DNA of 64,000 bases, from contig JAFCMP010000445.1 of assembly GCA_017506865.1 (NCBI GenBank), positions 1,736,001-1,800,000 on the forward strand. Reading direction: 5' to 3'. Of this stretch, positions 1 through 64,000 are shown one piece after another (position 1 is the first letter of the stretch; every line of letters starts with the position of its first letter). Position numbers and translations under genes: made by a program. The notes under the pieces are model-generated. The model was given only the letters and a program-made list of their open reading frames with translations. It ran no database searches and was not told the origin of the DNA. The stretch is from Tribonema minus. Its lineage: Eukaryota; Sar; Xanthophyceae; Tribonematales; Tribonemataceae.

Positions 1-345
1 CCTCTGGGCATCGCCCAGGCGTGGCCTGTGCACACCTGAACTTAACCCTAACCCTAACCCTAGCCCTTTTCCATCTGCTTGCTCACTGGCCAAGGCACAC
101 GCACCTCAGGGGATGAGCGCGCAGGTGAATGGCCACTCACTTGCCTGCAATGCTATTTTCAGCGTCACCAAAAATGGCAACTGGAGTATGACTAGGGTTA
201 CGGTTTGAGTCTACCTAACCCTAGCCCTGCGCATTGCTGGACACCCCCCAGGCTTGCATGCGCACACCTGACACTTACCCAAACCCTTTGCATCTGTTTG
301 CTCTCTGGCCAATTTACACGCACCTCAGCGATGGACGTGCTGCAA
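1..345 (+). repeat. Imperfect tandem duplication with telomere-like motifs
   Basis: Bases about 14-125 and 246-345 are diverged copies of one unit (CAGGC, CACACCTGA, CATCTG/TTTGCTC, CACGCACCTCAG in the same order). The first copy holds three consecutive CCCTAA-type units at about 44-63; the second has decayed forms. Too short for a telomere end, so these are interstitial telomeric motifs, possibly near a scaffold end. No gene is seen in 1-685. A long C-rich pyrimidine tract at 619-667 precedes the acceptor of the first exon. Confidence 0.6.
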
Positions 346-685
346 CAAGGCACGTCACACCTGCCCCAACTGCGATAGTCCGCTACTCGCCTGTCATACC
401 TTGTGCAGGCACCTCAAATCTGTTTGCCGTACCATGTGGCCGCGAAATGCAGTTCGAGGGCAGTGCATTTGCTTGTGTTCGCCACTCTCTGCTCACAATC
501 ACGCGGCTGCAACGACATCAGACCTCCGAATACACTTGGCCTCGACCACTGCTTTGCCGTACATGAAATCCATTCTGAGCCGCGCTATCGCAATGACTCA
601 TACATGCGACTTACACATGCCCCCCCTCCTCCCCCCTTCCCCCCCCTTCCCCCCCCCGCCCCCCCCGTTAAAACAAACAAAACAG

Positions 686-3600
686 GATGCTGCGCCTCAC
701 ACAGGACCCCCCTGCGGACACCGAAGACGACGCGCCCGGAGAGCTGCTGCGGCAAGTGCGGAACGTTTTTGCAACAGCGCCTTTCCGGGAACTGCTCCAG
801 AGCCTCACGGGGCTCGATGTGAATGGGCACAGAGCGGCTGCGCGCCGTTTCCGGCCGGGCCTGGACTACACGCTGGCTACGCCGCAGTCGTGGGACTGCG
901 GAGAGGACTGCCTCGTGTTGGATGCGGTGCTGTGCTTTGTCGGTAAGTGCTGTTCTTACTTTGTCAAAGTACTTCAACGAAGTATGTGTTGCTATGTTTG
1001 AGCTGTGGCATTGCGGCGAGGACTGCGGCGCTGCGTCTTGTCGGAGAGTGCTGTTGCTGTGATTCATAGAAAATATATTATATATACAAAGGAATGAGAG
1101 CTGATTTTGGCCATGGCTGGATAGCACGGTTGCCACCTCGCAGTTGTGGGACTGCGTTGTATTAATGGAGGTGTTGCGCGTTGTCGGTGAGAAATATGTC
1201 GCGTGCACTGCATTGCTGCACGACAGCCTATTGTTTGATGTGAGGTAAATTGGATTCGTACATCTGTCACTGTGTACCACGTGATACACATGCATCAATC
1301 TATATCACAGGGGTACAAGGAATAGTGAAGTTCCGCAGGCTGCGGAGAGGACTGCCTCGTGCTGCATGTAACGCTGTGTTTTACTATGAGCCAATACTAG
1401 GGGAAGTATGTTCATCCAATATGAGGGGTAGGTATGCTCATCTTCAGATACCAGTGCATCTCTCTTCACAAAGCAGGTTGTATGTACTTTGACAAGTATT
1501 ACATGCCGTGCTGCGCGCCCTCCTTACAGCCCATGTGAACATCAGCATGGCCTTTCCTCATCCTTTGCAAATGACAAAAAGATGTACATACCGTACCATG
1601 CTCATGTGCCTTACACACGCCTGACATGACTGCAGCTGACTATTATACCATCGCCTCTTTTCAATCCTCGAAGATGACAAGGAGCCCTACAAAGAGGCCG
1701 CCTGGGTACAAGACGAAGTGGGGGGCTATCATACCTACCTGGGAGGCGACGACGGCGACGACGGCGGTGCAGAAGCAGAGGGGGCTGAGGGTGCCGGTGG
1801 TAAGCACGACAGCTAATTCTAGCCCTCCCTTAACCCTTATTTCAAGTTCAAGTTGAAGATGCGGCGACGATGGCGGTGCAGACGCGGAGGGGGCTGAGAG
1901 CGCTGGTGGTAAGCAAACTAGCTAATCCGAGCCGTCACCTCCTAACCCTAACGACGGTGGTGCAGAAGCAGAGGGGGCTGACGGCGCTAGTGGTAAGCAC
2001 GCTAGCTAACTCCAGCCCTCACCCTCACCCCTCACCCCTAAGCCTCAAGTTCAAAATGAAGTTTGTGCTGCTGCGTCAGCTACGTAATGCGATGGTACTC
2101 TTGATACAGGGCAGATGTAGAGGGGGCTGAGGTCGCTGGGTGTGCGCAAGCTACGTATCCACCCTAGCCCTGAGACAGGCACTGAAAGGGTATTGTGTCC
2201 CACGCCATGCCATTGTGCTGTTAACGCATCGCTCGTATATGCACACAGTCAGCGCTGGTGCGCGAGGAATTGAGCAATGCTAGCACTGTCGAGCACTGCG
2301 CACATCCACGCCCGCTACGCTGTAAACGTGCAGATGAGAATGAGGGGTGAATGTGGTGCTTTGCAGTGCACTGGGCGATTGCTTGCGACAGAGTATGCGT
2401 TGGGAGGAAACACTGATATCAAACCCAAACTTCACCTGCAGAGGTGCAAGCAAGCCCCGTGATTTGGCCGCCAGCATGTGGTTGCATGTCTCGTTGCACC
2501 TCTAGAGGGCGCAATCTACCAATTAAGTATGGAAATAAACGTCACAACAGGAAATACCCATCATAGCACCCAACCGCTCTGTGCAATCGCAGCGCCAGAC
2601 GCGGTTGTCTGCAACCAAACGCGACGGCACCAACACAATTCAGCTCAGAATCGCTCCCGTTCCCCATCGCTCTCAGCGCCAGACTACAAAGGCGACGAGG
2701 TCGGCTCGCTGCTCTACCAAGGTGTAACATGCGAACAAGAGCACGAATCCATTCCTGCACCCAATCGTTTTGCGCAATCGCAGCCAGACCAGCTTTCTTG
2801 GATTGAAAACAAGTGCTCTAACATGATGTCACATTGCTTCTGCTCCCCAATCCCTGCAGCGCCAGACGCGGCCGTCTACAAGGCCGACGAGGGCGGCTCG
2901 ATGCTGTCCGTGTCCGCCGCTAACACCGCTTCCACATGAGCTCAACCCGTTCTCACGCCCAGCTACTCTGCGCAATCGCAGCGCCAGACAACGCTGTCTT
3001 GGACCGCGTGAAAATGCTCCAACATGATGTCAAATTGCTTCTGCTCCCCAATTACCTCAGCGTCAGACGCAGCCGTCTACAAGGCCGACGAGGGCAACTC
3101 GCTGCTCTCCGTGTGCGCCGCCAACAATGCGGTCGTCTGTACTTGAGTGCGATGGCACTAACATGATGCAACTCAATCCCGCATCCCATTTCTCAGCGCC
3201 AGATGCGGCCGTCTACAAGGCGGACGAGGGCGGCTCGCTGCTCTCCGTGTCCGCCGCCAACAACGCGCTGAGCCTCGTCCTGCGCGACGACGCGGAGGTG
3301 CTGAGCTTCATCAAGTACGTCAGCGCCGCCGCGCCGGGCAGCCGCTATGACGTCGCCGCGGAGTACGTGGTGGCTGGCGGCGATGATGATGATGATGGCA
3401 GCGACCAGGAAGGCGAACCTGATGGCGAACAGGCCGGTGAGTCAAAGGGAGCGATGCCTGTCGCTTATACGCCTGGTGAGGTGCTGAACTTCATCAAGTA
3501 CATCAGCGCCGCCGCACCCGGCAGCCGCTACGATGTTGCCGCGGAGTACGTGGTAGCCGGCGGTGATGACGATGATGATGATGGCAGCGATCCAGAAGGC

Positions 3601-3939
3601 GAACCAGAGGGCAAAGAGGCCGGTGAGTCAAAGCGAGTGAGGCCTGTTGCGCATCTGTGGTCGACTTGTTGTTGGCTGCGGCTGCTGCGGCAACTGGCGG
3701 CGGCGGCAATGGTGACAGTGACACATGCAATCAAGGCTGCAAACCATCATCTTATGCGTTGAAGCGTGCTTCTGAACAACGCTTGATGCTCCTTGCAGAA
3801 TACCATTTCACACCATGTGACTGTCAGCATTTCTCACACCCTGATTTTGGCGTGCATTGTTTGCAACGCACTGGCAGGCGCAGGAGCCGATGAAGCCGGT
3901 GAAGCAGGCCCTGCCAGCAAGCGCAGAAAGGCGTCATAG
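686..3939 (+). CDS. OGFOD1: Tpa1/OGFOD1-type prolyl hydroxylase, C-terminal part, 4 exons
   Basis: Exons inferred: 686-942, 1674-1799, 3197-3436 (or to 3622), 3878-3939. All three internal junctions are GT-AG and phase 1, and the joined frame is open to TAG at 3937 (227 codons). Recognisable family landmarks in order: LTG then RRFRPGLDYTLATP and LDAVLCFV (exon 1); WVQDEVGGYHTYL plus an acidic linker (exon 2); a stretch equal to the human [20 protein letters not shown] block, then LVLRDD, VLSFIKYVS and RYDVAAEYV (exon 3); and a basic SKRRKAS tail, possibly nuclear (exon 4). In this 2-oxoglutarate/Fe(II) oxygenase family the N-terminal half carries catalysis (ribosomal protein uS12 proline hydroxylation, translation termination). 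That half is not present here, so the gene either starts upstream of the window or is truncated. Exon 1 follows a pyrimidine-rich tract and AACAG, so it is probably internal. Confidence 0.78.
1008..1400 (+). repeat. Decayed copies of the exon-1 3' edge within intron 1
   Basis: The end of exon 1 (about 880-950, with TGGGACTGCGGAGAGGACTGC and TTTGTCGGTAAG) recurs at about 1008-1060, 1118-1192 and 1337-1400. The copy at 1118-1192 keeps a donor-like GTCGGTGAG. None stays open in the right frame. Confidence 0.65.
1740..2010 (+). repeat. Three copies of the exon-2 3' edge
   Basis: The acidic-linker end of exon 2 (about 1745-1806, GCAGAAGCAGAGGGGGCTGA then GGTAAGC) is repeated at about 1860-1916 and 1950-2001. 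Each copy keeps a GGTAAGC donor. The second also has a GAAG/AT acceptor-like start, but its frame is shifted relative to the real exon. Confidence 0.7.
2580..3140 (+). repeat. Six decoy copies of the exon-3 5' edge
   Basis: The acceptor plus first codons of exon 3 (CAG/CGCCAGATGCGGCCGTC at 3195) recur with edges at 2593, 2677, 2784, 2860, 2982 and 3061. Copies at 2860 and 3061 also share about 50 nt of upstream intron (AACATGATGTCA, GCTTCTGCTCCCCAAT), giving a unit of about 201 bp. The 2860 and 3061 copies stay in frame for about 25 codons and then reach TGA, with no donor. Confidence 0.75.
3295..3630 (+). repeat. 183-bp in-frame duplication of the last domain strand
   Basis: 3295-3447 and 3478-3630 are near-identical, offset 183 nt (61 codons), and encode VLSFIKYVS...RYDVAAEYVV plus an Asp tract twice. 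Each copy ends in the same donor (GCCG/GTGAGTC at 3437 and 3623), so both donors join to the 3878 exon in phase 1. The spacer between them is open in frame. Confidence 0.8.
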
Positions 3940-5468
3940 ACAGTGACGCGTAATTCGCACTCATATCTCTGCGCGCCTTCAGTAGCATCGACCGCTAGTA
4001 CTGGTGTTGATTGGGCTGCGCGTGCTTTGATGCATGCGCGCCGCCCACCACCCAGATACAGCCGTGTAATAGTAATCACGGCCCAAGCGCCAGTTTTCAT
4101 GTGCAGTCGCTTCCTGTGCTCATCTCTGTGCGCAGTTGAACCACGCATGCCATCGTATTCTGGAATGTGCCCGCTATGAGACGCTGAACTGGCGGCAGTG
4201 CGTGGCATGTGACTTTCCGTGCTGAATGCAATGGCAGTCGCTTCCAACCTCTATCTAGTAGACTGCAACTTTGTTGCAATGGCTGTACGTCCACCAGCCT
4301 TCGTGCTAGGTTTCAGGAGGGATGGGGACAAATGTAAATATCGGGCATTTCCATGCCAGCATTTCCATGCCCATCGTGTACTCGTGCAGACATGAACTTA
4401 GCCTGGTATGTACAGGACCGCTACGAGAGGTTCCTGCTGTGTGGTGACTGCATGGTGTCCTAGCCCACATTGCAGAAGTCATCAGGTGTTCCAGTGCTCC
4501 AATCACAGCCTCTCAAAAGCCTGCAAGTGTTGCCTTGAGAGGGTAGCGACGATTGTAAGTATCGTATACTCTCTCCACATAAGTAGAGCCATGGCGTCAC
4601 AACGGCTGGTAAACGTGGCGGTGAAAAAGCAGACAAAGCCTTCCTCAACACTTTCTGAACATTTGGCAAAACACAACTTTGCAAGGCACCTAGATGCAGC
4701 CGAGCGTTGCTGCCACTCAATTCGAGGTGACTTCTGACAAACACGGGCACAAATTGAGCCCTGGCCACTGGCACCTCAAGGCGTGCTATCACCACGTCAA
4801 TCAGCCGCTGCATGAGAACTGCACGTGCCAGACGGTAATAGACGGACTTTGACAGTCAAGGCTTACACAAGACAAACAGCGATTGCAGCTTTCGTTCAGA
4901 AATCCCCCCATAGGGAGCTGCCCCCCCTGCACCTCTTTTTATGCTGACGATACATAAGTCGCTTTTGCTGCTTGTTGCATCACGACTGAATCATTAAGTC
5001 TGAGTGCTAGAAGTCACATGCAATCAATACGCCCAGCATTCATTCGCCATACTTTAACATGTTGTTAGTCAACTGCGTTTTTTGTTGGGCACGGCAATTA
5101 TTTTGGGGTCCCATGGACAGCATCGTCACGGTGTAGCTACAGCTGCTAGCACGACAAAGCGGTTGCTCAAGCACTTGACCTTCAACTTGAACTTGAAGGA
5201 TGCCAAAAATAACATTGCGGCACGCTGGTGCTAGCGGCGTCTGGGCAGGTGCGTTCGCAGTAAGGTGATGCCCACCGCTGGCGTTTGTCTAAAATGTAGC
5301 GCTGATGCTGCTGCGGTGATCATGTTTTGGCGTTGCTTGATTGACTTGACACGCGAGCAGCCTGAATCGCAGCGCTCTCAACCTTCCTTGTGTGCCCTCA
5401 TCAAGATCATGCCTCTCACCTAGCTGGCGCTACTGCTGCTGATCTCTGCTGGCCAGGGTAGGATCATC
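3940..5468. other. Gene-poor spacer
   Basis: Only short, non-conserved ORFs are visible on both strands (longest about 137 codons, unrecognised). It contains one GAAGTT/CTTCAA-type palindromic motif at 5179-5198. I see no RNA gene. Confidence 0.5.
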
Positions 5469-6967
5469 ATGGCGGCTGATGGCGAAGGCAACCCTCAGGA
5501 CACTTTGATGGACACCATGACTGTGCTCCTGCAGCAACAGTGTCTGCCGTTTGGCGTCGTGCACACCAGCAAGGCCTTCTGCGAAGGCATTGCTGCCAGC
5601 ACCGGAGTGCGGCTGGACGCGGCGTGCCAGAGCGACGTGATGGCTGCCTTGGCGAGTACCTTCGTTCGCAGGTGCATCGTGAAGCTCCACCTCTCCGGCC
5701 ACTTTCCCGCTAGCCTACAGCAGGCGCAGCCTCTCGGCTGGAGCTCCATAACCAGCCTCACGCTCCACAAATTCAAGGGCGGCATTTCATCACTCCCTCC
5801 CAATCTGGAGCAGCTGTGCCTCAACAGGACAGTGCTGGACGCTGAGATGATGCACGTCATGACAACCACAGCGCCAGCCAGCCTGCACACCCTCAAGCTG
5901 CTGCGGTGCCCGATCGCATGCGCCGTCGAAGAATTGAAGCTACCTACAACGCTGCGTACATTCGCGTGCGCGCAAGATACGCGCGGCGCATCAGAGCTCC
6001 CGTGTTGCACAAGGGCCTTCCGTATTCGCCTGCCGGACGGCCTCCAGCACCTGCACCTCATGCTATGGGGTGTGCTGGAAGGCACGCCATTCCCCACCAG
6101 CCTGGAGTCACTCCACCTGCAATGCTGTGCCATTGGCAACGAGCAAGGCAACAATCACAGCCAGCAGCAGCGCGACAGGCACGATGGCGTGCGCGTGCCG
6201 GCGGGGCTGCGGAAGCTGGCGGTTGCGGACTGCGAGTTCAACAGCGGTTTCGGCGACCTGCCGCCGAGCCTCATCACCTTCGACGCCAGCAGAGACAACG
6301 GCGCCAACCTGGCAAATGCAGATCACGACGAATGTGATGAGATGTGTGATGGTTACCTCTTCAATCCCTACACCTGGTCCCTCGCACCGCTGCCGCCCGG
6401 CCTTGTACACTTGGACTTGAGAGACCTCGACGTTTATGATGCGCCGCTGGGGCCCCTCCCCTGCACGCTGCAGTTCCTTCACATGGGGTGGCAGTTTGGT
6501 AAAGAGCTGGGGCCACTGCCCCCGTCCCTCAAGCGTTTAACTGTTGGAACGCCCTATACAACCCCTCGGCGCGCTGCCCAGGGGCCTGACGCACTTGCAG
6601 CTTGGGCGCAGTTACAACCGCGCCCTCGGGCCGCTCCCGCACACCCTGCAGCAACTGGAGACAGCCTCTGACGGTAAGTTCAACCACGACCTCGGACTTC
6701 TGCCGTCCAGCCTGCGCGTACTGCGCCTGGGCAAATGGTTTGCACAGCCCCTCTCGCGCCTCCCCGAAAGCCTGCAAGAGCTTCGCCTGGGCAGGAACTT
6801 CAACCACCCTCTGCCCCCCCTCCCAAGTACGCTCCAGAAACTGTTCATTGACGACAAGTATGCTCACCCCATCAAGCCTGCGAGTCGCACGCACGTGTAC
6901 CGCAGGCGTGCCCGTCAATACGGCTTCTGAAACAGCCCCACAGAATAGGGATGGAGTCAAGGTGTAA
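5469..6967 (+). pseudogene. FNIP/leucine-rich repeat gene with two frameshifts
   Basis: The first frame runs 5469-6671. It starts MAADGEGNPQDTLMD and carries an LRR region with LPPNLEQL, LPDGLQHL, LPPSLITF and LPPGLVHL units. Compared with the intact paralogue at 18303-19868, homology leaves this frame near 6545 and continues in the frame ending at 6930, with FNIP-like units (FNHDLGLLPSSLRVL, FNHPLPPLPSTLQKL). A second shift near 6905-6935 is needed to reach the paralogue's C-terminal RDGVKV and TAA at 6965. FNIP/LRR units form curved repeat scaffolds for protein binding; no enzymatic domain is seen. The ATG matches the second Met of the paralogue. It is either a decaying copy or two single-base assembly errors. 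Codon use is otherwise normal and the repeat phase is kept on both sides of each break. Confidence 0.75.
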
Positions 6968-9124
6968 TCGCGGCCAGGGCTGCAACGTCGTTCGTTAAAA
7001 GTGCGACGCCATCGCGCAGACCGCATGATGTGCGTCAGGTGGCTCGGCTGGACGTGCAACTCATGCACAATGACCTTTTCGTGTCAACGAGTAGCTGGGA
7101 TGGTAGCTGTTGCAGAAAGGGCCTATTCTTGTGTATCTTCAAGTGTGCAAGCCGCTGGTGCTGCTCACGGCACCGTTCTTGTGATTGACAGTCGCCGCCT
7201 ACTCATCCTCTCTTCAACATCAAGCCCCCTCACGCTGGCACACCATGGACCCACACTGCAGCACATTGCACTCTTGCGCCACTTGTCAGCGTAAGCTCAA
7301 GTGTTCACACCATCGGCCCCCTGCCCATGGCGCCGCTCTCTCGCACAGTGGCCGCTGCTTCTCGTACACGTCAATGTACTGCCCCTGCGCGCTGCTCTCA
7401 GTCTGCTTGTGCCACATCTGCTGTACCGCTGTCACTGGTTATAGTGGTGCATGTGAGTGTCCACCTGTGTCGCTGATAAGTCTCTCTCTACTGTTGCATG
7501 ATATCAGCACGTCAGCATTGCCATGTGCATCGTGCTTAGCCGGCATTCAGGAAGGTGGTGCATTGAGAGTGGCTGCATGCATGTTTGGTTGTTGATGCAT
7601 AGTACACAGCTAGTGTACCTGTGCTTGATTTCGTGGGTGTTTCCAAGCTGCCAGTGAACCCCCCATGTAGGCAGACAAGGGGATCATGATGAAGTGGGAC
7701 AGCCACCGATGAACTTCAAGTTCAACTCATGACCAAGTGCAAGGGCCGATCGCACACCTGCTGTCATGCATATAGCCCTTCATCTTTGCAAAACACTCTT
7801 GAAGTCCTCTGTACTTGCGTGTGTGATATGTCTATGTGCGCATGATGATATCATATGCACACACTATGGCAATCATCCAGCGGATGCTGTGTGCTCTATT
7901 GTGAGTGATGCTAGTTGCCAAAAAAATCCAATGTCCTTGCACCATGCTCAAGGTCGCATCTGTGCTGCAAATCACGGGCACGATAGAGGCAAAAACAGCA
8001 AAGCTTAGAATAGCTTAACATTTCTGTGAGGTTGTACTGTAGAATGAAACAACAGCGGCGTACATGGCACTATGGCAAGCGCAATCAGCGCAATTCAGAA
8101 TGCCATTGTGGACTTCAACGCCTGAGTCAGGGGCCAGGGTGATACGATTCCTGGAAACCCCCGTGTAGGCCCCTTGCCCTCTGCGCTGCCCGCGGGGGGC
8201 CATAAGGTGCAGCATGCATATGCATACGCCCCTCCCTGCCACCCCCCCTACCCCCAATCATGCTACCTGTCGTGCCAGGCAGTGGACTACTAGTAACCAA
8301 GCTTGGGGTTTGGCTGCGGAACACAGAGCCGTTCATTGACAAAGCTGTGTTCGGGAGGGGGCCAGCTATCAGGAAGCAATGATCATGCAGCTTCTCCAGG
8401 TACATGGCTCCTCGACGTACATGACTCCCCTATGTACAACATGTACTGCCTTGACAGCAACGGCCTTTCTGCAAGCCGCGTACCGGACCACATTGGCATT
8501 GCTCTGCAGATGGACTGTGATGCGCACACAGCACCACAGGCAAGCAAATATTGCCCTAAAAACGGCCACGGGGCACAGGGAGTGACAGCACAGACGACAG
8601 CCACAAACAACGTGAAGCGTCAGTGCCACATTGCACAGCAGCTCAGACCAACAGAACCAATGCTGGCCTCCGCACCTGCTTGATGCACATTGGGTGCAGC
8701 ATCATGGGCGCGGCATTGCAACCATTGCCACCATGACCTTCAATTTGCAGAAGTGCTCAGTGCAATGATGCAGAGCATGCCATGCTCATCCTTACCGAAG
8801 TAGGTCACAGCGAAACGTGAGCAGCAGTGATGCACAGTGACACCAAGAGAATGCTGCCTTGAGGTAAATGGTCTGCATTGAGTGTACCAGAAAACCGACA
8901 TTGTGAAGTCAAACCTTTGCTGAGCGTCGATGCATCAGCACAGTGCGCATGGCACAGACAAGGGAATGGTGCCTGTGCACAGCCGCAGCAGCAGTTGGCC
9001 TTAGAGCGGTAGCAGCACACAGGGACATACACACACACGAACCACTGCTTCAACGCAGTCTGCATGTCCATTGGAAAAGCGCCACCATAGAGGCTCTGCA
9101 GCACTGAGCGAGCGCATATGTGCG
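6968..9124. other. Spacer without a supported gene
   Basis: Only short ORFs with no recognisable domain. It contains a CTTCAAGTTCAA motif at about 7713-7726 and a G/C-rich stretch near 8200-8260. Confidence 0.45.
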
Positions 9125-10985
9125 TCAGCATAAGACACAGTTCTCGGGCAAGGGCACGGCGTCCCTGCCGTCGCGCAGCCGCGCCTGCGCAGCGCTCAGC
9201 GCGCGCTGAGCATCCGCGCGCTGCTGCTGAGGCATGCTGCCGCTGGCCAGCGCGCGCTGGAAGCAGGCGATTGCCATCTCGCTGCGCTCTATGCGCGGCT
9301 GCTGCCCCATCAGGGCCAGCCCCTGCGGTCATCATGTATGCACAGAAACCGGTGCTGTTAGTGTGTGTCAGCAGTGCCACAGAAAAGGGTACTAGTAGCG
9401 TGCGTCAGAAGTGATGAGGCTGCTGTTTCATTGGGTCTAAGCAGTGCAAGCAGTGCAACAATTCAGATGGAAAATGGCCTCACCATTGGTGAAGGAATGA
9501 ATGCTCTCATATGCCTTCATGATCTGCAAGGAGTAAAATAAGGGAGCACTGCTGCAGCACAAGCTTAGTGCATGCATGCATTCAACCAATACTGTAAGGC
9601 ACTAACGACGCACGCGAATGAAGCGTGTGTTCAACGACTATGTCACGACGGTGCCTGACAGACTACTCACAACGAGCGCATGAGGCTGATGTGGCACGGC
9701 ACTTGTCTTGGGAGGCGGCAGCAGCACGCGCATAGCCAAGGGGCAAGTGAAACTGCAGCAGGCATCAGCACAGAGAGCAAACACTGGTGCTGCATGACCA
9801 ACACAGCTCGTCGCGGGCCATCATGTGCCCATGAGCCGCACGGACTGTGTGCAGCCGAAACTAACTTCTGATAGGTGCGCTAGGTTTAGGGCTGGGCAGC
9901 CACACACTGCTGCACCGCTATGCCTGCATGGGTCTCTGCGCAGATATACACGTATGATCTTCACACCGACTCTCTTCTCAAGCTACTGCACTGCTGACTG
10001 CACCGCCTCCAATAACGAGAGTGCTTGTAGTTCCACACCTACCGCAACAGCGCAGCAGTATTGCTGACCATCACCGGCCATGATGATTTACCAGAAGATC
10101 AGCATAGGCCTATGCAAGTGTTAAAGTCTAGTGCTGGCAACGGCCTTGGGAACCCTCGGTTTCCACAGAGGCAGTTCACAGCACCACCGGGCGACCTGCC
10201 AAAGCGCTGAAGACTTGCGATGACTGGCGCTTTGACCTTCCGCGCGTCGTTCTGTCAGTGGTGGAGTTGCTGCGAACGACTGCAAACTCATCACACTTTG
10301 GAGTACCGTGCAAAGAGCATCGGTACCCAACACAATCATTGTACTTCTATTGTGTGACTGATGATACACAACCTCGCGTGCAGTGCTACAGTATGCCCAC
10401 ATCTGTCTTCTAAGAGGCTCTCAATGTTCAGGTGCTTGAAAGCTGCAGATTCAGATACCTGTCTCCATGGAGCCTTCCAGTTTGTGGGATCCCATGCCTC
10501 CGCTGCCTGTGCAGACGCCAGCGCCGCCACCCATTTCCTCAGGCTCAGTAAAGCAGCCGCCCTGTTGCAGAGGATGACTGCTGCAACTGGCAAGGAAATG
10601 CCAGAGACACAAGGACAAGACAACGCATGAACTGGCTCAAATATGGCTTGGGTTTGACATACAGATGCTGCGTCTCGCATGGGTATCTTGCGTAAAGTCT
10701 GCATGGATCCACAACCCTGCGTGCACCTGTGTGCTTGCCAGTCATTCTGTCGGGCTCAAGCAGACACATCGCTTGCAGCCCAAACCGGCCTCAAGCATCA
10801 CCTGTGCGCAAACCACTGTCCGCCACTGCTCCATCGTCCAGATCAGGAAGCAGCTTCACCGCCTCTGTGTATCGGGCCACCGCTTGCTCATATTGCCCCA
10901 CCTGGAAGAGCTCGTTGCCTTCGCTCTTGAGGTGAGTTAATGAGGCGATTACTTTTAGCTGCACGCTGTCAGAGTCGCCATCCAT
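9125..10985 (-). CDS. Small TPR protein, 3 exons, CaaX-like end
   Basis: Exons on the minus strand: 10985-10802, 10586-10459, 9322-9125. Junctions are GT-AG with phases 1 and 0, and the spliced frame is 170 codons (169 aa). Exon 1 starts MDGDSDSVQLK and has a TPR helix pair (LKSEGNELFQVGQYEQAVARY). Exon 2 continues with a second TPR (VILCNRAAALLSLRKW...WDPTNWKAPWRQ). Exon 3 joins as GLALMGQQ and holds a third unit (AIACFQRALASGS...). This is the co-chaperone style of TPR, which usually binds peptide tails of partners such as Hsp70/Hsp90; that role is inferred. The last four residues, CVLC, fit a prenylation CaaX box. Introns are 215 and 1,136 nt. No other domain is present, so the product is probably an adaptor. 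Confidence 0.82.
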
Positions 10986-12018
10986 GGCGGTTTGAACGCC
11001 TTCGGTTCACCACATGTGTGTGCCAGAAAGGCTTCAAGCCCTGCTGCTGCCTCTGGCAAGTCCAGCTACGTACTACACACGTATCTTCAAGTTGATGTTG
11101 AAGTTCAAAACCGCGCCTCTCTTTGTGACACTTTAGGGCAGCAGCAGTGAGAGAGTGCCATGTACAGATGACATCTGACAATATATATGTGTGACAATAA
11201 CATCATTGCAATCGTAGGCTGTGCGCCACCGTAATTGGGTCAGCATGGCCTCGCACAAAAATCCAGATGGTTTTGAGACACATCTATTCAGCGTTTGTTG
11301 GGATTGATCTAGGCTTCCTTGTCATCAAAGTTCGCCGTGCTTCGCCCATTGAGCACTGCATGCGTGGGTTCCTATGGGCACGGATGGTGCCTCACCCCAT
11401 GCACACCTTATTTTTCCTTCCAGGCCGATGCTAAGCGTGGCATCTAGAAACCCAGTGCTATGCCTTGAATCAGAGCTTGCGGTGGCATCCGCACTGTCTT
11501 TCTACATACTTCAATGTGCATGTATAACTAGAAAGGTCCGTTTCCGTTCCAGCCTCACATACGTTGACGATTTTCGTCTACATGGGTGCACGCATGTCGC
11601 TAGTGACTACTCTGAAGGCTCACAGTATGCAGCGACGGCGCATGCGCATTTCCAAAGGACGTTCTGTTGCAAACCTTACTGCAGGCGGAGCCATTGACCT
11701 ACAAGAATGCATGCGCTGACATGGGGCATACAGCTGGCGGCTGAACTGATACACCTGACACCCAACACACGTGCATGCAGGTCCAAGGTCTGGAGGGGTG
11801 TAGCGGGAAAGCTCTGGAGGGTCGGGGGGAAGATGGAACATGCAACAGTGATCAGGAGTTTAGATTGTTCTTCAAATGTGAAGCACACTCCCCCCCCGCC
11901 CCTGGTTCCAATTAAGATTCTTCCGGAGGCGAGATCTTTTGGCGGGCTTTTCAACAGGCGAGAAAAGATCGTGCAGCATTCGTCGCTGTCCCAATCTCTA
12001 CTGAAGCGCTGCTGTGCA
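10986..12018. other. Intergenic region between divergent genes
   Basis: It lies between the start of the minus-strand TPR gene and the start of the plus-strand gene at 12019, so both promoters may be here. A TTCAAGTTGATGTTGAAGTT motif occurs at 11085-11105. No ORF is convincing and no TATA box is clear. Confidence 0.4.
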
Positions 12019-12425
12019 ATGCGCCAGGTTTTTAGCCTGGAGCCGGTGGTAAGGAGCAGAAGTCGGAGCAGCGCATGGGCACAAACACACTTTTTTGAAG
12101 GATACCTGCAGAGATGATGCCGAGGAGTTGATCAAATCACTCCAACTGTTTTCCAGAGTGCCGACGGCGATCTCCAGTGTGACTTTGGTGGGGCAACCCG
12201 CCGCGTCACGCAACTGTCGGACGGTACCCTAATCGCAGAGGGCTTGGCTGCAGAGCACGCCATTCCTGAGCGGAACTGGGGCGAAGTCATGGATGCTGCG
12301 ACGCCATGTAAGCTCGCGGTCTTCGCTGGCACACCACCATTACAGATGTCAGCCGTTACACCTGCGGCACACCTGGCAAACGGCATCCTTACTAGCGCGT
12401 GCTCTTCACGCGGCACCATTATTAC

Positions 12426-12508
<83 letters not shown>

Positions 12509-15500
12509 CGGTTCAACTAACCGCAGCACCTGCTACTGCACCAGAGGCAGCCATGCCCATGGTGACGGCTGCAGCTTCAGGCGGTGCTTCCGACAGCAAT
12601 GCTGCTTGTGCTGCCTCAGCAGCAACGTAGCCTGTGCCGTTGACAGTGGCGCAAGCGGCACTGACAGCGGCACCAGCAGCCACGGTGGTAGACGCGCAAA
12701 TAGTGGAGGAGCAGCAGCCTGCGGCAGCAGTCGCTGCACAATCACTGGTAGCAGCAGCAGCAGCGGATGCAGCAGCAGTGTTCGGGATGCCGGCAGCAGC
12801 TGCAGTTGCCACAGCAGCAGCGTCAGCGCTGGCAGCGGCGCCGGCGGCAGTGACACCGCAACCGCTAGCAGCACCCGCAAACGTGCTGCCGCCATTACCA
12901 AAAGCACCGGCAGCAGCGCTTCTGGGGGCAGCGGAGGCGATTGTGGTGCCAGCGGCAGCAGAATCAGATGCAGCTGCGGCAGCAACGGCGGCAGCACCGT
13001 CAGTGGCAGCAGACCCTGAGCAAGCGAGAGCGAAAGCAGAATTGGAGCAGCAGGAGGCAGCAGTTGCGCCGCCGGTAGCACTGCCATCAGCAGCAGCGTT
13101 GGCGATGACGGTGCCTCAACAGGCGACGCTTGCGACAACAAACGCTCCAGTGCCATCGCAATCATCTTCAACATCATCAGCAGCTCAGCATTCACCAGCT
13201 TTGCCGCCAGCAGCGGCAGCGGCAGTCATGGCGCCGCCGCCGATGTCGGAGCCAGCAGCAGCGCCGGCATCGATGGCGCAGCAGCCGCCATCACTGGCGG
13301 CAGCAGCAGCAGTGCCAGCAGCGGCATCAGCAGCACCCGCTACGCCAGCAGCAGCGGCATCGGCAGCGCAGCAATCACCAGCGGCGGACGCTGTGGCGGC
13401 CACGGTGCCGCCACCGACAGCAGCGCCAGCAGTGGCGGCGGTATCGGCAGAACAGGAGATACCAGTGCCCTCATCGCCTGCGGCAGTAGCGGCGGACATG
13501 CCAGAGCTGCCGGCGGCGGCGGCAGCGGCGGCGGCGGCGGCGGCAGCGGCAGCGGCGGGAGGGGGGGGCACGGTCATACGGGCCGCGAGCGCGGCGGACA
13601 TCGCAGCGCTGCCGCCGTTCTTTCGGACCTGGGACGGCGACGAGTACAAGATACCCAGGATGTACTCGCTGGAGGGGTGTCATGAGGTGCACAGCGCTCA
13701 GGACGGGGGCGCGGGCAAGTTCAACTGCGTGCTGCTGCGGCTGCCGATGGGGCGCGCGCTGGTGAGCGCTGTGCGCGGCGCCGGCGTGCAGAGCGCGCGG
13801 CGCGCGGGCGTGTTCGCGCTGACGCCGTACAGCCAGCTGGTCACGGTGAGGGCTGACACGTGTGCATACGCGCTTCGTGCACAACTAGAATACACTAGAA
13901 TGACGCCGTACAGCCAGCTGGTCACGATGACCGCTAACGCATGCGTGCACACGCGCGCTTCCGATGATGATGCATGTGCGTTGCGATAGTGCGATGTGTG
14001 TATTAAGGTTGAAGTTGAAGTTGGTATTTCACGGTGACATCTCCTGTGCGTCACCCGTTGACATGGGATGAAGCGCGGGTAGGTATGCGCGCAGCCGCTC
14101 GTCAGATGACTTCCAGCAGCATGCGTGGGAACAAGTAGGCGGCAGTGCGTGCGCAAGAGCTCCCGCCTCATTGACGTGGTCATGCGGCTTGTGGTGTGCT
14201 GGGCAAACAGAGTAGCACACATCACCACCGTCCTGTGGTCGGGCTCTGCAGCGCGCGTTGATGTTAACTGTAGTTGCGCACCCTAGTGTAGACTTGCAAG
14301 GAGCTGAGCTAGACAAACCTGCGCAGGACGCACACACACCACTGTGCACAAGGTACCCAGGCGCACGACCGCAATTGGTGCCTTGCGTTGGCGTGCATAT
14401 GCATGTTCGGACACGATGCTGCATCCATTAAGGTCTGTGCCTGCATCAGCAACCACCGCCAATTGCAGCAACAGCGTGCAGCTCAGTGCTCAGCTCATCA
14501 GGGCAGTGCTCAGGCATCAAGTCGGCGCCCTGCCGTCGCTGCCGCACTGCTTTATTCGCTGCTTGGTTCATGCCGATTCCGCTCCAGCAGCCCGCATTTG
14601 AACTCGCAATGCTCCGATCCACAGGCTGCGCAGTGCATGGTAATGGTATGGGGTGCATTGCAGTATGACATGAAGCGCTGACCGCAGCGCTGAGAACAAG
14701 CGTCACTGCATGTATGACAGCAGCGCTCAGCTTATGTGCAGGCGGCTGCAGCCCCCGGCCGTTGTGGTGCCGCGCATGCCAAGTGCATGGCGCTTCAAGC
14801 ACCTCAGGATGAGATGAAGTCTGGGGCCACGTACACGTGTGTAGGTAGACACCGTGCGTCGCTCTTCCGCTGCACGCGCCTTTCCGCCCCTGCCGCGCCG
14901 CCCCTACCTTCAACACCAATTCAACACGACTGAGCCGGTCTGCTCGCTCATCGCTGCTTGCTCATCCTCAGGGGATACAGCCGCGCCATTACGGGTTCTG
15001 GGTCGTGTACCCGCACGTGGCGGGGCTTTGCGGCACTGCCGGCGGCGAAATGGACGTGCGGACTGCGCTGGGCTACCCTCACACCATCGCGAGCAGGGCC
15101 TTCGTGTGCATGGCAGAGGTCACCAGTCGCAGCAGGTGACAGTTACTTGTACCTTGACATCCTCAGGGTGTTGCAATGAAACACTATCCTGCGCCATCGC
15201 GAGCAGGGCCTTCGTGTGCATGGCAGAGGTCACCGGTCGCAGCAGGTGAAAATTACGAAACAGTTACTTTTTTATAGTGATCATTTGCAAAGAGTTGCAA
15301 CGGTACGCTGTCCAGCCTGCTGCTTCGCCACTTCCTTTTGTCATTGATTTGTGCTGCTTCGCAACTGCCTTGGGGAGCCGGAAGTGCCGGCTCGTGACCA
15401 TTCATAGGCGAAACACTACTTTGAAGTACTGCACAGGGAGAGAGTGGTCACATGGGAACACCTTTGCTCATACGGAACATGTGCAATTCATGCGTGCAGC

Positions 15501-17095
15501 ACGGACAACTCACGTGTAGAGCAGTACAGTCATGACATCAGTATGCGCAATGGCAAGCTTGGGCACCTCGTGTCTGGGCATATGTGCAGTTCGATCACTA
15601 CGGCAACTGTTCTTGCTGCTACAGTAGGCACGCCTGGACACAGTATCACCACTGCAACTGTGCACTCTGCGTCAGCTGAGCCACACGCATGCGCCGCGGC
15701 TGCTGCTGCCACTCGCACGCAGGTTCGTGCCGATCAAGGCGGTGCAAGCGATGCTCGCCAGCACGCTATCCAAGGCGCCGCTGCCGGCGCCATCGCCGCC
15801 GCAGCAGTGCTCGCCCCACATGCCTCAGTGCTCAACGCCGAGTGTGCATCAGCGCTCAGCATCGGAAGAGCCTCATCAGTGCGCGGCGCTATCGGACGAG
15901 CACCAGCAGTGCTCATCACCGGATGCGCACTCGCAGCAGTGCTCCGCCCCCGCCGATCATCAGCACGCCACACCCTCTGAACAGCAGTGCTCACCGCCTG
16001 TTGAGCAGCAGCAGCAGCGCTCAGCAACTGATCAGCACCAGCAGCAGGATGCGCACCAGCACTCGACGTCCGCGCCGTGCGTTGCGCCCGGCCGCAGCAG
16101 CAGCAGCGGCGGCGGTAGCAGCCCGCAGTTGTCGCGTGAGCTGGAGTTGGCGGCGCAGCTGCGGGCGGCGCAGCAGGTGGCGGCAGCGCGCGAGCGGCTG
16201 CTGCGGCGGCAGCTGACGGAGGCGGTGGCGGCGCGCGACGCTGCAGATGCGCGCGCGTGCGCCATCGCCAGCGCTGCGGCAGCGGCAGGCGTGGAGCTGG
16301 ATTTTACGCTTATGTGGATGCCCGGTGCTGCACGTGGCGCTGCCGCTGGCGCTGCGGATGCAGATGCCGATGCGGCTGCGCCTGCGGAGGCAGTGGGGGT
16401 CAAGCGCAAAGCAGCAGCGGCGGCGGCAGCGGCGCCGGCAGCTGGGCGCGATGCTGTTGGAGCAGCACACGTTGATGTGATGGCAGGTGGTGCGGACGCG
16501 GACCCTGCTGCAGCAGATGAGACTGTTGCGCCATCTGCAGCTGTCGCAGCAGCAGCCACTCACGATGGCACAGCTGCGGCAGCACCAACGGCTGCAGTGC
16601 AGCTGACGGCAGCACCAACACCAGCACCTGCGATCAGAACGCATGCTGCTGCAGTGGTAGCAGCGCAGCACCGAGCTGACACGGCCACCGCCACCGACGC
16701 TGCTGCTGCTGCCACCGCTGCCGCCTCGCCACCCTTGGGTATGCTGCAAGCAGTTGCCGGCAGTTCTGCCACATCGACCACAGACAAACTTTCGAGCAAA
16801 CGGCACGCATATATCGCATGCAGGCGCGTGTTTTGCTGTGTCGCAGCGACAGATGCACATGTCACCTGCACCACTGCTCAGCAGTAGTACGAAGGGTGCT
16901 GCGGCCTCCGCCACGGGTTGCGCATCGACGCGAGAGCCCGCTGTGAAACGCGAGGTTCAAGTTGACGTGCCAGTCATGCGTGACAGTGCTCAGCAGACGG
17001 CGCAGAAGCGCAGGCGCGTTGGTGTGGCGCCGCCGTGGTGGATCGTTGACGACGCGCAGGGACAGTCTTCGACACTGCAGCAGATGGCTTCATAG
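12019..17095 (+). CDS. Ala-rich multi-exon protein with unassigned conserved domain
   Basis: Proposed exons: 12019-12048 (MRQVFSLEPV, donor GTAAGG), 12157-12307 (SADGDLQCDFGG...EVMDAATP, donor GTAAGC, phase 1), a long Ala/Pro/Gln-rich exon ending 13845, then 14972-15135 and 15723 to about 16737, and a last exon ending TAG at 17093-17095. The junctions 13845/14972 (phase 0) and 15135/15723 (phase 2) keep one frame. The non-repetitive core starts near 13590 (PPFFRTWDGDEYKIPRMYS), includes CHEVHS and LLRLPMGRAL, crosses the junctions and ends RAFVCMAEVTSRSRFVPIKA. I do not recognise the family. The order of a LLRLxxGRAL strand and a terminal RAFVxx...RFVPIK strand vaguely resembles the end of an ADP-ribosyltransferase/PARP fold, but the catalytic residues cannot be placed. 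The C-terminal part has an Arg/Ala coiled coil (about 16130-16270) and NLS-like KRK and QKRRRVG. The start of the long exon is uncertain because TAG at 12628 interrupts that frame. Confidence 0.5.
12429..12506 (+). repeat. (CAG)26 microsatellite
   Basis: Twenty-six perfect CAG units. In the frame of the downstream Ala-rich ORF it would read as poly-Ser. It lies after a good donor (12308) and before an in-frame TAG (12628), so it may be intronic instead. Confidence 0.95.
13821..13960 (+). repeat. 80-bp-offset duplication of an exon 3' edge
   Basis: TGACGCCGTACAGCCAGCTG followed by GTCACG occurs at about 13820 and again at about 13901. The first copy runs into the donor GTGAGG at 13846; the second has lost it (GATGAC). 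Confidence 0.8.
15084..15250 (+). repeat. 110-bp-offset duplication of an exon 3' edge with donor
   Basis: About 53 nt beginning CCATCGCGAGCAGGGCCTTC at 15084 recurs at 15194. Both copies end in CGCAGCAG/GTGA, so both donors are intact. Confidence 0.85.
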
Positions 17096-18302
17096 TTTTT
17101 CCACAAGAAATGTGTGATGATGAGTGGGGAGTAATCACGTCGTGTGCCATGCTTCGTTGTGTGCTATGACAAGTCATTATTTCGGTACTATGGATGTTGC
17201 ACTTGAAGCTGGCAAACCGGCTGCATCTTCTGCACAACCTGTGCAATGCGGCGAAGCGTGCCTGTGTCTTCTCCTTGTCGGTCTGATCTCAAGGCGTGAA
17301 TGTACCCTTGCTTACGTTACAGAACATTGTGCGGGTGCCGCGTTGATGTGTATGTCCGCTAATAGTAAACACTAAGTGCCGCTAATAGTGAACACTAAGT
17401 GCTGATTTCGTGTGCTATGGCTTGTGCACACATCCCACCAGCTCTGTCCTGTGCGCACACATACCCAAGTATCAACAAGTCCAGATACACACTCCCAAAC
17501 AGCTTCATCTGACTTGGACCGGATCAGATCGTTCATGAACGGTCATCATCAGTCAAATAGCTTAACCCTAGGGAATGGGTCTTACATGGCCAGTCTGATC
17601 CAACAAGGTCAGTCTGTGTCACAAACCTACAGAAGCAGTCTGTGCTGCAAAGCTATAATGTATACTGGCAAGGCCGTCACAAACTTGTTTTGTTTTGCCA
17701 CAGTCTGGTACCTGGCTGGAGCATGGTGCTCAGCTTACACACATGGTGATCTTAGCAGCGGCGCCACAGAAGGCAGGAGTCAATATCCCCCAATAGCATC
17801 CACAACAGAGCTTTTCACACTGGCTGCATCCCTTTTTATTTAATTGAGTTTTAAATCTTCCAAACTTCAAGGTTCTTTGTGTAACGGCGAAGAAAAAGCA
17901 AAAACTCGTGCGCCACATGTGCTGATAGAGTTCAACCCAAGCTCTCTCTCATTTTGCAGCTTAGCCTGCAGTTGTGCGATTTTCCCTCATGGCGTACAAA
18001 AGCAGGCCGACGCGGGGGAGAAAGAAAACACGGCTGCGCAACGGTGAGCGCTGCTCTGGGACGTTGCGGGGCGCCCGTGCGCATCTGATCCATATCGCAC
18101 CTTTACATTCATGCAGATCATGTAGAGCTTCATTATTGTAGGACCTTCGTCGATCAATCACCGCAGTTTTGTGTTTTTGTTTGGACTGCAGCTGCTTGAG
18201 CGCTGAGCCATCAAGACTATGGTCGCATCTACATCTACTCTTGACATTGCATCGCTCTTGGCCACCCTTGGTACTGTTCGCTGGCCAGGTGCAGAGGGCG
18301 AA
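17096..18302. other. Spacer; short direct repeat
   Basis: No convincing gene. A 24-bp direct repeat (CCGCTAATAGT, AACACTAAGTG) lies at about 17353-17401. An in-frame extension of the next gene reaches 18219 but lacks a counterpart in its paralogue. Confidence 0.5.
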
Positions 18303-19868
18303 ATGGCGGCCGCGGGCATCGGCAACAGTGAGACCTTGGTGGACCTCATGCATGTGCTCCACCAAAGAGAGTGGCTGCCATTGGACGTGATGCAGGTCAA
18401 CAAGGCTCTCTACGAGGGCACTGCCACCAATGTCAATGTCGAGGTGTGGCTGAACGCGGCGTGCCGGCGCAAGTGCACAATCGCCCTGGCCAGCACTTTT
18501 GTTCGCAGGTGCATCGTGAAGCTCCATCTCTTTGGGCACTTTTGCGCAAGCCTTCAGCAGGTGCAGCCTCTCGGCTGGAGCGCCATCAAGAGCCTCATGC
18601 TCTACAAGTTCAAGGGCGGCATCACAGTGCTCCCCCCCAATCTTGAGCAGCTGAGCCTCAATAGGACGGTGCTGGATGCCAAGATGATGCGCATGATCAC
18701 GACCACTGCGCCAGCCAGCTTGCGAACCCTCAAGCTGCTGCGGTGCCCGATAGTATGCCACGCCAAACACCTGAACCTACCTGGAACGCTGCGTACGTTC
18801 GTGTGCGCGCGCTATCTACGAGGCTCTGCAGAGCTCTCACTCTCCGCAAGGACCTTCTGTTTTTGCCTCCCAGAGGGCCTCAAGCGCCATCACCTGGACC
18901 AATGGGACGTGCCGGATGGCGCATCGTTCCCCGCCAGCTTGCAGTCTCTCCACCTGCAGCAGTGCGTCATCGGCTACGAATCACACGTCCACGTGGGCGC
19001 AGCAAAAAGGCGCAGCAATCTGCCGCACAGCGAGAGGCGCGAAGGCGTGCGCCTGCCGGAGCGGCTGCGCACGCTCGCGCTCGCGTGCTGCGACTTCAAC
19101 TGCGGCTTCGGTGACCTGCCACCGAGCCTCGTCGACTTCACCGCCAACGGCCACAACCCCGCAAACCTGAGTGCCGATGAGGATGATCGGTCGGACGCGC
19201 GGGCAGGGGACCCTTGTTGCATCCCAAGCTCGGCGTTGTACACCATGTGCCACCCCTTTGTCTGGTCCCTCGCGCCGCTGCCGCCCGGTCTGGTGCGCCT
19301 GGACCTCGGCGATTTCCTTTCGTGCCGCGAATTGCCGAGCCCCCTTCCCCGCGCGCTGGAGTACCTTCACATCAGCGATGGCTTCAACGGCAGGCTGGAG
19401 TCGCTGCCCGCATCTCTCAAGACTCTTGTCCTCGGATATCACTACGACACACGCCTCGACGCGCTGCCTGCGCGCCTGATGCACCTGTGCCTCGGGTGCA
19501 AGTACAACCACCCCCTGGGACCGCTCCCGGACACCCTCGAGCAGCTGGAGACATACGATTATGGTGAGTTCAACCATGACCTTGGTCCCCTCCCATCCAG
19601 CCTGCGCGTACTGCGCCTTACCGGCAACTTTGCGCAGCCCCTTCCGCGCCTGCTCGAAGGCCTGAGAGAGCTCCGTGTCGGCCGCAGCTTCAACCACCCG
19701 CTCACCTCCCTCCCGAGCACGCTCGAGACACTCTTCATTGAGTCGCTCTCATATGATCACTCCATCGAGCCCGTGCCCGTGAGTCTCACGCACGTTCGCC
19801 GCAGGGTTGGGCACTACTTCAATGTCATCGATGAAGAGTACAGGGATGGGGTCAGGGTCACAGTGTAA
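18303..19868 (+). CDS. FNIP/leucine-rich repeat protein
   Basis: Intact single-exon frame of 521 residues from the ATG at 18303; an in-frame ATG at 18219 would add 28 residues. I prefer 18303 because MAAAGIGNSETLVDLMHV aligns with the start of the paralogue at 5469. The N-terminal 70 residues (to LASTFVRRCIVKLHLFGHF) are shared with that copy. They are followed by degenerate LRRs (LPPNLEQLSL, LPEGLKRHHL, LPERLRTLAL, LPPSLVDF, LPPGLVRLDL). The C-terminal half has about six 22-23-residue FNIP-type units (FNGRLESLPASLKTL, YNHPLGPLPDTLEQL, FNHDLGPLPSSLRVL, FNHPLTSLPSTLETL). These families are protein-interaction scaffolds, greatly expanded in amoebae, some algae and giant viruses. No signal peptide or membrane segment is visible. 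Its TGA/TAA neighbourhood is also homologous to the 5469 copy, so the duplication included the 3' flank. Confidence 0.85.
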   Translation: MAAAGIGNSETLVDLMHVLHQREWLPLDVMQVNKALYEGTATNVNVEVWLNAACRRKCTIALASTFVRRCIVKLHLFGHFCASLQQVQPLGWSAIKSLMLYKFKGGITVLPPNLEQLSLNRTVLDAKMMRMITTTAPASLRTLKLLRCPIVCHAKHLNLPGTLRTFVCARYLRGSAELSLSARTFCFCLPEGLKRHHLDQWDVPDGASFPASLQSLHLQQCVIGYESHVHVGAAKRRSNLPHSERREGVRLPERLRTLALACCDFNCGFGDLPPSLVDFTANGHNPANLSADEDDRSDARAGDPCCIPSSALYTMCHPFVWSLAPLPPGLVRLDLGDFLSCRELPSPLPRALEYLHISDGFNGRLESLPASLKTLVLGYHYDTRLDALPARLMHLCLGCKYNHPLGPLPDTLEQLETYDYGEFNHDLGPLPSSLRVLRLTGNFAQPLPRLLEGLRELRVGRSFNHPLTSLPSTLETLFIESLSYDHSIEPVPVSLTHVRRRVGHYFNVIDEEYRDGVRVTV

Positions 19869-21688
19869 CCAGAGCCAGGGCTGCCAAGCCGTTCGAAAGC
19901 AGTGTGCCACTGGCCTGTTGAGTTGTGGGTGAAGCGCATGTTTGCTGGGCAGAACTGGCGAAATATGCGCAGGGCCGTATTCAGGCCATCAATCAGTAGA
20001 TGGATTGTTGGCATTTGAAAAAGCATATGCCAGTGCGGATCGATTTCAATATGCCATGTAGTGCGCTGGCAAGCACTTGTGAGCACAACGTTGACCCACA
20101 CTGCCGCAGCGCATTTACCCCTGAAGCCACTATAGTGTTAAAGCATGAAGTGCCTCTGGCCCGTCTCATGGCGACGCCCTTCAACTGGCTAGTCGCTGCC
20201 TCTCCCACAAATAAATGTAATGCGCCCGTGTGGTTGTTCAGGTTTCCTTAGCATTTGTCTCGGGTGCAGTGCTGCTGGCAGGCTTTGCCGGTGTGCGATG
20301 GTTTGCTTGCGTTTCCCTGCTGCAGCATGATGGCAGAACGTCAATAGTGCCAATTTGTGTTGTGCCTGTGCTGGCTAACACACCATGCAAGGCAAATGGC
20401 ATTTTGGCTACACCCACTGTTCCAGTGGCACGTGCTATACCTATGCTCGCCCGCCCGACGCACATTTGCAAAGTTGTTGGATGACTGCACCGCCCCACAC
20501 AGCCGAGTTTGCTTCTGAGGGGCAGCTGAAGGGCTGCAAGACAATGCAACATCAATTAAAAAGTTCGTGCACAACAGCTGAGCATCACTCAGGCTGCTGC
20601 AGTGCGCATAGTATGCATGGTGTCTGATCAATACCTCTGTTGCAGCGCACAATGATCATGTAAGTGTTCAGGCACTGCAATGACGTTCCTTTTCTTGTGG
20701 ACGAGCAGATATCAGACGAAGCGGGTGCGCTGTGCGCCTGATCAGTTGGTGTTGGACAGCAAGAAAACAGCATCAACCAGACTTTGTCTTCTTACTCAAG
20801 ATATACCAACTGGTACCTATCAGCAAAGTCCGGTATGCTCACCTTGCCATGTTAACCCACTGGCAGTTGACGCTTTCCCGAAAAATTGAGCGCACAACAT
20901 ACTGCCATGATGATCTGTGAATAGTGGCTTTACAAGCGCTCATATTCAGTTGATCCCCACACTTCAGCCTGCCAGTGGCGGCAAAGTGGCACCACCAAAT
21001 GGCACGCATACAATGCAGGGGCATGCCTGGCTTGCACATTTCTTCTTTGGCTGCAGCATTGTTTCGATGTGCTGTGACACAAAAGTTGGGTACATACTGC
21101 TGCTTTGACTTGACAATGAAACGGCAAGCTAGAGTGCATCATATGTGGGTGCGCACCTACTGGTAACCTATGCGCAATGTCTTCATGCAGCATGCGGTAC
21201 AGCACTGGAAGCATGCTAGACATACGTGTAAGCAACTACCACCTTAAGCCAGCACATGCACTGCAACCATTGTGCATGCACTGAAGCATGCGCATACTGT
21301 GACTGTCTCTCACATGAAACAGACATGAAAAAGACACCAAAAGCTTGATTTGAAGTACAGTGCATTTATCTCATGTGCGGAGAGGCTGGGGTATGACAGA
21401 ACCGCCGCAAACTCTTGCTCGCGAGAGATGGATCACTACCTTAAAGCACTTGCATCTGCCTGCTCTTCCTAAGTCGGCACAGCACACGCACCCTTGAGGG
21501 CAAAGTGGCTATCATAACCCATCATGGCAGAATGGTGTTGACTCCGTGTGTAAGTTTTCTTCTTGAAAGCTGATTATCGTCAGCTGCGGTTTGCAGCCTG
21601 CTACACCCTGAGCCTGCATAAATTGTGGCACCTTCAAAGTTTGCTCCTGGACCAGCACAGAGCGGGTTGTACCGATAAATTGCTGTGC
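19869..21688. other. Spacer without a supported gene
   Basis: Only short ORFs. From about 21240 the sequence is duplicated at about 23920-24630 as part of the VWA segmental duplication. Confidence 0.5.
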
Positions 21689-22600
21689 TCAGTCAAATAT
21701 GGCGTCATGCAGCAGCCTGTCGAGGCCGCCAGCTTGGTACAGAATATCATCTTTCTTGGTGTCGCAGATGTCAGGCTCAGCAGTCTCGTCGAGGCAGTTG
21801 AGAAACCTCTCCGCATTGGGGTCATCGCCTATCTGCACAAAGGACAGCGCGATCTGCGTGTGGTTGGCGATGAACTTGTTGGCGGGGTCAGCGAAGTACC
21901 TGATGGTCCGCATCACCGGTTCCTCGTCGTCGGCGCTTCCATCTAGGAGCACGATGAACGTAGTACCCGGCACGACCTCGTAGTTGGGGCGCTTGGTGCC
22001 TGCGTAGGTATTGAGTGCTTCATGCAGAGCCTTGTCCAGGCCCGTCGAACCCCGCGGCCTGTACTCCCTGAAGACTTGCTTGACTTGGGATGGGCTGGTG
22101 AGCTCCCCCACAGAAGTCACCTCCGAATCGAACAAATAGAGCGGGACCTGGTGGTCATTATCATACTTGAAAATCGTGTCCACCATGTTCTCGACGGCAA
22201 CTCCCGCGGAGTCCCACCGGGTCCTGCCGTTCCTGTCCGGGGCAGCCATGGAGCCAGATCTGTCCACGATCAGCACATACTGCCGGATAAGAGCCTCTCT
22301 CTGCAGGGTCGTCTTTTCCTTAGGTGTCTCGGCCATGGTGGCAATGAGGTCAGGGTTCGACCTCGCAGGAAGAGCAAACTCTTTGGGCACGTCGCTGCCC
22401 TGGGCGTTGACGAACATAGTGGAGAGAGCCGCAGCGGGAGGGAGCTTCATTGTCGCTGCTGTACGCTTGACGGTGGACACACGCGTGATCACGTGACGAA
22501 TCAAAAACAAAACACACGACGAGAATAAACAGCAGAATAAACCCACTTCCAAGAACGTTCTTTTAGCGAGCAGGCCATCACTTGACTGAAGAGCACTGCA
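21240..22600. repeat. Segmental duplication, copy 1 (VWA locus)
   Basis: 3' flank, gene and 5' flank match 23920-25880. Landmarks shared: GTGCATGCACTGAAGCAT, GCTGG.GTATGACAGAACC, CATCATGGCAGAATGGTGTT downstream; CAGAATAAA.CCCA and GAACGTTCTTT upstream. Confidence 0.8.
21689..22450 (-). CDS. VWA-domain protein
   Basis: Single-exon minus-strand frame; I choose the ATG at 22450 (MKLPPAAALSTMFVNAQG), giving 253 residues, because the duplicated copy conserves this start and the extra upstream codons are low-quality. The von Willebrand A fold is clear: strand and MIDAS DRSGSM (DxSxS) near residue 63, a GSTGLDKAL block supplying the MIDAS threonine, and FIVLLDG-SADDEE supplying the third aspartate. 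The MIDAS is therefore complete and should bind a divalent metal and a ligand or partner protein. No signal peptide, TM segment or second domain is seen, so it is likely an intracellular VWA protein; the partner is unknown. Confidence 0.88.
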   Translation of the reverse strand: MKLPPAAALSTMFVNAQGSDVPKEFALPARSNPDLIATMAETPKEKTTLQREALIRQYVLIVDRSGSMAAPDRNGRTRWDSAGVAVENMVDTIFKYDNDHQVPLYLFDSEVTSVGELTSPSQVKQVFREYRPRGSTGLDKALHEALNTYAGTKRPNYEVVPGTTFIVLLDGSADDEEPVMRTIRYFADPANKFIANHTQIALSFVQIGDDPNAERFLNCLDETAEPDICDTKKDDILYQAGGLDRLLHDAIFD

Positions 22601-24630
22601 GGGTTCACGACACGTCAATCCATCACACATCGAATTCACACTTGCTGGGGGCAAACCGACAAACAACCGATAATGGTTGCACGGCTGTGCAATACCCATG
22701 AGATCATGTGAGTGCCTACTTTGAGGTATATGGGTCTTGACTTGCATTGAGCGATATATGTGATGTCATCTCGTTGGCACATGCAAAGAACAGGTCTTCA
22801 AGTATGCCGTGCTAAACCGCCCAAGTAAGGTCGCCAGCCTCAGCTGAGAGACAGAAGCACCACCATCACTCATACTGCAAGGGCATTGGTGAATAAAAGC
22901 TGAAGAGAGCAAGTTTGTCTAAATGTATACCTGCAAGAGTACACTTGCGCAGCCTGAGAGATGTCAGCCACACACAAATAGGTATGGGAGATGAAACAAG
23001 GTGTAGTTGACGTGCAACTGCAGGCGATGCGCATATATGCAAGGGCAACGGCAACAGTGACCCATTGGAAATGCAAGGCCAGAGTGGAACGTACATGGGC
23101 TGCGCAGATCATGAATTACTTTGAAGTGTCACAAACAGCCTTAGGGATGCATCCATACCCTGAGGAATCTGATACGGACCGGAATTGCTTTGACGGTTCC
23201 TTGACACAGTTTTCATCAGGCATGCAGCAGTTTCTATCCAATTGCCATCAATGAGCTGCTGCAGAAAAGTGTCATTCTCGTTTTTTGCTGCGCATGCATG
23301 CATGACAGCGGCATGCACATGCTGCTGCACGCCATCGCTCAGCTCGGCGTCACTGGCCGCGCCGCACAATGCGAAAAGCGACAACGGCGGCAGCGGCGGT
23401 GACAGCAGCGGCACGGCAGCGGCCATTGTGTGCCACAATATTGGATTGCCGTGCAGTGCAACACGCCAAAAAGCGGCGGCAGCGTGCTAGGACAGCACCG
23501 CCAGGGCCATCACTGTGGCATCAATGACAACAGGGACATAATGAATCATCTCCGCTGCAGCTGCAGCACTTGTGACGGTGACAGTGCGCTGCTGCTGCCG
23601 CAGGCTCTGTCGCCGGCGCTGCCGCTCATGACAGCGCCATGAATGTAGTTGTTGCAGCTCATGCCGTGGCTGCAGTTGTCTCGAGCGCACCCAAGACTCT
23701 GCCATGTCAGTGTCAATTCATAAGCGCCACAAATCTTCGCCTTGCCACCCCTGTTTTTCCACAGCCGCTCATGCAGTACAGCTGCCCCTCCAGTTGGATC
23801 TCAGTGTTCTGTGGCTTTTTGCAGATTGCTGACCTTGCGACTTGAGCACTAGCAGCGCCACAACACCCCCCCCCCGCATTAACATACTTCAACGTAGCAG
23901 CGGTCATCACTTTCAGCCAGCACATGCACTTCAACTACAGCCAGCGCATGCAGTTCAACTACGGTGCATGCACTGAAGCATATGTGCATATTTGTGATCG
24001 TTTCTCGCGAACAACAAACACAATCATCGTACAGCACCATACCACATTCGCAATTGCCAGAGTGAAAACCTCGTTGAATCCACCGCTCTGTACTCACATG
24101 ATTATTGTGGCAGTAAAAGCCTACTTAACACTAGCTTAATGCTGATGTGGTATCAGCAGAACACTGGCAGTTGACACTTCAAAAGTCGTGGTGCACAACC
24201 TGAACTCAACATCATGCCGACGAGCCAGCAACAAAATACGGAAGAAAAGCACCAAAGCTCTATTTTGAACAACAGTGCATTTACTTCATGTGTGGAGTGG
24301 CTGGAGTATGACAGAACCACCGCAAACTGTCGCTCGTGACAGTGAGATCACTACCGAGCACTCGCGTCTGCCTGCACTTCCGAAGTCGGCTTAGCACATG
24401 CGCCCTTGAGCACAAACTGGCTATTATGATCCATCATGGCAGAATGGTGTTGGGTCCGTGCATGCATCTCTTCCTGAAAGTCATGCTGTCGCCAGCTGCG
24501 GTCACGGTTTGCAGCCTACTATAATGCACCAGCATATCCTAATGAACTTAAGCTTATAAGCTTTAAAGCAATTGCTTGCCGAACCTCTGCCTCAGCACAG
24601 AGCGTGTTGTGCCGATACAATTGCTAGTGC
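22451..24630. other. Spacer between VWA copies
   Basis: No supported gene; short unrecognised ORFs only. The part from about 23920 belongs to the duplicated segment. Confidence 0.45.
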
Positions 24631-25770
24631 TCAGTCAAATATGGCGTCATGCAGCAGCCTGTCCAGCCCGCCAGCTTGGTACAGGATGTCGTCTTTCTTG
24701 GTGTCGCAGATGTCCGGCTCAGCGGTCTCGTCGAGGCGCGTGAGAAACCTCTCCGCATTGGGGTCATCGCCTATCTGCACAAAGGACAGCGCGATCTGCG
24801 TGTGGTTGGCGATGAACTTGTTGGCAGGGTCAGCAAAGTAAGTACCTGATGGTCCGCAGCACCGCTTCCTCGTCGTCGGCACCTCCGTCTAGGAGCACAA
24901 TGAACGTGGTACCCGGCACGACCTCGTAGTTGGGGCGCTTGGTGCCTGCCTAGGTATTGAGTGCTTCATGCAGAGCCTTGTCCAGGCCCGTCGAACCCCG
25001 CGGCCTGTACTCCCTGAAGACCTGCTTGACTTGGGATGGGCTGGTGAGCTCGCCCACAAATATCACCTCTGAATCGAAGACTGCAGCAGGGGAATCCGCG
25101 AAGAGCAGAACAGGGGGCCACAACAAAGGTGCAACGCGTGTCAGTCAGTGCTCGGCGACACACTGTGCCCAAGCGCACAGAGCCTTGAGAGCATCCAGTC
25201 TTGATGACGGCATGATGCGGCATCAATGTTGTTTATGTGCCATGCAGCTGGTGCCATCTGCTGTGCGCTGAGCTTGCATCAATGCCACAGAAAGGTTACA
25301 GCAACGCGGCGCACTCTGAACACGCAAGCAGCCCGCGGCAGAAGGACGAACTCCCAATAAGCCTTGAATAAGGCCTTTGACAACATGTAATCTGAGCATC
25401 AGCATGATCTGCTTGGATAGAAGCGCCACCCCTCACAAGGACACGCCTACTCACCGTATAGGGGAACTGTGTGGTCAACGTCATACTTGAAAATTGTGTC
25501 GACCATGTTCTCGACGGCAACCCCCGCGGAGTCCCACCGGGTCCTGCCCTTCCCGTCCGGGGTAGACATGGAGCCAGACCTATCCACGATCAGCACGTAC
25601 TGCCGAACCAGAGCCTCCTTTTGCAGATCCATCTTCTCCTAGGGTGTCTCGGCCATGGTGACAATAAGGTCAGGGTTCGATCTCGCAGGAAGAGCAAACT
25701 CCTTGGGCACGTCGCTGCCCTGGGCGTTGACAAACATAGTGCTAGGAGGCGCGGCGGGAGGGAGCTTCAT
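24631..25770 (-). pseudogene. VWA-domain pseudogene with an intron
   Basis: Duplicate of 21689-22450. Exon 1 is 25770-25455 and exon 2 25080-24631. The 374-nt gap (25454-25081) begins GTGAGT and ends TGCAG and, when removed, restores the frame in phase 1, reading VPLY-V-FDSEV where the intact copy has VPLY-L-FDSEV. Lesions: TAG at 25641-25639 (intact copy has AAG), TAG at 24952-24950 (intact copy TAC), and a 4-nt duplication near 24838-24842 that shifts the frame in the C-terminal third. The MIDAS DRSGSM remains. As read, it cannot make a full VWA domain. Confidence 0.88.
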
Positions 25771-25830
25771 TGTCGCTGCTGCCGCGCTGTACCACTTGAC
25801 GGGGGGAAGTACCAGAGTGGTCAAAGCTGA

Positions 25831-26255
25831 GAAAAAAAATGGCCAGAATAAAACCCAACTCTCTGAGAACGTTCTTTATCACTACGTTGGGGGATCTGCG
25901 CCTCACACTCCAATTGGAGTTCAGCTAGTTGCAGTTATGCTGCCGGACTTAAGGCCTGCCATTGTCAACCTCATCTCCACCAATTTGCATTTTTTTGCCT
26001 TGAACCTTTTTCCCACGCAGCCAGAACACACAGCCGCAGAAGCAAATGGTTCACCATTCATGCATGCTCACGCATTGGAGCTCAGCTGCCGCCAATCGAA
26101 TTGACTTTAGTAATTGATGCCTATTTGAAGACGCTGACCTTGCGGCTGAGCACCAGCAGCCCGTTCTGTTCCTGTTCCTGTGGGAACTGGGAACTTCAAG
26201 TAGAAGTCATTTTTTTGCTGCTGCAGTGTGCGTTTTATCATACGTTTTATCATAC
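25831..26255. other. Short spacer between divergent loci
   Basis: Contains TTCAAGTAGAAG at about 26195 and a direct repeat of CGTTTTATCATA just before the next ATG. No gene seen. Confidence 0.4.
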
Positions 26256-28359
26256 ATGCACGAGGCTGAGAGGAAGCTGCTTGAGGCGCTGGAGGCTGCC
26301 AACAGGGTAGACGAGTTGGGGGCCAGCGATGGCCGGTTTACTGCAAACGAGCGGATCATCAAGGTTGAGCTCGTTCAGTGACGATCAGCTTTACGCCAAA
26401 CTGGCGGACAGCCACCCTCTACAGGTGTAAACCCGGATTGCGACCTGTCGGTCGCGCTGGCCAGCAAGAGCCACGACATCAGGAGTCACCGCAAAGTCAG
26501 GACTGCTTTGGCTTGTGCACGCAGGGTCTCCAAGGAGGACCTGCTGGTGGATGTGTACAATTACATGGCCAAGCGCGCACGATCCTCGTCTCCCAACGGT
26601 GGCGGCGCCAACAAACGTAAACGTACGGCCAATGCTGGTGACTTGAATGTGGCAGCCAGGGATGCTCGGGCTGCTGGCGGCTCAGATGGCGGCGTGGCTC
26701 TCAGCCTGGAGATGCTGTCAGCGGTGCTGGTGGAGCAGCTGCAGCTGCATTGGCTGTTGCGGCCAGGGATGCTGGGGCTGCTGGCGGCTCAGATGGACTT
26801 GCTGGCGGTCCCGCTGCCGCTGCCGTCGTAGCTCAGCCTGGAGATGCTGTGGGTGGTGGTGCTGGTGGAGCAGCTGCAGCCGCCGCGCCCGATGGTGCGG
26901 AGGCTGGTGGTGCTTTCGCTGGGCGTGGCACTGGAGCTGCTGGGGCAGCCCAGGCTGACGTGCCTTCAGGCGTCCTCCGTTCGCCTCGCACACACCAATC
27001 GCCTCGGCCAGAGTGGGATGAGGGTGAGTTCCAGTAGATGTAGGCGTGCGTCCATGTGTTGCTATGTCACACCCAGACTACCGTCATGTGCCAAATCAGG
27101 CCTGTTGGTCAAACATTTAGCATGGCCAGAAAAAGCACTGAACAAGGATCACGCAAGAAAAGCACCAGGCGCAATTAGGACAGGGCCTTCAAAACCTTCA
27201 AATGAGCACTATATGATTGTCAGCGGGTCAAGCAGTCACGTGTCTGCTTCTGTCTGCTCAATTGAACCGAGAAGAAACTCAGACATTATGGAAGTTACGG
27301 TAAAAGAAGGCGACCACCCTCACACACTGCGCAATGGGTTGTAAACAAAAAGGTCGATGAGGCCAAGCAGACTGCAGCCAGAGACCCAAGACAGACCAGG
27401 GTGCAATGAAGGTGTGCATCTGTGTGTAATGGCACCTGTCATCTGCTTGCATGCTGTTCCTCGTGGCCTCCTCAATAACACATGATGTGCATGCCATAAT
27501 AGGGGGACCTCAAAAAAGTGCCACCAGGCCTAATAAGGAATGCATGATAAAACACCCAGCCCTAATTAGGATCGGTGTTTGGTACGCTCCTAATTCTCGA
27601 TTGACCGGCCTACTTCGGCACATGACGGTAAATCTGGCCACAATGCTCAACAGAGGCTCCTTCTTTTCTTACTGTGCGTTGCAGTCATGGCGTATGTGCG
27701 CAATGGACTGCCAGGCGCCTGCCCCATCAAGATGACTACCAGGACCAGCCGAACGGCATCGAGCACTCAGCAACGGTTCATGTCGCAGACCTGTCATCGC
27801 CTCTGTTCGCCTTCCTCGACACTTCCCACAGTCCTGCAATCCCAGACAGCACATTCATGCTCATCATCGAAAGGATCGTGAACACGACGGACTCCTCTAT
27901 CAACACCACGGATGTCAACTATCACCTGAAAGTGCCGGTACGCATGATGATTCTCGACGGAGCGCGGCCCGATGTGAAGGTGACCTACACAGAAGGCCGT
28001 CAGCAAAAGACGTTAGGCGTGCTCGAACGCGCTGCGTTGTTTTCAGACGTCGGTGCGCCAGCATACAAGTGGCGTGACAACAAGGAGAAATGCGTGGACG
28101 AACAGCTAGTGATGACAAGGACATGGTGATTAAGAGCGTCAAACTGCCTGGTCGGGTGCCAGTTGGGGAGCAAGGGTTTCTGGGCACCAATGCAATTACG
28201 ATTTGCTACTTGCTGGGAGTAGGAGGGGAGCTGTTGAAAGCGCGCGACGGCTCGCCGCTCCCCTCTGCCGCGCAGATGAAGGCGATCATCAGCATATGGG
28301 GCTACCCCCAGAGTCTGCTCAAGGAATACGAGGGCCTGGTCCCCCCCCGCGCTCATTGA
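26256..28359 (+). pseudogene. Unknown gene, two main exons, several frame breaks
   Basis: ATG at 26256 (MHEAERKLLEALEAANRV). Coding character continues through three frames: ANERIIKVEL, then SDDQLYAKLADSHPLQ (+1), then VNPDCDLSVALASKSHD in the original frame, ending in basic YMAKRARSSSP and NKRKRT. A 2-nt insertion near 26702 shifts the Ala/Gly-rich segment (tandem units at 26651 and 26760). The exon ends PRPEWDE with donor GTGAGT at 27024, joining phase 1 to 27732 (DDYQDQPNGIEH...). A further shift near 28105-28120 leads to SDDKDMVIKSVKL...YEGLVPPRAH and TGA at 28357. I do not recognise the family; it looks nuclear (basic clusters) with a compact C-terminal domain. It is either a decaying gene or a real gene with uncorrected assembly indels. 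Confidence 0.55.
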
Positions 28360-29871
28360 CCATAGCTGCTGAGTCATGCAAAGCTCGCTGTTCACTGCCC
28401 ATAAGCCACAAGTAGCAGTTGTGCACACTTTGTAGAGTAGGTGCGCTGGCCCCTCATGAGGCTGGCAAAACTCTGCCTGTGTTGCTGTTCTCAAGCTGCG
28501 ACATGCATGTGCAACCGCTCAATACACGTCATTTCATGCATCTACAACTCTGAGGTGGTGGCGTGTGTGTGTGTGTGTTGCATCCTGCTGTGGCATAATA
28601 TGGGCGGCATGCAGTACACATTTTTTGCGGGCATGCGCACAGAGGCAGGCAGCAATGGCATGTTGGTATCACATAGAAGTAAAAATGAGCAGCTTGATGC
28701 AGCATCATGTCAGCATGAGCATGAGCAATAGGAAGGCGGGAGCAGCCTGCATGGCAGTAGCAGCCCTGGCACATATGGTCAGCCATGCAGCAATGGCATG
28801 ATGGCATCACATTGGTGTAAGAGAATACAGCACAAGCAACAGCAAGTGGGGAGCAGCCCTGAGAGTAGCAGTACTGGCGCAAAGGTGACCGTAAACAGGC
28901 TGAGGATGTTATGCTGGTCACTGCATGTCAGGCCACTTTGGGCGTACGCATGTACGTGTACGTATGTGCGCCGTGCTGAAAATATATCCTTCAATGCATC
29001 ACATGCAAGCTGCAAAACACGCATACAAAGTATATAATGCTACCTGTGCAGCAGCGCCAAGAGTCTGGTGCATGTTCCATGCCTGTGAGTCTGCATGTGA
29101 CAGAAGCAGCAACGCTACTAGTAGTGTAGGGTACGTTGAAGAGGAAAGTGCCATAGTATGTGTGCAGCAGCCGTGCACATTTTTGCATTCCCCGTGCAAA
29201 GGTGGCATGTGGTACAGACTGCATGCTTGCAGAGTTGCACAAATAAAAGACAGGGTGGTGCTGAAACTTAGCGGGGAACAACAGCCACAGAAGCAAGAGA
29301 CTCGGTACACGAAGAATGATAGAAAAGGGCAGCAGCGGCAGCAGCAGAGGCAGCAGCAGTAGTGCACATGCAGCCGCGCAAGGGAGTAATGTGTTGTACT
29401 TTAATACATAGCAGCAATCAGTTCCTCTATGAGAGGGACATTGTGCCCTCAGTGGCATTGTCTGCACAGCAGATAACATGAGGTATCATACAAATGGGTC
29501 TATCTACAACTGGCTTTTGGACCAGATTAGGGACAGCACTGATGGCGCATCACCTGAGAAATCACAGCCGCCATCTCTACAGAGGACAGTCACACCCATA
29601 CACTTTGGAAGACAATAACAGCTGGCTGGCATACACGCAAAGGCGCAGCAGCGGCTGCTCTGCCGATCGTCTCAGCAATATCCCCTGAGCCAGAGAGCTA
29701 GTACATGCGCATGATACCTTGGCTTGGCGAAGCCACAGTAGGCACGAACATGCATGACGACCGCTACCGCTTCATACCGCAACTGTGCCGCGTGGCGCCA
29801 CCGCAGCTGCTCTCATGACTTGACCACAATCATGCCTCCTGATGCAGGGCACGAGCCGATGGCACCGCGCC
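28360..29871. other. Spacer
   Basis: No supported gene. Features seen: a (GT)n run near 28565 and a GGCAGCAGCAG-rich end near 29330-29360. Confidence 0.45.
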
Positions 29872-32800
29872 TCAGCCCCCTCTCCCCGCACCCCTCAGCC
29901 CCCTCACGAGCTCCGCCAGCTCCCGCTCCAGCTCCGCGGCGGTGGGCCGCGCCGCAGGGTCCTGCGCCCACGTGCGCCGCAGCAGCGCCCCGTAGGCGTC
30001 AGCGCTCAGCCCGTAGCAGTTGCGCGCCTGCACGGGCGGCCTCGCGCCGCCGGCGAGCTCCAGCACGTACTCCTCCTCCGTCACGCCGCACAGGGGGTTG
30101 TCGGGGACGCCCCACGCGCCCGCCGCCTCCCACACCATCACGCCGCAGCTGAAGACGTCGCACGCGGCGCCGTACGGCCCGCCGCTGAACACCTCCGGCG
30201 CAGACCATCCCGATGTTCCCACCTCCCCCGTCACGCGTCCGCTGCCGTCGAGCACCGCCGCGGAGCCGAGGTCCGCGATCTTGGCGACCCACGCGCTGCC
30301 GTCGCCGCTGCCGCCGCCGCCGCTGCCGCCGCTGCGCAGCGCGATCACCACGTTGTGAGACTTGATGTCACGGTGACAGATGCGCCGCGCGTGCAGCGCC
30401 GCGAGGCCGCGCGCCGCCTGGCGCAGCACGTCGAGGCGCGCGCCGCCGCCGCAGCGCACCCACGCTGCGCCCATGCCGCCGCCGCTGGCGCTGGCGCCGG
30501 CGCTGCTTGCAGCGGCGCCGCTGCCGCTTATGCCGGCAGCGGCAGCGGCAGCGGCAGCGCTGGGGCTGAATTCACCCTCGCTGCCGCTGCTGCCGCCGCT
30601 GCTGCCAGCAGGCAGTGCGGCTGCGGCGGCAACATCGGCGGCAGCGACGAGTGCGTCGTGGAGCGACCCGCCCTCCAGCAGCTCCAGCACAAGGCACGGC
30701 GCGGGGTCTAGCCACATGCCCAGGAGCTGGACGACATTGAGGCAGCCGGCAGCGCGCCGCATCGCCTCCGCCTCAGCAGCGACGCAGCACAGCACCGCCA
30801 GCGGCGGCGGCTCCCGAGCGTAGCGGAACTCTTTGAGCGCCACAGCGACCATGCCGCTGCCTCCGCCGCCGCCGCAGCTGCCGCTGGCAGCGTTCGCGCT
30901 GCTGCTACTGCCGCCGCCGCCGTGCGTGCTGCTGCCGCCGCTGATGAAGCTGCGCCGCAGCGCTGCGACGCGCACCGATGCGAAGCGACCGCGCCCCAAG
31001 AACACCCCCACTCCGGCAGTGTCATCCAGACATTCCATGGGGTCCAGGCGTAACGGCCTACTGGTGTCGCCGCTGCCGCCGCCGCCACCATCGCGGCTTC
31101 CGTCCTCCTCCCCTGCAAAGCCAGCGCCAGCACCATCGCCGCCGCTGCTGCCTGCACCGCCGCTGCTGTCGCCGCCTGCTTCGTCGCCCACGTGAAAGCT
31201 TTCATGGCCGGCGTCGGCGAAAAAAAAGGTGTTATCGCCGTCCAACAGCCGCCTTAGACGCGCGTGCACGGCTGAGCGCTGGGCAGCCTCCTCCGCCGGC
31301 GACAGCGCTGGCCGGTCGTGGTCAGGGGTCCTATCCGCGCCGCGTGGGCTGCCGACCATGTGTCGTAGCGACGCCTGCGGTGATTGAAGGTTATGGTCAG
31401 GCACCGCTTGCAAGGGTACATGTGACTGCACGATACACATGATCATGGGATAGTGTGCACAAAGGGCCGTAGCGACGCCTGCGAGATTGAATGGTAATGC
31501 GTAGGCGTCGCCTGCGAAGTACATATACGGCACAATGTAAATGGTGCGATGGGGTGCACAGACAGTCATGCAATCCGCACGCGCGCACCTCACTGAATGC
31601 CAACATGAGCAATGGCGGCGCCTTGTGTGCGTAGAGCGAGAACAATACAATCAGTATTGCGGAATGGCGCATGAGTGCTGCACTGAGGCCAACGGAAAAA
31701 GCAAGGCAATGTGTAAGATTGTGACGATCATGGGTGCATGCCCACGACGTACACCTTAATCATGCATGTATGACGGGACGTGGAAGCAGTCCGACTGGTG
31801 CGCAATGCAACATGCTGACATATGTGCGTTTATGTGCGAATTGTACTTGGTACGCATACATCCACCAAATGAAATATTGTCATATGATGACTGAGCGCTG
31901 CTGCTCACCTTCACGCTGCGCATCCCCTCCCGCAGGTCATGGCCACCCCCATCGGGGCTAAGCGACAGGTTCATCCGCTTGGGAGAAGTCGGCGGCAGGG
32001 GCGGGGGCGGGGGCGGCGGGGAACGCGGCGGCGTTGGCGTCCCTCCCATGTTGTCCCCCCCCACCCCCGAGAGGGACAGGGGGGTGACGTTGGGCGCTGT
32101 GATTTGTGGTGGCTGTTGGGCAGCGCACACAGGTGTTGAGGTTGCTGTTGGAGTTGAAGCGCGCAGCAGCGCTGCTCGAACAATCTCCGTCACGAAGTCT
32201 GCTGCCACGCGGTGCACCGCAGCTGGGACGCCGCCGCCGCTGCCGCCGCCGCTGCAGCCAGAGCCGCTGCTGCCGCCACCAGAGCCGCTGCCGGTGCCTG
32301 ACCCGCCGCCAGCGTTTTCAGCAGGGCACGTGGTAGCAGGTTCACTATTGCTTCCAACTATGGAGAGGCGCTCCATTGCGGCGAGCACTGATGCGGAAGC
32401 GATGCTCTGTGCTGTCTGCTGCACGCCACCGACGCTGTTTTGCTGCTCTATAGACGGCGTCATCGCCGGAGCGGCGTCGCGCAATTCTGCGAAGGCTACA
32501 GGTTGGTCAGCGAAGCGCCTGTTGTCGCTGCCACCACCCGCGTCACTGACACGCTCAATGCTGCCGCCATTGCTGCTATTGTGGTCGCGATGGCTGCTGG
32601 CCATCAGCGCGGGCTGCTGCTGCTGCTGCTCCGCATGCCGTGTTGATGCTGCAAATGGCGGTGCGGCATGCTGCGGCTGCGACTCTGACAATTTGAAGGC
32701 AAATGGGGTTGTTGGCGTAGTGCTGGTGGCATCTGATGCTGCTGCAGGCGAAGCTGCCTGCCGCTGCTGCTGTCGCTGCTGCTGCTGCCGCCGCTGCTGG

Positions 32801-33585
32801 TGTTGCTGCAGCTGCTGCGGAGACCGCCGCCTGCCACGACTGTTGTGGTTCACTCTGTGCAGCACGGCAGGGCTGGCTCTGAGAGACGACGGCGACAGCA
32901 CCTCCGATGCAGGTGTTGCAGTGCGCGCACCAGGTGACCTGATTCTAGGGCGGGGCCACTTTGGCGCAGCCAGATCGTAACGTCGCACCGGCCTGGGGGA
33001 TGCACTGAAACCAGCACTGTTGGCAGCAATTAGCTTGCCAGCATACTTGAAACTACAAGTGTCGGCGCCAGGGGTTGCAGACCCGAAGGCAGCCGCAGTG
33101 CGGACTAACTGCTTGCTAGGTGATCCCCCTCGTGCGAATTCGTCAGCGTCCCAGGTGCTGCCATGCTGCGAAGCCATGCTGACCGCAGTGGAAGGCGCCG
33201 TCCTAAGCGGCGGCAAAGGCGACCTCGTTGTGCCATTTGCAGCACGCTCACCTCCGCTGCTGGAGATTGTGCGCTCCGTAGGACGGGGCCTCTTGCAGCC
33301 CATGACAGCATCGGCGTAGGGACTGCGCTCTCCGTGCACCTGCTGCCAGCCATCGTTGAGCTCTTGATGACGCACTGATGCTGATGGTGGATTATTGGGC
33401 TTGGCAGCCACAGGCACGTCGTCAGGCTTGCGCTGGGCAAGCTTCAGAATCCTTCTTGCCTCTGCAAGCTTCGATTTTGGCGGCGAAGCAAATGCTACTC
33501 CTCCCCCGTTTGAGCCCGCCGTGGGAATGTGTGGCAATGTCAGAGGCTTATGCGGACCAGCCGCTCGCTTCCTGCTGGCCGCCAT
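29872..33585 (-). CDS. Protein kinase (TKL-like) with long disordered N-terminus
   Basis: Two exons: 33585-31909 and 31374-29872, joined GTGAGC...CGCAG in phase 0, giving 1,059 residues (1,060 codons). Exon 1 (MAASRKRAAGPHKPLTLP) is low-complexity Gln/Ser/Gly/Pro with basic patches (CKRPRP, RGRRRSP) and a proline run before RMNLSLSP. Exon 2 holds the kinase: GRGRFASVRV glycine loop, VALKEF with the ATP lysine, LVLELLEGGSL hinge, CHRDIKSHNVV catalytic loop, ADLGSA (DLG replaces DFG), GTSGWSAPEVF activation/APE segment, CDVFSCGVMVWE. The catalytic Lys, Asp, Asn and Asp are all present, so it should be active. A Gly/Ala/Ser-rich insert separates helices D and E. The kinase exon alone has an ATG at 31359, so a 495-residue kinase from an internal promoter is the alternative model. 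DLG is tolerated in many TKL kinases. Confidence 0.78.
31367..31520 (-). repeat. Three copies of the kinase-exon acceptor
   Basis: The acceptor and first bases of exon 2 (CGCAG/GCGTCGCTACG, edge 31374) recur at edges 31478 and 31511, inside a roughly 102-bp imperfect tandem duplication. Reading from either decoy in phase 0 meets TGA after at most 17 codons. Confidence 0.75.
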
Positions 33586-35388
33586 GGGGGCACTTACTGT
33601 TTCCGGCCGAGACTTCAAGTTGACAAGTGTGTTGAAGTTGTTTCAACGCGCTCCAGCCCCCCCCCTTGCATCCTGATACAGGCATCACTCCAAAGGAGTG
33701 GTTGTAGCAATCATGGGCGCCATTAATCTATAGGCCCCAAGAGTGCCTCCGCATGCAGGTGCGGAACGAATGCAGGTCCTGCTGCTGCTGCTGCTGCTGC
33801 CAACGAGTCCACAAGCGCGCTCCAATCCCTAGCGCCGCCCTGAGCGCTGCTATTGCTAGCAGCAATCCCACAAGCGCGCATCGGCCCCTTTCTCTGTCCT
33901 CCACATCTGGGCAACACTCTTGGGGAGTGCATGTAGCGATCCTGGGCGCCAACAGGATACAGTCTCTGCATGCCGCCGCCGACACTCAAGCGCGCTCCAC
34001 TTCATAAATCCATCCTGAGCTGCTAGCGCTGCTGCAGCTGCTGGCGTCGACCCCACAACCGCGATCCAGCCACAAGCTCCGTCGTCTGCATGTGAGCAAC
34101 GCTCCCGAGAGTGGATGTAGCAATCCTGATACCGCCTGTGTACGAAGTTATGGCTGTGCTGCTGCTGCTGCTGCTACTGCTGCTGTTGGTGGTGCTGTCG
34201 GTGCTGCTGATGCTGATCCCGACGCTGCTGGTATTGCTGCTGCGGCTTCTGGCGACGCTGGTGCTCCCAACAACTCCGTAAGCGCGCGCCAACCTTCAGC
34301 ACCTCCTGAGCTGCTGCTTTCCGCAAGCGCGCTCCCGCTCCAAGCTCCGTTTATCGCATGCGGGCAACATTGCAGCAGAGTAGCCATGGCAATCCTGTGC
34401 GCCAACAGGCGCTGCACGCGGAGGTCGGTCACAGGTACCGTGTTGTCCTGTCTTCAAAGTGCAGGTGCACGGCCAGGTCTAGACGATCGCTGTGCCACCA
34501 ACCTCACTTAGCCTGCTCGCGAGTTGCTTCCTGCTCTACTGCACATCGTGGGCGCTGCATGACGGTGACTGCGAGGCCGTCAAGACACTGTCGGCGAGGC
34601 ACTGCAGCCGCCCCGGGCGAGTGACACGTGTCAAGATTACATGCGTCACCCAGTGAATCTGCGTACGCTAAGCCTCTGAGCCCATCCACGTGTCAAAAAA
34701 AGGTGCCACGGAAATTCGGCTTTTTCTCCCTCGTGCCGAGGCACGCAGCGGCCCCTGGGCTCTGGCCCAAGCCCCATCCGCCAGCGCCTCTCGGCCTGCG
34801 TCGCGAGATCTGGCACCAAACGTGTCTGCACACCCGTAGCCAGATCTCGACGGAAGCCTGGTCTACGACCCAGGAACTTCAAGTTGACACAGTGTTTTGA
34901 GAACAGTGTGCAGCTAGCTAGACTCTTGAGGCCTCGCGCAACGGCCACCGGAATCAGCCTTGCATCCCGCATCACACCACAAGGGCCGGGTCAGCAGCCA
35001 TTACGCGGGGGATACCCTCAGCGCATCACGAAAGAGGGTGGGCTGACTACTCTATGGAAAGCGCAGGGCAGGCACCGTGGCACGTGGCAGCCAGCGCCGA
35101 CTGCGTTCTGACACTGGTGATCACAGACACTGGCTCTGCAACGCAGACATGAGAAGAGCCTGAGGCACAGATTTCATGATGCCGCTGGGGAGCAGTGGAT
35201 GGTGGTGTTTTTGCAGTGTCGTGTGGTGATGTGAGTGACATTGCTGCCAGTGATGTCAATGAAGGTTATCATGCCTGCCATTTGTATGTTCTTGGTGAAA
35301 AGCTTGGAATTTGGAATATCTTACTCTTGTCACCACCACTGAACCAATGTGTCAGCTCATTGAGGCCTTCCGGGCGGTGGCTGCAATA
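33586..35388. repeat. Tandem-repeat region upstream of the kinase gene
   Basis: A unit containing GGGCAACACT, GAGTG.ATGTAGCAATCCTG and GCGCCAACAGG appears at about 33672, 33905, 34092 and 34362, with spacings of 185-270 bp and CTGCTG runs between. TTCAAGTTGACA motifs occur at about 33614 and 34877. The rest (34430-35388) shows no gene. The kinase promoter probably lies near 33600. Confidence 0.6.
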
Positions 35389-35918
35389 GGCCCTGACACA
35401 AAACCTTTTTTTGTTTCCCCCCAATTCCTTTTTTTTTCCTGTCCAAAAGTAGCCCAATTCCTGGAAAAAAAAACCTGTTTTTCCTGCAGCGAAAACTGCC
35501 CCCTCAGGCCCCGAGTGCTTGTATACGATGAGTTCGACACATGGAACGTAGTCGGCAACTTTGTGATACCACCGCCGCTCGCCATTGCCTGCTCCAGCAC
35601 CGCTCCCCGTCCAACTTCCCACTCCCCCTGCCCCCCTCCCCCCCCCCCCCCCTCCCCCCAGCCCCTTTTCCCCCCCCTTTCCCCCTTTTTCCCCCATGCC
35701 CCCCCCCCCGCCGCCACCGCCGCCACTGCTACCAGCATCATACATTCGACCAGGACGTGGTGCATTCGATGCAGCTCGGTGAGTGCTATCAGATGCACCA
35801 CTCAGACGATGGACACAGGCACAAAAATAGCCCTTAAAGACAATTCCTGTTTTTCCTGTTTTGCTTCAAAAGTGCCCCTAATTCCTGAAAAAAGTCCTGC
35901 AGGTTTTGTGTCAGGGCC
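35389..35918. mobile_element. 530-bp element with 17-bp terminal inverted repeats
   Basis: GGCCCTGACACAAAACC at 35389-35405 is the perfect reverse complement of 35902-35918. Just inside each end are AATTCCT and CAAAAGT(A)GCCC blocks. The centre has a C-rich pyrimidine tract (35623-35712). No transposase, so MITE-like. A TTGAGGCCTTC.GGGCGGTGG block flanks it directly on both sides (about 35359 and 35937), more than a normal target duplication. Confidence 0.6.
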
Positions 35919-36445
35919 TAGGCTGCAATGGTGCATTGAGGCCTTCTGGGCCCGGGCGGTGGCTGCAATGGTGCAGTGCAGTCTGCACTGGCATTCTCAC
36001 TCCACCTGGTAGGCCTAGTTGACTTGACAATTTATGAGAGGTGCGGCTGGCTGGTACGGACCAGGTCCCGCTCTTACAATACGACCCCGTCCCGTTGTAA
36101 CGCAGCAAATTCTCAACTGGCAGTCATCAATGAGGGCAAGGTGTATGCACGCAGTGGGCATGCCACGGGTGCACAAAATGCAGCGTACAACTGAGCACCG
36201 CAGCAGTAGTTCAAGCAGCGACGCAGACCAGCCTACCATCAGAAGCTGCCATATGCCGGAGGTTGCCACAGCAGATCTGGAGCAGGCCAACAAGGACACA
36301 GCACCAGAAGTAAAGCTCCAATCACACAATGGAGATAGCTGATCAACAGTGATCCAAAAAGACAGCTTCTGAATCAAATATTCCCTGGAATCAAGACTTA
36401 CTTCTATTCTTTAATAAGTGTGATGTCAAATACCCTAATGGTCAA

Positions 36446-39400
36446 CTAGGTGTCAACGCCTTTGTCAAGTGGCGCCCTGTTCCGAAGTGTGTGGCTAACT
36501 GCAGTGGCGCTCCAGGCCTGGCGCGGGTCTTGATCCTCATCAAGCGCTGTTTGCAAGGCAATGCCTGAATCAGTGCTCGAGTAACTGCTACTAGCCCCAT
36601 AAAAGCTGCTGGCCACAGCAGCACAAACCAGCACAACACTAAGCGCTTTGAGCAGAGCTCCAATTACGACCTGCGACTGTCCGTCGTCAGATGATACTTC
36701 AACCTTCAACAGCAGAGCATTGACGCTCGACAAGAAGACTATGACCACACCCAGGAAGTACTGGTAGTGCATGATCCGCTGCCGGTGTGGCTGCACAGCC
36801 AGAAATGACACAGCTGCAACGAATGCCAGGAGCATGGAGACGGCCGCCTGGCCAGCTGTTCCTGGCATGACGAACTGAGGCACAGACAGGGAGCGCAGCA
36901 ACAGAGCCGTTCAATGATGTACATGCTGAAAATAGCGTACATCAAGTGCACCATACCACATGTCAGCAAGCAAGGCCAGCTGAATGTAGTCCAGTACAGT
37001 AGGATCAACTTGATGACCCGTCTACCTGTGGGAGCCTCCTGGCCCATACACAGCCAAGGCCACCATTCAGATGCATGAGAAAATATCAATTCAATGTCTC
37101 ATGCCAAGGGTCGGTGGCGCGTAAAACATACCATGCAAGACAAGGGACGACCATGCAACAATGGCGAGTGAGCTAATGAGCAACATAGAAGCCACCACGA
37201 CAAATACATGTACCATGCCTTTCGGTTGCATGCAGCTAGTCTACGATTCAACACGATTATCAGCGTTTCACCATGCACACACTGTCAGTATGATACCAAA
37301 CTTACCACCACAAAGCCGGTGAAGAGAACGCGCCGTGCGCATTCGACAAGCTCCCACCAGTGCGCGTCGTCCGTGTACTGGTCCCAAAGAAAGGAGGAAG
37401 CCATGAGAAAATCGGACTCGCTGGTGTTGCCTGTGTCTGCTGCAGCATCTGGAATGTCGCAGTGCTGTCTCTGATCCGCGCGACGCCTGCAACGTAGCAC
37501 ATGTGCGTAAAGGGCAGGGATGCCAATGGGGTACACAAGTACCATCACCGCCGCATAAGCGAAGTAGAGCCAGTAGCGCCGATCGTAGCACGTGATGGAG
37601 TAATCAGCCCTCAGGTACCAGTTGTACGGGTGGGATGACCACTCCTCAATTTCGTCACATGCAAAAGCTTGAAACACGGTGCTACTGACGGTGCCATAGA
37701 TGAAGAGTGTCCAGGCGAGAAAGAGAGTCCAATGCCGTCGCAGGGCCTCTACATGCGCAATAAGTGCCGGCGCTCTGCCGGCAGTTTCTAGCAGCCGCTT
37801 CGATCGCCTCGTTGACCACAGCCATGAGCACCCCAGAAATATGACGGGTACCAGCGGCATCAGGGTCATAAAGAGCAGCCTCTGGTAGAAGCTGGCATCC
37901 CCGGCAGAAGGTGAATGCAAAGACACAAAGAAATGCACAGCAGAGGACATGAGCACACGCTGACGAAATAAACAACGGAGCACATGCATCAGCCTAGAGC
38001 AATGAGTAACCAAGCAGCTGCTGATGTACAATGGCCTATGTCTGGTGCAAACTGCATACGCCTGTGCGCCCATGCAAGCCTGTGTATACAATGCTTAGTG
38101 TAACATATCATTTGTCATTAGTGTTGCACCTATGTCGCAATGCATTGTGTGAACAACAGCTAGACGTACATGTGTGGCAAACCAGATAAACACACCCTGC
38201 AACCACCATGTTGCTGCTGTTGTTGTGCGTACCTTGTATCAAAAATGCAGCCAAAGGTGAACGAGAGGTCAGGCAGGATGGCGAAAAGGTGTATGAAGGC
38301 CTCAAATGATGGCGCCAGCTGCAGGCCAGTGATGGACACAAGCCCAGCAATGAGCTGCACAGCGCGCAGCAAGGCACAGACAGGACACGAGTTCAAGATC
38401 AAAAACATATTGCACTATTGTTGCTGTTGCTGTTGAAAATAGTGGCGCACAGCACACACAATGCCAACAGCAGCACTATTCATTTTCTTTTTGAAGCGTG
38501 CCTGGCTGCATGCCTTGCCTTCAAGAAGGAATGCATGACCAGTAGCAGCAACATCAGAAGCATGCAGGTGGCCACGCAATGCGTCGCTAGCCTAGCAATA
38601 CAATATTTGCAAATTCAGCAGTGTAGCGCGTGTGGTAATTTCAAAAGGACCAGTGCTTTACCTGCACAACGACGATGGGAATGCGCAGAGAGTTGCTGTT
38701 GAATCTGAAGTGCAAGTTGCAGGCCCGTGTCTCCAGCCTTTGCATGGAGGGCCACGATGGTGTAGCATGGCGGTCACCGCCAGCGCCCGCCCAGAAGCAC
38801 GTATGCGACTGCTGCTGCTGCCCCAAGGCATGCAAGAATGAGGGCCATGGCGCTTGCAGCTGCCCCAGCGCCGTTGCAGTGGCCACACTTGTAGGAACCC
38901 GTGGACCTATACCCAGCGGCCGCATCGCACACGGCGCAATCTGCAACAGGCACAGGGCATAGGAGTTTGAAGGAGCTCAAATTGAACCCAGCTCAGCGTT
39001 GCTGCGCAAGATGCAATGTACAATAGCGCAAAAAGCAGCGGCAGGGGTATACGTTTGCTTGGAACCATGTGGCGACTGTTTGGAACCAAATTCAAGCAAA
39101 TTGAACAAAGGAGGAAAAATGACGCTTGTCAACAAGAAACGTACAATGCCACATGACAGGAATGTTAACCATGTCCAGTACTCTCAAACCTTGAGCTTCC
39201 ATATCCTCAGTTTGGCTACGTGACAGCCAATGCCGCACATGCGCCAGAGCCGCTCATGCGCAGAGGCACACATGAACAGGTGATATACGCTATCTGCTGC
39301 ATACCTCATTTGGACACCCACTGAATACTGGTTGCAACATAATGATGAGTTAGCCGGTGTCGCAGCAGACTGCTTCAATCTCGGTGTTCAAAATCCCTGA

Positions 39401-39933
39401 GTCAACCTCGGTGTTCATGACCCTCCAAGTCCGCAAACGAACAGTGGTCCAGTAGTCTGACGCTTTGTGCACACAATGTGCCACACCAAGTCTTCGATGT
39501 CAAGTTTGCTGACTTTCGCCTACACATAGGACTGCCAACATGATGGTGACCAAACTCCTTTAAAAGCAGCTCACTCACATGGACCCTTGTAGCCCGTTGT
39601 GCAGTACTTCTCGTATTGGTCGTCCAGCTTGGTCGTATTCTGCAGGTATACTCTTTGGCCACTGCAAGCAGCTGCATACAAGCACTTGTGCACTGTTATA
39701 GGATTATCTGGCGTTATGTCCACAGCGCCGCGCCAGTATCCTTTTTCCAGTGTTATAGTCTCCGCTGTTGTGCCGTAGTCTGGGCAGCCATACTGGGCAG
39801 TGTTGCACGGTGCACATGTGGAAGCGCTGATGGCAACATAGCCTGGTCCACAGCACACATGTTTTGTGCCAGAGTCCACCTCGTAGTAGGCAGTGGCTGC
39901 TTTGATGATCTCCTCCCCAGAATGTTTGACCGC
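36446..39933 (-). CDS. Pmp-type receptor, Cys-rich and multi-TM C-terminal half
   Basis: Six exons in one consistent frame: 39933-39579, 38940-38778, 38737-38662, 38354-38233, 37891-37306, 36874-36446 (576 residues). All junctions are GT-AG (phases 1, 2, 0, 2, 0). The first exon is a Cys-rich module (CCGPGY, CAPCNTAQYGC, LEKGYWRG, TTGYKGP) that joins to YCAVCDAAAGY and CGHC, then a TM helix (SAMALILACLG). Next come a TM with LIAGLVSITGLQL, a large exon with LLFMTLMPLVPVIFL, LFLAWTLFIYGT, YWLYFAYAAVMVL and DDAHWWELVECARRVLFTG, and the last exon FVMPGTAGQAAVSMLL. This is the C-terminus seen in large algal and oomycete proteins combining chlamydial Pmp-like repeats, ephrin-receptor-like Cys modules and several TM helices at the cell surface. 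The ligand is unknown. The N-terminal Pmp exons are probably those at 43.4-53.6 kb. Confidence 0.85.
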
Positions 39934-41051
39934 CTGCAGCAGCATAAATTCAGGCGTCGAAGAAAACAAAAAACAGGAGCACAAGAATGCAATATTAGTG
40001 ATGCCGGAGATATGGTCAGGTAAGTCCTGGAAGCCAGAGTGGATGATCTGTCAGAAGAACTTGTGTGAATATATATCACTCTACCTACATGAAGGCAAGG
40101 AATGTGTACCATGATGATATGTTGTGGCGATTGGGACCCCGCTGTCTGACGGAATTCTAATGCACCACAAATTCTTCAGGTAGCCCATGTCATACCATCA
40201 TGGTGTACCGCCTGCCTAAGCGCCGCTGACAAGCAGAGGTGCATCACATGCGCTGAATCATGGCCATCAAGCCAGCGTCTAGAACCCGCTGTGCAAGCTC
40301 TAAACTAGAGTTGCGCAACTATTGCAATAGTTAGTTATTCGTTATGCCTGCTGGACCATTCGTTAGTTATTCGTTAGTTATTCGTTATTATACATATATT
40401 CGTTATTTTATCGTTATTGTTTGATATTGATGATTTCACAGCAAATGTCACTCACCGCCACCCTAAAAATGGGTCAAGTGTGATAGAGCTCTGCTTTCTG
40501 TCGAGTTTTCATGTATTGTGGCTGCACTTATATTGTCTTCAGCAGTTATATAGCCTGTAAAATCATAGCATGGCATTTCTCACAGGTGCAGGTTAAACCC
40601 TCTTTCACCCTAATCCTCCTTGAGGTTTCACAACTGTTGAAGTTCATTCTTTATGGTGCGTGACAGCAAAGGCTACAAGCCGGTGGTCGGAAGTCTTAAG
40701 ATCAATGCCATGAAGGCTTGGGCGTGTGTTGCTGCCAACCAGCATGAAGCAAGCACTCGGCGAGTGCCTTCGTGCGCGGCTATCTGCATGCGTGCTTTTT
40801 GGCAGGCCGGCAAACACAAACCCATTTGGTGATGGAGATGTGCTGCTGTGCTGGTGTTACTCTTGCTGGCACATCAGCGCAACATCATGCGTGCAGGCTT
40901 TGCTGTTTACACCGCATAACAGCTCGACAACGAGCTGCAGGGGGGCATTTCTAAAAAATGCGAAAACAACGAATCGCCGTCAGGTCGCGCGCGCCGCCGC
41001 CGTTGCCGCTGCGCGCGTGCAAGTTATCACGACATTCGCCGCTAGCGCCGC
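39934..41051. other. Intron or spacer with AT-rich repeat
   Basis: No gene seen. It contains the (TTCGTTAGTTA)n-like tract at 40329-40430. Confidence 0.5.
40329..40430 (+). repeat. AT-rich TTCGTTAGTTA tandem repeat
   Basis: Irregular repeats of GTTAGTTATTC / TTCGTTATT across about 100 bp, far more AT-rich than the surroundings. Confidence 0.85.
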
Positions 41052-42492
41052 TCAGCTGCTGCGTGCGTCGCCGCACGTCATTGCAGCGCGCATCGCTGTG
41101 ACTGCTATTGCTGTACGCGCCGCGTTGCTGTTGCACGCGCCGCTGCCATTGCGAGTGTCGCCGCTGCTCGCGCGCATCATTGATGTACGCGCCGTCATGG
41201 GCGCTGATGTCAGCGTCGCCATGGGCGCTGATGTTGCAGCGATATCAACACCGCTGATAACATCTCCATCGCTAGCACCCGTGCTTGAGGGCACATGCGC
41301 TGCCGCGGAGGCTGCCTGCGCACAAGCAAGCTGCTCACGCAATGCCGCGCCGGCACGCGCTCCCGCATTGCACACCATGTGTAGGTACATGCACTGAGTG
41401 TCAGCTGCAGCGAGTCGCTGTTGCAGCGCTTCCGTAAACGCTCTGCTGCTAGCAGCATCCTGCTGCAACTCCGACACCCGCCTCCGCAGCTGCGAAGGCA
41501 ATACTGAATCGTCAGCTGCTGCACCTTGTTGCTCAAGCTGACAAGCGGGTGCTGGCCCCGAGGTGCTGCTGGCCGCGTGCATGCTGGCTGATGAAGTGGT
41601 CACAGGTGCAGCCTGCACTGCAGCACGCAGGCCAGCATTCTGCGCTTTCAAACGCTGAACCTGCTGCTGCAACTCCACTGCAAGCATAGCTGCTGCAGAT
41701 AACTCCAGCTGCAGCACTCGCGCCTCCAGCGTACCTCGACACGCTGAGCGCTCCGCTAGCGCCTGCTCCAAGTGCGCTTCCCCTTGCTCTAACGATTTGA
41801 TGCGAGCCCACAGCCAGCCCTCTCGCCCGTCCGCCTCCTCCATGTGCTGCCCGTTTGCGACTGTAAGCTGTTGTTGCAGTTGTTGCTGTTGCTGCTGATG
41901 CAACTGCTGCTGCTGCTGTAGGTACTCTTGCAGCTGCTGCTGCGTGTGTAGCTCTGACAGCTGCGCCGCTACCTCTGCCTCCTGGCTGCGTTGTATACGT
42001 ACTTGCAACTGGGTTACCCTCTGCTTTTCCTCGGCAGCCCTCTCTTCTGTCTCTGCTAGACGTTTTTTGGTCACTTCTGAACACCGATTAGGTGCTTGTT
42101 GGCTGACAGTGTGTAAAAGTCCTCCATTGCATCGCATACGTTCCAGAACTGCGACTCAATACTCAATATTGGTATCTACCCCATACGCTGTCAGCCGCTG
42201 CATGACCCTCGTGCAACTGTGGCAAGCCAGTTGTGAACATCCAATGCCTCCTCACGACTCTTACCAGCACGTTCCTTCGCCCCCACCATTTTGCTGCAAG
42301 CAAGAAGGCGTGCACGTGCTGCTGTTGAACCAATGTCGGCGTGAACGTACGGCCAGGCGCGTCGCTGCAAGCCAGAGCAGCCTTACTGCTGCTGTTGAAG
42401 AACTGAAGGTGGCGCCGGTAGTGTCGCTGTAGCTCACCACAACTAGCACACGTCCCCAGCTGGTGAGATTCCAAAGCTCCGCCCAATGCCAC
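41052..42492 (-). CDS. Gln/Ala-rich coiled-coil protein, 5' end uncertain
   Basis: Exon 2 is 42076-41052; exon 1 ends 42438 (donor GTGAGC) and joins phase 1 to read HQLGTCASC-EVTKKRLAETEERAAEEK. About 230 residues of heptad-rich sequence follow (TQLQVRIQRSQEAEV, poly-Gln, LEQALAERSACRGTLEARV, LRRRVSELQQDAASSR), then an Ala/Ser/Thr-rich tail ending GDARSS. It would form a long parallel coiled coil; the Gln runs are typical of this window. Exon 1 upstream of about 42492 has no clear ATG, so the N-terminus is open. It sits on the same strand between the receptor's Pmp exons and its Cys-rich exons, so it is either nested in a receptor intron or it separates two receptor loci. No enzymatic motif is present. 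Confidence 0.55.
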
Positions 42493-43391
42493 TGCTGCTG
42501 CAGCACGAGCTAGGGAGCTTGGCGCCGTGCTGTGCCACGCAAAGCCTTTCCAGCATATCTGGCTGGCTATAGGACTGCCAGATTAAGCATGAGTGGCCTC
42601 ACTGCTGCGATATTGGTCTACTGCTGAAAACTACACATCGTGTGAAAAACTACATGCACACCTTGTGACTCCTGAGACCTCGAATCCACACATCCATGTG
42701 CTGTGTGCAAACACATATCAAATGAGAGCATAGCCAGCAGCCAAAGACAGAGGAAAGAAGTCCTGTCGGGAAGTCATGGTGTTGGGTCTTATGTGTAAGC
42801 ACAAACCGGCATTCCGCGCACCAGCGGATACGCAATTCTACTTCAACAACTGTTACAGCTCCACCTAGGTCGCCTCACCACAGTACTGCCCATCGCATCG
42901 TGTGTCAAGTGGCCGCCAGCTTGAGAAACCCCACAACACAGTATTCGTACGTATGTTCAATGAGGGCATGCATATCATTTCAAATACAGAAAAGGTTAGA
43001 ACCGGAACGTTTTGGGGCTTGCATTTTGTTCCGTGTTGCCCCTGCAAGCGTTGTGTATCTGTTTCTACAGCACCAGAAGGGGAATTTGTGCGCAAACACG
43101 GCTAGACCTGTTTTTCAAAAGAAGGAACCTTCTTCAGTGTTCTGTTTCCGCCCCTTAGCCCGTTTTTAAAAACACGGTTCAAGCACGGTTTGTCCTGATG
43201 ATTTCCGTTTCGTGTTGCAGTGCCTTCGGTTTCACAAGGTGATGTCGTGCCCATCTTGTGTATGTATGCATAGTGGCCCTTCAGAGGTTTCTGTGTCCTA
43301 AGTTAGAGTAATATTTTATTTCAATTATTTTATAATTCCATCTCATCCTTTAACTCCACAAATTGATACCTGCTCGTACAGATACGGTGCG
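42493..43391. other. Spacer
   Basis: No supported gene. The part 43300-43370 is AT-rich. Confidence 0.4.
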
Positions 43392-43577
43392 TCAACGGAA
43401 TGCAAATTTGCCAATCCTAACAATGAGTGGCCGACACCCACCAGGCTGCATTGACATTATACCACCTCCGATGCTGGCTGCGTTGTTCTTGAATGACGTG
43501 CCACCATATATGGTAATGATGGGAATACTGCCATCCACCTGAACTGCTCCACCAGCGCTGTGGCAGTCATCAAGCAC
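43392..43577 (-). CDS. Pmp-repeat exon
   Basis: Encodes AGGAVQVDGSIPI, then TSFKNNAASIGGGI, the paired GGA(I/V) and FxxNxA motifs of chlamydial Pmp-like beta-helix repeats. An acceptor-like CCACAG lies just before the GGAV motif and a GTATAATG donor-like site follows GGG. It is probably part of the extracellular domain of the receptor ending at 36446. Confidence 0.6.
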   Translation of the reverse strand: MLDDCHSAGGAVQVDGSIPIITIYGGTSFKNNAASIGGGIMSMQPGGCRPLIVRIGKFAFR

Positions 43578-44338
43578 GGATCATCTGTCAGCCTGGTGGC
43601 GCTTGGAGCAGTTCAGCCAAGAAAAGCAACTATGTAAACTCACATCAAGAAGAGCAATTTCTAAGAGTAGGGTTGTTGCACACTGGCGCACAACACTACC
43701 AGACGAATCCATGTGCTCGTGATTGAAGAACATTCAATTTGTTCAAGATTAGGTAGGTTGACAGCTTTCCTGGCGAAACGATCCGAAGACACGTCGCGGC
43801 CATCACAAGGCACTTGCAGGAATTATTGCACCATGTGGGGAGGATGCCTGGCAACGCAGCAGCAAGACCTATATGTATGCGTGGCAGTGCAGCAGCAAGA
43901 CCTATACTTCCAAAGTATATATGTCTGGAGTACAATGTATAACACTGCACAGCAGAGTTGGCGTGGGCACTTGGTTACCTGTGATACAACTGTAGCTAAA
44001 TGGCATCTACGTACTGGCCAACAAGCTTTCGATGACTGAACGACGACGGCTCAATTGTGTACTTGGCAGCAAAATCTGACCGCCAGCCAAATTTTCTTTT
44101 CCAAATGCCGTCCCCTGTACCAAGTTACCCACGGACCGGCGCCGCAGCAGAGAGAAGCCTGCTCGGTGCTGCAAGCACTTCCACATGCAGTGTTTGGTGC
44201 TGCTTTCAATTTGTTTACTCTGACAGCCAAGCAAAATGCTGTTAGGTAGTCACCTGGGCATTGCAACTGCAGTGCAGTGCTGGCTGGCTACATCACTGAT
44301 GGAACAAAAGCTCATGTGCAGTATAAGAAACTACTAAC

Positions 44339-44505
44339 CTGAGTGCCGTGTTGCGGTCGAAACTACAGTTGCTCAGCACCAGGTCCCGCAACTGGTCTCC
44401 GCCCAGTGCGATAGCGCCGCCGTTGCGAGCATTGTTTGTAACAAACGGCACGTTGCGTATATCACTGCTGACGTTGCCAAGTATGAAAAGTGCTCCGCCA
44501 CGCGC
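44339..44505 (-). CDS. Pmp-repeat exon
   Basis: Bounded by acceptor CTGCAG and donor CAG/GTTAGT. Encodes RGGALFILGNVSSDI, PFVTNNARNGGAIALGG and LVLSNCSFDRNTAL: two full Pmp repeats (GGAL/GGAI with FVTNNA and FDRNTA). Extracellular beta-helix, adhesion-type module of the receptor. Confidence 0.75.
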
Positions 44506-44582
44506 CTGCAGCATGGCACACAGAGTATGAGCGACAACGAAACCTGAAGTGATGAGATCAGTCAGCAGGAAAAAGTGATCCA

Positions 44583-44928
44583 TCGGCCTACTTATAAATA
44601 GGTTGTTGCGTCGGCGCAGGCCGCAGCTGCCGCCCCGGTGGTTCCCCCTGAGTCCGCGGCGCTACCTCAGCCTGATGGTCAGAACTGTCGGCGTGCATCG
44701 ACTGGCACGCCTGCACGGTTCTTCGTCCCCGATTATTTGGACAACGGGCAGCTGCCAGTTACCGGTGGGCTAGTGCTTGATCGCGACCAGAGGCAGCGTC
44801 TCGAGACGATGAAAATGCGTTATTGTGGCGTGATTGCCATCGGCAAATTGCTGCTTGGTTGGAGTCACAATCCAGCAGACACAGACACTCACAGCTTGAG
44901 GAAGGACACCGCCAACAAAGTCATGTGA
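44583..44928 (+). other. Possible gene fragment on the opposite strand
   Basis: An open stretch encoding PQPDGQNCRRAS, ARFFVPDYLDNGQLPVTGG and DRDQRQRLETMKMRYCGV looks coding but matches no family I know. It lies in a receptor intron on the opposite strand, so it may be a captured gene or transposon fragment. Confidence 0.35.
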
Positions 44929-45664
44929 CAGGTGACTGCCGGCAGGCGTACATACGATGAAATAATTGGGTCAGACAAGCTGCAGGAGAAGCAGCTTACA
45001 AAACGGCGACTTCAGTCCTTTTGTTGTCATTCTCATCCGTACCACCAGCTTGGCCGCAATTTGTCGCAACTGCAGCTTGCACTGCAAGCCAGGGCTCGTC
45101 TACTTCAACCTCAACTGATGAAGGCCTTGACCTATGACGTTGCACACACACCACACACTTTAAGCACGCAGCCTGAGGGACAAAACATGTGGAAACTGCG
45201 TGTTTCAAATCAGTAGAAATGCACCTCTATGGCATTTGAGGATTGTGACATGCACATGTATAGAACAAGCACCGTATGATGAGAACTGCATAGAGCAAAA
45301 TTGATCACCAGTTCTGCAGCAGTGTGGGGTAACCAAGAGAGTATTATTTATGCTTCTACAATGGATTTTTGTGCCTTTGGGGCGCACGCGGTTGCCAAGT
45401 GAGGAGAAAACATGGCAAACGCTATCGTGTCTTGCTGCAATGACAAACGCATCACACAAGCTTCAGATTCTGTTGCTTGGCAGCCTGTGTCAAATGACCC
45501 TTACACCTATTTTTCTCCTCTTTTTCTTATCTGCACTGCTACCTGGACTGTTGCACCACACAATTCCTTTGTCAAGTTTGCTTCAAGGGTGTTGGGAAAG
45601 CCGCATGCGAACAGTGGACCATTATGGTCCATTCGCGAAGAGTTGGCACGGCATGTACACTCAC

Positions 45665-45890
45665 CATTGCAGAATTGCTCTCAAAGCGGCTGTTGAGTAT
45701 GTACTCGAGCCATTGCCATCTTGCTGACGTCATTTTGACGGCCGACTCGAGTCGGCGAGCTGCTGTAGATAAGCTGCTGCTGGACGCCATGTTGGTTGAC
45801 AAGCTGGGCGCCACCGCCACAGCACCCTGCAGCGCACTGCTGCATGTTATGCTGCAGTCTGTACAGTTCACAGGAGATTGCCTGGCGTAA
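45665..45890 (-). CDS. Pmp-repeat exon
   Basis: Ends at a strong donor (AATG/GTGAGTG). Encodes CTDCSITCSSALQGAVAVA and a final RFESNSAM, the F-x-x-N-x-A signature at an exon end as in the other copies. The 5' edge is not certain. The middle (about 40 residues) is atypical for Pmp. Confidence 0.55.
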
Positions 45891-46139
45891 ACTGCTCCCC
45901 CCATGCCGCTAGGCGCAGCACAGCTATAGAACATTGTGCGGAGCACCAACAAAATTCCTGGACCAGCAGCATGAACACATCCGCCATCACCTGCAACACA
46001 AGCACAAACCAAACTTCAACATGTGATAAATGGGCAGTATAAAGCAAGAAAAACGCAGAGGGAGAGCGCAGTGAATGGAGTGGCAACGCCTAGTGTAAAT
46101 GATGAACATGCACCATGGTACTGATTGACAGAACCGGTG

Positions 46140-47095
46140 GTGATCATGGAATACACAACAGATAAATTATGTTGCTTGGGCAATAGGCGCTGCCACAGCA
46201 TGTCACAGGCACAAAGCAATACTTCTACTTAGAACTATACAAGCATTCCCCCTGCGGGGCCCTTGGGGTCGGACCCCTTGGCATCTAATTGCAGTGTTAC
46301 TACTGCAACACTGAACTGAATTTCCTTTAGCTTATGGGACACTGAAACACATGATGAAAGCTGTTGGTATCCTGCGGACCTCTGGAGGACCTCTTGAAAT
46401 CTCAGCTATGCAGTGCGCTTACGAAGAGCCAAATCAGTACCTTTTCGTGTCAGTAATTGTTGCTGATCATCTTTGTGAGCAATGCACTATATGGTGGTGC
46501 ATTTACTGCAGTCTGAGACTGCCAGTGCCATGTGCATATATGCAGTGCTTGATCATGATGGTGATATGTGGTGCTTGAGACCCAACCTAAGTGTGCAGTG
46601 AGACGAACGGCGAGGCTTGCAGCATGAGTGAACATATGTTGTTGTGCCACAGTGATGGTCAATACCGGACCGTCGAGCTTCCGGGTCAGGTCACAGGAAG
46701 CCACACATAGTGACGAATTTAGCGCAGTATGTAAATTACTAATTAACAAAGATCAGAGTCAAACTGTTTGGGCGGAGGGCGGGCGGGTCCAAATAGCATT
46801 CACTGTGGCACCCGCCAGGTGTCTGTCTTTCAAAGTAGTTAGGCACCATGTAGAGGTGTTGTAACAATTGAAACTGCACTGCAAGCTCCCTTTATTACCG
46901 CAAGTGCCGTCTCTGTGACTCAGAGTCAGGCTGCTGTGATTGGCAGTGCATCATATGAAAGCTTTCTAGGGCAGCTGTGTAGATGTCTGAACACCCTCAT
47001 GGAATACACAACAGATGATTTATGGTGCTTGGGCATTAGGCGCTGCCACAGCATGTCACAGGCATCAAGCAATACTTCTAGAAGTATATAATTTC
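46140..47095. repeat. Two copies of a 95-bp repeat
   Basis: About 46147-46241 and 46999-47091 share GGAATACACAACAGAT, TAGGCGCTGCCACAGCATGT and AAGCAATACTTCTA at about 90% identity, offset about 852 bp, same orientation. Function unknown; a probable short interspersed repeat. Confidence 0.8.
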
Positions 47096-48428
47096 ATCTA
47101 CTAAGACAGGCTTATGTGCCTCAACACCCTTCAAGGATGTCAGGGCATGACAGTGCCTGTTAAAGACAGCCTTGCATCATGCTGCACCAACCTTGCGCGT
47201 GTATGTATATGTCTGTTGGGGGTAAATCAGATATGAAGTTTGACCTCCACGGTGTCGTTTGCCTCAAGCGCAAATGGTCATCTGGCACCGTCATGCAATG
47301 TGCAACTTGCAATTGGATCCACAAGCCCTGACAGCATTGTGCTTGCCGGTGTCGATGAGACCATGGAAGCGGCAGTGGCAGTCGCTGCAGCCGTGCTTCT
47401 GTGGCTGGTGGGGACTCCGAGGAGAATTTCTATCTTTGCCAGGTAAGGTGGCTGTGAAAGTACCAGGCATGCCCAACAATTTTTTACAGGAGCAGCCGTT
47501 TCGTGGACCTGTGTTCAGATGTCATCGCTGGCACTGAACAGTCATTATCACCCCTTATCTGTGGCTGGCAAACCTAAGACTCCGTGGCACATCATGCGTA
47601 GTATATCTTTTTGAGCCAGCGACACCCGGCCGGCCGGCAGGGAGGGAGACAAAGCTCTGCAATAAACTTCATGCAACTGTAATCAATGCCACGGCCTAGG
47701 CAACGGCAACACAGTGAGGTTGAACTTCTCATATGTTCTGCTACTGTTACTAGCATTTGATGCAGAAAAGCAGCTTGGGCCTGGACTGACTCTTGTGCAA
47801 CTGGAGACATCCTATCTTAAAGTGGCTCTTAGACCACAGAATACCATTGTAAGAGAGTGATATAACCCATGATGCGATTTCAAGGAATCTGGACAAAATT
47901 GCAGAGTAAAATGCAAACCTGATAAGGCAATGCATTGCAGCATTTGATGCAAACCTGATAAGGCAATGCACTGCAGCACTTAAATGGGTGAACACATTAT
48001 CTGACACAGGACCCCTCAGAGGGGGTCGGGCTCGGGATTATCGGCCAGCTGCTCAAGTAGCAAGTGCGTTTTATGCAGCTGCCCATCAAATACCTTTGCA
48101 ATTGCGTTTATGTTCATCATTGTCAGTCCAAAGATAAGCTGCGCTCAAAGCGGTGTTTGCATACAGCACGCCCTCCAAGTGATATTTTGATTCTGATTCA
48201 TGTAAGATGCAAACCTCTCCCGGATCACTCGCCTTACAAAGAAAGCATCAAAATCATCGGATTTGAAGCAGCGACAGGCTGCACTTGCCACTGCGCTCAG
48301 CAGCCTACTTCAACAAAAACCTACCAAGCGCGTCAGCCCCCATCAAACTGATTGATGCCTCGTTCTTGCCAGCCACCACATGGGATGGCGGTTTGGTATT
48401 CTGCTGTCACCGGCTGCCCCTATAGCCA

Positions 48429-48488
48429 ACTGCCCCTATAGGGGCAGTCGGCGACTAACGGGGCAGTCGGCGACTAACGGGGCAGTCG
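48429..48488. repeat. Palindrome followed by a 21-bp tandem repeat
   Basis: 48429-48448 is a perfect 20-bp palindrome centred on CCTATAGG. GGGGCAGTCGGCGACTAAC then repeats from 48441, with its GGGGCAGT shared with the palindrome's right arm. Strong cruciform potential. Confidence 0.85.
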
Positions 48489-48849
48489 ATGGCAGCAGCA
48501 GCGGTGCGGCTCCGACCACCAGCGCGCTCTGAAGTGTGTGTGCGCAGCGTATGTGCTTACTTTTCTGACAGCATCTTACAAGTAGAAGGCTTCCAACACA
48601 CGCACACCATCGACCCAATGGCCTGAGAATTGTAAAAAAAACAATTACATAAATACGCCCTCAAGCACAATCTATGAGGCTCGGGCCAGCGCCGACCTCC
48701 GGTCAGACGCTGGCACCTTTTCGGAATCCCTCGCCTACTATTATTGCGGTTATGCTGGGGAGTAGATTTACAGAGAGTGATCAGCCGAACACCTGCTGGG
48801 AAGATACCATGTCATACTTCAAGGCTTGGTTTAGTGAGCGGTGTGTTCA

Positions 48850-49100
48850 AACTCTGTCACTGTCATTCTGCAATTTTTCAAGCTGCGTCTGTATGTTGTC
48901 GATCAAGAGTGGGACTGGCAACAGCAACATCAGCCAAACATGTGGAACAACTAAATCCAATGCAGGCACGTGGCCATGGTAACAGTGGCCCTCAACGGAG
49001 GCAAAACTGCTGTTAAAGGTGGAATCCGCAATTGTCATGGAGGCGCTGCCATGCTTGCCGATGGCTCCACCTGTGCAGTGCGCTCCGCAAACAAGCACCA
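48850..49100 (-). CDS. Pmp-repeat exon, degenerate donor
   Basis: Encodes AHCTGGAIGKHGSASMT and STFNSSFAS, one Pmp repeat. Aligned with the copy at 49587-49680, the donor GT has become TT after GCCTCCG, so it may not splice. A roughly 41-bp tandem repeat (CAAGCACCATGCAGGTGG) lies just upstream at about 49093-49175. Confidence 0.55.
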
Positions 49101-49586
49101 TGCAGGTGGAGGTGGCAAGATCAACGCATGCATGCAAACAAGCACCATGCAGGTGGAGGTGGCAAGATCAACGCATGCAAACTTCTTAGCAACAAACTGC
49201 AAGTGCATCATCATGCAGATGCCGTAAATGCGAACACCACGGCAGGTACTGCGCAGGTACCGCACATGCCGCCAGTAGGTCCAAGCAGGCTGCGTGAACA
49301 TTCACTCACCATCACCATCTGCCAAAATCATCGTATGCCGTGCACAGATGAGATGGCAACCACCATAACATAGCCAGCGCCAGCACCAATCCAAAGTGCC
49401 ACAAGCGCCGCCGCCGCCGGCCGCCAAACGTCAGGACCAACATAGCACAGAAAGTTAGTACCAGTTCTTTGTGAAGAAGTCAGCAGAAGCTGCATCAGGC
49501 GGGTCCCACCACACCAGTGTGCTGACACAGCTGCAGCAGCTGCAAGACATACAAATACGTGCAACCAGCGAGGGCACGTCATTTAC

Positions 49587-49680
49587 CTGTTGCAGAGCTG
49601 TTGGTGAAAGTTGAGGTAGAGACTGACATGGCTTTGCCATCGTGGTTTATCAGGGCCCCACCTGTGCAATGCGCGCCAAA
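49587..49680 (-). CDS. Pmp-repeat exon
   Basis: Encodes AHCTGGALINHDGKAMS and STFTNSSAT, ending at donor CAACAG/GTAAATG (49586). It is a paralogue of the copies near 49080, 50500 and 53600, showing tandem expansion of one-repeat exons. The acceptor is not fixed. Confidence 0.6.
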
Positions 49681-50468
49681 GTCAAATGGCAAGCGTAAAG
49701 ATGTCATGACATTTGTCAAGCACAGCTCAAGTTCCGGTGCGCATGTCAATGCGATAAAGCAGCAACAGCAGCAGCAGCAGCAGCAACAGCAGGCGCAGCA
49801 GTACCTAGATGTGGCTAGAATCAGAGCTCGCTGACACAGTCATCCGATGCGACGTTATCACAGGAGACGTGATGCGTCAGAAGTTTCCTTGCCAGTCACC
49901 GGCTGTCAAGGAACGGTGAAAGTTGGGTTGGTTCGCAATCGTCGCGACAAAGCCGCCGCCATTGAAGAGGGCCAACCGACATTGCATCAGGCGTTGCAAG
50001 CCGAACATCAAGAGGCATGCACAGATAAAAGTTGAGTGAGCAGCCACCATCAACATGCAACATGAATGCAAACGCCACACCATCACCCGAGGCGATTGCG
50101 ATGCAGACACAGCACATGTGCTTCTCCACAGGAGAACAGACACATCACCAATGCGGCAGTAGCAAGCTCGCCATGGCAGATTTTATGCTGCGATCATGAG
50201 CAATCAGCGCGGGCGCGTCATCCACTGCTTGCAAAATCTGAAGTCAGTTTGAAAGCATATTGGCAAGCTTTGCGGAGCAGCTGCCGTCAATGGCCCCTCA
50301 TTGTTGCTTATGCACCGCAGCCAGACACAAAACGGTGAAGTGCAGAGGCAGAGTGAGCATTGCCACGCAAATGAGCAAGGAAGCAAGCAGCAGCCATCAG
50401 CGTGCAAATGCCATCACACCCAATCATGTGCCGTAACAATCAAAGTCTGTAGGTACTGCAGTGCTCAC

Positions 50469-50545
50469 CATGTGCAGAGTTATTGGCAAAAAATGAGTTG
50501 ACAACTGCGTACTTGTCACCATTGTAATTGGAGATGGCTCCACCT
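50469..50545 (-). CDS. Pmp-repeat exon
   Basis: Encodes LGGAISNYNGDKYAVV and SFFANNSAH, ending at donor CATG/GTGAGC (50468). One clean Pmp unit; presumed part of the same receptor ectodomain. Confidence 0.6.
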
Positions 50546-51596
50546 AAGCAAAGCACCGGTGTTGACAGCCAGGGGAAGTTAGCAGCCTGGGACATATTGG
50601 CATGTGCGTTGCTGCAAAAAAAGGGACCTGCATCTCAAGACGGGGCCCATAGTGTGAACTCTCCAAATGGACTGCTGCTCAATTGTCATGATGTTGTTGT
50701 GAACAGTATTCATACTGATAATAATTTGCCTATACCAACGCTTCAAAAAATTCGTCTAGAACTTGGGAATTGAAAAGTTACCTCAGTGTTTGCTAAGCAT
50801 GGAAATTGAACTCCACATTTGAAAAGCGCTCAGTGCTCATGATGGAATCCTAGCCAATTTCAGCGCTGGTGCCTGTAGCCTCAACATCATGTTGTTGGTG
50901 TTGGTTGTTGTGTTGTTGTTGCGGAAGTGCCACAATGAACGCTGGTACGGTTCAACCAGACTTGACTAAAGTGGTTCAATGCTGGGTCCCAATTTCCTTT
51001 CCACATCCAGTTTTTCCAAGCGCAAACCTCGATTGTGGTGCAGCCTCAGCAGCTGCACCACAACCAAACCTCACCAAAACGAACAGCGCATGCAACACCA
51101 GTATGCAACTACAACATGCTATGGCACCTATCTTGAAACAACTGCCATCACTCTAACGGCCTATGGAGCATGCAGTGCTCTTTGTAAGTGGGTCAAATTG
51201 CACAAGCTCAAAGTTGGCACAGGAACATAAACCTTAACCCTAGAACTGGGAGCGAGCAATCATGGAAGGTGTAGGCCAATCCTGAAGCACAAGCGGTGCA
51301 TTGTGAAACCCTTGCAGTTGTCTTTTGCTGATGCTGCAGTTTGTTTTACATCTGAGAGCGTCCAGGTAACCACCGTGCCAGAGATGAACAATCCGAGAGC
51401 CTCATGCAGACACAAACAAGACTAGCGGGCAGTGCATGTGTCTATAAGAATGAAAAGGAAGAACCAGCAGGCAATATTAGCATCAGCTGTGCGATGTCAA
51501 CATCATTACATCGCGTTTCTTTCAACCTTCATTCAATATGTCCAGCGCATTATTCTATTGTTATAAATGAGACACAACAGAAAGATAAGTCGTGAC

Positions 51597-53260
51597 TCAT
51601 GCCTTGCCACTAACCAACTGCCAAGTTATGATGGAAGTCGAGTCGGCATCCACCGCCGCAGCAGCCGCCATCAGTGCAGTTGGCAACCCCATGTGGCCAG
51701 ACGCATCACAGGCAGATGTGACGACTCGGAGGAGAAATAAGATGAGCAAAGAAAGAGTCAGCGCAGTGGCAGGTTTACAGGAGCGCAGCAGCAACAGCAG
51801 CAGCACCAGCAGAAGCATGCAGATGACACAACACAAAACCACATCACAGCTTCCACGCATGCCGTCATCGCAACAGTGTGCAACCAACTCAATAAATCGG
51901 TCAGGCTGCATCACTCATCCCCTGCCGCGTTAGTTGGAGTCAGTCAAAGCGAGGTATGTCATGGCAGAGTGCAGATGGCGGCCCACTGGACCCACATGGT
52001 TGGCAGGCCAAAGGCTGCTATGAGAGAGGCACCGAGACGGTCAGCGCAAGCGCATGTAAATACACCCAATCTCGCTGATACAAAAGCGTGCACCACCATG
52101 ACAGATGGAGTAACATTAAAACAAAAAGTTTTTTTTTCTGTTGAAAACTTGGATAAGGCCGTGATGTAACCACCTGCTGAGGCAGTGGTGGACAACCACC
52201 AGTTCTGACTGGCAAAAAAGGCGTGCGCCGCCACAACACGGCCATACCCAGCTACATATGGCAATGTCTTGTTCCTACTTAAGCCAGCTGGACCCCTGAT
52301 TGGCACAACACTTGGCTCTGAAACTATTCAAGCCCGGGTCGTTCATTTGCGGAACAGATTTTTGCCGAATTGCTTTCTTATATACAAAGCGCGTGTGTGC
52401 ATCTTGCATGTGCTGTTGCAATGCGCCAACTGCAAGTTATTGTTGCTGCAAAGCGCGCATGCTAGCAGGTGTCATCTTGAAGATATCTGTGATGCGCTGC
52501 TGCCTTCTCAAATTTTCAGCCTACCTTGAGCCTGTTGTAGCTTCTTGCGAGCGATGGCAGGCAGGTTGCTTTTGTGACAAGTGGGATATATCATACAAGA
52601 AGTCATCATCTTGAACTCTGATGCCCGCGCTTTCAGGACACCACCAGCATCGTGTGGGCCTGCTGTGTGATGAGTACAGTGGTCTCATAGAGGCGACCCT
52701 ATTTAAAGCCTCTGAATACAAGGGCTAAATGTACTCACACATCTGATGTGTATAACTGCCGCATCCAATGGCCAGCTTCAAGTTGTAGTATTCGCACATC
52801 TGATGTATACAACTGCCGCATCCAATTCAGTAGCTGGCCGGCTTGAAACGTGACAAAATGGCAACTCAACTCCCATTGCTCCGATAGCCTATAGCGCGTG
52901 TGCTGCTTTGCAGCTGTGAGTGTCAAATTGCACAAGATTAGTTTGACGGTTACGTATTGTTCCCTTGTAATGACTTCATAGGGTGAGATCATGAAAGGTG
53001 CGGGCAACATAGATGCACGCCAAAGTCCGTGCAGTTGACGTTCGCCAGTGATTGAAAGACCTTCAGCGCATTACAAGACACTTGCGGTGTGCCTCAACTG
53101 GTATGTCAACCCAAACTCTCTCATAAACTGAAAAAAAAAAAAACGTAAGTGATGCCTTGTCACTGACCAACTGCAGCGTTTCATTGGAAGGCGGGTTGGC
53201 ATCCACCACAGCAGCAGTCGCCATCAGTGCAGTTGCCCGCCGATGTTGCCACATGCACCA
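51597..53260. repeat. Two diverged copies of a coding-like segment
   Basis: On the minus strand, about 51700-51597 and 53245-53145 share CAACTGCACTGATGGCG, GTGGATGCC and CAGTTGGT.AGTG.CAAGGC. One frame (TALMA, VDA, QLVS.KA) is open in both, suggesting a former or real exon. A 45-bp direct repeat (TCTGATGTAT, AACTGCCGCATCCAAT) lies at about 52740-52825. Confidence 0.45.
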
Positions 53261-53544
53261 CGGGCAGATATCAAACGGGAAGCAGAATGAGCACAGAAAG
53301 TGTCAGCGCAGGCGCATGTTAACATGAGCCCAGCATCAACAGCAGAGCCACAGAAATAGACAGCACAAGTGCTTGTTGACACACAGGCAGCAGCTGCTGC
53401 AGTGCTGCAATATAGCAGCAGCATGCATGCCACGGTCAAAAAAAGGTTTGCAACATTGTATATGTAGTGACATTCCATATAGGATAGAAATACGTGTTTA
53501 GCGTGATTTCCGTAGGCAGAAAACAACAAGCAGAAAACGTAAAA

Positions 53545-53635
53545 GGATGAACTCAGTACCAGCTTCAGCAGCAACTGTCACGTTGGTGCCCCCCACATTG
53601 TAAATCGCGCCACCGGTGCAATGCGCCACAGATGA
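53545..53635 (-). CDS. Pmp-repeat exon, most 5' copy seen
   Basis: Encodes VAHCTGGAIYNVGGTNVT followed by VAAEAG and a GTACTG donor-like site. CTCAGTACCAGCTTCAGCA within it recurs at about 53704, an exon-edge duplication. If all Pmp exons belong to one gene, that gene spans at least 17 kb. Confidence 0.5.
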
Positions 53636-53934
53636 ACACCAAAGGCAGAAAACAAGCAGAACGCGTAAAAGGATGCATCGTAAAAGGATGCATCCATCAG
53701 AAACTCAGTACCAGCTTCAGCAGGCAGACACCTCACTGTTACAGTTATTAAAACCTACTGACACAGACATCAAGCGCTGTGGTAATCTAACTTTGCCACG
53801 AGACCGAAAAGCTTGAGTCAGTGTGCATTCAAGCAGGACAGCATCCCCCTTTTGGACGATGTACTTGTATTTATAAAGGCCCCAGGGAGGCCGGGTTGCC
53901 TATGCAATCGAAAAGCTTGCGTCAACGCAGCAGC

Positions 53935-55572
53935 CTAGTCTGCGCTGTGCCCTAGGAGTTTGGATACCGGCGCCGCAACACAGCCCAGCATTCGCGCTCC
54001 ACGTGTGTATGCCATGACGCGCTCCGCCAACTCCCGCGCCAGCGATATGCTCAGCTCAATGTGGATCTGACGCTTAGCTAACCCGGCCTTGCGTAACACA
54101 TCTGCCTTCCCCCCCCCTGAGCACAGTGCTGAGTGCAATGCCAACTCCTTAACAAAAAGGCTTGTCTGCTTGCCCAGCCGTCCGTACGACTCCTGCACGA
54201 ATGGCACAAAAGCCCAAGATGACGTCAAGGTGCCGGTGTGGTGCTTGACCTTCGCGTCCTCCCCCACCCCAGCAGCATAGCCGTCCGTGTTCGAGGCATT
54301 TGTTTTGCCTGTCAGGTACGAGCTCGCTGTGGGCGCGCGCACACTTGTGTCTAGCACTATTCCCTTGTTACGGTATGCACTGCTAAAGTGCAGACACCCT
54401 GGGTCAATGACTGTGTCCGCCCGATACCCCGGTACCTTGAAGACGCTAGCGTCCTCATTGCGGACAATAGAGACATGGTGCTGTCTCAAGATGCGCTGTA
54501 GGCACCGCTTTTGGGCAGTGTGTGTCGCGTTGTGCCCCCGTATGTGCTGGCTGGGGCAGCTGATCGCATGCGTGGAGGTGGGGCTCACGTCACTGCACCG
54601 CCATGGGCACACCTCGCCCTGTATGCCCCACCCGTCTATAAAGATCGCAACCAAAATCATCGTGGCTGCTGCCATACTGGACATGGGCGCCGCACCCGGG
54701 CGGTCATTGGCAGCGGGTGGCACGCTCATCCACGCCATTGCCCCGGACGCACGCTGGCTGCGCAGCTGCGCCAGGACCCGCGCGCTAGCCTGTTGGCGGC
54801 GGCGGCTGGTGTCACGCGAGTCACCAATAAGTGTAGCCTGCGTCGGCTTGCCCACGGCACCAGCCGAGGCAGCCTCTAGGTCCTCCACCAGGCAGTCCTC
54901 GTATTGACGTCGAAGAACATTTGAAAGGCCGGCTTGTAGTCCGTGCGTGAAGTGACCGCGCCGGCGGCGGGGCACTACCTTGAAGTTCCTGCAGATCTCG
55001 TCAGCATAGGCCTCCCAGTCGTCGTCGTCGTCCTCCTGCCCGCCGCTGCAGCTGCTTTCTTCCGCGCTAGTTTGTGTTTTAGCGGGCGTGGAAGAGGCAG
55101 CCGCGGCAGCGGCTTGAGGGCCAGGTACGGTCGCCGCCGCAGCGGCCGCCTCGGCGCCAGACACAATGCCGTGGGTGTGTGGGGCTGGCTCAGTGGTCCT
55201 CGTCTCCGTGATGGCAGTTGCGGCGTAGATCGCTTGCACCGCAGTGGGGAGCGTCGACGCTGCGGCCGTCGTATCTGCTGCCCACCGTAGCAACGATGCT
55301 GGGAGCTGCTCGGCCACAGCTGTGCGTGATTTTTCGCCGCCACCAGCTGTCAGCGCTCGCGTAGAGCGTCGCACGGCCTCGATGATTGGCGGCAGTCCCT
55401 GGTCCTCGCGTATTGCGCATGAGTGCTGCGCGAACCAGGTGACTGCGCCGTGTTCGTCAGTGCCGAGCCTCAGGGCCCCTGCTGCCACAGTGGCATAAAT
55501 TATTGCAGGCCGCAGTGTTGTGCATGCCTGGGCCGTGTATGCGGCTGGTGCCAGTAGCCCCAAAAGCGGCAT
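53935..55572 (-). CDS. Retroelement C-terminal nuclease-like domain
   Basis: 545 residues in the RT frame, separated from it by one TGA. It begins GLLAPAAYTAQACTTLRPA, the usual post-thumb segment. After a variable Ala/Asp-rich linker comes a Cys/His knuckle (CPWRCSD, HAISCPS, HIRGHNATH), then RADTVIDPG, IVLDTSVRAP, a lysine-bearing AKVKHH and FVPFVQESYGRLG. The spaced Asp, Asp and Lys plus the F-P-x-x-x-E-S-x-G block match the restriction-like (PD-(D/E)xK) endonuclease that nicks the target in this class of element. The catalytic set looks nearly complete; exact residues need alignment. Confidence 0.7.
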   Translation of the reverse strand: MPLLGLLAPAAYTAQACTTLRPAIIYATVAAGALRLGTDEHGAVTWFAQHSCAIREDQGLPPIIEAVRRSTRALTAGGGEKSRTAVAEQLPASLLRWAADTTAAASTLPTAVQAIYAATAITETRTTEPAPHTHGIVSGAEAAAAAATVPGPQAAAAAASSTPAKTQTSAEESSCSGGQEDDDDDWEAYADEICRNFKVVPRRRRGHFTHGLQAGLSNVLRRQYEDCLVEDLEAASAGAVGKPTQATLIGDSRDTSRRRQQASARVLAQLRSQRASGAMAWMSVPPAANDRPGAAPMSSMAAATMILVAIFIDGWGIQGEVCPWRCSDVSPTSTHAISCPSQHIRGHNATHTAQKRCLQRILRQHHVSIVRNEDASVFKVPGYRADTVIDPGCLHFSSAYRNKGIVLDTSVRAPTASSYLTGKTNASNTDGYAAGVGEDAKVKHHTGTLTSSWAFVPFVQESYGRLGKQTSLFVKELALHSALCSGGGKADVLRKAGLAKRQIHIELSISLARELAERVMAYTRGARMLGCVAAPVSKLLGHSAD

Positions 55573-55587
55573 GCCCAGACCGCCTCG

Positions 55588-58479
55588 TCACTCCGGCAAC
55601 CGTGACGCCCGCAGTGGCACTGCGATGTCCGTGAGTTCTGGCGGGCCCAAGCGCGGCAATACCAGCACGCTGCCACTGCTGGCTTCCTCATTGTCACCAG
55701 CAGTGCAGGCGGCCAGCAGGTGTGACTTCATGACTGCCGCAGTAGCGCAGCCGTGCAGGTGCAGCATGCGTTCAAGCGTCCATGCACAGAACCCGTCAAA
55801 TGCGTGCAGCCATGTCTCACTCAAAGCCGTGTCAACGACCCGAGCTAAGAAGCCCATGCGCTTCGTCAGTGACCTGCGCAGAATGAACTGTGCTGCCTAT
55901 AGGTGATGCCGCGCCATTCCAGCTAGCTGGCACGACAATCGCCATGTCCCTGCGTCAACAAGATGCTTGCTCATGGCAGCATGCACATAGGCTGGGTGCC
56001 CTACCGGTACCCCGACCGACGTAAAGCCCTGACTGGATTCTGGCATGGTGGCGTCCACAAACGGTATGTCAAGGGCGCGCAGGCGTGCTCTGGCCGCTGC
56101 ATCAAACACTGTGCCGCGCATGGCGATAGCCAGCGACTTGTCTGGTTGAACGCGTAGGCCCCCTGCCGCAAGCCGGCGGATCACCTCTGCCACCCCAACG
56201 GCCGCTGCATCGTCGAAGTAGGCAGCTTGCAGCACGGTGAGGTCATCCAGGAAAGCGCAGTGCGGGGCTGGCGGTTCCGCTGTGCTGTGGCCGTAGGCCG
56301 GCATACTGCCGGGCGTCGCATTCACTCCATCAGGGTAGAACAGTAGGAAGGCCGCTGCCACTGCAAAGTACAGCGGCCCTAGAGGGTCCCCTTGCTGGCA
56401 CCCTAGGTGGGAGCAGATAATGCGAGCTTCACCGTTCACCTCCACTCGCATCTCTGGGGCAGTGTCACCACAGTATACGGACTCAAAGTGCGGGAGCAGC
56501 TCCGGACAGAAGAGCATAAGTCCCCGCACAATGGCGGCGCGATCCACACTGTTAAATGCGTTCTCACAGTCCAGCTGGATTGTGGTGCCATACAGCTCGT
56601 GCCACACGCGCGCGCGCGCTGCCACATGCTCGACGCCAGACTGGTATCCTACGCCAAACTGCGACATGGAGGCCAGCAGCCCCGATATTTTGCCCTTGAC
56701 ACTCCGTGCCGCTGTGGACCCGAGGAGTCTGCGCCAGACACTGGAGCAGGCGATCGGACGCCGCTTCTGTCCTATGCCTGAGAGGGCCGCGGCGCGGAGA
56801 AGTTGTTGCGATTGCTCCGGCAGCAGTTCGGGCTTAACAAGCAGCGTCGTGAACACCTTGGCCAGGCGATGGGCGAATGCCGGTTCCATCACATCCGATT
56901 CTGAATCACCAGCTAGTCCTGGCGAGGCACTGCCCACGGGGCGGGTGGCTGCTTTCACTGGTGCACCAGGCCCAGCGGCCATCAAGAGGTGTTCATAGCG
57001 TAGGCCGTCCAGCCCTCCTGCCTTCCCCGCCCCTGCTGCGGACAAGGTCGACAGTATGTCTGTCGCCTCCACCTCGAGGCGCCGTCCGGCTGCGCTGGCA
57101 GCATCCTCAGGCCTATCGCTGCGATCATGCGCCTGACCCGATTCGAAGACAGGACTGCCGCTGCCAGCGGGCCCGGCGGTCGTTGCCACCCCTGCGCCGT
57201 GCAAGCAGTGCCGCCGGGCGTCGCGTACCAGGCCGCGCACTTGCTCCATTGGCGTATCGACTACCCCGGGCCGGGTGCCAGTTTCAGGGTGCTTTGCTGC
57301 CAGCACCTGTGCCGTGACCTCGTCTGCTGGGGCGCATGCTTCACGCGCGTCTAGTCGTGCGGCAGCCAGGCCTACCCCCCGTCGCTTGCCTGAGAGGGCA
57401 GCGCATGCTGTTTGCTGCCTGGAGTCAGCCTCCGTCCAGTCGGCATCGAAGTTCGTTTGTGCCGACGCCGTAGCTGCGTTGTTTGGTTTGGGGGCCCGCA
57501 GCGCCGCTGCTGCTGACAGCGTCTTTCTCAGTAGCTCCGCAAAGTCGCCAGACAGCAACGCTGCCAGCCGGGCCGCAGGCGGCATACCGGTTCCCTCCGG
57601 TTGCCTACCAAAGGCCATTGCTGCTAGCAGGTGCAGCAGCCTGTAGCCGCGCTGCACTAGAGTCTGAGAAACCTGATGAGCAAACGCCCCGGCACCATGG
57701 TGGAGGCGCACCCGTGCCGCCTCACGTGCACTGTCTGTGGCGTCCGCCAGTAGTCGTGTGGCGTGCTCCACTAGCCGTGCCCACTGGGTGCACTGCAGCT
57801 GAGTGCGGAAGGGGTTGGCAGTCGTGGTGAACCGTAGCAGCAGTAGATCCGCCTCATTGGTCTGGTCAAGTGCTTGGACGACCGAGGGCGTCGAGAGGTC
57901 CCAAGCCAGGGATGCTCGTGCCTGGGGCTTTGAGGGCCTGCCACTGGTGGTGGTGGTCGGGGGGGGCGGTGACGCGGCATCGTCCGGCGGGTCCAAGTCC
58001 ATGTCCGCCCATCCCACGGCCGTCCCGTGGGGGGGGCTGCTGTCCTGCAGCCTCAGGCTGTTAGACTGAGTGCGGCTGCCGGCGCTGCCAGGCGGTGCCG
58101 CAGCAGCTGCCATTCGGCGCCGGCGTTGCGCGCCGGTTGCCGTGGCCGCCGGGCGTTTCTTGCTGGACTTTGAGTTGGCAGCGCCACTAGCCGGCACCGC
58201 CGGTGGCTTTGGACGTGTCGCTGCGGCAGCCCCCGCCGCCGCAGCCGTGCCGTCGCTACCCGCACTCCCGCCCTCGGACTGGCCCGGGGGTACTGCCGGG
58301 CGTGCGCGCGTGGGGGCGCTTCCATTCCGTCGACACGTGTGGCATGGCGAGGTCAGCGCGCATTGCCTCTGCCCCGCGCTGGCTGACATATGGACCAGAC
58401 CGCAGGCACCTGTGCATGCACTCAGCTTCCTTACCGCCCGTAGGAAGTCTTCTGCCGTGCAACCATACATGGTGCTCAT
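55588..58479 (-). CDS. Reverse transcriptase of the retroelement
   Basis: One frame with an internal TAG near 55895. The N-terminal third is Pro/Ala/Arg-rich with CHTC. RT motifs follow: GLRYEHLLMA, QKRRPIACSSVWRRLL, QFGVGYQSGVEH, motif A LDCENAFNSVDR, motif B CQQGDPLGPLYFA, motif C AFLDDLTVL (FLDD in place of YxDD), motif D VQPDKSLAI, then GFTSVGVPVG. The metal-binding aspartates of A and C are present. The thumb continues past the TAG (GFLARVVDTALSETWLH). It synthesises cDNA from element RNA at the target site. The FLDD variant and the three stops are the main oddities. Confidence 0.88.
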
Positions 58480-58482
58480 CTC

Positions 58483-59628
58483 CTACACACGCTTGGCATG
58501 GTGTGCCCCAGTGCTGCAGGTACTGCTGCCTGAAGGGGCACGGTCACCGGATGGGTCGTGATCAACCTGCTGCCGGATGCCCTTGGCGTATGCTGCCGCC
58601 GGATTTTGCTGACAGTGTGATGTGCTCGCCTCAGGGTTCAGCATCGACCTCGTGCAGCTACCACCGTTGAAGTGGGCCACTACCGGTGCCATGCGGCTCG
58701 CAGCTGACAGTTTGCCTCGCTGTTTGGTGTCCTCTTTCTGACCGAGCTGCCAAAATGCCAGTGTGCATAGTGGACACCTCAGTGGCTCAGGCTGCTGTGG
58801 CAACTGCAGCGCAGTACGGGGCTGTGTCCAACTCGGAGCCGTGATGTGGGTGCTGTCAGCTTGAGTGGTCGCCGACGCTGTCACAGTCACTGTGGTTGGC
58901 AAGGGCGGAGCTGCCGCAGGGGCGACTAGCAGTTCAAAGTGTCCCACATTTGTGTATAGCCCAGGCGGCGTCCACAGCACATCCAGATAGCAGTCAGGCT
59001 GAGCTGGAGTTGCCGGTGCGAATAACGCTGGCAGCCCCATCAGTTGTGCCAGCACCAGCCCTGTTGATTTTTGCGTGCTGCCAGTGGCCTGAGGCTCGGC
59101 CTGCCACACCGTCACCGAGACCGCGTAGACCGCTGCAACAATGGCCCACACAGACAAACCGAGGGGCCGTCCCCACACGCCCTCTTCCTGTAGGCGTTGC
59201 AGCAGGAGCGTGTGCCCGCTGTCCGCGCTGTCCGTTTCATTTGTGCCGTACTCGATTGCGAGGCAGCGAGCGCGTGTCCCGTACGTGTCGAATTGTTCAC
59301 GTGTACACGCAGGTTGGGCTGCTGCATGCGCGGTCAGTTGACGCCTCGATGACATGCTGGCCCCTTGTTTGCCCGCCCCCTGCGTGACGTATGCCACCAT
59401 CCCGTCCAGCAGTGCCTCTCGCATGGCAATCACCAGCGCTGGGGCCGGCAGTCCGTGCTCAACTGCGACGCTGCCTATGCCGTGTAGAGCTGTATGAATC
59501 AGGCAGTTGCCGTTGCCCACGTTGCTCACGGGGCGAAGCTCCCCACCACGTGCTAGCGTCGCTGTGTTTTCCCCAAGCGCCTGTTTGTGGAGTGCCTGCA
59601 GGCCCGTGTGCCAAGTGGGAACAACCAT
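58483..59628 (-). CDS. OTU-like cysteine protease of the retroelement
   Basis: 381 residues to a stop at 58480-58482. Residues 33-50 read RPVSNVGNGNCLIHTALH, the OTU catalytic-Cys block (Cys42), with GNGNC where most OTUs have GDGNC. The catalytic His is probably His230 in TNVGHFELLVAP, the usual distance downstream. CPLCTLAF with a later AHFNGGSC could be a zinc finger (about residues 285-330). OTU domains cleave ubiquitin or process polyproteins; in retroelements the role is not settled. The frame continues directly into the RT ORF across one stop codon. Confidence 0.72.
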   Translation of the reverse strand: MVVPTWHTGLQALHKQALGENTATLARGGELRPVSNVGNGNCLIHTALHGIGSVAVEHGLPAPALVIAMREALLDGMVAYVTQGAGKQGASMSSRRQLTAHAAAQPACTREQFDTYGTRARCLAIEYGTNETDSADSGHTLLLQRLQEEGVWGRPLGLSVWAIVAAVYAVSVTVWQAEPQATGSTQKSTGLVLAQLMGLPALFAPATPAQPDCYLDVLWTPPGLYTNVGHFELLVAPAAAPPLPTTVTVTASATTQADSTHITAPSWTQPRTALQLPQQPEPLRCPLCTLAFWQLGQKEDTKQRGKLSAASRMAPVVAHFNGGSCTRSMLNPEASTSHCQQNPAAAYAKGIRQQVDHDPSGDRAPSGSSTCSTGAHHAKRV

Positions 59629-61934
59629 AGTTGGTGGCTTTTGCCAGCGCGTCTTGCTGCTCCTTCACGGTGACTGTATGGCACACGGTTGAGGGTATCC
59701 GGGTCGCCACCGTCACGGTGGTGACCTTCGCCGGCCCGGATATTGATGCTGAGGGGGCAGAGGCACCGCCCCTCGGCGGTGTGGTGGCTGGTGCCAGGGG
59801 TGCACGAGAATTGTCGCACTGGGCCTGTCGCTCCTGCGTCCGCCGTCTGTGTTTACCTCTGCGTCGACTGCGCTTTCCACTGGCAACCATAGCCGTGACA
59901 GGTGCTGTCTCGGTCATTGTTGCGTGGGTACTGTTATCACCAGCCTGCGTTACGTCTGACTCACCACGTTTCCCGGCTGGCTGGCGAGGCGACCTGGCAA
60001 CGACCGGTTCCCTAAGGGAGAGTTGGTCAAACACCGTTGCCAGGTCATTACCCTCTTCTCGGAGGGAGAGCGAGCTGAATGTGACCGTCAGGTCATGCAT
60101 CTGACTCACCAGCGGTGCGCAGGGAGTCCGGCCCAGCAGGGTCTGTGTTGCTGGCGCGTCGCTGGCCGCCGGCCGCATATGCAGTCGGCGTGACGTGCGG
60201 CAGGGTCAAGCTTGGTACCCGTCGGCCAAGCGCAAAGCACCGTGACGCGTGCCCGATTGGGGGCAAGGGCCAGTGCACGTACCCCGCGCGCGAGTGCGCC
60301 AGCCGCCCCCAGCAAGCCTTGCCAGTGTGATCCCGTCGGGTCCCTGGGGCATTCGCTAGACTGAGCGCCCGCTGCGACAGCAGCTGCGGCACTGCCAGGT
60401 GTGCTGGGCACACGATCGTTGCTTGACATCGTTGCGCCGCTATCGCTAGCACGACTTTCGCCAGGCAGCACACCCATTGTGCTGCTCCGGGTCAGTCTCG
60501 GCAGCGGCGCAACTGCCACACCGTCCAACGTAGATGCATGGGCTTGCCTGGGGTCTACCCCCAGGTGCTCGCATCCGAGGATTTTGCGTATGGGACCACA
60601 TTTGCTAGCGGCGGCGAGCAGGCTGAGTGCGGCTGTTGGCTTCAGGCTATTCCCCCCACCAACAGCTGCACCACCCGCTGCCGCCGCGCATGTCGTTGGT
60701 CGGGTGTGTATGTCAGCAATGTGATCATGGCCTGATGCACGGTCACAGCCTGACAGTGTGCATGCTGTCGCGGCGACCGGGCCTGCGAGGCAGTCGGCGC
60801 AGCGCCACACGTCGCACTGGTCCAGGGCCCCTAGATCACCAGATGGTGTCGTGGCGCTTGCTGCTGTGCGTCTGATGAAGAGGTTGCCGCACCCATCGCA
60901 GACCTGCTCCAGGCCGCCGCATATTGGTCGGTGGTCTAGGAAAACCTGAACATGCAGTTCTGCAGATTGCTTCCCTTTCCCTGTGTGGCGCGTGCGCTGG
61001 TGTGCACATGCGTGTGCCGCTGGCAATTCTTTCCCGGGGCCCGAGGATTTGCTCGCACTATGAACTTGTCGCACATGCGGCAGTCCAGCCCCGGGATATT
61101 GACCTTCCGGTTGGCAGCGGGTGTCTTGGCGGGCGCCAAAACTGTCATAGCGGTGATGCCGGATATTGGGTGCCCGTTGCGACTGTTACCGTCAGAGGTG
61201 ACGCTGCCGCCTGACAGAGAGGCGCCGCTGCCAGCTGGCTGCAAAGACCAGGACGTGATTCGTCTCTGGTGACCCGCCGGCCCAGGTTCGCCAACTTCCA
61301 TCGGTACAGGCATGGTCACGGTGACCGGCTTTGCCAGCGCACTGCCAGTCTGAGACTGTGGCTCTGGACGGGTGACGCTGCCAGTGCTTTGGGCGCTGGC
61401 GCGGCGCCGACCCCGCCGGGGTGCAGCCGCCCCACGTTCGCCGCCCGGTGCAGCAGCCGCTGCGGCCGCTGGTGCTGTTGTCACCATGTCTGCAGTACAT
61501 GGGGTTTCCGCTGCGGTGACCTCCATCGGCTGAGGACCGGGATGCCACTGGGGAGAGGCGCCGCTGCTAGCTGGCTGCGAAGGCCGCGACGTGATCCGTC
61601 TCTGGTGACCCGCTGGCCCACTGGTAGGTTCGCCAACTTCCATCGGTACGGGCACGGTCATGGTGACCGCCTTTGCCAGCGCACTCAGTTTGCCAGACGG
61701 CGACTCTGGGCGGTTGATGCTGCCAATGCTTCCGAGGCGTCCCAGGGGCGGCCCGGCGCTGGCGCCGCGACGCCGACCCCGCCGGGATGCAGCTGCCCCG
61801 CGTTGGCCATCTGATGCGGCAGCGGCTGCCGGCGGTTTTGGCACCATGTCTGCCGCACGTGGCGTTGCCGCCGCCGTTAAGTCGGAGGTGACCTTTTGGA
61901 CTGCCAGGGCCCTCAGGCTCATCGCCCCCCCCAT
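59459..61934 (-). pseudogene. Retroelement gag-like region with zinc fingers
   Basis: Three overlapping frames (61934-60936, 61074-60106, 60178-59459) read as one protein with shifts near 60980, 60150 and 59600. It begins with two copies of an Ala/Pro/Arg-rich unit (RRGRRRGAS, VPMEVGEP, GHQRRITS). Then comes a possible C2HC/H finger (CRMC...CQRHTHVH), then CDGCGNLFI and CDVWRCADC, and a very basic stretch (SGKRSRRRGKHRRRTQ). Such regions bind the element RNA. The frame changes imply decay or assembly indels. Confidence 0.65.
61200..61870 (-). repeat. 334-bp tandem repeat in the gag-like region
   Basis: About 61223-61555 and 61557-61870 align (CCGCTGC.AGCTGGCTGC, GTGACCCGC.GGCCCA, TTCGCCAACTTCCATCGGTA, CCGACCCCGCCGGG), offset about 334 bp. 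It encodes the duplicated VPMEVGEP/RRGRRR unit. Confidence 0.85.
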
Positions 61935-62445
61935 CGCGGCTCGTCGCTTTGCTCAGTGAGCGCAAAATGACGGTTCTGCCCGTGAACGTCAAAGCGACAG
62001 GATAGGCCACTGCAGTTTCATTGCCAGTTTGTACTAGTAATAAGCAAGAGCCCGTCCTCTTTCGGCTACTTGACAACTCCTGGGGTCAGCAAATGGACCC
62101 AGCAACACACCGTCGGTCGAAGCAAAGCCAGTGACCCCGGGTCCAAGCGGCTTGTCGGAGTCACCTTGTTGATTCATATGACATTGTGCCGAGTTCTAGT
62201 GTCTGTCTCATTGGGCTCTATGTTGTGGTGCTCAATGTTGTGTGTACGATACATCTTGCTCTCTGTGCGCGCCAGGTGTTGTCCATGCACAGTTCTTGGT
62301 GCCTGTACGGAATATTCATATGATGCATCTCGGTACCCAATGGCATGCGACACAGTTGCACAAGTACTTGTTGAACAGGCACAGTGTTGTAAACGTACTG
62401 ATTTGCGTTGTATTGACAGCGCTGTACAGGTATCAACATGCATTG

Positions 62446-62476
62446 CATCGACGACGCCTGCCAGGCGTCGTCGATG
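62446..62476. repeat. Perfect 15-bp-stem hairpin, 1-nt loop
   Basis: CATCGACGACGCCTG, one C, then its exact reverse complement. It lies about 500 bp upstream of the retroelement's first frame. Confidence 0.95.
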
Positions 62477-63534
62477 TGATGGGGCACATTTCAAATGTGA
62501 CATTTGTGACAAAGAACGGCCAGCACGTGCAGTTTAGTAGACCAGGGGGCCCCCGGGGCTGCATGACGAACCGTCTGCCGTGCGAATGGCAACCGTTGAA
62601 GCGTCGATCATTATCGCATAGCCGATGTTAGCGCAGAAAACCGTACTGTTGCCACACCGTCCGCAGGCAAACACCAGGGAGCAAGGTCGAACAAGCACAC
62701 GGCAAGTCAGAGCGCGTACGTGTCAGTAAGAGAGCAGCATCATGATGGCATAGGTACAGTTGCAAACGGTGTTTACCATCATCTTATTGTGAACTTGTGT
62801 CGGTGCAAGCTTGTTGGGTGCGCAGAGTGCCCAGGCCTTCAACTCAGGCTGCCTCTGTAGCATAGTATAGCAAGCACGAAAACACCAGTTTGCGACTGGG
62901 ATTATCATAGCCTGACCTCTACATGAGACCACGTCACCAGAGTTGATCAATGAATGCAAACTGCAATACTTTTCACCATTGTCATGAGCAGCACAAGGGT
63001 AAATTGATCAATGCAAACTGCGCTGATGGTTAAAGGAGGAGAAAGCGGCTGAGCGCAACTCGAAGGCAACAGCGAATTGGGTGCTATGATGTACTTCTAC
63101 AGCCCAATGGCATGAGGAATGGGCCCCGGCGGAATTTCCGACAGCTTGTTCAATTCCGCTTACTCAATCACAAAATGGAAGCCAACCAGTTGCTGACCTG
63201 ACAGCAGATTTTGAGGGTGGTACCAATGAATTCCACGCCCAGCTTATTGCTAGCATGTGTGATTTTTGCGGAGAGATCGCCGAGATAACCCTTCTTATCC
63301 TTGAGAATTCAACTACAACCGCTTCGCATGCACCCGAAACGCTATCATGGGCGGCCAGCAGCACGTTGATGTAATGCTTCAGTGAGTTGTACTACAAGTT
63401 GTGTTGGCTTGTCAATGAGTGACGACCGGTGCTGCAGGGAATAAGCGCAACGTAAGAGCCATTACATGGCTTGCGCATCATCAATTTGATGATCAAAGCT
63501 TGTACACGCGCATGTGGCATCACAAGATACTATG

Positions 63535-63765
63535 AATATACAACAAGTAATAACTATAGATGTCTCACTGGAATATACCGATAAAATACTGAAAGAAGGC
63601 CATAAAATGTATCACTCTTTGGTGTTGATGTGTTCACTCCGTGCAAAAACGCATCAAGTAATAGATGCATCAAGTAATAACTACATGTCTCACCTGAAAT
63701 ATACCGATATAATATTGGAAGAAGGCCATAAACTGTATCACCTCATGGTGTTGGTGTGTTAACTC
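63535..63765 (+). repeat. In-frame tandem duplication, about 90 bp
   Basis: CAAGTAATAACTA..ATGTCTCAC, ATATACCGATA, GAAGAAGGCCATAAA and GGTGTTG.TGTGTT occur twice (from about 63543 and 63656). One frame stays open through both copies (SLEYTDKILKEGHKMYH, HLKYTDIILEEGHKLYH), but the gene context is lacking. Confidence 0.75.
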
Positions 63766-64000
63766 CAAACGTCAACATGAGACTGCTGCTGCTGTGCGCC
63801 AAGGTGTTGTTGATGCAACGCATCTCGGTACCGTACCTGTTGACTAGGACACTTGGGCGCACACTGCTGACTGGTCAGATTTGCTTGCAGAAGTGCATGA
63901 TACGTGGTGAATTGTATGGATTGTTGAACATTGCAACTTTTATCTGCAGAGGGCCAGACTTTCAATTTGAGGCTATTCTTAGACTTTGACAATCACCTGT

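Follow-up and report, generated by a model that had tools for sequence, protein, structure and literature searches.

Why do introns in a stretch of the Tribonema minus genome carry imperfect copies of the exon edges beside them, and does this reflect a recurrent process? The window, that is, the whole 64,000-nucleotide stretch analysed here, comes from the draft genome (554 contigs) of this yellow-green alga (Xanthophyceae). According to the original prediction, pieces spanning an exon border and its splice site had been tandemly copied into the adjoining intron in three genes of the window, more often than expected by chance. Hereafter, a diverged copy of an exon edge (the stretch at an exon/intron border) inside the adjoining intron is termed an echo.

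The first of these genes, an Ofd1/Tpa1-like gene, starts approximately 6.8 kb upstream of the window and has ten exons in the homology model; the exons initially numbered 1, 2, and 3 are its exons 7, 8, and 9. The following features were assigned to it.

686..942, plus strand: exon 7, with GT/AG borders, supported by tblastn with P0103, P0104, and P0105
1149..1186, plus strand: exon 7 donor-edge echo ending in TCG/GTGAGA (score 24, near the threshold)
1347..1382, plus strand: exon 7 donor-edge echo that has lost its splice site (score 37; also a BLAST pair)
1674..1799, plus strand: exon 8 (homology model; the end was put at 1799 by the reading frame, and the ab initio model agrees)
1869..1908, plus strand: exon 8 donor-edge echo with an intact GTG/GTAAGC (edge test)
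1953..1987, plus strand: exon 8 donor-edge echo followed by an intact GTG/GTAAGC (edge test)
2111..2132, plus strand: older, degraded exon 8 donor-edge echo (edge test)
2593..2614, plus strand: degraded exon 9 acceptor-edge echo (score 24, near the threshold)
2676..2707, plus strand: exon 9 acceptor-edge echo (score 32)
2860..2899, plus strand: exon 9 acceptor-edge echo, 95% over 40 nt, with CTGCAG/CGC (edge test)
3061..3095, plus strand: exon 9 acceptor-edge echo, 89% (edge test)
3197..3436, plus strand: exon 9, with an Ofd1_CTDD domain (PF10637, 2.9e-17; homology model)
3478..3650, plus strand: 173-bp copy of the 3' half of exon 9 and its donor (BLAST 86%; edge test)
3878..3939, plus strand: exon 10, the last exon (homology model)

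Copies of the exon edges are present in this gene in larger number than had been reported, at the donor edges of exons 7, 8, and 9 and at the acceptor edge of exon 9. The exon 9 donor-edge echo proper is 3583-3622, the exon-like part, ending at 3622, of the copy at 3478-3650; the BLAST offset of this copy is 183 bp, a multiple of three, and a reading frame is open across it.

The edge test was performed on eight genes with exons backed by homology or a transcript (Ofd1, MATE1, MATE2, MATE3, CCT_C51, CCT_C279, CCT_C235, and MATE_C7). All gene models are homology-based except that of MATE_C7, which has transcript support; those of CCT_C51 and CCT_C235 are partial. An ab initio finder self-trained on the sequence was replaced by curated homology models for the counts, as its unsupervised training drifted and echoes were called exons. 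Ofd1 is the gene of the original finding and MATE1 was chosen for its duplication cluster, with MATE2 and MATE3 as its paralogues. Among the CCT genes, CCT_C51 was chosen for the echoes that a family scan had revealed, and CCT_C279 and CCT_C235 for the lack of any in that scan; MATE_C7 was included since a transcript exists. A 40-nt edge score had to reach the 99.5th percentile of a null set of 312 scores. Echoes were detected in the adjoining intron at 39 of 92 exon edges, a proportion that is not a genome rate, as genes picked partly for duplications (Ofd1 and MATE1) inflate it. The echoes numbered 81 in total, with one to five per edge: 67 at 32 of 82 edges in seven genes and 14 at 7 of 10 edges in MATE_C7. 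One of the 39 edges, the Ofd1 exon 7 acceptor, is doubtful, as its match at 605-627 (score 26) lies beside a poly-C tract, yet it was included in the counts.

The direction of the echoes was nearly uniform in the eight genes. All donor echoes lay downstream, with no upstream (wrong-intron) echo at any of 46 donor edges, and acceptor edges were echoed upstream, with the wrong intron matched in 3 of 42 cases; two of these concern exons so short (54 and 69 nt) that their edges overlap, and one was a short match. Exon middles were echoed in only 1 of 69 cases. Of the 341 exon tiles at 25 nt or less from a junction, 141 were duplicated, versus 7 of the 255 tiles at more than 150 nt. Tile matches of at least 22/30 were found for 17.1% of real tiles versus 0.12% for reversed local sequence, which, together with the edge threshold, bears out the claimed excess over chance. 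The recurrence of junction-spanning tandem duplication thus proved wider than the three genes first named. It was uneven across genes and contigs: two CCT genes had few echoes (at 1 edge of 18 in one and at 2 of 12 in the other), a 50-kb sample of contig C112 contained no exon-edge echoes by eye, its local repeats appearing mostly low-complexity or repeat-like, and the adaptin family gave zero echo junctions by the family-scan rule.

This rule called an echo junction when two matches overlapped by at least 20 profile positions, shared a start or end within 3 positions, and lay less than 1.2 kb apart. Scans of three protein families gave 155 matches, from which the rule called 7 echo junctions; these lay on five contigs and without exception followed the predicted direction. 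Three further pairs (C279, 808.7-809.9 kb; C4, 335.8-336.6 kb; C224, 496.1-497.2 kb) overlapped by at least 20 profile positions without a common start or end. The 131 matches of a kinase family scan (E up to 0.001) were inspected by eye and kept outside the counts. A genome-wide search with one 401-bp echo stretch, the only one searched, returned a single match, its own locus.

Identity between the copies and the live edge ranged from 72 to 100%, the changes being separate, and many copies were degraded. Nearer echoes tended to score higher, in a net 30 of 66 pairs, a value that 12 of 10,000 permutations reached; the Ofd1 exon 2 array counts against strict outward ageing, as the most distant of its echoes (809 bp) ranks second in preservation. 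The exon-edge part of the duplicated piece had a median of approximately 50 bases, as measured for 58 of the 81 echoes, and successive copies in four genes were spaced by 42-249 bp (median 145 bp). In the same number of genes, the span from the junction to the farthest echo made up 20-45% of the summed intron length, which supports the suggestion that intron growth is the outcome.

The MATE_C7 gene allowed a comparison with RNA. Of the 615 amino acids aligned between its spliced model and the transcript protein P0226, 599 agreed, and the transcript misses no model segment; therefore, none of the 14 echoes of this gene is present in the assembled transcript (one isoform). The NCBI model of the same gene, P0225, translates two echo segments that are absent from the transcript. 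Internal near-repeats were found in the annotated proteins P0103 (8), P0223 (3), and P0225 (2), but not in P0224, P0227, P0228, and 20 other proteins, nor in the homologues P0104 and P0105 and the transcript protein P0226. Such near-repeats thus occur in three of six NCBI protein models of T. minus, and for one of the three the transcript lacks the segments, so that the published proteome may contain many false exons.

The copies observed, their direction and abundance in eight genes, their decay pattern, their occurrence in several families and contigs, and their absence from one transcript are best explained by recurrent tandem duplication across live splice junctions, with roughly neutral copies that are spliced out and lengthen the introns (probability approximately 0.75). 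In this model, short tandem duplications would recur at exon-intron junctions, each unit event probably being a simple tandem duplication that takes in the splice site together with tens of exon-edge bases and part of the intron. The copy touching the exon body would stay in use, so that the new copy would fall inside the intron and be removed with it by splicing, as seen in one transcript of one gene and presumed elsewhere. Selection would keep the live edge while the spliced-out copy, with fitness effects that are probably nil, would decay. Repeated events at one junction would push older echoes outward, giving arrays of up to five echoes and a longer intron.

If the copies instead served as decoy exons or spare splice sites, retained to control productive splicing as poison exons or competing sites, their splice sites should stand out from the decay, and this they do not. 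GT/GC or AG is kept in 36 of 50 echoes, but the splice-dinucleotide identity (0.78) equals that of the first 20 exon-like bases (0.75-0.80), with no sign of selection on the echo sites. Offsets were multiples of three in 15 of 50 echoes and non-multiples in 35, without a whole-codon bias. Some echoes are annotated as exons in NCBI gene models, whereas the one assembled MATE_C7 isoform contains none of the 14 echoes of its gene. The three MATE paralogues have echoes common to all, and where both copies have echo sequence, the aligned columns agree at 0.74-0.94 versus 0.53-0.76 for other aligned intron columns, a difference inflated by misaligned intron stretches and by the selection of echoes for exon similarity; it may hint at some constraint or conversion. 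The suggested control of splicing by decoys is thus unsupported and appears improbable. It is only slightly less unlikely that the echoes are nascent exons, young duplicated mini-exons of which some are in use, comparable to the gain of introns through tandem duplication. The near-repeats in P0103, P0223, and P0225 and the in-frame exon 9 copy at 3478-3650 agree with this reading; P0104, P0105, and P0226 without such repeats, the echo-free MATE_C7 transcript, the degradation of many echoes, and the predominance of out-of-frame offsets argue against it. An assembly or haplotype artefact is extremely unlikely: apart from the draft state of the genome, nothing was found in its favour, and copies differ from the live edge by separate changes, are common to the three MATE paralogues, and recur on several contigs.

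A more serious, though still doubtful, alternative to recurrent duplication at junctions is ascertainment only, in which duplications fall evenly over genes, exonic ones are purged, and edge copies stay visible longer through their selected partner, with no preference for junctions. In principle such a bias does exist, the pattern of decay appears neutral, part of the genes were picked for duplications, and intron-only duplications do occur (70 of 434 intron-interior tiles versus 12 in the null). However, in 14 unbiased simulation settings the edge/interior ratio was at most approximately 1.4 (interior being higher in 11), compared with approximately 3.4-4 in four genes, and among the settings tried only a 6- to 15-fold junction bias fitted both numbers. 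With duplications matched for age, seven genes showed them at 8 of 82 edges versus 27 of 1005 intron tiles, an odds ratio of 3.9 (Fisher p 0.003, with non-independent tiles). Junction-biased simulations were themselves imperfect: they predicted matches for a fraction of 0.18-0.26 of intron-end tiles versus 10 of 135 seen, and gave too few echoes (0.57-0.89 per edge versus 50 per 42 edges). The 10 of 135 matches, for intron-end tiles outside echo zones, equalled those of the reversed null (10). The intron sides of most echo pairs aligned poorly, which could reflect fast two-sided decay with indels or copying of little intron; here ungapped profiles were used instead of gapped anchored alignment, the null identity of which was too high (0.61). 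The preference for junctions over intron interiors is thus supported less firmly than the duplications themselves: that the mutational process, rather than detection only, favours junctions is likely but unproven.

A more speculative reading, less likely than not, is that junctions are mutational hotspots in this lineage, where a process linked to transcription or splicing might re-copy the live exon edge into the intron, placing the newest copy next to the exon and moving older ones outward, so that much intron length would be a decaying record of edges. Template slippage at spliced junctions, also suggested at the outset, may still be the mutational cause. A single boundary motif, TTGAAGT/ACTTCAA, was examined; it is approximately tenfold over-represented in introns but not significantly enriched at echo boundaries (7 of 58, against 0.079 in the background; p 0.17), a boundary having been obtained for all but 23 of the 81 echoes.

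Intron lengthening is usually attributed to transposons and random insertion. The echoes make single lengthening steps readable and datable; because they retain a constrained partner, the live exon, each junction offers a measure of how old its duplications are, in what order they arose, and at what rate. A true preference for junctions would point to a connection of local DNA duplication with splicing or transcription. Introners are intron-creating elements, dispersed copies of one element; they likewise give introns sequence of repetitive origin across a genome, whereas each T. minus echo studied is a local copy of its own exon edge. In tandem exon duplication accompanied by alternative splicing, whole exons with both splice sites are duplicated. 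As in that process, exonic sequence repeats in the adjoining intron, but the T. minus copies mostly comprise one edge and one splice site; with exon middles so seldom echoed they are not complete-exon duplications, the CCT_C51 exons of 54 and 69 nt being a partial exception. Under the tandem genomic duplication model (Rogers 1989; reviewed in PMC3443670), an intron is gained when an exonic piece with AGGT is duplicated. The short intragenic tandem duplication and the use of one splice-site copy are shared, but T. minus duplicates an already existing junction and its echoes sit in existing introns. No description of such echoes was noticed in the literature searched; the precedent is one junction-spanning tandem duplication, by which an intron was gained in a potato RdRp gene (PMC4974935). 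There, the 3' end of an intron and the 5' edge of the next exon were duplicated, with a putative branch site, polypyrimidine tract, and acceptor, which resembles the present case. That single event made a new intron, whereas T. minus has up to five events per junction, at donors and acceptors of several genes, and its copies lengthen existing introns, with no added exons in the one transcript seen.

The other loci named for the window gave the following features.

13820..13956, plus strand: duplicated segment (copies 13820-13873 and 13901-13956; BLAST, 84% over 56 bp) with a possible donor GTGAGG at 13847, read by eye
15084..15256, plus strand: duplicated segment (copies 15084-15146 and 15194-15256; BLAST, 95% over 63 bp) with a possible donor GTGACAG at 15136; the exon model is ab initio only
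31374..31478, minus strand: kinase gene acceptor, with the exon start at 31374 and the start of a short acceptor-edge echo at 31478, read by eye

Both duplications predicted in the 12-17 kb gene exist, but use of the donors, GT sites seen by eye, is unproven, and with it the status of both as junction cases; the ab initio model places a donor at 15136 and none at 13847, and the reading frame is open through the 13.9 kb copy. The kinase acceptor echo was recovered by reading the sequence and is absent among the BLAST pairs. At 53.5-53.7 kb, suggested as a further case, a direct repeat can be seen, but it could not be linked to any exon border and the case was not confirmed. Separately, echoes were seen by eye in a minus-strand gene at 3-12 kb of the contig and in a tRNA-synt_1 gene in L028; as the exons of these two genes were modelled only in part, they stand outside the edge counts.

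The T. minus (Xanthophyceae) assembly searched comprises 158 Mb in 554 contigs, and the window was joined with its flanks into a 260-kb sequence, termed ctg, in which coordinates exceed those of the window by 36000. Comparison of the 260 kb with itself indicated that local short tandem duplications were strongly clustered, and the main clusters were as follows:
ctg 1.6–12.3 kb, duplication cluster
ctg 30–40 kb, duplication cluster, Ofd1-like gene
ctg 176–180 kb, duplication cluster, MATE transporter gene
The regions read repeated one pattern: sequence that runs up to a donor recurs downstream, in the next intron, and sequence that starts from an acceptor recurs upstream, in the intron before it. 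Such a diverged copy of an exon edge, with exon bases, splice site and some intron, is termed an echo.

The Ofd1-like gene was modelled with ten exons, the borders of which were taken from GT/GC-AG, frame and the homologues P0103–P0105; its start lies 6.8 kb upstream of the window in this homology-based model. MATE1, 2 and 3, located on the same contig, were modelled by tblastn with P0223, P0226 and P0227. Three TCP-1 family (CCT) genes were modelled on contigs C51, C279 and C235 (C51 and C235 partially), and their joined exons contained no stops in the reading frame. For a MATE gene on contig C7, the spliced model and an assembled transcript, P0226, could be aligned over 615 residues and agreed at 599 of them. 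Among the sites at ctg 32259 (Ofd1 exon 3 donor), 180553 and 107811 (MATE1/2 exon 5 donor), and 236462 (MATE3), GC-AG introns are present; of the three MATE paralogues, two have GC and one has GT as the exon 5 donor.

Edges of 40 nt were aligned to introns; the threshold was the 99.5th percentile of a null set of 312 reversed-intron alignments. Echoes in the own intron were detected for 12/21 donor and 11/21 acceptor edges of the first four genes (Ofd1, MATE1, MATE2 and MATE3), 7/10 edges of MATE C7, and 6/10, 1/18 and 2/12 edges of CCT C51, C279 and C235, respectively. In the eight genes together, which are a non-random draw, 39 of 92 edges were echoed, with 81 echoes. The other flanking intron matched none of the 46 donor edges and three of the 42 acceptor edges; two of these three were in 54- and 69-nt exons with overlapping edges, and one was a pair of short matches. 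Only 1 of 69 exon middles was echoed. Tile profiles agreed with the edge test, as 141/341 exon tiles at ≤25 nt from a junction were duplicated versus 7/255 at >150 nt.

Family scans, which are independent of gene models, were also performed. Here an echo was a second nearby match to the same profile range, on the same strand, <1.2 kb apart, with a profile overlap of ≥20 and the start or end shared within 3 positions. Five echo junctions were identified in the TCP-1 scan (73 matches; C51, C516, C5 and two on C135), two in the tRNA-synt_1 scan (37 matches; both on the contig of the window, ~1.3 Mb away from it), and none by this rule in the Adaptin scan (45 matches). The shorter copy was upstream at the four shared-start junctions and downstream at the three shared-end junctions; thus, all seven were in the predicted direction. 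Three more pairs (C279, C4 and C224) overlapped and shared neither start nor end. Echo arrays were directly visible in the DNA at two scanned loci. Contig C112 (1510001–1560000) contained repeated GAAGAGCACTTGC-type low-complexity arrays and local repeats of several hundred bp, and no exon-edge echoes were recognised there by eye.

Decay was measured on 50 echoes of four genes as ungapped identity to the live edge. On the exon side, which is inflated by hit selection, identity was 0.75 (positions 1–10), 0.80 (11–20) and 0.73 (21–30); it was 0.78 at the splice dinucleotide, and 0.60 (3–6), 0.42 (7–15), 0.35 (16–25) and 0.30 (26–40) on the intron side (null ~0.27). The echoes look neutral, because the splice dinucleotide was kept no better than its exon neighbours. 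Some echoes are common to MATE1, 2 and 3 and are therefore older than those gene copies. Paralogue agreement was 0.74–0.94 in columns that are echo in both, 0.53–0.76 in other aligned intron columns and 0.85–0.93 in exons, the echo–intron gap being inflated by misalignment and selection; weak constraint or conversion on the shared echoes is conceivable. In 16 arrays, nearer echoes scored higher (net 30 of 66 pairs; matched by 12 of 10000 permutations); in the array of Ofd1 exon 2, the distal echo departs from this order.

P0225, the NCBI model of the C7 gene, was identical to transcript P0226 at 450 of 453 aligned residues. It additionally contains two segments, 15 and 30 residues long, both echoes, which the transcript lacks. 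None of the 14 echoes of the gene was present in P0226, a single assembled isoform from EukProt, and differences at both transcript ends suggest that its source is another strain or a close relative. In a 10-of-16 window test, internal near-repeats like those of P0225 were found in P0103 (8) and P0223 (3), likewise NCBI models of T. minus proteins, and none in P0224, P0227, P0228 and 20 other proteins.

We propose that a tandem duplication spans a live junction and that the exon-contiguous copy would stay in use, which would explain the direction, location and decay of the echoes and their tendency to age outward. Each event would add ~145 bp (median spacing). The summed span from junction to farthest echo corresponded to 42% of intron length in Ofd1, 45% in MATE1, 20% in MATE2 and 36% in MATE3; both echo-rich and echo-poor genes occur. 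Introns are known to be gained by tandem genomic duplication, among other routes (PMC3443670), and one junction-spanning tandem duplication that created a new intron is described in a potato RdRp gene (PMC4974935). No report of systematic echo arrays was noticed in our literature search.

Edge copies are detectable for longer because only one partner drifts. Evenly spread tandem duplication with neutral decay was simulated. Interior duplication exceeded edge echoes in 11 of 14 unbiased settings, and the edge/interior ratio reached ~1.4 at most. The real values in four genes, two of them picked for their duplications, were 0.55 for edges and 0.16 for interiors, against a null of 0.03, and simulations with 6- to 15-fold junction bias gave 0.42–0.57 and 0.12–0.21. 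After age matching in seven genes, 8/82 edges versus 27/1005 intron tiles were young (odds ratio 3.9). Against bias, the biased simulations predicted intron-end similarity of 0.18–0.26, whereas 10/135 was seen (null 10), and they gave fewer echoes per edge than the real genes. We regard a few-fold junction preference in echo-rich genes as real but unproven.

In 46 introns of the eight genes (37.9 kb), ACTTCAA/TTGAAGT was ~tenfold over-represented on both strands, as were telomere-like CCCTAA repeats and G or C runs; the association of ACTTCAA/TTGAAGT with echo boundaries was not significant.

Other features of the window were as follows:
5424–6930 and 18207–19868, two related long-ORF genes, DNA 71% identical over 1.5 kb
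21689–22528 and 24245–25781, minus strand, vWA-domain gene and related second stretch (self-comparison, protein relatives)
53530–53700, direct repeat with a spacing of ~130 bp, around CGTAAAAGGATG ... CTCAGTACCAGCTTCAGCAG
53935–62085, minus strand, reverse transcriptase ORF (PF00078 profile match)
The original prediction listed 53.5–53.7 kb as a possible junction case; the direct repeat is present, and no exon border could be assigned to it. No exon-edge echoes were noticed in the long-ORF genes; FNIP repeats were above the cut-off in the 18207–19868 gene and only below it in the other. The reverse transcriptase ORF is, by inference, LINE-like, and within the ORF region beside it a segment is tandemly duplicated at an offset of 336 bp (75%). 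The vWA-domain gene and its related stretch share pieces 84–88% identical and 2.9–3.3 kb apart. Among the relatives of the protein encoded there are phaeovirus EsV-1-176 and a protein of a Feldmannia virus; these algal genes may be of viral origin.
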